A stretch of 34,002 nt of DNA from an uncultured Pseudomonadota bacterium (GTDB taxonomy: Bacteria; Pseudomonadota; Gammaproteobacteria; Methylococcales; Methylomonadaceae): NCBI GenBank assembly GCA_903928965.1, contig CAIYSZ010000036.1, positions 1 to 34,002 of the forward strand. The letters are read 5' to 3'. A program made the position numbers and the translations under genes. Under the pieces are notes generated by a model. That model searched no databases, had not been told where the DNA came from, and was given only the letters and a program-made list of their open reading frames with translations. Position 1 is the stretch's first letter. Each line of letters opens with the position of its first letter. Shown here in pieces: positions 1 to 34,002 of the stretch.

Positions 1-7
1 CGCTCTC

Positions 8-78
8 AGTCCATCGCTTAATTCCATGTTCACCCCCTTGTTTGGTCACTAGAGAGTGAAACAGATTAGCGATGGACT
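8..78. repeat. Nested inverted repeat at the window edge
   Basis: AGTCCATCGCT at 8-18 is the exact reverse complement of AGCGATGGACT at 68-78. Inside it, TCACT-agag-AGTGA at 46-59 forms a second perfect small stem. The arrangement could be a REP-like element, the tip of a mobile element, or a structured 3' untranslated region of a gene lying left of the window. The window edge prevents a choice. Confidence 0.4.
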
Positions 79-463
79 TTCAAGTCATAAACTTAGGCAA
101 CCTTCTTTCGGGCTTGTTTAGGTTTTGTCGTGTACAGAGCCATGCGCCCGCAAACACTACATAAAATATTGATAATTAACAACAGGTTATAAAATTTCCG
201 CCTATTTTGTCCTCATGGACTAAATAGTGTCATATATTCATTACTATTGAGTTTTTTAGACTAAATCCTGCAACAACGGATTCATAATACTGCCCCGCGC
301 GCGACGCACTTAATCATGCGAAACACAGTCTGGCACTATAAAAAATAAGAAAACAGTTAATTGCCGGCATTTATAACAATCCACTCAGAAAAGCCACCCA
401 ACCGCAAGACTTGACTACAGCCGCAGGTAAAACTAAGCCTGCCGCTAGTTTAAACCACCCCCA

Positions 464-485
464 GAAAAAACCATCTTGAAAGGTT
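464..485 (-). terminator. Possible Rho-independent terminator of dnaG
   Basis: On the minus strand AACC and GGTT (469-485 region) can form a short imperfect hairpin followed immediately by a T-run complementary to the A6 at 465-470. It lies about 75 bases after the dnaG stop. The stem is only 4 bp plus two weaker pairs, so this is a weak candidate. Confidence 0.3.
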
Positions 486-557
486 AACGCGCCGGCCTAA
501 TGTATTTTGCCTAACCACGTGAAACTATGCATCCTACCTGGAATGCCGGCGCACGCT

Positions 558-2285
558 TCAAGCGCCCAATTTTCCGCCCGCCCTGAATTCCGCCAATTCT
601 TCAGGCGTCAACTTCATTCCACTTCGAACTTTTTCGATCAAATCAGCCATCCGCCGCTCCCTTAACAATCTGGCCAACTGCGTCAAAGCACCGCGAAACT
701 CGCCCTCTTCGCCGCCGGCCGGAGCATCCCAGGACAAGTTCGCCAGCGCCGCCAAGGTATTATAATGCGGCGTATCCCGAAAATATTCCAACAACACCGC
801 GCTATTTTCCGGTTGTCGTTGCGCTATCATCGCCAGCAAGCTTTGCAGCACGGCCGCTCCGGCCGGTTCGATGTCAGTCAACAACCAATCCTGATTAACC
901 GCATGCTTTGCCAATCGGGGGTACAACACCAATAAAGACAGTATCTTGCGCAACAAATTCGACTCCGGCGACTTACCGCCGCCGCGCGCTCCCTGCGGCA
1001 TACGCGGCGGACGCGCCGGCGACTGTTTATCCGCCAAGCGCTTGCCGGTCAATTCGCGTAAGCGGCCGAACATCAAATCCCGAAAAAATCCGACCGGAAT
1101 TTTCTCCAATTGCGGCTTGGCCAAGGCCAACAAACTAGCCCGGCCTTCCACGCCGTGCAAACTCAAATCCGCGCTCAAGTATTGAAAAAAGTAATCCGAC
1201 AACAACATAGCTTGCGCAATCTGCTGCTCAAACGCCTGCGCCCCCAGCTCGCGCACCCAGGAATCCGGGTCCTGCCCCTGCGGCAACAACATAACGCGGA
1301 TACGCCGACCGTCGCGCAAAGCCGGCAACGCCGCCTCCACCGCCCGCCAAGCCGCCTGCCGCCCGGCGCGGTCGCCGTCGAAACACAACACCAATTCCTG
1401 AGTGAAACGGAACAACAAATCCACATGCGCCTTCGACGTCGCCGTACCCAATGTCGCCACCGCCGAAGTGACCCCGTATTGCGTCAAGGCAATCACATCC
1501 ATATAACCCTCCACCACCAGAATATACGGCGGGCGCGCCTGCCGCTGCAACAATTCCGCCAATCCGTACACCTCGCGGCCTTTGGAAAATACAGCGGTCT
1601 CCGGCGAATTCAGATACTTAGGCTGGCTATCATCCAACACCCGGCCGCCAAAACCGATCACCCGACTGCGTTTATCGCGGATTGGAAACATCAAACGGCC
1701 GCGAAACCGGTCATACGCCTTACCGTCCTCCCTGACCACCAACATACCGGCATCGATCAATGCCTGCCGCTCAAAGCGGCTCAGCAATGCCTCCCACCTG
1801 TTCGGCGCATAACCCAGCATAAACTCACCGGCAATCTGCTCGCTCACCCCGCGCCGCAATAAATACGCGCGAGCAGCCTGACCCTCGGGCCCTTTCAACT
1901 GCTCTAAGTAAAATGATGCAACCGCCTCCAACACCTGATAACCGCGGCTTAAATCCAGTTTTGGCGCGGCGGGCGTGAAAGTTTCCTCCCGCGGCAACGG
2001 CATGCCGGCGAACATCGCCAAATCCTCCACCGCCTCCACAAACTCCAAATGGTTGAAGGTCATTAAAAAACTAATCGCATCGCCACTGGCGCCGCAGCCA
2101 AAACAATGGTAAAGCTGGCGCTCCCGGCTAACAGAGAAACTAGGTGATTTTTCGTTATGAAAAGGACAGCGCGCCGTGTAATTAGCACCGCTTTTTTTGA
2201 GAGGAACGTGCGAATCGATTAGATCGACCAGATCGACTCGCAACAAGAGATCGTCGATAAACTGTCGAGGAATTTTACCCGACAT
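558..2285 (-). CDS. dnaG: DNA primase DnaG
   Basis: DnaG synthesises RNA primers for the replisome. The N-terminus carries a CHC2 zinc ribbon with Cys40, His43, Cys61 and Cys64, exactly the spacing of E. coli DnaG. The central TOPRIM region shows VEGYMDV and the metal-binding FDGDRAGR motif, and the C-terminal part matches the DnaB-helicase-interacting domain in position. Length is about 575 residues, near the 581 of E. coli. I chose the ATG at 2285 because the protein then starts MSGKIPRQFI, matching the E. coli start MAGRIPRVFI; an in-frame ATG two codons upstream (2291) is possible. No clear Shine-Dalgarno is present and the upstream yqeY stop is only 13 bases away, so translational coupling is likely. 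It is the last gene of an rpsU-yqeY-dnaG unit; rpoD, often next, is absent. Confidence 0.97.
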   Translation of the reverse strand: MSGKIPRQFIDDLLLRVDLVDLIDSHVPLKKSGANYTARCPFHNEKSPSFSVSRERQLYHCFGCGASGDAISFLMTFNHLEFVEAVEDLAMFAGMPLPREETFTPAAPKLDLSRGYQVLEAVASFYLEQLKGPEGQAARAYLLRRGVSEQIAGEFMLGYAPNRWEALLSRFERQALIDAGMLVVREDGKAYDRFRGRLMFPIRDKRSRVIGFGGRVLDDSQPKYLNSPETAVFSKGREVYGLAELLQRQARPPYILVVEGYMDVIALTQYGVTSAVATLGTATSKAHVDLLFRFTQELVLCFDGDRAGRQAAWRAVEAALPALRDGRRIRVMLLPQGQDPDSWVRELGAQAFEQQIAQAMLLSDYFFQYLSADLSLHGVEGRASLLALAKPQLEKIPVGFFRDLMFGRLRELTGKRLADKQSPARPPRMPQGARGGGKSPESNLLRKILSLLVLYPRLAKHAVNQDWLLTDIEPAGAAVLQSLLAMIAQRQPENSAVLLEYFRDTPHYNTLAALANLSWDAPAGGEEGEFRGALTQLARLLRERRMADLIEKVRSGMKLTPEELAEFRAGGKLGA

Positions 2286-2298
2286 ATTCATCGCGGGT

Positions 2299-2751
2299 TT
2301 AAGCGCTCAAACCCGCCTTAATTTTGGCGCTGACCGCCGCCATATCCGCGCGGCCCTGCATTTGCGGCTTTAAAATCGCCATCACCGCGCCCATATCCTT
2401 CACCGAGGCAGCGCCTGAGTCAGCGATGGCCGCCGCCACCAAGGCCTCGATTTCGGCATCCGTTAAAGGCTGCGGCAAAAAAGTTTGAATAACCGTGATT
2501 TCCGCTTCCTCGACATCCGCCAAGTCATCCCGTCCGGCGTCGCGATATTGTTTGATAGACTCCCGGCGCTGCTTCAGCATTTTATCCAGCACCGTAAGCA
2601 CCCGCGCGTCGTCCAACTCGATCCGCTCATCCACCTCTACCTGCTTGATGGCGGCCAAAATCAAGCGTATAACCCCCAGACGAAACTTATCGCCGCTCTT
2701 CATGGCGACCTTCATTTCATCCTTGATTTGATTGGTTAAATTCAGCATCAT
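2299..2751 (-). CDS. yqeY: GatB/YqeY domain protein
   Basis: Small soluble protein of the GatB/YqeY family (PF09424), about 150 residues, which is the usual length. The family resembles the tail domain of the tRNA amidotransferase subunit GatB and may bind tRNA, but its cellular role is not established. Family features visible here include the basic helical N-terminus (residues 1-45), RRESIKQYRDAGR in the middle and the MGAVMAILKPQMQGRAD segment near the end. The start is one of two adjacent ATG codons (2751 or 2748); a TTG just upstream is less likely. It sits between rpsU (9-base gap) and dnaG (13-base gap) on the same strand, an arrangement common in gammaproteobacteria, so the three are probably cotranscribed. 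Confidence 0.93.
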   Translation of the reverse strand: MMLNLTNQIKDEMKVAMKSGDKFRLGVIRLILAAIKQVEVDERIELDDARVLTVLDKMLKQRRESIKQYRDAGRDDLADVEEAEITVIQTFLPQPLTDAEIEALVAAAIADSGAASVKDMGAVMAILKPQMQGRADMAAVSAKIKAGLSA

Positions 2752-2760
2752 CAAATATCT

Positions 2761-2994
2761 TTAAGCTTGCGGACGACCGCGGCGCAGGTTTTTCAACGCA
2801 TAACGCTCGCGCGCCAATTTTTTCAAATGTCGTTTCACCGCGGCAGCGCCTTTACGTTTACGTTCGGTGGTTGGTTTCTCGTAAAACTCGCGGCGGCGCA
2901 CTTCGGCCAACACCCCGGCTTTCTCGCAAGCCCGCTTGAAACGGCGAATAGCTACGTCAAAATGTTCATTTTCTTTAACTTTAATCGATGGCAT
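2761..2994 (-). CDS. rpsU: 30S ribosomal protein S21
   Basis: S21 is a small basic protein of the 30S subunit that helps mRNA pairing at the anti-Shine-Dalgarno end of 16S rRNA. The sequence is close to E. coli S21 over its first 60 residues, including the [16 protein letters not shown] and [14 protein letters not shown] blocks, and has a C-terminus a few residues longer (77 versus 71). It is the first gene of the rpsU-yqeY-dnaG unit. A TATAAT-containing promoter candidate lies at 3066-3071, giving a leader of about 65 bases. That leader contains a GGGG...CCCC inverted pair (about 3034-3053) that could fold. Confidence 0.98.
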
Positions 2995-3065
2995 CAGTAA
3001 AAATCCGAATTATGTTAGTATGTAAGCAATTCTTGGGGCCTCAGGACAACCCCGTTAAACGGATA

Positions 3066-3094
3066 ATTATAACCCGAAATTAAATTTTTCAAAA
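3066..3094 (-). promoter_or_regulatory. Candidate sigma70 promoter of rpsU-yqeY-dnaG
   Basis: A perfect TATAAT occurs on the minus strand at 3066-3071. A TTTTGA or TTGAAA hexamer lies upstream with a 15-17 base spacer, depending on the register. It is oriented toward rpsU in the 106-base gap shared with the divergent tsaD. The -35 match is partial. Confidence 0.5.
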
Positions 3095-3100
3095 ACTTAA

Positions 3101-4111
3101 ATGTATGTCCTTGGTATAGAAACCTCCTGTGACGAATCCGCCGCCGCCGTTTACCATCCCCGGCTAGGCTTGCTCAGCCACTGCCTGCACAGCCAAATAG
3201 ACATTCACCGCGCCTATGGCGGCGTAGTGCCGGAACTGGCTTCCCGCGACCACTTGCGCAAACTGGCGCCGCTGGTCAAACGAGCCCTGGCTGAAGCCGG
3301 CGTCTCGGCGGCCGGCATGGGCGGCGTCGCCTACACCGCCGGCCCAGGCCTGATGGGCGCGCTGCTGGTCGGCGCCTCCGCCGCGCGCGGCCTAGCCTGG
3401 GCCTGGGGCGTACCTGCCGTCGCCGTGCACCACATGGAAGGCCACCTGCTGGCCCCGATGCTAGAAGCCGAACCGCCGCCGTTCCCATTCGTCGCCCTGC
3501 TGATCTCCGGCGGCCACACCCTGCTGATCCAAGTGCAAGGCATCGGCCAATACCTGCCGCTAGGCGAATCGCTAGACGACGCCGCCGGCGAAGCCTTCGA
3601 CAAAACCGCAAAACTGCTCGGCCTGCCCTACCCCGGCGGCCCAAAACTAGCCGAACTGGCGGCCCAAGGCCGGCCGCGGTTTCATTTTCCGCGGCCGATG
3701 ACCGACAAACCCGGCTTGGACTTCAGTTTCAGCGGCCTGAAAACCGCCGCTCTGCTAACCGTACAACAAGAAGTCAAAACCGAACAAGACCGCGCCGACC
3801 TAGCCTACGCATTCCAGCAAGCCATGGCCGACACCCTAACCATAAAATGCCGTCGCGCCTTGGAACAAACCGGCCTAAAGCGCCTGGTCGCCGCCGGCGG
3901 CGTCAGCGCCAACACCCAAATTCGCCGACAACTGCAAGACATGGCCGCCAGCCTCGGCGGCCGAGTTTATTTTCCGCGCCCGGAATTTTGCACCGACAAC
4001 GCCGCCATGATCGCCTATGCCGGCTATCAACGCCTGGCGGCCGGGCAAACCCAAAATCTGGAAATCCTAGCCCGGCCGCGCTGGCCACTGGCGGAACTAG
4101 CGCGGATTTAA
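3101..4111 (+). CDS. tsaD: tRNA t6A synthesis protein TsaD
   Basis: TsaD is the catalytic component that transfers the threonylcarbamoyl group onto A37 of ANN-decoding tRNAs, working with TsaB, TsaE and TsaC. The 336-residue protein begins with the family signature [14 protein letters not shown]. It carries the iron-binding His111 and His115 in HHMEGH, the LISGGHT loop, and the late AAGGVSAN and [10 protein letters not shown] motifs of the ASKHA fold. Length and order match E. coli TsaD. It is divergent from rpsU, as in E. coli. No strong Shine-Dalgarno precedes the ATG, and the first ATG of the family motif is the only sensible start. Its TAA overlaps the stop of the convergent permease gene in the palindrome TTAA at 4108-4111. 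Confidence 0.97.
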
Positions 4112-6576
4112 TCCGCCCCGCCTCGCAGCGCCGCCAGCGGCGGCGCGCGCCAAACCCGGCGGCAAGCCCACAAACCCGGCCCGCAGCAGCATACCGCGCC
4201 CAATAGCGGCAGCAACCACAACCGCTCCCAGTGCAGGTGATAACTCATGCGCGCTACAAAGCTATACAACATAAAGCGCGCCGTCTCGCTCAACGCCGCC
4301 GCCAACAAGCCCGCCAAAACCCCTTGCAGCGTAAACTCCAGGCACAAACTCGCCAACAACAAACGGCTACGCGCGCCCAAGGCGCGCAACAAGGCCGCCG
4401 CGTAAAACCGCCGCGGTAAATCGGCATAAGCCGCCGCCAACAACAACAACAGGCTGGCCGCCGCGGCCAAATACAACACGTAATCCAGGGTTCCGGTCAA
4501 CTTGGCCAACAACTCCCGCAACTGCTTTAACAAATCGTCCACATCAAACAATGAAGCCGCCGGAAATTGCCGCATCAAATCCCTAAGCAACGGCTTTTGC
4601 GTATCCGCCGCGTAAAAACTGCTCAAATAGGCAAACTCAAAACCGGACAAAGTACCCGGAGAAAAAATCATATAAAAATTCGGCCGCATGGTCTGCCATT
4701 CCACGCCCCGGATATTCCACACCCGCACGCTGATTTGCCGCGACCCGATTAAAAAAGTCAAACTATCACCGGGCCTGATTTGCAATTGCTCCGCCACCTT
4801 TTGCTCCACCGAAGCCAAACCCGGAATCAAATCCGTCCACGGCTCACCGGCGGTAACCCGGTTATCCTCCGGCAAAGTCTCCGCCCAAGTCAAATTCAAC
4901 TCCCGCTCCAACGCATACTGCCCTTGCCCGCCCGCAACCGCCCGCTGCCCCGCCGGTTCTCCGTTCACCTCAATCAGCCTGCCGCGCGTCACCGGATACC
5001 AAGCGCTGTCTTGCATACCGTACTCCCGCAAACGGCGAGTAAAATCCTGCAACTGCGGCGGAAAAACGTTCAATACAAAATAATTCGGCGCCCCCGCCGG
5101 CAACTGCCGCCGCCAATCCTGCGCCATATCATCCCGCACCGTGACGCTCAACCCCAAAGCGCCCAAACTAAACGCAATCGCCAACAACCGCCCGGCGCCG
5201 GCGCGCGGCTCAGCCGCCAAATTGCGTAACGCCCAGCGCCAAGGCAAGGCGCTAAACCCCAATCCGCCGCCCAAAGCGCGCAAGCCGATGGACGCCAAAA
5301 CATTCAAACCCCACAGCGTAAGGCCGATAGCGCCCGCCGCCAACCCCGCCTTGACCCAATCCGCGGTGTAAGCGCGCAGCAACCCCATGGTCAACAGCAA
5401 CCAACCGGCATGCCAAAACAGGGCGCGTAACGGCGGCGGCTGCAACTCGCGCCGCAACACCCGCAACACCGGGGTCGCCCGCAATCGCCATAGCGGCGGC
5501 GCGCAGAACGCGAACATCACCGCCAAACCGGCGGCGAACGCCCAAGCATAAGCCTGCCAATCGGCCTCGCCCACCGGCAACCAACCGGCCAAGCCGCGCC
5601 CCAACAACCATCGCAAACCACCTCCAAAAGCACAGCCCGCCACGCCGCAAGCCACGCCCAGCAACAAAAAATGCCGCCCGTACAAGCCCAAAACCTCACG
5701 CTGCCGCAAACCCAAACAACGCATGATCGCCACCGCGTCGAAATGCCGCCGCGCATAACACCCGCCGGACAAGGCCACCGCCATGCCGCAAACCAACAAA
5801 GTCGCCAAGCCGGCCGCGCCCAGATACTGCTCCGCCCGCTGCATGGCGGAATCCAAATCCGGCCGTTGCCGCTGAAAATCCAATAATTGCTGCGCCGGAC
5901 TCAAGCGCGGCTGCAACCATTGTTTGAATTCCTCGATTCGCTCCGGCGGACCGCTAAACTGATAAGCATAATGCATCTGGCTACCAGGCTGTAATACCTC
6001 GGTAGCCGCCACGTCTTGACTATGCATCAGCAACCGCGGCGCCAAATTAAATAAACCGCCGCGTTTATCCGGCTCCGCGGTCAAGGTTCCGCCGATCCGC
6101 AAACTCAACTCGCCCACCGTCACCCGCTGACCGAGCGTCAAATGCAAAGCCGACATCAAACGCGGCTCCAACCACGCCTCGCCGGGCGCAGGCCCATGCG
6201 CCACGGCGCCGGACTCCGCCAACGCCAACCGGCCGCGCAACGGATAATCCGAGCTCGCCGCCTTCACCGCCGCCAACTGCATTTCCCCGTTTTCCAGCAA
6301 CATGCTATTGAACTCCAGCGTGCTGGCCTGACGCAGCCCGACAGCGCTGGCGCGCGCCAGCCATTCATCCGGCATCGGCCGCGACGTGGCGACCGCCAAA
6401 TCGCCGGCCAAAAACTCCGCGGCCTGATCCTGCAAACCCTGCCGCACGCCCAAACTAAACGCCAAAATTCCTGAAACGCAGGCGCAAGCCAACACCATCG
6501 CCGCCGCCAACAGCGTCAAATCGCCACGCGTCACATCCCGCCACAACATTTTTCCGGCCAAACGCCAAACATTCAT
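4108..6576 (-). CDS. ybbP: YbbP-type ABC transporter permease (FtsX-like)
   Basis: Inner-membrane permease of an ABC exporter in the FtsX/MacB superfamily, about 822 residues, similar in size to E. coli YbbP. An N-terminal membrane segment (about residues 16-40) is followed by a large periplasmic domain, then a central group of membrane segments (about 245-430). A second periplasmic domain and a C-terminal trio of helices (about 690-815) complete the duplicated FtsX architecture. I chose the ATG at 6576, which overlaps the ybbA stop as ATGA, because it gives a start resembling [14 protein letters not shown]; a longer frame from 6615 would run into ybbA. The ATGA overlap points to translational coupling with ybbA. 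The substrate is unknown; related systems act on lipids, lipoproteins or envelope quality control. Confidence 0.9.
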
Positions 6577-7265
6577 ACCACTTGCCCCGCCTGCAACCGC
6601 ACCACCCGCCCGCACCGCTCCGCCAGCGCCATATCATGCGTCACCAAAACCAAGGCCGTACGCCGCCGGCCATTCAAATCGAACAACAAATCCATCACCT
6701 GCCCACCGGTACGGCTATCCAAATTCCCGGTTGGCTCGTCAGCAAACAATACCGCCGGCTCCGCCACAAAAGCCCGCGCCAAAGCCACCCGCTGCTGCTC
6801 GCCGCCAGACAATTGCGGCGGAAAATGCGTCAAACGCCCGCCCAAACCAATGCGCTCCAAAAAATCCGCCGCCAAACGCCGCGCAGCGCCCACCCCTTTC
6901 AACTCCAACGGCAACATCACATTCTCCAATGCGGTTAAATGCGGCAGCAAATAAAACGACTGAAACACAAAACCAGCCAACTGGCCGCGCAATTCCGCCC
7001 GTTCATCCTCGCTCGCCGTCGCCAAATTCACGCCGTCAAGCCAAACCTCACCGCGGCTTGGCGTATCCAAGCCCGCCAACAGACCCAGTAAAGTCGACTT
7101 GCCGGACCCTGACTCGCCGACAATCGCCACACTCTCCCCGGCCGCCACGGCTAAATTCACCTCGGACAAAATCGTCAACCTGCCCGCGGCCGTATGCGCC
7201 CATTTGCATAAATTCCGCGCTACAATGAGCCCGTCTTCCAAAGCCAAAACTTCACCTTGTCCCAT
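6573..7265 (-). CDS. ybbA: YbbA-type ABC transporter ATP-binding protein
   Basis: Cytoplasmic ATPase subunit paired with the YbbP-like permease. It shows Walker A GESGSGKS, a Q-loop in FVFQSFYLLP, the signature LSGGEQQRVALARA, Walker B VLFADEPTGN and the switch His in VTHD. At 230 residues it has the length of LolD/YbbA proteins and aligns with E. coli YbbA through the ALENVMLPLEL region. The ATG at 7265 is supported by an AGGAG about 10 bases upstream. That start shares the palindrome CATG (7263-7266) with the tesA start on the other strand. An internal TTG would shorten it by 6-8 residues. The ybbA-ybbP pair divergent from tesA is the same arrangement as in E. coli. Confidence 0.93.
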   Translation of the reverse strand: MGQGEVLALEDGLIVARNLCKWAHTAAGRLTILSEVNLAVAAGESVAIVGESGSGKSTLLGLLAGLDTPSRGEVWLDGVNLATASEDERAELRGQLAGFVFQSFYLLPHLTALENVMLPLELKGVGAARRLAADFLERIGLGGRLTHFPPQLSGGEQQRVALARAFVAEPAVLFADEPTGNLDSRTGGQVMDLLFDLNGRRRTALVLVTHDMALAERCGRVVRLQAGQVV

Positions 7266-7872
7266 GAATTATTTACTCCTGATAAGCCTGCTTCTAACCG
7301 CCTTGCCCGCCGCCCGCGGCGCGGAAAAAAACGTATTGGTATTCGGCGACAGCATCAGCGCCGCCTACGGCATGAACTTGACCGAAAGCTGGACCCAATT
7401 GATAGCGCAAAAATTACGCCAACACAAACCCGGCTACAGCCTTGAAAATGACAGCATCAGCGGCGAAACCAGCGCCGGCGGCCTAGCGCGCATCACTCAA
7501 GCCCTCGCGCGCGTCCGGCCAAGCATCGTCCTACTGGAACTCGGCGCCAATGACGGATTGCGCGGACTTTCCGCCGTCGAACTGAAACACAACCTGGCCG
7601 ACATCGTAAAATTAAGCCAAGACAGCGGTGCCAAAGTGCTATTACTGGGTATGAAAATACCACCCAATTACGGAAAACGCTACATTGATCTTTTTTATCA
7701 AGTATACCCCCAACTGGCGGCGAAAATGCAACTCCCGCTAGCGCCATTTATTTTAGACGGCATCGCCGACCATCCCGAGCTGATGCAAGCCGACGGCCTT
7801 CATCCAAACACAAAAGCTCAGCCGCTTATCGCCGGCTACATATGGCGCTATCTGGAACCGCTGCTGGATTAA
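7264..7872 (+). CDS. tesA: Periplasmic SGNH esterase TesA (thioesterase I/lysophospholipase L1)
   Basis: Secreted SGNH-family hydrolase (TesA/arylesterase) acting on acyl thioesters, esters and lysophospholipids in the periplasm. Residues 1-19 form a signal peptide with an ARG-AEK cleavage site. The catalytic Ser30 is in VFGDSIS (block I), the oxyanion residues are the Gly of SISGET and the Asn of GAND, and the Asp/His pair is in DGLHPN near the C-terminus. The length of 202 residues fits the family. I chose the ATG at 7264 because it begins the signal peptide. No strong Shine-Dalgarno is seen and in-frame starts further upstream lie inside ybbA. Any promoter must also lie inside the divergent ybbA. 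Confidence 0.94.
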   Translation: MNYLLLISLLLTALPAARGAEKNVLVFGDSISAAYGMNLTESWTQLIAQKLRQHKPGYSLENDSISGETSAGGLARITQALARVRPSIVLLELGANDGLRGLSAVELKHNLADIVKLSQDSGAKVLLLGMKIPPNYGKRYIDLFYQVYPQLAAKMQLPLAPFILDGIADHPELMQADGLHPNTKAQPLIAGYIWRYLEPLLD

Positions 7873-7954
7873 GACAATTTCAATGGCTCATGAAATGTGA
7901 AAAGACTTTTTACAAGACCTTACGCTACTAATGACCCGCAAATAGAGACTGCTT

Positions 7955-7982
7955 GTTAATAGCTTAAGGTTAATAGCTTAGG
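7955..7982. repeat. 14-base tandem direct repeat
   Basis: GTTAATAGCTTA occurs at 7955-7966 and again at 7969-7980, each followed by AG or GG, giving a tandem duplication with a 14-base period. It lies about 30 bases left of the MITE-like element. It may be replication slippage or a duplicated binding site. Confidence 0.7.
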
Positions 7983-8012
7983 TAGAATAAATGACTGTAG
8001 CCACCCATCTAA

Positions 8013-8130
8013 CAGGCTGTCGATTTTCTCAAAATATTGTCAAACTTGATCAATATATTGTGAATTGAAAAATGCATGGACACAAGATGTAGTGTTGCTT
8101 TTTTGACTAAATGCATTTTTCAACAGCCTG
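8013..8130. mobile_element. MITE-like element with CTAA target duplication
   Basis: The left end CAGGCTGTCGA (8013-8023) and right end TCAACAGCCTG (8120-8130) are inverted repeats matching at 10 of 11 positions. CTAA occurs immediately outside both ends (8009-8012 and 8131-8134), as expected for a 4-bp target-site duplication. Inside, TTGAAAAATGCAT (8065-8077) is a perfect inverted repeat of ATGCATTTTTCAA (8111-8123). At 118 bp the element cannot encode a transposase, so it would be a non-autonomous derivative. The CTAA target resembles the YTAR preference of the IS5 group, but the parent element is not identified here. Confidence 0.65.
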
Positions 8131-8306
8131 CTAAAGGAATCTCTGATTATTTGGTTTCCGCATACTTTATTATCGATTGAATCAATGACTTATACGCATG
8201 ATTTTCATGAAAAATTGATTTAATCCGGAGTTCCTTAACCGAGACAAGCCCGCGCAAACCAAGCGCCAAGGCCATTTTTACGCCATCCGCTTACAAAAAC
8301 CGAAAA

Positions 8307-8340
8307 AAAAACAGAAAAGCCTTGTTACTAAACTGCCAAG
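8307..8340 (-). terminator. Possible terminator of the exbB-to-coiled-coil operon
   Basis: On the minus strand a GCTTG/CAAGGC imperfect hairpin lies a few tens of bases after the coiled-coil gene stop. It is followed by a long T-rich tract (complement of the A-run around 8300-8318). The stem has a bulge, so the prediction rests mainly on the T-run and position. Confidence 0.4.
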
Positions 8341-8351
8341 CAAGCACGGAA

Positions 8352-8975
8352 TTACTTCTTATATTCCCCGGAACGCAATTTATCCTCATAGTCCTGCAAA
8401 ATATTCTCCATCTCCACGCTGTTAAACTGCAATAGCGGCTCATCCTGCAACAACCCGGCGATAGTTCCCTTGGTATTATAGCGCTCCAACAAATCCTTGC
8501 CGGCCTCATACAATTTCACGTTATGCTCGGTACAAGTGCTTAACTGCTGCGTGGTCGCCTCATGCTGCTGCTTCAACAACGCCAACTCATTAGACAACTC
8601 ATTCTTGGACTGATTCAACGCCTTATATTTATCAATCACCTCCAACAATCGAGCGGTGGTTTTATCCAAGCGATCCTTGGTTTCGTCATTTGTTGACTTC
8701 TGCGCCGCCAAATCGGTATTCAACTGCTCCTTGGCTGCCTCGGCCGCCGCCGCCGCCTTAGCGCTATCCTTTTTCAACTGCTCCAACTCCGTGGTCAACT
8801 TAGCGCTCTCCGTCTTCGCCGCGTCACGCTCGCTGGTAATGCTCTTCAGCGTGGCCTGCAATTTTTGCAGCGCCGCATCGCCTTTATCCCGTTGCGCTGC
8901 GGACAAAGGCTGTAGCAGACCCAAAACGCCCAGCGCCAAGAAACATCCGACAGACAAAATATTATGTTTATTCAT
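8352..8975 (-). CDS. Periplasmic coiled-coil protein of the TonB/porin operon
   Basis: A 207-residue protein I cannot assign to a named family. It has an N-terminal signal peptide (about residues 1-26, ending SA-AQ) and then a long, highly charged helix (about 30-150) rich in Lys, Glu, Ala and Gln with heptad-like leucines, which predicts a coiled coil. A short globular tail follows, containing LLERYNTKGTIAGLLQDEPLLQFNSVE in outline. The gene starts 9 bases after the porin stop and is probably translated from the same mRNA. The likely location is the periplasm, as a spacer or scaffold for the porin or TonB-like protein. Small coiled-coil proteins are found at the same place in related exbB-exbD-tonB-porin clusters, but a biochemical role is unknown. 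Confidence 0.8.
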   Translation of the reverse strand: MNKHNILSVGCFLALGVLGLLQPLSAAQRDKGDAALQKLQATLKSITSERDAAKTESAKLTTELEQLKKDSAKAAAAAEAAKEQLNTDLAAQKSTNDETKDRLDKTTARLLEVIDKYKALNQSKNELSNELALLKQQHEATTQQLSTCTEHNVKLYEAGKDLLERYNTKGTIAGLLQDEPLLQFNSVEMENILQDYEDKLRSGEYKK

Positions 8976-8984
8976 AAACTTAGC

Positions 8985-10733
8985 TTAGAAACGGGTATTT
9001 AAATCCATCTGCATCACATCCATGTTCCATTGCGGACCGGTAATGATACTGCCGGCCATCCAGCGCCCGGTCAACCAAACGTTACGCATCAACGCATAGT
9101 TTCCGCCAACCAGCCAACCCTTCACGTTGGTGCCGCCGTTATGAAAATCGGAATCCGTGTAAGCGTCCAACACCGCGTCCCGTTCCACATACCGGTAACC
9201 GCCAAACACGTTCCAATTGCCGAAATGGTGTAACTTGGTCCAGCCGAAATCCACCTTAAATTGCCAAGCAATCGTCTTCGGAGCGTAATCGTTGCCGTAA
9301 TTGGCCAAAACAATAGTCCGATTCGCATCATAACCGATGTTTTTCGCGAAATCGCCGCTAAACTTAACATGCAGCGGCGAAAACAAGGCCAAATCGTATA
9401 ACACGTTAAAATCCAAAATCTTATAGTCTGTCGCCAAACCGAACAACCCAGGGCCCGTCACCACGCCATTAGACACGATGTTACACAAACCGATCAAACT
9501 ATTACCGCCTTGCATAAACTGCGGCACGGACTGCTGCACGTCACCGCTGTTATTGGCGCAATTTCCTTGACCGGTGGTGTTCGTCACCCCTTTCATATTC
9601 TGATAATCATAATAAGCGGCGCCGAATTTAAAGTTATCCTGATTGTCGAATGCCCATTCCAAACCGGTTTGCCCGCCGTACAGCCATTTATCGCGCGAAC
9701 TTAAGCCATTGATCAAGTTAGCGGTCTGTAACGGAAAAATACCCGCGGTAGCATAAAACACCGGCCCAGTGCTACCCACGTCATCCGCCAAATCCGAGTT
9801 AGACAATTTTTTCCGCGCCGTCGCCGAAAAACCCTCGAACGACAAATCCTCGTCCCACACCACCTCGCTGCCGGCGGTAAAAAACGGATTGATCGTACGG
9901 CCGCCCAATACGCTCAGCCAATTGAAATTATTTTCATCGAACAAGTTATAGCGCAAATAAGCCCGATCCAAGTTAAACTGATACTGCGCCCCGGTATTGC
10001 CCAAGGTTTGGTTGGTGGACACCGGGTTAGGCGTGTTACCGGTCGCCAAACGAATGCCCGCTTCAAGGTTTTTCGCCACGTCAACATCTATCCCCAACCG
10101 GAAACGCTCCCGAGACACGTTCCTATCCTGAGTAGTGTTATACAGCGCATTCACCCCGGCGGCGGAGATACCGTTCCCCTGGGTGTTCAAGGTCTGAAAA
10201 TTGTAATAATAAGGCGTCTTGGCATTATCGATATTGGTCGGGTCCATGAAATTGGACTGCTCCCGCAAGCGCAAATCGCCGGACATCTTAAACCGCTTGG
10301 TCCATTCGGGCAAAGCGCCGGGCAAACCCCATTGCTCCTGCTTCGCTTTTTGCATCACATCGCCCACAACCTCTTCACGCAATTCATTACGCACTTGTTG
10401 CCGTATCTCGTCCTTAACAAAATCCGGAACATAGGAAACCCGCACTTCATCCGCCGGAACCTGCGGCGCGGCAACGCCGCCCCCTCCCGCCGCGCCGCCG
10501 GAAGCGGATTTATTCGCGGCGCGCGCCTCGGCGACCTGCCTGTCCGCATCGACTTCCGCCTGCTTAATCATTTCATTGGCCATTTTATCGCTCAAAATGC
10601 CCTGCTTTACCAATTGCTTGATCAAATTGGTGGTGGTATTGCGCAACTTAAGCAGCTCTTCCTTTTCATCCGCTTGCGCTACGCCAATCAGCCCGGATAG
10701 CAGCAACGCCATCAGCTGTGTCTTGTTCGCCAT
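8985..10733 (-). CDS. Putative outer-membrane porin
   Basis: A protein of about 582 residues with a signal peptide (residues 1-21, AQA-DEK), then a helical segment (about 25-125) that includes KLRNTTTNLIKQLVKQGILSDKMANEMIKQ. A long beta-rich region follows, with alternating aromatic strands, and ends in Phe after LNTR, the C-terminal signature read by the BAM complex. This is the layout of the putative porin family (porin_5 type), with an N-terminal helical region for oligomerisation and a barrel of roughly 16 or more strands. The ATG at 10733 has AGG 8 bases upstream and starts the signal peptide; longer starts would overlap tonB. It lies 20 bases after the tonB-like gene and before the coiled-coil gene. 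The solute is unknown, and no TonB-dependent-receptor plug domain is visible. Confidence 0.85.
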   Translation of the reverse strand: MANKTQLMALLLSGLIGVAQADEKEELLKLRNTTTNLIKQLVKQGILSDKMANEMIKQAEVDADRQVAEARAANKSASGGAAGGGGVAAPQVPADEVRVSYVPDFVKDEIRQQVRNELREEVVGDVMQKAKQEQWGLPGALPEWTKRFKMSGDLRLREQSNFMDPTNIDNAKTPYYYNFQTLNTQGNGISAAGVNALYNTTQDRNVSRERFRLGIDVDVAKNLEAGIRLATGNTPNPVSTNQTLGNTGAQYQFNLDRAYLRYNLFDENNFNWLSVLGGRTINPFFTAGSEVVWDEDLSFEGFSATARKKLSNSDLADDVGSTGPVFYATAGIFPLQTANLINGLSSRDKWLYGGQTGLEWAFDNQDNFKFGAAYYDYQNMKGVTNTTGQGNCANNSGDVQQSVPQFMQGGNSLIGLCNIVSNGVVTGPGLFGLATDYKILDFNVLYDLALFSPLHVKFSGDFAKNIGYDANRTIVLANYGNDYAPKTIAWQFKVDFGWTKLHHFGNWNVFGGYRYVERDAVLDAYTDSDFHNGGTNVKGWLVGGNYALMRNVWLTGRWMAGSIITGPQWNMDVMQMDLNTRF

Positions 10734-10753
10734 TTTGATACCTGTAGTCAATA

Positions 10754-11419
10754 CTAAATGCGTGAAGAAATTTTCAATTTAATGGGTTGCGGCATGCCGG
10801 GCGGCGGCGGTTCGTTAACCTTTTTCAATTTATCCAACAACCGGCTTATCAAATCATCAATTTCGGGATCGTTACTGCCCTTGGCCAGATCAATACGTTC
10901 CACCGTACCGTCCGACTTCAGCCAAATTTTCACGATCGCGGTATAAGCCTTGCGCCGCAGCTCGTCGTGGCTAGTCAATAAAGACGCCACATCATTCTTA
11001 ACCATTGAGCCATAATGAGCGTAAGGATCACCGCCGCCGCCGAACAAGCCGGTCCCGCCCTTGCGCGCGGCCAAGCCAAAACTATCCGACCCCGCGGTCC
11101 CTTCCGCATCCAAGCCCAAATCGCGGGCCGGCGCCTCGTCCGGCGTATCCGGAATCGGCTTATCTTCTTCCTGCGGCTCCGGATCCTCAATCTTCTCCTT
11201 CATTTCCGGCTCGGGCGGCTTCTCAATCTTCGGCGGCGGCGGGGGCGGCGGAGGCGGTTTCAATATGGTAATCGGCTGAATCTTCTTCTCGTTTTTCGCC
11301 GGCTTATTGACCAAAAACCCTCTAATCACTATAAAAATGGCCACACTCGCGATTATCAGCAACGCCACGCCAATAATCTTCGGAATATAAACCCGGAAAT
11401 GTTTTTTTTGCGAACTCAT
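10754..11419 (-). CDS. tonB: TonB-like energy transducer
   Basis: Inner-membrane anchored protein of about 221 residues with the TonB layout. A short basic cytoplasmic N-terminus is followed by one membrane helix (about residues 11-36), then a rigid Pro/Glu/Lys-rich stretch starting with nine consecutive prolines. A Gly-rich linker comes next, and a C-terminal TonB/TolA-like alpha-beta domain (about 145-221) with RRKAYTAIVKIWLKSDGTVERI. It would transmit proton-motive force from ExbB-ExbD to an outer-membrane partner. The ATG at 11419 begins MSSQKKHF; an upstream GTG at 11428 is possible. The gene follows exbD by 32 bases and precedes the porin by 20, so the porin is the obvious candidate partner even though it lacks a recognisable TonB-dependent plug. 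Confidence 0.85.
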   Translation of the reverse strand: MSSQKKHFRVYIPKIIGVALLIIASVAIFIVIRGFLVNKPAKNEKKIQPITILKPPPPPPPPPKIEKPPEPEMKEKIEDPEPQEEDKPIPDTPDEAPARDLGLDAEGTAGSDSFGLAARKGGTGLFGGGGDPYAHYGSMVKNDVASLLTSHDELRRKAYTAIVKIWLKSDGTVERIDLAKGSNDPEIDDLISRLLDKLKKVNEPPPPGMPQPIKLKISSRI

Positions 11420-11451
11420 GTCAACCACTTGATCATTAATGACTTGACCAA

Positions 11452-11856
11452 TTACTTAACCAAATTCTGCGTAACCAAACCGATTTGCGTGATATCCAAC
11501 TTACCCAACAAGGCAAGAATTTCCACCACGTTTTGGTACTGCACCGTGGCGTCGCCTTTCACCACCACCGGCAATTCCGGATTCGCCGCCTTATACTGCA
11601 TCAAAGTCGATTCCAACTGCTCCTTGGTCACCGGATAGGTATCCAAAAAGATAGTGCCGTCCGCGGTCACGGTAATCGCCTTAGTCTGCGGCTTAGCCAA
11701 ACTCGGCGCATTGCTGGCTTTCGGCAAATTAACCTGAATCCCCTGCACCGCCGCCGTGGTCATCAAAATGAACACCACCAACAATACATAAGCCAAATCC
11801 AGCATCGGCGTCACGTTAATTTCATCGTACGCGGCGTTTTCTTCTTGAACTTTCAT
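11452..11856 (-). CDS. exbD: ExbD/TolR-family proton channel subunit
   Basis: A 134-residue ExbD/TolR protein. A short cytoplasmic N-terminus leads into the signature DEINVTPMLDLAYVLLVVF, containing the conserved protonatable Asp20 at the start of the single membrane helix (about 18-36). The periplasmic domain (about 60-130) has the usual VTADGTIFLD and VVVKGDATVQYQNVVEIL elements. It pairs with the ExbB fusion encoded 58 bases upstream and the TonB-like protein downstream. The family couples proton flow to mechanical work at the outer membrane. The start has a weak GAGAT Shine-Dalgarno. Confidence 0.93.
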   Translation of the reverse strand: MKVQEENAAYDEINVTPMLDLAYVLLVVFILMTTAAVQGIQVNLPKASNAPSLAKPQTKAITVTADGTIFLDTYPVTKEQLESTLMQYKAANPELPVVVKGDATVQYQNVVEILALLGKLDITQIGLVTQNLVK

Positions 11857-11914
11857 ATCTCAATTAACCCAATAATAAAGTAGCTAACGCCGCGCTTAAG
11901 GCCGGCGGCATGGC

Positions 11915-13711
11915 TTACTCGCTATGCTGCTCGGCCAGCAATGCCAGGAATTCATCCACGAACACCTGCATGTCGGCGCTAATCACCTTGATCTTACTGC
12001 CTAAATAGTTGTAACCGAACAAGGCCGGAATCGCCACCGCCAAACCGCACACCGTGGCGGTCAACGCCGCCGCGATACCGGGAGCGATAGCATTCACGTT
12101 CACCTCGCCGCTCACCGCAATCGCCGCGAAAGTAATCATTACCCCCACCACGGTGCCCAACAAACCAAGAAACGGACCGCCGGAAATCGCGATGGTCAAC
12201 AACACCATCTGTGAATTTAATTTTTGCAATTCGCGCACCATCACCCCGTCCATCGAGGCCTTCACCGCGCTCAAGGATTGCGGAGACAGCACTTGATCAT
12301 TCACGCCAACCGCGGTGGTATGCCCGTTAATCCGTTTATTGATTTCTTGCACCCCGGTATGATATACCCTGTAGATGCAAGAGCCGGCGAACTCGGCATG
12401 ATTACCGGTCAACGACAACAACAACGGCGACTCGTCGAAATCAGCGGCGTCGGGGTCATCTTCATGATCCAAGCTCGTAATATCGTTGGAGCCTAGCTTG
12501 GCGTATGCCTCCTCGAACTTTTTGTTCTCTTTTTCCGTGCGGCCCAACACAATAGCCTTGCTGATCATCACAATCCAACTGATGATAAACATCACGCCCA
12601 AAATCCCGATCACCACCCAACCGTCAACGGTTACGTTGTTCAAGGTGGCCACGAAATAAGACTCGCCCTCGCCTTCGCTATCCGGCGTGGCGTCCTCGCC
12701 ATAAGTAATCACGCCATCGGACGGCCCTTCCATCACGGCCGCGAATTGCAACGCATTCTGATCCAAGGCGGTCTTATGCAAGCTCAATTCATCGATAGCC
12801 CCAGCCAAACCCCGCGAACCTTCCAAGGCCGAACCGATTGTGATGTCGCCGTCGCACACCGACAACAAATCAGGCGGTAAAATGCCTTGCGGCTTGCCGT
12901 CCACATACAAGGTAAAACCGTTGGCGGCGGCTGAAACCGCTAGAAAATGCCAACCGGCCAAATTCAAACCCACCGGGCTCAGCAATTCCTTGCCGCTGAC
13001 TTGCAACACCGGATTCTGCCCGCGCACCGCCAAAGTCAATCTGTCGCGTTGAAAAACCACGCCCTCGGTCTGCGCCTGATCAATTTTCACCCAAGCCGAA
13101 AAAGTCCAGCCGACGCTGGTTTGCATCGCAATCGCCGGGCTAGAGGCGACGCGGATTTGCTGAGAACCGTTAAACGCCGCCGCCGCGCCCGCCGCGCCGC
13201 CTTCCAGAGGCGTACTGGTGGCCAATGCCGGCTGATTATTATAGGCCGTGGCGTCATGCACCGGGCCATCCTCAAAATGGTAGGTCAACAGGGTATTCAC
13301 GTCGAAAATCGCCGCCGGCTCGGAAGCCTCCACCGCTTTCTGATTACCGTAATACATCCAGATAAACGGCTCACTGGCGTTGGCTACCTCCTTGGACAGC
13401 TTCACCCAAATCAACGCCATTTCATTCACAGTGTCAATTTTTTCGATGTAAAACTTCAACGGAGTCTTATCATCGCCGGCCATAAAGCGAATATCCTTGC
13501 CTTTATCGCCCAAATCCGCAAAATAAGTGAAATTGCCGGTATGCAACCTCACCAACGCCAAACCGTCCACCGGTATTTTCACCGCATCCTGCTGCAACTT
13601 TTGCGCGTCTATGCTGATTTTCTTCCGGTATCCCCAATCCTCGTTCCACCAAGCGTGGGCGTGCATGGGCAGTAGGAACCAACCCAGTAAAATGCTAATG
13701 AATAGTTTCAT
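11915..13711 (-). CDS. exbB: ExbB/MotA/TolQ proton channel fused to DUF2341 and LamG-like domain
   Basis: A 598-residue composite protein. Residues 1-20 are a signal peptide (AHA-WW). Residues about 21-130 match the DUF2341 pattern (WWNEDWGYRKKISID at the start, FIWMYYGN at the end). Residues about 140-335 form a concanavalin/LamG-like domain, with YHFEDG, WTFSAWVKI, WHFLAVS, LYVDGK and GAIDELSL. A membrane helix follows at about 364-388. The MotA/TolQ/ExbB module with two further helices (about 495-580, GGPFLGLLGTVVGVMITF and GIAAALTATVCGLAVAIPALFGYNY regions) ends the protein. The extra domains must be periplasmic, placing a carbohydrate-binding-like fold on a proton channel. It is first in the exbB-exbD-tonB-porin-coiled-coil unit. 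DUF2341-ExbB fusions occur in other proteobacteria, but the ligand is unknown. Confidence 0.88.
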   Translation of the reverse strand: MKLFISILLGWFLLPMHAHAWWNEDWGYRKKISIDAQKLQQDAVKIPVDGLALVRLHTGNFTYFADLGDKGKDIRFMAGDDKTPLKFYIEKIDTVNEMALIWVKLSKEVANASEPFIWMYYGNQKAVEASEPAAIFDVNTLLTYHFEDGPVHDATAYNNQPALATSTPLEGGAAGAAAAFNGSQQIRVASSPAIAMQTSVGWTFSAWVKIDQAQTEGVVFQRDRLTLAVRGQNPVLQVSGKELLSPVGLNLAGWHFLAVSAAANGFTLYVDGKPQGILPPDLLSVCDGDITIGSALEGSRGLAGAIDELSLHKTALDQNALQFAAVMEGPSDGVITYGEDATPDSEGEGESYFVATLNNVTVDGWVVIGILGVMFIISWIVMISKAIVLGRTEKENKKFEEAYAKLGSNDITSLDHEDDPDAADFDESPLLLSLTGNHAEFAGSCIYRVYHTGVQEINKRINGHTTAVGVNDQVLSPQSLSAVKASMDGVMVRELQKLNSQMVLLTIAISGGPFLGLLGTVVGVMITFAAIAVSGEVNVNAIAPGIAAALTATVCGLAVAIPALFGYNYLGSKIKVISADMQVFVDEFLALLAEQHSE

Positions 13712-13801
13712 ATTTTTCTCTAACCAAAGCTTCCTTTCAATTATGACAAGTAATTTTTACATTAATATGACTTAGACGGCTACCGGAAAAAATGCCAAGA
13801 A

Positions 13802-13820
13802 AACCGCGCCTTCCGCGTTT
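13802..13820 (-). terminator. Possible terminator between tpsA and exbB
   Basis: On the minus strand CGCG and CGCG flanked by A/T pairs form a short hairpin with one mismatch, followed by TTTTCTT. It lies in the 164-base gap after the tpsA stop and would separate the tpsBA unit from the exbB unit. The stem is short. Confidence 0.4.
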
Positions 13821-13875
13821 CAGCTAGCCGCTGCGCCACAGCCTAACGTAACGTGAAAGGCACGGTTAAACGGAT

Positions 13876-16800
13876 TTAATCACCGTAGCCGATCAACTCC
13901 ACGGTCAGCAAACTCAAGTTCGCATTCGTCTTAGAGTTTGACTTACCGCTGGATTCGTCCTCCATGGCCGATTGAGCCACCTGACTGACGCTAGCGCCTA
14001 AATTACTGGCGCCGGTCAAACCTGCCGCCAAACTTGAGGTCGAAGCTTGCGGCACCCCGGTGCCGACGCCGCTAAAGGAAATGTTTTGCGCGCCCAAAAC
14101 CGCGGTGGCCGAAATCGTCACGTTTTTACCGGCGATACCGGCCTCGGCCGCATTGACCACCCCGTTCGGCGCGAACAAAGACACGTTGCCGGGCGAAGCG
14201 CCCTCGGTGCGGATACCGCTGCCGGAAACGCCAGGCTGTTGCTGATACGTTAAATCGCCGTTTACGTATACGCCCACCACCGGCGGCGCGACCAGCGCGG
14301 TTTTCGCGCCCTTGCCGGCATTGATATTCCCGTTGGAGGACCAAATCATGATATCGCCGCCATCCAAGGTAAACACCCGCGAGGTATTCACCGTAAAATC
14401 GTTGTTAACGACCGCGTTGACCGAGCCCTGACCGTCGGCAATCACGCCCAAATCATTCGCACCTTTTGTCAAGCCGCTAAAACCGACCGCCACCGCCAAA
14501 CCGGTGTCCACCCCGCCGCCTGGGGTTAATAGATTGATATTCCCCCCGCTTACCGTTTGCAGCGTACTGAAATACATAGCCATGTCGCCTTGCCAAGCGG
14601 AACCTGGGAACATGGCGCCGATAGCGCCGTAACCCAGACTATTACCCAAGGCCTTATCGCTAGCGGAAGCAGAGCCGTTAATCAAAATTTCCTGATACAG
14701 CAGCGGCAACAACAAATTGTTCAACTGCATCGCCAGCGGCTGAATTTGATCGTTGCTTAAGGCTCTGAAATCGGAAACCGTCTGCGCGTCGTTCTTATAA
14801 ACATAACCCGGCGTTTGCTGCATAAAATTAACGATAAGCGCCGTGGCCGCCGTCTTGGCTTGCTCGAATTCCGGCAACAAAGCCTGATACTGCGCAATGG
14901 TGGACTTGTAAATGTTCAACTCTTGCGAACTGGCCCCGTTAGAAGCCAACTGCGCCTCGTTTTTGATCAACTGGGCGATATAAGCCTGCAAGCTTAGATC
15001 GCTATTCATAAAATCAACAAAATCCTGTTTGCCGCTAAATTGGCTCGATCCGAACAGCGTACTATCTGAAATCAAGCCGCCCTTTGCAATATCACCCGTC
15101 AAGGCAGTATTTAAAGTGACCGTATTCCCGGAAATTTTAGTAATCACAGAACCGGCGGCCAAACCGGAGCCGCTCAAAACATCCCCCGCTTGCAAGCCGA
15201 AAACGTTGGTCAGCGTTAATTGTTCACTGCCCTTGGCGGCGCTTTGACCCAGCGTAAATTGGCCGGTCGAGCTATTTTGCAAGCCGGCGACCGCCGTGAT
15301 GCTGGCCCCATTGTTCACGTCGGCCAAATAAGTGCCCGGCGCATCCTTGGTGGACTGCAACACCAGCGCCCCTGATTGTATCCCCGCGCTCAGCGGCGTA
15401 TTCAAGGTCACCGTATTCCCGGAAATTTTAGTAATCACCGTACCATCGGCCAAACCGGAGCCCGTCAGTTGTTCTCCGACCAGCAAGCCGCTACTGGATT
15501 GCAAATTCAACACCGTATCACCGGCGCGCGCGGTTCCGGCCAAGAAATAACTTGAGGCGCTATCCGACACCGAGAAGACCGAACCCGAGTCTATCGCCGC
15601 GCTTGGAGAAGCGCTCAAAGTCACGGTATTGCCTTTGATGGCGGTAATACTGGCGGTAAAACCGGTAGACAAGCTCGTCAATTGCTGACCCACCACCAAA
15701 CCGGTCGTGTTCAGCAACACTAATTGATTGGCGCTCGTCCCTAGATTAGCGGAACTGACGAAATACGGCGTAATCAGCGCCGAATTGGTCGTGGCAACAT
15801 TGTTTACTAAAGGGCCATTTTTATCCCCGACCGTAAGCAAACCGCTGGAAGCGCCCAAATCCAAATTGCGTCCGGTTTCCACTAGCACGTCGCCGGGACC
15901 CGCCACTTGAATTTTGTTCGGATTATTGATGATGGTTCCGGTAAAGGAAGACAACTGAGTTGGATAAATCAAATCCCTGCCGGCGTCAAGAATAGTGGTA
16001 TCGCTATTGTGTATGTTTTGCACCGACAGATTGATGTTGCTGATATCCTGTCCCGCTTGAATCACCGCCATTTTCGGCAAATTAAAGCCTATATTTTTGA
16101 TGTCGCCCTGTTTGGCGATCACCTTCACCGGCTTTAAATCATTCACGTGCAACGGCGTATCGCTGGCGTCGCTAGCGTGATTGCCACCCAAGAAATTGCC
16201 TATATTATTCAAGACGCCGGACGGGTTAGGATTCAATAGGGTCGGCAGCCCGCCCACGGACGCATTCACGGAATAATCCGACATCAGCAAAGTATCAATA
16301 CTCAGTGAATTGGCGGAATAAATGCTTTGATCGGCAAACAAATTCAATTGCCCGACCGAGGACGGGAACATGGTCAAGGCGCTGTTCAAAATGATATTGC
16401 CGCCGAAAGCCGTGGCCGCCAGATTGGCCGGATACACTTGAGTAATGTCCGCGCCGCCGTTAAGATTGATATCGCCGGCTATGGTTTTAGCCGCCACCCC
16501 GCTGGCGTCGGTATAACTAAAAAACGAACTGCTGGACGGATAATAATTGGTTTTTAAATATAAATCTTGCATTCCCGTCATCGGATCGGCCACTCCGCCC
16601 AGGCTTATCCCATTATTGGCGTTAACGTAGAATTGCGTGTCTCCGCTATATAATTGCGGGCCGTCGCTCCAAGCCCCGTTTGCCCCCGCCCCCACCTGGC
16701 CTTGCGCGGAAATAGAGGCCTCGCCCTTGCCCAAATAATAGCTGCCGCCCTGAATGTCCCCGCCGGCGCTGATCGTCATCACCCCGCCGCCTTCGATATC

Positions 16801-19800
16801 CACTACGTTACTGGTAAAATTCTTTAAATGGGGAGTAGTCACGCCCGATTTGATCGGAGTAGTGGTAGAACCCACCGGTTTGCCGGTGGAGGGCATCGCC
16901 AACTCCAGATTAGTGATATTGCCTCCGGCCTTGATCGTCACATTGCCGCCGCCGAAAGAACCGATATTTTCCTGGAACGCCGGCCCGCCTGCATTATAGA
17001 TCTGGGTGTTGGAGTTCGGGACGTAGCCCAAGACCACCCCCCAGGCAGTAGGTTGATAAATGCTGGTAACCGTTGAACTGACAGGATTGCAACACAAGGC
17101 CAACAGCCAATTATTGTAATCCGTGCCGCTGACCGCGCCGATCACATCACCCGCGGCATGCAAACTAATCTCGCCGCCGTTGATCGGATATTCAACCAAG
17201 AAATAAGTACTGACATCGGAATCGGTCAAATTGCCGAAAGGCTGGGCGCTGCTTTCCTGGCCGGCGCTATACACCGTGCCATTGCCGCGAATGACGATAT
17301 CCTGACCGGCGTTCAAATGCATATTACCGGTTCCGGTGCGGATAGCCACTTGCGGATCATTGGCGTCCACCGCATCGGCATTACCGACCGTTAAATTACC
17401 CGCGCCCGTCAGGGTCGCGTTCGGGTTGGCGCTACTCAAATCGGAACCCGCGGTCAGCGTATACGACCAGGATGCGCCCTGCATCAACTGATCAACCACC
17501 TGCACGCCGCTAGCGCTTTTGGCCCCGGTAAAATTGCCCGACTGAAAACCGTCGCTCAAGGAGGCATTAAACGTAACGCCGCCCGTCGAGCGGATCACCA
17601 AATCGCCTACTTGCCCGTTGTTATAACGCCAGCTGGACAAATCCCAAGTATTATTGAGCGACAACGGGCCGTTGTAATCAATCTCCACCCCAGGCATAAA
17701 ATTCAGGTTGGCATATTGAGCGGTTAAGCCGGCGATGCTGGCCCCAGCCATGTAAGCAGCGGTATCGGTTTGAATTTGCGGAATAACATTGTCAATCCAG
17801 CCCGCCGGCATGCCGGCAATGTCAATATCCTGATTGCCATACTGCCGCACGGCCTCGACCGTGAACGAGGAATAACCGCTCACCGTTCCGGCGAGATTAG
17901 TAATATTCACCCCATAAGGCGTATCCGTCCCGTCGCCGGTCCGGAGCGCGCGCAAGGTCACTTGGCCGCCCTTCACATCGGAAGAACCCCCAACCAGGAT
18001 GCTTGAACCGCTATCCAAGGCCACCCCCCCGGCCGCGCTCGGCGCGGTCAAGGATGACAATAACACTTGGCCGCCCTTGCCCCACGCGCTTTGCGCCGAA
18101 ATGACCGCGCCCTGCGCCAAAGTAATTCCGCCGCCGGCGTAAATGTTCACCGAACCGGCATCAACTTGAGTAACCCTTGCGGCATCTACCGCGGCAACCT
18201 TGGCCGCCGCCTGAACCACGCTGCCATCTGAATTTCCAGCGCTGGCCAACGGCAACGCACTCAAAGTCACCGTATTGCCGGAAATACCGGTAATCGTGGT
18301 ATTTTCCGCCAAGCCCGCGCCGACCAAATGCTGGCCGACCTGCAAACCGCTAACGCTATCCAGGGTAATGGTATTCGACGGCATCCACGTATTATCATGC
18401 GCCGCCAGCGTCACGCTCGCCCCGCTACTGGCGTCGCTGAATTGCGCGCCCGCGGTCAAGGCTGTAGTCGGCGTATCGCTGAGTACCAGCCAATAGTCGG
18501 TCACCCCATTTAACGTGGTTTGCTTGTTCGGAAGAAAGCTAATCTCGGTTCCAACCGGCAAACCGGCGCCGGAAAGGACATCCCCTTGCGTCAAGCCGGC
18601 GATGCTGGCGACGCCGACGACATTGGATTGCGTTTCATCCAAACTGGTGATCGAGTGATTCGCAACCCACAGCGACCCATCGCTAATGGCCGCGCCCGCC
18701 GAAAGAGCGCCGGTCAAGGCGGAACTCAAAGTCACCGTATGTCCGGAAATGCCGGTAATCACGGTATTGGCCGCCAAACCGGCGCCGCTCAAACTATCCC
18801 CTATTTCCAAACCGCTGACGTTAGCCACGGTTAACTGGTCGCCGCCCTTATCCGCCGCGGCGCTGAGCGTATACTGTCCGGTCAAGCCGTCCGCGTTAAT
18901 CTGTCCGGCGTAAGTCACACTGCCCTGATCCGCCGTCAGATTTACCGTGCGCGCGTTAATCACGTCCCCCGCGCCGGCGCTGATAGCGTCATTCCTGACC
19001 CGGAAATCCAGTTCGCCGGTCACGCCGGCCTGATTCAATACCTGAACTAACTGATCAAAACTACTGGTTTCATGACTGGCGTCCTGACTATAGCTATGAC
19101 TAAAATCATTCACGTCAAACGACGCGCTGCCGCCGGCGGCGTTGATCGCCGCTTTAGAATCGATAATCACCGATTGATTGGCCGCGTCAAAGGTCAACGT
19201 CCCCGCCGCCGCCGAACCGCCGCCGCTGGCGACGTTCACGCTCGAGCCGCCGGCCATGTAGACCACCCCATTCGCCGACTTGGCGGTAAAATTGCCGCCG
19301 TTGGCGTAATCCACGGAAGTGCCGTAATAAACCGTCCGACCGCCTAAATCGATATCGGCGTTGGCCCCAATCGCCACATCTTGATTCGCCCCGTTGCCCT
19401 GCGCGGACAGGGTTAAATTCCCGGCCGGCAACAAGGCATAGGCGTTAAAATTGATGGCATCCGCTTGCAAATTCAGCGCGCCGCCCAGCGCGTCCGGGCT
19501 GACATTGCTTAAAGTACCCACTCGGCCGACATTTAAGGCATGACCGCTAGTGACGTTCACGTTCAAATCGGCCCCGTTACTGGTGGAGAAATAACCGCTA
19601 TTCAAATGAGTGGTCGCGGCGATGGTCAAAGTGGAAGTCCCGCTCACCTTAAATTGATTGTCCGCGGTCAAGGTCACGCTGTTGAAACCGCTAAACCCGA
19701 CATTCCCGCCGGTGATAGTAATCGTTTTCGTCGCTTCCAGATTGAAACTTTGCACGCCCGCGGTCGGAGTACTGGAGGCGCTGGAACCTTGCAGCGTGAA

Positions 19801-22800
19801 ATTCTCCGCGTGCAGATTAACCGCTTGCCCGGTAGAACCATTGCCGATCAAGGCCGAAGCGTTGATTTGCAAGTTATTGAATGTCAATGGCGATTGCTGG
19901 CTGCCGACGTTGCCGTAAAAATTGACGCTGCCGGCGGTATTCAAACTCAGTTGGTTCAAATTCAAACCGGCCAATAGGTCATTGGACAAATTCAAGGCGT
20001 TCGATAGCGAGTTCACCAACGCGGCGTCGCCGATATTAATATTCTCCTGCCCGGCGTTGATGTACACGTCGCCAACCGGCGGGCTCGCATTGCCGCCGGC
20101 CGCGATGCTCCCGGCCAATTGCACCCCTTGGCTGCCGTCCAGCGCCATGGATTTTTCCGCGGTCAACACCGCGCCGGCGGCTATGCTTAAATCACCGGTC
20201 GCGCCGCCGGCCCCATTGTAATTCACCCGGTTAATACTCACTTGATTGTCCGCCGACAAACGCAGGAACGCGCTATCGCCGATCAAATTATACTGCGTAT
20301 CGCCGGTATTCACGCCCTGGCTGGAACTGGCGGTCAACTGCGCGCCCGGCCCGATAGCGCCATTAGCCGCATTGTTGTTGACGCCATCCACCGTAATGTT
20401 GTTCACGGCGGCGACCACCAGATCGGGCTCGGTCAGCGTCACATTGCTATCGAAGCTAACATTTTGCGCGGTCACGAAAGCATTGGTAGCCCCGTCAACC
20501 AAAACCGGATTCAAATCCGTGATCGAGGTTCCCGCGGCCAATGACTCCGTCAGCGGCTTATTCAGCGTTACCGTGTCGCCGTTAATACTAGTAATATAAG
20601 CCCCATCGGCAATACCCGGACCGCTAATATCATCATTTACCGCCCAACCGATCGCACTGTTCAAGGTCAGCGTATTGCCCCCGCTCGCCGCCGGAGCGGA
20701 GAGCGCGTAACTATCCTCATTAGTAGTTCTATTGCCGCCTAAAAACAGGCTATCGACCTTAAAACTAGCCAGATTGCTGTCCAGAATTTGCAACACGCCT
20801 GGCGCCGCCGCGGCCCCGCTCAGGTTATGCACCACCTCAATATTGGTGGCGGAAATATCCATCCGCGCCCCGCGGCCTTTGGAACTGGTAATCAGCGTGC
20901 CGTTCAAGCTCAAACTGGATTGAGCGGCCACCGAAATCTGACCATTGTCCACCGGCAACAGTGGCGTGCTGGCGTTATTGGCCGCCGCCTGCGTGGCGAA
21001 AAAATTTTGCGTCAGCAAAGACTGATTCAGCAAATAATTATAGGCGGCAGCCATATTGGCGGCCAGCGTGGTCGCCCCTGCCGCGTTCAGCTGAGTTTCG
21101 CTTTGCGCCAAGGTATCGCCGCACTGTCCGGCGCAAAATACTTCATATTCCGGATGATTTTCCAACACCTGCACCGAGGACTCCACCTGATAACCGCTGG
21201 CGCGCGCGCTTTGCGCGGACGTACCAGCCAACAGCTCATAACCGGATACAATCGGCAATCCGCTTGCCGAATACGTGGTCAAGGTTTGATCCTGGGTATT
21301 GGCTTGCGGCGTCACCAGATACGCGCCCGGCAACAAGGCGTAATAGGCCGGTAAAATCGTGTAATCGCCGGCCGGCAGATACTGCGAGGCGCTCAAATGC
21401 ACTTCGCTGCCCAGGGCGTAATTGATTCCGTTGGCGTCGCTCCAGCTGCTCATAAAATTCGGATCATACGGGGCCAATGCCGAATTCAAGCTGGGTATGA
21501 CGGCAAAACTGCCGTCATAGGCTGAAGTTCCGGTACTTCCAGGCGTGAAGAAATCCGCGACGTCAGTGGCCACCGGTTTGAATTCGCTGCCGAATAAATC
21601 CCCGCCGCCGGACAAATCCACCACGCTGCCGGTGTTTTGTTGAATATCGGGCGCTTGCAATAATATTTCCTTGGTCGGCGGCGTGGAAATAATCTGGTTC
21701 TGCCCGGCGGTCAGCGGATACAGCCAATTCACGCCGCCTTGCACCACGCCGAAGGGAATCAGCAGCCCCGCGGCCGAAACGGAAGTCAGGCTATTTTTTT
21801 CCAGCGTCAAGGTATTACTGGCGCTTAGGGTAATGCTGCCCAACGGCGCTTTCACCACCCCGGCTTGATCAATGGTCGCCGCCTGAAAGGTCAAACTGCC
21901 GCCCGCGGACAAAGGCGAAACATCGGTATTGGCTCCTTTGATATTAATCGCGCCGTTAGCGCCGGAACTGCCCGTGGAGCTAAAGGTAAAATTGCTCAAG
22001 GTCGCCGGATAAATCTGGCTGGCGCTTAAATTAAGCGTCGCCGCCGTGCTCAATTCCCCCAGGAAATTCTGCTGATTCACCAACTCGCCCACGGCGCGCA
22101 AATCGTGCGCGCTATTCAAATTCACGCTGGAAAACCCGCTCCACAACGAAGCGCCCTGCAATTGAATATACGAGGCGTTGGCGGTAAAATCCCCGCCGCC
22201 TTGGACAGAGGCCCCGCTGACGTTACGATTGTAGGAAGAACCCAACACCATATACGGGCTGGTCAGGGTCACCGTGTCGCTGGCGCTATTATTCCCGGCC
22301 GACCAACTCATATTGGCCGCGTCCAGCGTGATTTGCGCGGTAGTGCTCAAATTGACGCCGCCGTTGAAATTCACGCTGCTATCCGCCGCCGGCGCATACA
22401 AGGTCAAATCCGCGAAACCGCCGTTATTGACTTTATCCGCGCTGAGGTAAAACTTGCCTTCTACCCCCTGGGCATCCAAACTAGCCCCAAAAGCCGCGCC
22501 GCTGCCCAGTATCGCTTGGCTGGATTGCGCCACTTCAAAAGTCAAAGGGCTGGTTGGGAATGTGGCTTGAACCGTAGGATCGGGAGGACTCGTCAAATTA
22601 GTCGCGTCAATTTCCAGCGCGCCGCCCAAAGTAGAGCTGGAGCCCGCATGCCCGATTAATTGACCGTCCAAAACCGCGCCTTGAGCCGCGCTGATTTTAA
22701 TGTTGCCCGCGTTCGAGGCGACATCGGACAAAGTGGCGGCGCTAGGCGCGCCGGAATCGCCTCCAGGCTGCAAAATGGACAATGACTGACTAGCGCCTGA

Positions 22801-25800
22801 AACATCCAGCGTCGAGCCTTGTTGCAAAATCGCGTAACCGCGCTCGACGTTTATTGAAATATCGCCGCCGTTCAATACCTGGCCGGTGACGCGCCCCAAA
22901 CCGTCCGTCGGATTCAAGCGCGCCGCGCCCTTGACCGACAAGCTAGCGTCCGCGCCGACCCAAATCGCCTGCGCCGGCTTATACGGGTCCGCCGGAACCG
23001 GATTAATTTGCATACTGATTTGACCGCCCGGCGCGCTCAAAGCGCCGTCCGCATAAATACTGCCTTGGGTAGTCAAATTGATCGCCGATTGGCTGCTGGC
23101 GGAACTCATATCCACCGCGATGCTGCTGTTTTTTTGCAAAGTCATCGTGGAATCGCCGCCCATCAGATTTAACACCGGCGTCGGCCGCGAACTTTCCGGC
23201 GACAGCGCAATACTGCTGAAATCTTGAATTGAAGCGCCGGTTGGCTGGTTCAAATAATGACTCGCCAATACCCGATTCTCACTTTGTAAATCCAGGTTAA
23301 CCCCGGATTTCACCGTAATATTGCCGGTGGACGATCCGACATTGCCTTTTAAGGTGATCGTGTTAAAGCCCAGCTGCTGAGCGAAATTGAAGGCCCCGTT
23401 GCTAACGCCCAGCGTCAAGGCTCCAGCCGGATCGCCGGCTTCATGCTGACCGATGACGATATTATTATTGCCTAGGGTCAAACTGCCGTCTTGTTGCAAA
23501 CCATAGGCCGACAGAGTTCCCTGCAACACCATGGCATCGCCATTAGCGCCTGAATTTTCAATATCAATCGAGCCGCCGCCGCCGGCGGTGAGCGCGCCGT
23601 TGCTATTCACCCAAGCGCCGCCGTCGGCGTTTATGCTAGCGCCCTGAGGCACGCTTACCTGATTCGCCGCATTCAAAATCACGCTGCCGCCTTGAATGTA
23701 CAGCGGATCATTTTCCTGCGCGCCATTGGCTTGCAAAGCCTGCTGATCGTTAATCCAGCGCCCGGAAACGTCGATGCCGGCGTTGGAACCCAATATCACA
23801 TTACCGTTGGCGTTTGAACCGGTCGCAGTCAACGCCACCGCGCCGCCGGCGGCCCGGATTTGGCTATCCATGGTAATTTGCGCGGCGCTGACCGACAAAC
23901 TGGCCCCGTTGGCTAGATTTAAGGTATTGCCTTGCGCAAAGTTGACGCTGCCTTGAGTCGTCGTCAAGGTAAACTTCTGCACTCCGGACTGGTTGGTCAA
24001 GCTTGAATCGAATATGACGGATGGGAGACTAGCGCTGGTCGAACAAAGTGTAGTCGAACAACCCGCATTCAAGGCAATATTGACCGCATCAGACTGAAAC
24101 ACCGCGTTTTGCGTTTCATTTGCGGCATTAGTGCCCGTCAAGTTCACCAAGAAAGAACCGCCCTCCGGAGTTTGCGACAACCCGCGTTGATAAGCGCCGC
24201 TCACCACCCCCGCGCTCAAACTTCCGCTCCACGCCAAGGCCCCGGCGTTAATGCTGACCCCGCCCGCGCTCTCCCCTTGGGTGTAGGCCGGCATGTATTG
24301 CATGCTGGCTTGATCCACCGCGTCCCACACTTGTTTCGTGCCCCACTTGGCGCTGGTTTGCGTGATTTGTCCGTAAATACCTGTATATTTGACGTTGGGA
24401 TTGGCCTGACTGATATTGACGATCTGCCCCATTTGATTGATCAAGCTGGTCGTGTGAATATACCCGCTTTGATAGGCCAGGGAGCCGCCGGCCACCGACA
24501 ATTGCGCCCCGCTATTCACAATCACGTCGCCGTTAGCGGAATTAAAATTGATCTGTCCGCCTTGCGTCATGCGCTCGTCTATGCCGCGGGTAATATTCGC
24601 CGCTGCCTTGCTGGTGTCTATAATTTGCGTAGTCTGCCGGGTGTCCACATACACCGTCTGCCCTTTCAAGATCCCGCTCAATTGCAACGGCGAATTACGC
24701 AACTCAAAACTTTCCACCGAAATCGGCACCACATCACGATCCGCCGCTATCTTCACGCCCTTCAGACCCGAAACGTCGATAATGGCCTGATTATCCATAT
24801 AAATCCGGCTATCATTAGCGAAAACCTTACCGCTTATCTCGTCGCTGACGTCAATATTCACTTGCGCCCCTGGCGCCCGGACCACGGACCCTGCCTGAAA
24901 ATCCGCCAACAGACCGCTAACGTCTACAATGGATTGCGGCTTGGCCGCGCTATCCAATGAAGTGGAATTATCGCTATCCGGACTGATGTTAATCTGGCTG
25001 CCCTTCGCCAGGGTCACCGTGGCGGCATTGCCAGCCCCCGCGCCGCGGCTGGTATTTAAAGCGGTAATTTCCGCCGAGGTGCCGTTCGCGGCAAAATTTG
25101 CATCCGTGGACAAGCCCTCGCCGGCCTGCAAACGCACCGAACCGTTGATATTCACCGAGGTGGTGGAATTAATCCGCCCGGATTGGTTAACCGCGAAACC
25201 CGCCAGCGTGATATTGCCCTGCCGCAAGGCGAGCAAGCCGTTATTGCTCACGTTACCGCCTGAGCCCACCTCCACCAATAATCCGTTCCAGGCGCCGTAA
25301 CTGGTGCTATGCGGCTGCAAATACACCTTATCCTGACTGGCCACCAACAGGATTTGTCCCTCCGCTCCCGTCTGTACGGTTCCATTATTCTCCACGGTCG
25401 GGGCGGCGACGATAATACGGCCCGATTTGGCCGCCTGCAACAACGCACCCTTATCTATGGTGATACTCGTGGACAAACTTTCCTTGCTATTACCATTGTC
25501 CAGCGCGGCGGCTTTGTTAGTGTCATATGCGTCGGCGATATTACTGTTCTTGAAGACGGCATCGCTGATGTTCAAGGTGCTCACCACCAGACTATTCACG
25601 TCCACCGTGGAGTCCTTGGAGAACTCAAAGCCATTTTGGTCATACAAATAGACTTCGCCGTTGGCGTTGATATGCCCCAAAATTTGCGCCGGGGAACCCG
25701 AATTGTCGAAAATTCGGTTCAATACAATCGCGCTGCCGTCCGGCTGTACGAATTGCACCGTATCGCCCTTGGGCACATTGAAACTATCCCAATTCAGTAT

Positions 25801-25995
25801 CGCTTTTTCAGAATGCTGGTTAACAAACAAAGTATTGCCGACTACATGCTCCTCAGCTCTACCGTAACCTACAAAGGCAGCGTCGGGAACCGGCAGCGTC
25901 GGCTCCGCCGCCAAGCTGGCGCCTGCGAATAAACCGCTAAAGATCGCGGTGCGTATGCCCGCCGTAATCGGCTTCAATCTGAAAACTGTTTCCAT
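13876..25995 (-). CDS. Giant two-partner secretion exoprotein TpsA (filamentous haemagglutinin, DUF3739 type)
   Basis: A secreted protein of about 4039 residues, the largest in the window. A conventional signal peptide (about 1-30, SLA-AEP), without the extended ESPR type, precedes the TPS haemagglutination domain (about 35-290). There the usual NPNG motif appears as YDQNGFEF, preceded by VLNRIF. A very long beta-helix-like region of Asn/Gly/Ser/Thr repeats follows. Seven degenerate modules of the type GxGxxxGTxIxxIxGNTVTL interrupt it, at about residues 1772-1830, 2384-2594 (three) and 3422-3644 (three). The C-terminal 300 residues match the DUF3739 pattern (GGNINLLTPGGGVDTGLAV, FTLDGGDIMIWSSNGNINAG in outline). 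No CdiA-like toxin tail or VENN motif is visible. The ATG at 25995 is preferred over a GTG at 26001; the Shine-Dalgarno is weak. It follows tpsB by about 85 bases. It is probably an adhesin or surface fibre; the ligand is unknown. Confidence 0.93.
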   Translation of the reverse strand: METVFRLKPITAGIRTAIFSGLFAGASLAAEPTLPVPDAAFVGYGRAEEHVVGNTLFVNQHSEKAILNWDSFNVPKGDTVQFVQPDGSAIVLNRIFDNSGSPAQILGHINANGEVYLYDQNGFEFSKDSTVDVNSLVVSTLNISDAVFKNSNIADAYDTNKAAALDNGNSKESLSTSITIDKGALLQAAKSGRIIVAAPTVENNGTVQTGAEGQILLVASQDKVYLQPHSTSYGAWNGLLVEVGSGGNVSNNGLLALRQGNITLAGFAVNQSGRINSTTSVNINGSVRLQAGEGLSTDANFAANGTSAEITALNTSRGAGAGNAATVTLAKGSQINISPDSDNSTSLDSAAKPQSIVDVSGLLADFQAGSVVRAPGAQVNIDVSDEISGKVFANDSRIYMDNQAIIDVSGLKGVKIAADRDVVPISVESFELRNSPLQLSGILKGQTVYVDTRQTTQIIDTSKAAANITRGIDERMTQGGQINFNSANGDVIVNSGAQLSVAGGSLAYQSGYIHTTSLINQMGQIVNISQANPNVKYTGIYGQITQTSAKWGTKQVWDAVDQASMQYMPAYTQGESAGGVSINAGALAWSGSLSAGVVSGAYQRGLSQTPEGGSFLVNLTGTNAANETQNAVFQSDAVNIALNAGCSTTLCSTSASLPSVIFDSSLTNQSGVQKFTLTTTQGSVNFAQGNTLNLANGASLSVSAAQITMDSQIRAAGGAVALTATGSNANGNVILGSNAGIDVSGRWINDQQALQANGAQENDPLYIQGGSVILNAANQVSVPQGASINADGGAWVNSNGALTAGGGGSIDIENSGANGDAMVLQGTLSAYGLQQDGSLTLGNNNIVIGQHEAGDPAGALTLGVSNGAFNFAQQLGFNTITLKGNVGSSTGNITVKSGVNLDLQSENRVLASHYLNQPTGASIQDFSSIALSPESSRPTPVLNLMGGDSTMTLQKNSSIAVDMSSASSQSAINLTTQGSIYADGALSAPGGQISMQINPVPADPYKPAQAIWVGADASLSVKGAARLNPTDGLGRVTGQVLNGGDISINVERGYAILQQGSTLDVSGASQSLSILQPGGDSGAPSAATLSDVASNAGNIKISAAQGAVLDGQLIGHAGSSSTLGGALEIDATNLTSPPDPTVQATFPTSPLTFEVAQSSQAILGSGAAFGASLDAQGVEGKFYLSADKVNNGGFADLTLYAPAADSSVNFNGGVNLSTTAQITLDAANMSWSAGNNSASDTVTLTSPYMVLGSSYNRNVSGASVQGGGDFTANASYIQLQGASLWSGFSSVNLNSAHDLRAVGELVNQQNFLGELSTAATLNLSASQIYPATLSNFTFSSTGSSGANGAINIKGANTDVSPLSAGGSLTFQAATIDQAGVVKAPLGSITLSASNTLTLEKNSLTSVSAAGLLIPFGVVQGGVNWLYPLTAGQNQIISTPPTKEILLQAPDIQQNTGSVVDLSGGGDLFGSEFKPVATDVADFFTPGSTGTSAYDGSFAVIPSLNSALAPYDPNFMSSWSDANGINYALGSEVHLSASQYLPAGDYTILPAYYALLPGAYLVTPQANTQDQTLTTYSASGLPIVSGYELLAGTSAQSARASGYQVESSVQVLENHPEYEVFCAGQCGDTLAQSETQLNAAGATTLAANMAAAYNYLLNQSLLTQNFFATQAAANNASTPLLPVDNGQISVAAQSSLSLNGTLITSSKGRGARMDISATNIEVVHNLSGAAAAPGVLQILDSNLASFKVDSLFLGGNRTTNEDSYALSAPAASGGNTLTLNSAIGWAVNDDISGPGIADGAYITSINGDTVTLNKPLTESLAAGTSITDLNPVLVDGATNAFVTAQNVSFDSNVTLTEPDLVVAAVNNITVDGVNNNAANGAIGPGAQLTASSSQGVNTGDTQYNLIGDSAFLRLSADNQVSINRVNYNGAGGATGDLSIAAGAVLTAEKSMALDGSQGVQLAGSIAAGGNASPPVGDVYINAGQENINIGDAALVNSLSNALNLSNDLLAGLNLNQLSLNTAGSVNFYGNVGSQQSPLTFNNLQINASALIGNGSTGQAVNLHAENFTLQGSSASSTPTAGVQSFNLEATKTITITGGNVGFSGFNSVTLTADNQFKVSGTSTLTIAATTHLNSGYFSTSNGADLNVNVTSGHALNVGRVGTLSNVSPDALGGALNLQADAINFNAYALLPAGNLTLSAQGNGANQDVAIGANADIDLGGRTVYYGTSVDYANGGNFTAKSANGVVYMAGGSSVNVASGGGSAAAGTLTFDAANQSVIIDSKAAINAAGGSASFDVNDFSHSYSQDASHETSSFDQLVQVLNQAGVTGELDFRVRNDAISAGAGDVINARTVNLTADQGSVTYAGQINADGLTGQYTLSAAADKGGDQLTVANVSGLEIGDSLSGAGLAANTVITGISGHTVTLSSALTGALSAGAAISDGSLWVANHSITSLDETQSNVVGVASIAGLTQGDVLSGAGLPVGTEISFLPNKQTTLNGVTDYWLVLSDTPTTALTAGAQFSDASSGASVTLAAHDNTWMPSNTITLDSVSGLQVGQHLVGAGLAENTTITGISGNTVTLSALPLASAGNSDGSVVQAAAKVAAVDAARVTQVDAGSVNIYAGGGITLAQGAVISAQSAWGKGGQVLLSSLTAPSAAGGVALDSGSSILVGGSSDVKGGQVTLRALRTGDGTDTPYGVNITNLAGTVSGYSSFTVEAVRQYGNQDIDIAGMPAGWIDNVIPQIQTDTAAYMAGASIAGLTAQYANLNFMPGVEIDYNGPLSLNNTWDLSSWRYNNGQVGDLVIRSTGGVTFNASLSDGFQSGNFTGAKSASGVQVVDQLMQGASWSYTLTAGSDLSSANPNATLTGAGNLTVGNADAVDANDPQVAIRTGTGNMHLNAGQDIVIRGNGTVYSAGQESSAQPFGNLTDSDVSTYFLVEYPINGGEISLHAAGDVIGAVSGTDYNNWLLALCCNPVSSTVTSIYQPTAWGVVLGYVPNSNTQIYNAGGPAFQENIGSFGGGNVTIKAGGNITNLELAMPSTGKPVGSTTTPIKSGVTTPHLKNFTSNVVDIEGGGVMTISAGGDIQGGSYYLGKGEASISAQGQVGAGANGAWSDGPQLYSGDTQFYVNANNGISLGGVADPMTGMQDLYLKTNYYPSSSSFFSYTDASGVAAKTIAGDINLNGGADITQVYPANLAATAFGGNIILNSALTMFPSSVGQLNLFADQSIYSANSLSIDTLLMSDYSVNASVGGLPTLLNPNPSGVLNNIGNFLGGNHASDASDTPLHVNDLKPVKVIAKQGDIKNIGFNLPKMAVIQAGQDISNINLSVQNIHNSDTTILDAGRDLIYPTQLSSFTGTIINNPNKIQVAGPGDVLVETGRNLDLGASSGLLTVGDKNGPLVNNVATTNSALITPYFVSSANLGTSANQLVLLNTTGLVVGQQLTSLSTGFTASITAIKGNTVTLSASPSAAIDSGSVFSVSDSASSYFLAGTARAGDTVLNLQSSSGLLVGEQLTGSGLADGTVITKISGNTVTLNTPLSAGIQSGALVLQSTKDAPGTYLADVNNGASITAVAGLQNSSTGQFTLGQSAAKGSEQLTLTNVFGLQAGDVLSGSGLAAGSVITKISGNTVTLNTALTGDIAKGGLISDSTLFGSSQFSGKQDFVDFMNSDLSLQAYIAQLIKNEAQLASNGASSQELNIYKSTIAQYQALLPEFEQAKTAATALIVNFMQQTPGYVYKNDAQTVSDFRALSNDQIQPLAMQLNNLLLPLLYQEILINGSASASDKALGNSLGYGAIGAMFPGSAWQGDMAMYFSTLQTVSGGNINLLTPGGGVDTGLAVAVGFSGLTKGANDLGVIADGQGSVNAVVNNDFTVNTSRVFTLDGGDIMIWSSNGNINAGKGAKTALVAPPVVGVYVNGDLTYQQQPGVSGSGIRTEGASPGNVSLFAPNGVVNAAEAGIAGKNVTISATAVLGAQNISFSGVGTGVPQASTSSLAAGLTGASNLGASVSQVAQSAMEDESSGKSNSKTNANLSLLTVELIGYGD
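15070..15735 (-). repeat. Three consecutive TVTL modules in TpsA (C-terminal cluster)
   Basis: Three related coding repeats at about 15565-15735, 15355-15525 and 15070-15235 share the pattern (Gly-Leu)-x-x-Gly-(Asp/Gln/Glu)-x-Leu ... Gly-Leu-Ala-x-Gly-(Ser/Thr)-Val-Ile-Thr-Lys-Ile-Ser-Gly-Asn-Thr-Val-Thr-Leu. The last two are nearly identical in their core (KISGNTVTLNT), and their DNA shares runs such as CCCGGAAATTTTAGTAATCA, which suggests recent duplication. Confidence 0.8.
18220..18850 (-). repeat. Three consecutive TVTL modules in TpsA (central cluster)
   Basis: Related modules lie at about 18677-18850, 18435-18625 and 18220-18380. The outer two have ITGISGHTVTL and ITGISGNTVTL cores. 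The middle one is diverged (EISFLPNKQTTLNGVTDYW in its core) but keeps the flanking GDVLSGAGLPVGT and LTAGAQFSD parts. A seventh, solitary copy is at about 20515-20685 (ITSINGDTVTL). Confidence 0.75.
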
Positions 25996-26081
25996 AACCA
26001 CAACATCTTATCTTTAGACGACGCTAACCGCCGAACACGCCTCGCAAGGCGCATAAGCTTGCAAAAACCTCAAAGCCGGCA

Positions 26082-27761
26082 TTAAAACTCCGTAACCACG
26101 GAAAAATGCATCCGCGGCTCGCCGCTTTTCACCGGCGCCAAAGCCACGAAAGGAAAACCCAAATCCAAGGCGCCGCTCAGCTTTTTCCATAAACTAAATG
26201 AAAAACCGAACCCGGCGCTATATAAATCATAACCTTTCGGATTTCCGGCCAAGGGGCTAATAACCCACCCGCGCGCCGCGTCCACGAAGGCCGAGGCCTT
26301 CAGCCGGTTTAAAAAATCCCATTCCAAGGGCGCCAGATGCGGCGACAAAAACTCAAGAGATCCTAACACCGCTTCATCGGCCAAGGCCTGCGTTTCAAAA
26401 TAGCCACGCACCGTGGTGGCGCCGCCCAAGGAAAATTGTTCGTTACTGATCAACGGCGAATTAGTGGTCTGGCCGGCGATATGCGTTTTCACCAGCATGC
26501 CGTACGGTAAATCGTACTGATATTTAAAATCGCCGGTTAAATACATAAAATCGGCTTTCGCCAAATGACGTTTGTTCTCGAACTGCGCCGGATCGCTGAC
26601 GATGCCGCTAACCCCGAAATGCATCGCCAAATCCATGCTGCCGGTGTAATCCTTACCGCGCAAGTTTCCGCTATATTGCGCCAAAAACGGCATATAGGTA
26701 ATCGGCGTAGAAATACCGTTCGCATTCAGCACTTTTAAATCTTCCTTGAAATGCTTGTAATCCATGCCTAGGGTAGCGCTATGGAAATACGTCTCCAAGG
26801 CCTTGAATGGCGTCACGTAGCGCGCGCCGAAGATATCCCCGTTGCCGATCACCGTCGTTGCGCCGGCGCTGGCGACTTGCGAACTGGAATTCGAGGACAC
26901 GCCGTAAAATACCAGCCGGCTACCCTGTTCCGCCAGCGGAATGGCGTAAGTGCCGGCCCAAACATCCACCTCCGAATTATTTTCCGGCGACACCTGATAC
27001 ATAACCGAGGCGCTGTGCATTTGTTGCCATAAATTATCGTAACGCAAGGAATTGACCAGCCTCAGACGCGAGGTGGTTGAAGTATTTCGGCCGTTGAGTT
27101 CAACCCGGGCATGCAACGGCAACTCGTCCTTCACTTTCAAATCCACTTCCAAGGTGCCGGGCGTGTCGCCGGCGCGCAACACCGGCTGAATTTGCCGGTC
27201 GGGGGATTGCGCCGCCAAATCCGCCAATTGTTTTTGCATTTTCGGCATATTCGGCACGTTCCCTTCCGCCAATTCAGGAATCGCCTCCTTGATTTTACCC
27301 AAGGAAAAATAACGCGAATCCTTAACCCTGAGCCGGGTAATCTTGCCTTCCACCACTTGCAAATAAACCACGCCGTTTTTGACGTCCTGCTCCGGAATGT
27401 CCACCGCCACGGTTTGAAAACCTTGCGCGTGATAAGCGTGTTCCAAGGCGGCGCGGGCTTTATCCACGTCGTCCAGGGTTTTATGCGGCCCTAAAAACGG
27501 GTAAATCGTCCGTTCCACCACGCCTTTTTCCAGAGTGACCGCGCCTTTAATCCTCAATTCCCATAAATCGAATTGATTAGCGGGATTCTGCTCCTGCGCG
27601 CCACCCCGCGCGCTTTCCGCCGAAGCGGTTTTATCGCCTGACCCGCTCTTCGGCGCATTTTCTTCGCCTGCCGCGTCCGCGTAGGCCTGACATGGCCAAG
27701 TGAAAGCCAGAGCCAACAACCAACCGCCAAGTGTGCTTGATCGAATTTGCTTTAACTGCAT
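26082..27761 (-). CDS. TpsB outer-membrane transporter (ShlB/FhaC/HecB family)
   Basis: Outer-membrane partner that secretes the adjacent TpsA. A signal peptide (about residues 1-30, ending AYA-DA) precedes a low-complexity linker and then two POTRA domains. The first (about 65-140) begins ELRIKGAVTLEKGVV and includes GFQTVAVDIPEQDVKNGVVYLQV. A 16-strand barrel follows, with the loop-6 VRGY motif in GGATTVRGYFET and a terminal Phe after VVTE. About 559 residues is normal for FhaC. The frame remains open to an ATG at 27794, but a perfect TATAAT at 27804-27809 would leave that start almost leaderless, and the ATG at 27761 begins a better signal peptide; I therefore prefer 27761. tpsA follows in the same orientation, so the pair forms a tpsBA unit with its own promoter. 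Confidence 0.92.
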   Translation of the reverse strand: MQLKQIRSSTLGGWLLALAFTWPCQAYADAAGEENAPKSGSGDKTASAESARGGAQEQNPANQFDLWELRIKGAVTLEKGVVERTIYPFLGPHKTLDDVDKARAALEHAYHAQGFQTVAVDIPEQDVKNGVVYLQVVEGKITRLRVKDSRYFSLGKIKEAIPELAEGNVPNMPKMQKQLADLAAQSPDRQIQPVLRAGDTPGTLEVDLKVKDELPLHARVELNGRNTSTTSRLRLVNSLRYDNLWQQMHSASVMYQVSPENNSEVDVWAGTYAIPLAEQGSRLVFYGVSSNSSSQVASAGATTVIGNGDIFGARYVTPFKALETYFHSATLGMDYKHFKEDLKVLNANGISTPITYMPFLAQYSGNLRGKDYTGSMDLAMHFGVSGIVSDPAQFENKRHLAKADFMYLTGDFKYQYDLPYGMLVKTHIAGQTTNSPLISNEQFSLGGATTVRGYFETQALADEAVLGSLEFLSPHLAPLEWDFLNRLKASAFVDAARGWVISPLAGNPKGYDLYSAGFGFSFSLWKKLSGALDLGFPFVALAPVKSGEPRMHFSVVTEF

Positions 27762-27803
27762 GAATATCGGAAATAAGGAGAATAAGCAGCGCATTAGCGC
27801 GAT

Positions 27804-27809
27804 ATTATA
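27804..27809 (-). promoter_or_regulatory. Candidate -10 element of tpsBA
   Basis: TATAAT on the minus strand sits between the terminator of the upstream gene (27860-27891) and the tpsB coding region. It predicts initiation near 27797 and a leader of about 36 bases to the ATG at 27761. No good -35 hexamer is seen at 16-18 bases, so an activator may be needed. Confidence 0.45.
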
Positions 27810-27859
27810 CGAATTTTACCGGCGAATTATTACCTTAATGTGAAACGCCACTAAAGCAA

Positions 27860-27891
27860 AAAGACCAACCATCTTACAATGGTTGGTCTTT
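27860..27891 (-). terminator. Rho-independent terminator after the PBP-like gene
   Basis: A perfect 13-bp stem (27860-27872 with 27879-27891) has a 6-base loop, and on the minus strand a T-rich tail follows (TTTGCTTT). It lies about 65 bases beyond the stop of the secreted PBP-like gene. The stem is AT-rich at its base and can work in both directions, although no plus-strand gene precedes it. Confidence 0.8.
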
Positions 27892-27956
27892 GCCAGCTTC
27901 GTCCTTGATTCAAAGCAGCCTAACGGCCGCCGCCCTAAACCTGGGCCAACCTGATA

Positions 27957-29654
27957 TTACAGGCTGATGTATGGATATACAGTACCGCCGCCTGGGTTCC
28001 AAACGGTTGGTACGCGGCAATTGTCGCCGGTTACACCGCTAGGAGCATAGGTGAACTGATTGACCGGGTTGGTTGGGTCAAACAAAGTAGCTTGGTTGGA
28101 TTGCACGGTTGCTGGGTACAAGCTTGGGTGAGCCAAGTAAGCGCCGGCAACTGAACTGCTTGCATCAAACGAGTGAGTCAAGGTTGGGTTCAAGGCAGCC
28201 AAAACAACTGGATGGTTGGCTTTGCTGATGATTTCATTGCGCAACGCAACTACGCCGGCGTTGGTGTTAGGCGCGTGATTGGTGTTGTATTGGAAAGTGT
28301 TTTCCACCCAGTCATGATACTTGCCGGTAACGACGTTGGCCAAGGTAGGCGCCACGCCGTCGATTTTCACGAATTGGTAGTTAGAACTAGATGAAGTGGT
28401 TTGCTCCAAGGAGTTCAAGCCAACAGCCCAACGTGCGCCACCAGTAGAGCCAGTTGAGAAAGCGTTAGCAGCGTTGGCGGAAGTTGCCAAGGTAGGGTCG
28501 GAATTGCCCAAATCCAATGCTTTCAAAGCGGTATTGATGTTGCCGGCGGAGCTTTCGTCATGAATGATGTAACCTGCGCCGCTTTCGGTTTGACCATTGT
28601 CGTCGGCAGGCGCGGAAGCAGTGCTATACGCACCCAAATCGCAAGGATAGTTGAAGAAATGGATGCCGTGTTGCGCTTGAGAGCCTGAACCAGCAGCGCG
28701 ACGCACGATATGCGGGTTGGTGGTGGCTGGAGAATATTGCGAATAGTTCGCGGCGGTCCAGGTAGCCAAGTCGGTGCCCAAATTGCCAACCAATACCAAG
28801 CCCCAGTCAAAAATCGCGCCAGAGTGCAAGCCTGCGATCAACGCGGAAGACAGGGAAGGCGTGCAAGCCTCGGAAACGCTGGTGCCAACCACGCAAGAGC
28901 TTGGCAATTGGCCGGTCGCGATTTGCGCGGCTTGCAAGGCCCAGAACAATTTAGACGTCACTTGCTCGCCGAATACCACGGTAGCGGTGGATTGGATAGT
29001 CATGGAAGCCAAGCCGGCTTGAGTAACAGCATTGAAACCGCTGGTTACGTTCAAGCCCACAAATTTACCCGGGTCAACGTCGGACACGCCCAAGTCAACG
29101 GTAGAGGCGGTGGCGTTGGTCAAGGTTGGGATCGGGCCGCTAGGCGCGGTGCACAAATAGTTGTACAAAGTGCCGCCGCCAGCCAATGCGGTGGTGCCGT
29201 TGTTGCCGCAGTTGCTGTTGGCAATGTTCAGGAAACCAATTTGCAAGGCAGGGTTGATGATGGGAGCAACACCGTAGTCGGAACCGCCGGCGCTACGTTT
29301 GTGTATCAACAAATGGGTAGCGGCGCTGCTCAAATTGGTGTTGGCGCTTTGTTTGGTGCAATACCATACATCGTAGTTTTTACCGATGGAGCCTGGGCTT
29401 GAGGTGCTGTTGTCGGCCCAGTAGTAAATAGGTTGGGTTTGATCGCAAACTTGCAAGTTGGTGGCCAAACCGGTATTAGCGGTAATCAAGGTGCTAATGT
29501 AAGCACGCTCGGCTGAAGCGCCGCCGATAAACAATGGGGTGGTGGTGGATGGGTCAACTACCGGAGCGGTAGCGGTGCCGATACCGGTAAACGCGGCGCT
29601 GGCGTCAGCGGCGATAGCCGCCAAAATAGCGATAGACAATAATTGCTTTTTCAT
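27957..29654 (-). CDS. Secreted periplasmic-binding-protein-like protein
   Basis: A 565-residue exported protein with a clear signal peptide (about 1-20, ASA-AF). The mature part resembles the phosphate/PstS-type substrate-binding fold. FIGGASAERAY near the N-terminus sits where PstS proteins have their first anion-binding Gly/Ser loop, DLGVSDVDP matches the usual GVSD segment, and RRAAGSGSQAQHG resembles the central RxxGSGT loop. Several Cys residues (in VCDQTQP, WYC, SNCGNN, SSCVVG, SEACTP, YPCDL, DNCRVP) suggest disulfides. An AAGGA lies 9 bases upstream of the ATG. Codon use (frequent GCT, GGT, CGT) differs from neighbours in the way typical of strongly expressed genes. It lies downstream of the VPxPA-tailed gene and upstream of tpsB. 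The fold assignment is tentative and the ligand unknown. Confidence 0.75.
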   Translation of the reverse strand: MKKQLLSIAILAAIAADASAAFTGIGTATAPVVDPSTTTPLFIGGASAERAYISTLITANTGLATNLQVCDQTQPIYYWADNSTSSPGSIGKNYDVWYCTKQSANTNLSSAATHLLIHKRSAGGSDYGVAPIINPALQIGFLNIANSNCGNNGTTALAGGGTLYNYLCTAPSGPIPTLTNATASTVDLGVSDVDPGKFVGLNVTSGFNAVTQAGLASMTIQSTATVVFGEQVTSKLFWALQAAQIATGQLPSSCVVGTSVSEACTPSLSSALIAGLHSGAIFDWGLVLVGNLGTDLATWTAANYSQYSPATTNPHIVRRAAGSGSQAQHGIHFFNYPCDLGAYSTASAPADDNGQTESGAGYIIHDESSAGNINTALKALDLGNSDPTLATSANAANAFSTGSTGGARWAVGLNSLEQTTSSSSNYQFVKIDGVAPTLANVVTGKYHDWVENTFQYNTNHAPNTNAGVVALRNEIISKANHPVVLAALNPTLTHSFDASSSVAGAYLAHPSLYPATVQSNQATLFDPTNPVNQFTYAPSGVTGDNCRVPTVWNPGGGTVYPYISL

Positions 29655-29692
29655 AGTCTTAGTCCTTAATACTTAGTGGTGTTTTAAAAATC

Positions 29693-29718
29693 CCGCCGGC
29701 AAGCTCGCATGCCGGCGG
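29693..29718 (-). terminator. Intercistronic hairpin/attenuator after the VPxPA-tailed gene
   Basis: A perfect 9-bp GC-rich stem (CCGCCGGCA, 29693-29701, with TGCCGGCGG, 29710-29718) has an 8-base loop. On the minus strand GATTTTTAAAAC follows, a good U-run. It lies in the 87-base gap between the two secreted-protein genes, so it should terminate part of the transcription and set the ratio of the two products. Confidence 0.8.
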
Positions 29719-29741
29719 AAGGTACTGCGATAAGCCTAGGC

Positions 29742-30482
29742 TTATTTTTGACGACGGTTCAAACCTAACAAGCCAATCAAACCAGTGCCGAACATCCATA
29801 CAGCGGCAGGAACTGGAGTAGCATAGGTCAAAGTATCACCAGTCACACTCCAATAGCCCAACCAAGTGTTGGTTTCGGTGAAAGTTTTGTGGATACCGCT
29901 TCCGGTGGTGACGCCGGTCACGTTATAAAAGCTAACTTGGGAGCCATAAGATGCAGCCACGTTTTGACCGGTGCCCCACAGATTGCTAAAGTTGGAGCCT
30001 AGAGCACTGCTATCGCTCGCCCAACCGCCCAAAGCGGCGTTGGCGTCGGTTACCAACGCGCTATCGCTGCTTGCGGTCAAGCTTTGGTTAACGCGAGAAA
30101 CATCCAATGAGATACCGGTTGCCGCGCCTGACAATTGAGTACCGCTAGAATAAGAAGGGGTAGCGGTATTGGTGTAATCAATGGCGGTCAGGTTTTGAGC
30201 GGCGACAGCAAAAACAGCGCCGTCGTTTGTCAAGTTTGCGTTATTGCCGCCGGTGAAAGTAACCCAATTTGGGTCGCTTGCCAAGTTAAAGGTAAATTGT
30301 GAATGAGTCGGAGCGGAAGCGTAATTAAAGCCAAACGCGTCATCCAAGTTCAAGTCATAGGTCAAGCCTTTGACTGGGTCATAAACGGACAAGAAAGCTG
30401 AAGTAGCGTTCAAATCCGCGGCTTGCGCCATGGAAGCGCCGGCCAACAAGGACGCGGCGATCAAAGATTTAGTAAATTTCAT
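29742..30482 (-). CDS. Exported protein with VPxPA/PEP-CTERM-type sorting tail
   Basis: A 246-residue protein with a signal peptide (about 1-21, AQA-AD), a Ser/Thr/Asn-rich beta-type body and a C-terminal tripartite sorting signal. The signal is the motif TPVPAAVW, a hydrophobic helix (FGTGLIGLLGL) and the basic end NRRQK. This belongs to the PEP-CTERM/VPLPA-CTERM class handled by exosortases in exopolysaccharide-producing Gram-negatives, and implies sorting at the envelope and possible release. The body has no family I recognise. A strong Shine-Dalgarno (AAGGAG, 6 bases from the ATG) and U-ending codon use suggest high expression. It is first in the block, with the PBP-like gene 87 bases downstream across an attenuator-like hairpin. 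No exosortase gene is in the window. Confidence 0.82.
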   Translation of the reverse strand: MKFTKSLIAASLLAGASMAQAADLNATSAFLSVYDPVKGLTYDLNLDDAFGFNYASAPTHSQFTFNLASDPNWVTFTGGNNANLTNDGAVFAVAAQNLTAIDYTNTATPSYSSGTQLSGAATGISLDVSRVNQSLTASSDSALVTDANAALGGWASDSSALGSNFSNLWGTGQNVAASYGSQVSFYNVTGVTTGSGIHKTFTETNTWLGYWSVTGDTLTYATPVPAAVWMFGTGLIGLLGLNRRQK

Positions 30483-30552
30483 TTTTACTCCTTAAAAAAT
30501 AATAAAAAACTCATGTATCGCCTGATGAATGTTTCCATATCCATCAAAGCGA

Positions 30553-30581
30553 TTTATAACTACTTTGCGGCGGTCGCAAAG
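30553..30581 (-). promoter_or_regulatory. Promoter candidate with overlapping inverted repeat
   Basis: On the minus strand TATAAA (30553-30558) could serve as -10. Immediately upstream lies a perfect inverted repeat CTTTGCG-N5-CGCAAAG (30563-30581) that covers the spacer and -35 zone. A factor bound there would block or assist polymerase at the gene ending at 29742. The -35 match (TTTGCG, 16-base spacer) is poor. Confidence 0.45.
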
Positions 30582-30619
30582 CAACCTGCTACATTAATAC
30601 GGACAACAACATCTGCATA

Positions 30620-30681
30620 CTCCCTTCATCTTCCCTAGCCTACTCCCTATCCTTTTCATCCCTGCTCCCTGTTTACTCCCT
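30620..30681. repeat. Six phased TCCCT (AGGGA) direct repeats
   Basis: TCCCT occurs at 30621, 30632, 30644, 30659, 30666 and 30677. Four of these are CTCCCT, and two or three are TACTCCCT. Leaving out the copy at 30659, the intervals are 11, 12, 22 and 11 bases, close to whole helical turns. They lie about 60-120 bases upstream of the promoter candidate of the secreted-protein gene, where an activator array would be expected. Confidence 0.6.
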
Positions 30682-31123
30682 GATCCATATTGCGCAAAAC
30701 ATAGTTTTTGCATCTTACAATATCTATTATCCCAAAGCCGGCCATGCCGCATGGTTACAACTTGATGACAAAAACAGGAAACGTAATACAAATGTACTTC
30801 AAAAAAGCCCCGCGCGCTTTTCCACGCTCGGACTCAGCTTGTAAAACAAGGACAGCCAAAGATTTTATATAACAATAACCGATATTTATGACAGCATGAT
30901 TAAACACGGCGGACTGCATGCCCCCTCCCGCGAAGTCCGCCATGCTTATAGCCACGGTCATAAAATTGCAACATTACTGTTATAAATTTGTAAGAGTACC
31001 TGCAAAATAGTCATGGGAGCCTTAGGTTTATAGCTGAATACCACTATGAACCCGTCCACGCAAACCAGACTATACTTTAAACTATGTCGACAACCCTGTC
31101 CGCGGGGTGATAGGTAAACAGCG

Positions 31124-31603
31124 TTGAACGAACAAGACATCCAGCTAGACGACAAAAAGCAAATAGTCTCGATGCGCCTGAATAACGCCGATCGCCTGTC
31201 GGTGCGCGCCGCCGCCGCCCGCCTGTTCGTCCGCGAATCCGAGCTCTACCGCTTCGCCGTGCACCACTTACTGCACCGCTTAAACCCATTGCTGGAAGAG
31301 CGCAACGCCGGCAGCGATCTTTTGCCTTTATTCATGGAATTCCGCGAGGAATTGAACATTCATCTCGGCCTGAAAAAAAATCAGTTGTTCAAAATATTTA
31401 ACGGCAAAAATACCTCGCCGGATAAATTTGTCGCCATGTCAGACATTGAACTGCTGCTGCTGCCGCATCACGCCGTACGCCAACGGCTGCTGCAAACCCC
31501 GGACGCCGCCGCCAGCAAACACGCCAACACGGATTTATGGCTCGAAAACTACCTGCTGCAAAAATACCAAATTGAACCCATAAGAGAAATAATCCTCGAA
31601 TAA
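31124..31603 (+). CDS. Small putative ribbon-helix-helix protein
   Basis: A 159-residue cytoplasmic protein of unknown function. Residues about 12-48 (QIVSMRLNNADRLSVRAAAARLFVRESELYRFAVHHLL in outline) have the strand-helix-helix spacing of ribbon-helix-helix DNA-binding proteins, with an RES-EL turn where MetJ/Arc-type proteins place the N-cap of helix B. The remainder is helical and charged. I chose the TTG at 31124 because it keeps the putative beta strand and has TAGGT about 9 bases upstream; an ATG at 31172 would cut the strand. TATACT at 31071 may be its -10. It is divergent from the secreted-protein block across 640 bases, so it could regulate that block, but nothing proves it. Confidence 0.65.
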   Translation: MNEQDIQLDDKKQIVSMRLNNADRLSVRAAAARLFVRESELYRFAVHHLLHRLNPLLEERNAGSDLLPLFMEFREELNIHLGLKKNQLFKIFNGKNTSPDKFVAMSDIELLLLPHHAVRQRLLQTPDAAASKHANTDLWLENYLLQKYQIEPIREIILE

Positions 31604-31665
31604 ATCCCCACCGCTGGACAAACCCGCCCCCGCCCGCTATGCTGATTAATAAGCCAATCACTCTA

Positions 31666-31760
31666 GGCCTTGGCGACCGGGCCGACCCCAAGCCTACACG
31701 GACGCATTCACGGCGTCCCCCGGCAATCGCCCCGCCGCTTAAGGACTTGGCGGCCGGTTT
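31666..31760 (+). repeat. Dispersed palindromic repeat, copy 1 (degenerate)
   Basis: This stretch shares GGCCTTGGCG, CCGAC-CCAAGCC, GGACG, TTCACGGCGTC and CGGCAATCG-like blocks with the copy at 33599-33711 in the same order and orientation. It is followed by CTTAAGGACTTGGCGGCCGG, close to the beginning of the other copy. It lies just upstream of dhaL. Confidence 0.6.
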
Positions 31761-31811
31761 TGCGCGAACAGCCTTTTAAAAACCAATCCCATGACAGATT
31801 TTGGAACCCAT

Positions 31812-32456
31812 ATGCCCATTACCCCTAGCCTATTTCCCGAACTGATCCTGCGAATCGAACTCACCATCGCCGCGCACGCCGACGAAGTAACCGAACTCGA
31901 CCAAGCCATCGGCGACGGCGACCACGTCTTCAACCTGCAACACGGCCTGCAAGCCCTGGCCGCCGAAGCGCCGGCCATCGCCGCCCAGCCCTGGCCGGAC
32001 GCCTGGCGCAAAATCGGCATGCTACTCATGTCCAAGGTCGGCGGCGCGTCCGGCGCGCTCTACGCGACCCTATTCATCGCCCTGGCCAAATCCGCTCCCG
32101 CCGAGCCGGCTGTTAGCGACTTCGCCGCCGCCTTCGGACTAGCCGTGGAAGCGGTCAAGCAGCGCGGCAAAGCCGAAGCCGGCGAAAAAACCTTGCTCGA
32201 CGTCCTAATTCCAGTCGCCGCCGCGCTAAAACTACACGCGGACGCCGCCGCCCCCCTGCCGGAACTGCTGGCGCAAATACCGCCCCTGGCCGAAGCCAGC
32301 GCCGAAGCCACCCGCGACATGCTAGCCACCAAAGGCCGCGCCTCCTTCCTCGGCGAACGCAGCCGCGGCCACATCGACGCCGGCGCCAAAACGGCGGCGC
32401 TGATGATAGCCGCCGTCTGTCAAACGCTCAGCCAAAATTTAGGCGCCCAGCCTTAA
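31812..32456 (+). CDS. dhaL: Dihydroxyacetone kinase subunit L (DhaL)
   Basis: ATP/ADP-binding subunit of dihydroxyacetone kinase. The Mg-nucleotide site appears as ELDQAIGDGDHVFN, with the three Asp of the family present, and the later GGASGALYATLF, GEKTLLDVL and GRASFLGERSRGHIDAGA motifs are all intact. At 214 residues from the ATG at 31812 it matches DhaL (about 210). That start has GGA 6 bases upstream, whereas the ATG at 31791 has no Shine-Dalgarno. In PEP-dependent enzymes DhaL carries a bound ADP rephosphorylated by DhaM; no dhaM is in the window. dhaL converges on dhaK with only 62 bases between stops, instead of the usual dhaKL(M) operon, and a dispersed repeat lies directly upstream. 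Confidence 0.92.
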   Translation: MPITPSLFPELILRIELTIAAHADEVTELDQAIGDGDHVFNLQHGLQALAAEAPAIAAQPWPDAWRKIGMLLMSKVGGASGALYATLFIALAKSAPAEPAVSDFAAAFGLAVEAVKQRGKAEAGEKTLLDVLIPVAAALKLHADAAAPLPELLAQIPPLAEASAEATRDMLATKGRASFLGERSRGHIDAGAKTAALMIAAVCQTLSQNLGAQP

Positions 32457-32518
32457 AATATAGGCAAAACGGCAACCAATGTAGAGTCTAAAGTTCTCCG
32501 CACTAGACGCCCCGGACC

Positions 32519-33499
<981 letters not shown>

Positions 33500-33598
33500 G
33501 CCTCGCCTCATACTTATAATTAACTCTCAAAAGTATAACCCATATCACGACCAGTCCAGCCGAGACCAGCCTCTCGACCAGCCCGCCAACCACTTTAA

Positions 33599-33711
33599 GG
33601 CCTTGGCGGCCGGAACGGTTGGCGGGAGTGTAGGAGGCTTAGGATGCCGACTCCAAGCCCCCATGGACGGGTTCACGGCGTCTCCCGACAACCGTTCCGG
33701 CCACCAAGGCC
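33599..33711. repeat. Dispersed palindromic repeat, copy 2 (long stem-loop)
   Basis: The arms 33599-33628 and 33682-33711 are inverted repeats matching at 28 of 30 positions (starting GGCCTTGGCGGCCGGAACGG on the left). They enclose a 53-base loop containing GGACGGGTTCACGGCGTC. The loop and left arm recur in degenerate form at 31666-31760. The size and shape fit a REP/MITE-like intergenic element rather than a terminator, as no T-run follows. Confidence 0.75.
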
Positions 33712-33772
33712 GACAAGTTACCAACAGCCTAATGCTTTACTAGCGCGATTATCCTGCGGCCGCCAAAAATTA

Positions 33773-33799
33773 TTAGCACTCAACCCAAACGAGTGCTAA
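33773..33799 (+). promoter_or_regulatory. CIRCE operator (HrcA-binding site) upstream of rpoH
   Basis: TTAGCACTC (33773-33781), a 9-base spacer and GAGTGCTAA (33791-33799) give a perfect CIRCE element, the operator of the heat-shock repressor HrcA. It ends 40 bases before the rpoH ATG and overlaps a TAAAAT -10 candidate at 33797-33802, so HrcA bound here should block transcription of rpoH. Confidence 0.93.
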
Positions 33800-33839
33800 A
33801 ATTAACTCAACACATTTACACTCCTAAGGAGAGGCGACT

Positions 33840-34002
33840 ATGAACCAAAACCTGGCTTTGCCGATCAACTTATCGGTTGGCACGTTTGATTCCTATTTAA
33901 ACCTCATCATGCAAATTCCTCGGCTAAGCGCCGAGCAAGAATACGACCTGGCCGTACGCTACCGCGATCACGGCGATCTAGATGCCGCCCGCGAATTAGT
34001 CA
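33840..34002 (+). CDS. rpoH: Heat-shock sigma factor RpoH (sigma-32), 5' part
   Basis: The gene starts at the ATG at 33840, with AAGGAG 8 bases upstream, and runs off the window after 54 codons. The visible protein opens MNQNLALPINLS and continues with SYLNLIMQIPRLSAEQEYDLA and a YRDHGDLDAARELV stretch. This is the region 1.2 start typical of RpoH (E. coli: ALALPA..., IPMLSAEEE, YHGDLDAA), not RpoD. It directs transcription of chaperone and protease genes. It is unusual in carrying a CIRCE operator. Confidence 0.93.
   Translation, partial: MNQNLALPINLSVGTFDSYLNLIMQIPRLSAEQEYDLAVRYRDHGDLDAARELV

Follow-up and report, generated by a model that had tools for sequence, protein, structure and literature searches.

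According to the passages on type V secretion in PMC5422565 and PMC9355242, this export works without an energy source or gradient, and the latter describes there an N-terminal plug helix H1 with its linker in TpsB as a feature of type Vb. The closest described relative of the locus reported here is found in Pseudomonas aeruginosa, where the account in PMC7035377 gives the core as pdtA/pdtB-exbB2-exbD2-tonB4-PA0696-PA0697, with PA0698 (YbjN) and PA0699 (PpiC) as further genes and PUMA3 as the regulon. That account calls PdtAB a functional two-partner secretion (TPS) system, does not mention the Ton part in that context, and terms the Ton part uncharacterized; it also places the genes in one sigma-VreI regulon with unrelated type II secretion (T2SS) and phosphatase genes. 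Phosphate-starvation control is stated in the relevant passages of PMC7035377 and PMC9769906, and those of PMC2729926 and PMC7035377 report that TPS, ExbBD and PA0696 homologues are found together in a number of further proteobacteria. According to PMC2729926, strains with insertions in PA0695 (tonB), in PA0696 or in either tps gene kept wild-type virulence in zebrafish with vreI over-expressed, a result that speaks neither for nor against a role in TpsA display. No paper testing the Ton part in TPS was recognised in our literature search, the scope of which did not extend to Faure et al. 2014 on PdtA, and a search for DUF3739 found no paper.

The window, i.e. the whole stretch of 34,002 nucleotides analysed here, comes from a probable methane-eating bacterium. 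Its ORF listing confirmed nine of the nine consecutive minus-strand genes described in the initial annotation at 8352-30482 (Table 1). Judged by gene order and the published annotation of the P. aeruginosa locus, the core is the same, with tpsA, tpsB, exbB, exbD, tonB, a porin gene and a gene for a small protein lying together, so the gene set is known in outline. In contrast to P. aeruginosa, the window locus has no ECF/FecR/STN regulators, YbjN or PpiC, and genes for a PstS-like and a VPxPA-tailed protein are present instead; the window copy is thus a variant of the P. aeruginosa-type set. The order tpsB-exbB-exbD-tonB-porin-coil-ybjN-ppiC was recovered by sequence in genome G348 and in a Klebsiella plasmid copy, and ECF and FecR matches lie beside 5 of 9 loci of the wider set. 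What is new is the strict co-occurrence of the genes and a conserved VRVxYVPE segment before the porin barrel. The published core had been missed by the initial annotation.

Table 1. Features of the window locus and the evidence for each.
Feature	Position	Strand	Evidence
Exported coiled-coil protein, 207 aa	8352..8975	-	ORF; only weak coiled-coil matches
Porin_5, N-terminal helical region, 16 predicted barrel strands	8985..10751	-	E 3.9e-184, profile 1-535
Pre-barrel segment VRVSYVPD (consensus VRVxYVPE), candidate TonB contact	10422..10445	-	computed from residues 103-110
TonB-like, proline-rich linker and TonB C-terminal domain	10754..11428	-	TonB_2 C-terminus 1.5e-07
ExbD/TolR	11452..11856	-	E 4.2e-28
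ExbB/TolQ-type proton channel subunit, N-terminal DUF2341-LamG	11915..13711	-	domain matches
TpsA, 4041 aa, TPS domain and C-terminal DUF3739	13876..26001	-	domain matches
DUF3739 domain of TpsA	14050..14361	-	domain match
TpsB, outer-membrane transporter of two-partner secretion	26082..27794	-	POTRA_2 3.5e-15, ShlB 1.3e-12
Terminator-like hairpin, T-rich tail, PBP/tpsB intergenic	27860..27891	-	z -6.6 vs shuffles
PstS-like periplasmic-binding-protein (PBP) fold, 565 aa	27957..29654	-	modelled fold
Terminator-like hairpin, T-rich tail, VPxPA/PBP intergenic	29691..29720	-	z -3.8 vs shuffles
VPxPA-tailed exported protein, 246 aa	29742..30482	-	VPLPA-CTERM-like tail, below cut-off

The genes from exbB to the coiled-coil gene are separated by gaps of 58, 23, 2 and 9 bp. 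Since two strong hairpins flank the PBP gene and the scan listed none in the 164-bp tpsA-exbB gap, the data agree with the earlier proposal of about three transcripts, of which the last may cover tpsB-tpsA-exbB-exbD-tonB-porin-coil. The promoter scan of the window gave chance-level results only, and Rfam and tRNA scans gave no matches.

The secretion pair itself is of type Vb. Similar to FhaC/FhaB and CdiB/CdiA, TpsA carries an N-terminal TPS/haemagglutinin domain (TIGR01901, E 8.9e-16, residues 69-146) and TpsB combines POTRA with a ShlB/FhaC barrel, whereas the Ton motor, the porin and the DUF3739 C-terminus (E 4.4e-29) are additional to those systems. Module TpsBs are also often short before POTRA1: by a crude estimate of the signal peptide, a median of 19.5 residues lies in between in 26 module TpsBs, as compared to 54 in 12 hand-picked other TpsBs, three of which are also short, and 55 in the window TpsB. 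As to a plug helix missing from module TpsBs, the pre-POTRA1 length shows only a trend.

The initial annotation tied the TPS pair to the ExbB-ExbD-TonB-porin-coil set, and this is borne out by two genome samples and by the porin loci. Among 229 genomes of the class, 15 have a DUF3739 TpsA over cut-off and 16 a full-length Porin_5; both occur in 15, the porin only in one and neither in 213 (Fisher 1.3e-22, treating genomes as independent). Among 249 genomes of the phylum, both occur in 6, the porin only in none and neither in 243; G000 and G107 belong to both samples. Left out before these counts were genome G223 of the class, whose DUF3739 match does not reach the cut-off, and 17 class and 2 phylum genomes in which the Porin_5 match covers part of the profile (matches of any coverage: 33 class and 8 phylum genomes). 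TpsB genes are present in 100 of the 229 class genomes, and as 86 of these have no module porin, ordinary two-partner secretion lacks it. Co-occurrence in class and phylum led us to reject a chance neighbourhood.

Locus counts were made for the best 80 of 552 porin loci, mostly from Methylococcales, each gene being counted where the contig extends far enough on the side in question; at least two of the 80 duplicate sampled contigs (L145 = G091, L165 = G213). The porin is accompanied by the DUF2341-LamG-ExbB fusion in 54/54 of these loci, by TonB in 64/65 and by the coiled-coil gene in 74/75. Four porin loci with room have no adjacent tpsA, and a DUF3739 gene lies elsewhere in all four genomes. 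The initial annotation had named Ton-porin clusters that usually lack tpsBA as the finding that would undo the link; the genome samples and the porin loci showed the opposite. The gene order is also kept in alphaproteobacterial, betaproteobacterial and Klebsiella plasmid copies. At locus L166 of the laboratory methanotroph Methylotuvimicrobium buryatense 5G, pbp-tpsB and a tpsA-like ORF run divergently from exbB-exbD-tonB-porin-coil. The genome of the window carries the module again on another of its contigs; a distance comparison assigns two module copies of one genome to two lineages. In that comparison (53 loci including duplicates, with TpsA represented by its last 420 residues only) TpsA distances correlate with those of the motor genes with r 0.63-0.71, as against 0.83-0.93 for the motor genes among themselves. 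These sequence comparisons show that ExbB, ExbD, TonB, porin and coil form one conserved block, and that this block accompanies DUF3739 TpsA.

The motor has the MotA_ExbB and ExbD/TolR subunits in common with ExbBD and TolQR, and its ExbB differs in being extended at the N-terminus by some 330 residues of DUF2341-LamG (DUF2341 3.1e-15, Laminin_G_3 6.1e-15, MotA_ExbB 4.7e-26). DUF2341 was found in 21 class genomes. Of these, 14 have it in an ORF as long as ExbB (587-728 aa), and all 14 belong to the 16 porin genomes; the other 7 DUF2341 genomes, including porin genome G101, have it in ORFs of 234 or >1000 aa, a sorting made by ORF length rather than by a MotA_ExbB match in each ORF. The central TonB motif (LGLDAxGxAGxDxFGL-like) is present in 75 of 90 TonBs near a porin. 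It is also present in five of five TonBs that have no porin gene closer than 4.5 kb, namely those of three stand-alone sets, of the plasmid copy L168 and of G010. This type of TonB is therefore not tied to the porin, and a TPS-specific TonB motif was rejected. The stand-alone DUF2341-ExbB/ExbD/TonB sets occur in three module genomes; the set of G136 adjoins V-type ATPase genes, that of G119 sits inside a type II secretion cluster, and the context of that of G150 is uncertain. A Methylomagnum plasmid carries exbB-exbD-tonB-coil without the porin. The earlier proposal is supported in that the TPS pair and the block belong together; the stand-alone sets and the porin-less plasmid speak against full dedication. 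A general-purpose DUF2341-ExbB motor beside which TPS genes were inserted at random was rejected for the porin-bearing block, though stand-alone sets exist.

Genes serving one condition could also stay together as co-regulated neighbours with no mechanical coupling, as the unrelated members of the sigma-VreI regulon (passages cited above from PMC7035377) and the stand-alone motor sets would allow. We regard this as very improbable, given the co-occurrence across class and phylum samples, also in loci without regulators, and a porin segment peculiar to the module. Of 105 module porins, 99 have this segment, VRVxYVPE, whereas it is absent from all 14 other Porin_5 relatives compared, which come from the 17 class genomes with partial matches; on sequence conservation, it is a candidate TonB contact.

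The porin profile has no match among PDB sequences, and among PDB folds the modelled porin comes closest to OmpM1 of Veillonella parvula (E 2.4e-14, 14-15% identity). Because OmpM1 is titled an outer membrane attachment porin, the module could instead be an envelope tether, in which a Tol-like motor, outside transport, and an OmpM-like porin would hold or shape the outer membrane at the giant fibre. The coiled-coil neighbour would suit such a tether, as would the scores of ExbB and ExbD, for which the TolQ and TolR models outscore the ExbB and ExbD models, yet stay below cut-offs. However, Pfam shows no SLH or peptidoglycan-binding domain in porin or coil, and the partner is of TonB type, neither TolA- nor Pal-type. 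We therefore consider the tether improbable.

We infer an energised system in which the TonB-like protein would act on the porin or on the fibre. That DUF3739-class two-partner secretion has its own proton-driven Ton/Tol-type motor, coupled through TonB and the porin, has in our judgement an even chance of being correct. TonB would span the periplasm and its C-terminal domain would bind the module porin at VRVxYVPE, immediately ahead of the barrel, while the coil may bridge or space the complex. TpsB would carry TpsA across the outer membrane, with the energised porin aiding completion, display, anchoring or release of the fibre. More tentatively, the module may represent a branch of type Vb secretion across Pseudomonadota driven by the proton-motive force, in which a DUF2341-LamG ExbB motor and a TonB-like rod pull a module-specific porin via a new TonB box (VRVxYVPE), bringing out, anchoring or releasing the giant DUF3739 TpsA. 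The motor-coupled explanation is favoured by the co-occurrence, the gene order, the copies of two lineages in one genome, the many TpsB genomes without this porin, the module-specific porin segment, the third TpsA described below and the DUF3739 genes found elsewhere in all four genomes whose porin locus has no adjacent tpsA. It is weakened by the energy-free description of type V secretion, the account of PdtAB as functional with no mention of the Ton part, the stand-alone motor sets, the TonB motif shared with TonBs away from a porin and the looser TpsA distances. As DUF3739 TpsA always occurs with a full-length Porin_5 in the two samples, and a Ton-type motor lies beside nearly every such porin, the energy-free rule of two-partner secretion becomes testable in methanotrophs, which are tractable and harmless; the data hint that a type of export thought to be motor-free may have a motor. 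They also provide a hypothesis for the function of the 'still uncharacterized' ExbB2-ExbD2-TonB4 of P. aeruginosa, and suggest that plug-less proteins of the outer membrane may be among the targets of TonB-like proteins.

The PBP label of the initial annotation agrees with the modelled fold: the protein has no Pfam match, but its model resembles PstS (a phosphate-binding protein matched by Foldseek at 2.6e-7, with a TM-score of 0.49 by target; mean pLDDT only 65), while the protein is longer than PstS and has no PstC/PstA-type permease beside it. This fold, together with the control that phosphate starvation exerts on the P. aeruginosa locus, would suit energised nutrient capture, with TpsA as surface catcher, the porin as Ton-gated uptake channel and the PstS-like protein as binder of a ligand, possibly phosphate. 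HxuCBA, as outlined for haem capture in PMC5422565, is a precedent that likewise joins a TPS pair to a TonB-linked outer-membrane function through a TonB receptor; in the window, Porin_5 would replace the plugged receptor. We rate this reading as rather unlikely. Among the 18 ORFs scanned there is neither a PstC/PstA-type permease nor, as noted earlier, a TonB-dependent receptor or siderophore family, and the Pho-box pattern gave 2 matches in the window against 1.37 expected, which is chance level. Moreover, the PBP follows TpsA: contig C114 harbors a third TpsA with a PBP and a VPxPA-tailed gene, the 38 kb examined there containing neither motor nor TpsB genes, and no PBP was seen in nine wider-set loci (L169-L172, G313, G348, two in G373, and G418). 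The PstS-like and VPxPA-tailed proteins accompany TpsA, not the motor, and are probably partners of the cargo at the surface. In a pattern search of the class set, the VPxPA-tailed gene adjoins the PBP gene in 9 of 13 loci with a full-length PBP. With 21.6 bits, the tail of the window protein falls short of the VPLPA-CTERM cut-off (25.35), and the genome contains three exosortase-family matches.

The window comprises one entire contig, C36, from an assembly 3.25 Mb in size. Family scans bore out the labels which the initial annotation had given to its nine consecutive exported or envelope proteins (VPxPA-tailed protein, periplasmic-binding-protein fold (PBP), TpsB, TpsA, ExbB fusion, ExbD, TonB, porin and coiled-coil protein), with two refinements. 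The ExbB protein is fused to DUF2341 and LamG (a DUF2341-LamG-ExbB fusion), its N-terminal part spanning ca. 330 residues, and TolQ and TolR models score highest for the motor subunits, yet under their cut-offs. The VPxPA, PBP and tps genes are set apart by two strong hairpins, and the hairpin scan of the window listed none for the tpsA-exbB gap. Both flanks are ordinary chromosome: one side bears dnaG, yqeY, tsaD, a GDSL lipase gene and an FtsX/ABC pair, the other Dak2- and Dak1-domain genes. A repeat that follows the pattern GxxLSGxGLAxGTVITxISGNTVTLNxxL recurs within TpsA; the strict pattern gives three copies (residues 2401, 3509 and 3606), and further, more degenerate copies were seen by eye.

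Coordinates of the module, its neighbors and related loci
Stretch	Position	Feature
Window	8352-30482	Nine ORFs, all minus strand
Window	13876-26001	TpsA
Window	31791-32456, 32519-33511	Dak2- and Dak1-domain genes, adjoining, opposite strands, beside module
L169 (Klebsiella pneumoniae plasmid)	2100-5100	Two adjacent ORFs matching the tpsB profile
L168 (Methylomagnum plasmid)	11581-30386	exbB-exbD-tonB-coil, then phosphatase genes, radical-SAM RiPP cluster (CefA), tpsA at stretch edge
L187 (genome G136)	13018-16142	Second, stand-alone DUF2341-ExbB/ExbD/TonB set
L188 (genome G150)	8905-11804	Stand-alone DUF2341-ExbB/ExbD/TonB set
L071 into L189 (genome G119)	19050-20000, 1-1894	Stand-alone DUF2341-ExbB/ExbD/TonB set

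Judged by gene order and published annotation, the module matches the PdtAB-TonB4 core of P. aeruginosa. PMC7035377 assigns to the sigma-VreI regulon the genes pdtA, pdtB, exbB2, exbD2, tonB4, PA0696, PA0697, PA0698 (YbjN) and PA0699 (PpiC), and calls ExbB2-ExbD2-TonB4 a 'still uncharacterized putative TonB system' and PA0696 a 'putative outer membrane porin'; a shared promoter is described in PMC4971064. The joint occurrence of TPS, ExbBD and PA0696 homologues in several bacteria was recorded in 2009 (PMC2729926). This kind of system is thus known in outline but unexplained. The present analysis adds a strict co-occurrence that contrasts with ordinary TPS, a porin segment peculiar to the module, partners of the PstS-like and VPxPA types, and a specific mechanism open to testing.

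In the class sample of 229 genomes, DUF3739, the C-terminal domain marking this TpsA class, scored above cut-off in 15 and whole-length Porin_5 (match over the full profile, E below 1e-100) in 16, with both in 15 (Fisher 1.3e-22); the sole porin-only genome, G104, is 85% complete in 340 contigs. The phylum sample gave the identical six of 249 genomes for either domain (Fisher 3.2e-12), G000 and G107 being common to the two samples. These counts exclude partial Porin_5 matches (17 class and 2 phylum genomes) and a single DUF3739 match below threshold. Where one contig holds both, the distance between match starts is 3.6 to 15.5 kb for the class sample and, taking the nearest pair, 8.3 to 19.3 kb for G313, G373 and G418; in G101, G200, G070 and G348 the two fall on separate contigs, either close to a contig end or on a very short contig. 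Of the 229 class genomes, 100 gave a match to TpsB of any type (ShlB, E <= 0.001), and 86 of these 100 have no full-length porin, so ordinary two-partner secretion is not accompanied by it. From this co-inheritance we infer that the module may carry out energised secretion.

The remaining genes follow the same pattern. All 13 class-set loci with DUF3739 and porin on one contig possess the ExbB fusion, ExbD, TonB and the coil; for G010, whose motor genes are 25 kb away from its porin, the fusion is deduced from a DUF2341 match outside the stretch read. TpsB is present in 11 of the 13 (G221 stops at a contig edge, and G036 has a ShlB match just beyond the stretch read), as is PBP (the two without, G150 and G221, are near contig ends). 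Among the best 80 of 552 porin loci, those with room contain TonB (64/65), ExbD (63/64), fused ExbB (54/54), the coil (74/75) and the TpsA C-terminus (44/49). Of the five loci that lack the TpsA C-terminus, L166 ends in an ORF that by eye resembles the start of tpsA, whereas L097, L108, L116 and L161 each come from a genome with a DUF3739 gene elsewhere. Most of the porins nearest to the window porin among these 80 are from Methylococcales, so the host probably belongs to that order as well. Two binned contigs titled Klebsiella pneumoniae (L152) and uncultured Bacteroidetes (L092) carry modules close to gammaproteobacterial forms; their bin labels may be wrong.

The same profiles were applied to nine loci outside the near set. 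Four are on plasmids, from Klebsiella (L169), Cupriavidus (L170), Methylosinus (L171) and Burkholderia (L172); the other five are in G313, G348, G373 (two) and G418. All nine combine tpsB, exbB fusion, exbD, tonB and porin; the coil occurs in seven, YbjN and PpiC in six, ECF and FecR regulators in five, and PBP in none. In L169, tpsB may be split, since two adjacent ORFs match its profile. The Methylomagnum plasmid L168 harbors exbB-exbD-tonB-coil with neither porin nor tpsB beside them.

The porin model (mean pLDDT 73.5) consists of an N-terminal helical region, a low-confidence linker and a barrel of 16 strands; in the PDB, Veillonella OmpM1 matches it best (2.4e-14). Among five blocks compared over 105 aligned module porins, the VRVxYVPEFVK region (residues 103-115) is best conserved (3.45 bits), followed by the pre-barrel helices (3.09), barrel (2.5), first helices (2.45) and the linker before the segment (1.64). 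The strict VRVxYVPE pattern matches 99 of the 105, and all four of the six misses judged by eye keep the YVPE core. The segment is found in none of 14 shorter non-module Porin_5 relatives, two of them incomplete at contig ends. Such a distribution is as expected for a contact site with a periplasmic partner, for which we predict TonB as the obvious candidate.

For PBP, a weak sequence match to 1twy (6.3e-4) and a fold search with a moderate model (pLDDT 65), which retrieved phosphate-binding proteins (best 2.6e-7), agree on a PstS-like fold. The main rival to energised secretion is nutrient capture; no PstC/PstA-type permease was found among the window ORFs scanned. A VPxPA-tailed gene adjoins PBP in nine of 13 full-length PBP loci by pattern search.

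A second module, on contig C28 of the same assembly, has the VPxPA-tailed gene, PBP, tpsA, exbB fusion, exbD, tonB, porin, coil and tpsB, the latter shifted to the far end. Identities to the window copy are 38% (porin), 69% (ExbD) and 43% (ExbB). In a 53-locus comparison, G136, L149 and L158 are the closest three for ExbB, ExbD, TonB, porin, coil and TpsA of C28 alike. In C36, a Methylomonas-like set (L088, L096, L099, L102 and L109 among the first five) comes closest for ExbB, ExbD, TonB and coil; the nearest relatives of the porin are other Methylococcales, and those of TpsA are mostly Methylovulum loci. The differing relatives indicate that the two copies belong to separate lineages; C28 behaves as a single block, whereas in C36 the motor genes form a block and the porin and TpsA are somewhat mixed. 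Over the 53 loci (duplicates included), distances correlate at 0.83-0.93 within the five Ton-porin-coil genes and at 0.63-0.71 between these and TpsA, much of which is accounted for by shared species history.

A third TpsA gene, on contig C114, is divergent from PBP and from a gene with a VPxPA tail; the 38 kb read gave no match to motor genes or TpsB. Because C114 thus holds cargo without machinery, and because G418 has three DUF3739 genes but a single full-length porin, the module behaves as two sub-units: TpsB, motor, porin and coil are the machinery, and TpsA, PBP and VPxPA the cargo. Much the same arrangement is reported for Rhodopseudomonas palustris and Janthinobacterium in the 2009 paper (PMC2729926).

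Stand-alone sets of ExbB fusion, ExbD and TonB in G136, G150 and G119 imply that the motor can serve other uses, and they count against a purely TPS role. The G136 set adjoins V-type ATPase genes and a nearby ORF in G150 is sub-threshold for HrpE/V-ATPase subunit E; a common V-ATPase context would be our guess. The G119 set, ca. 25 kb from the module porin of that genome, directly follows gspD, gspE, gspF and a dsbC-like gene, and the ORFs after it resemble pseudopilins by eye.
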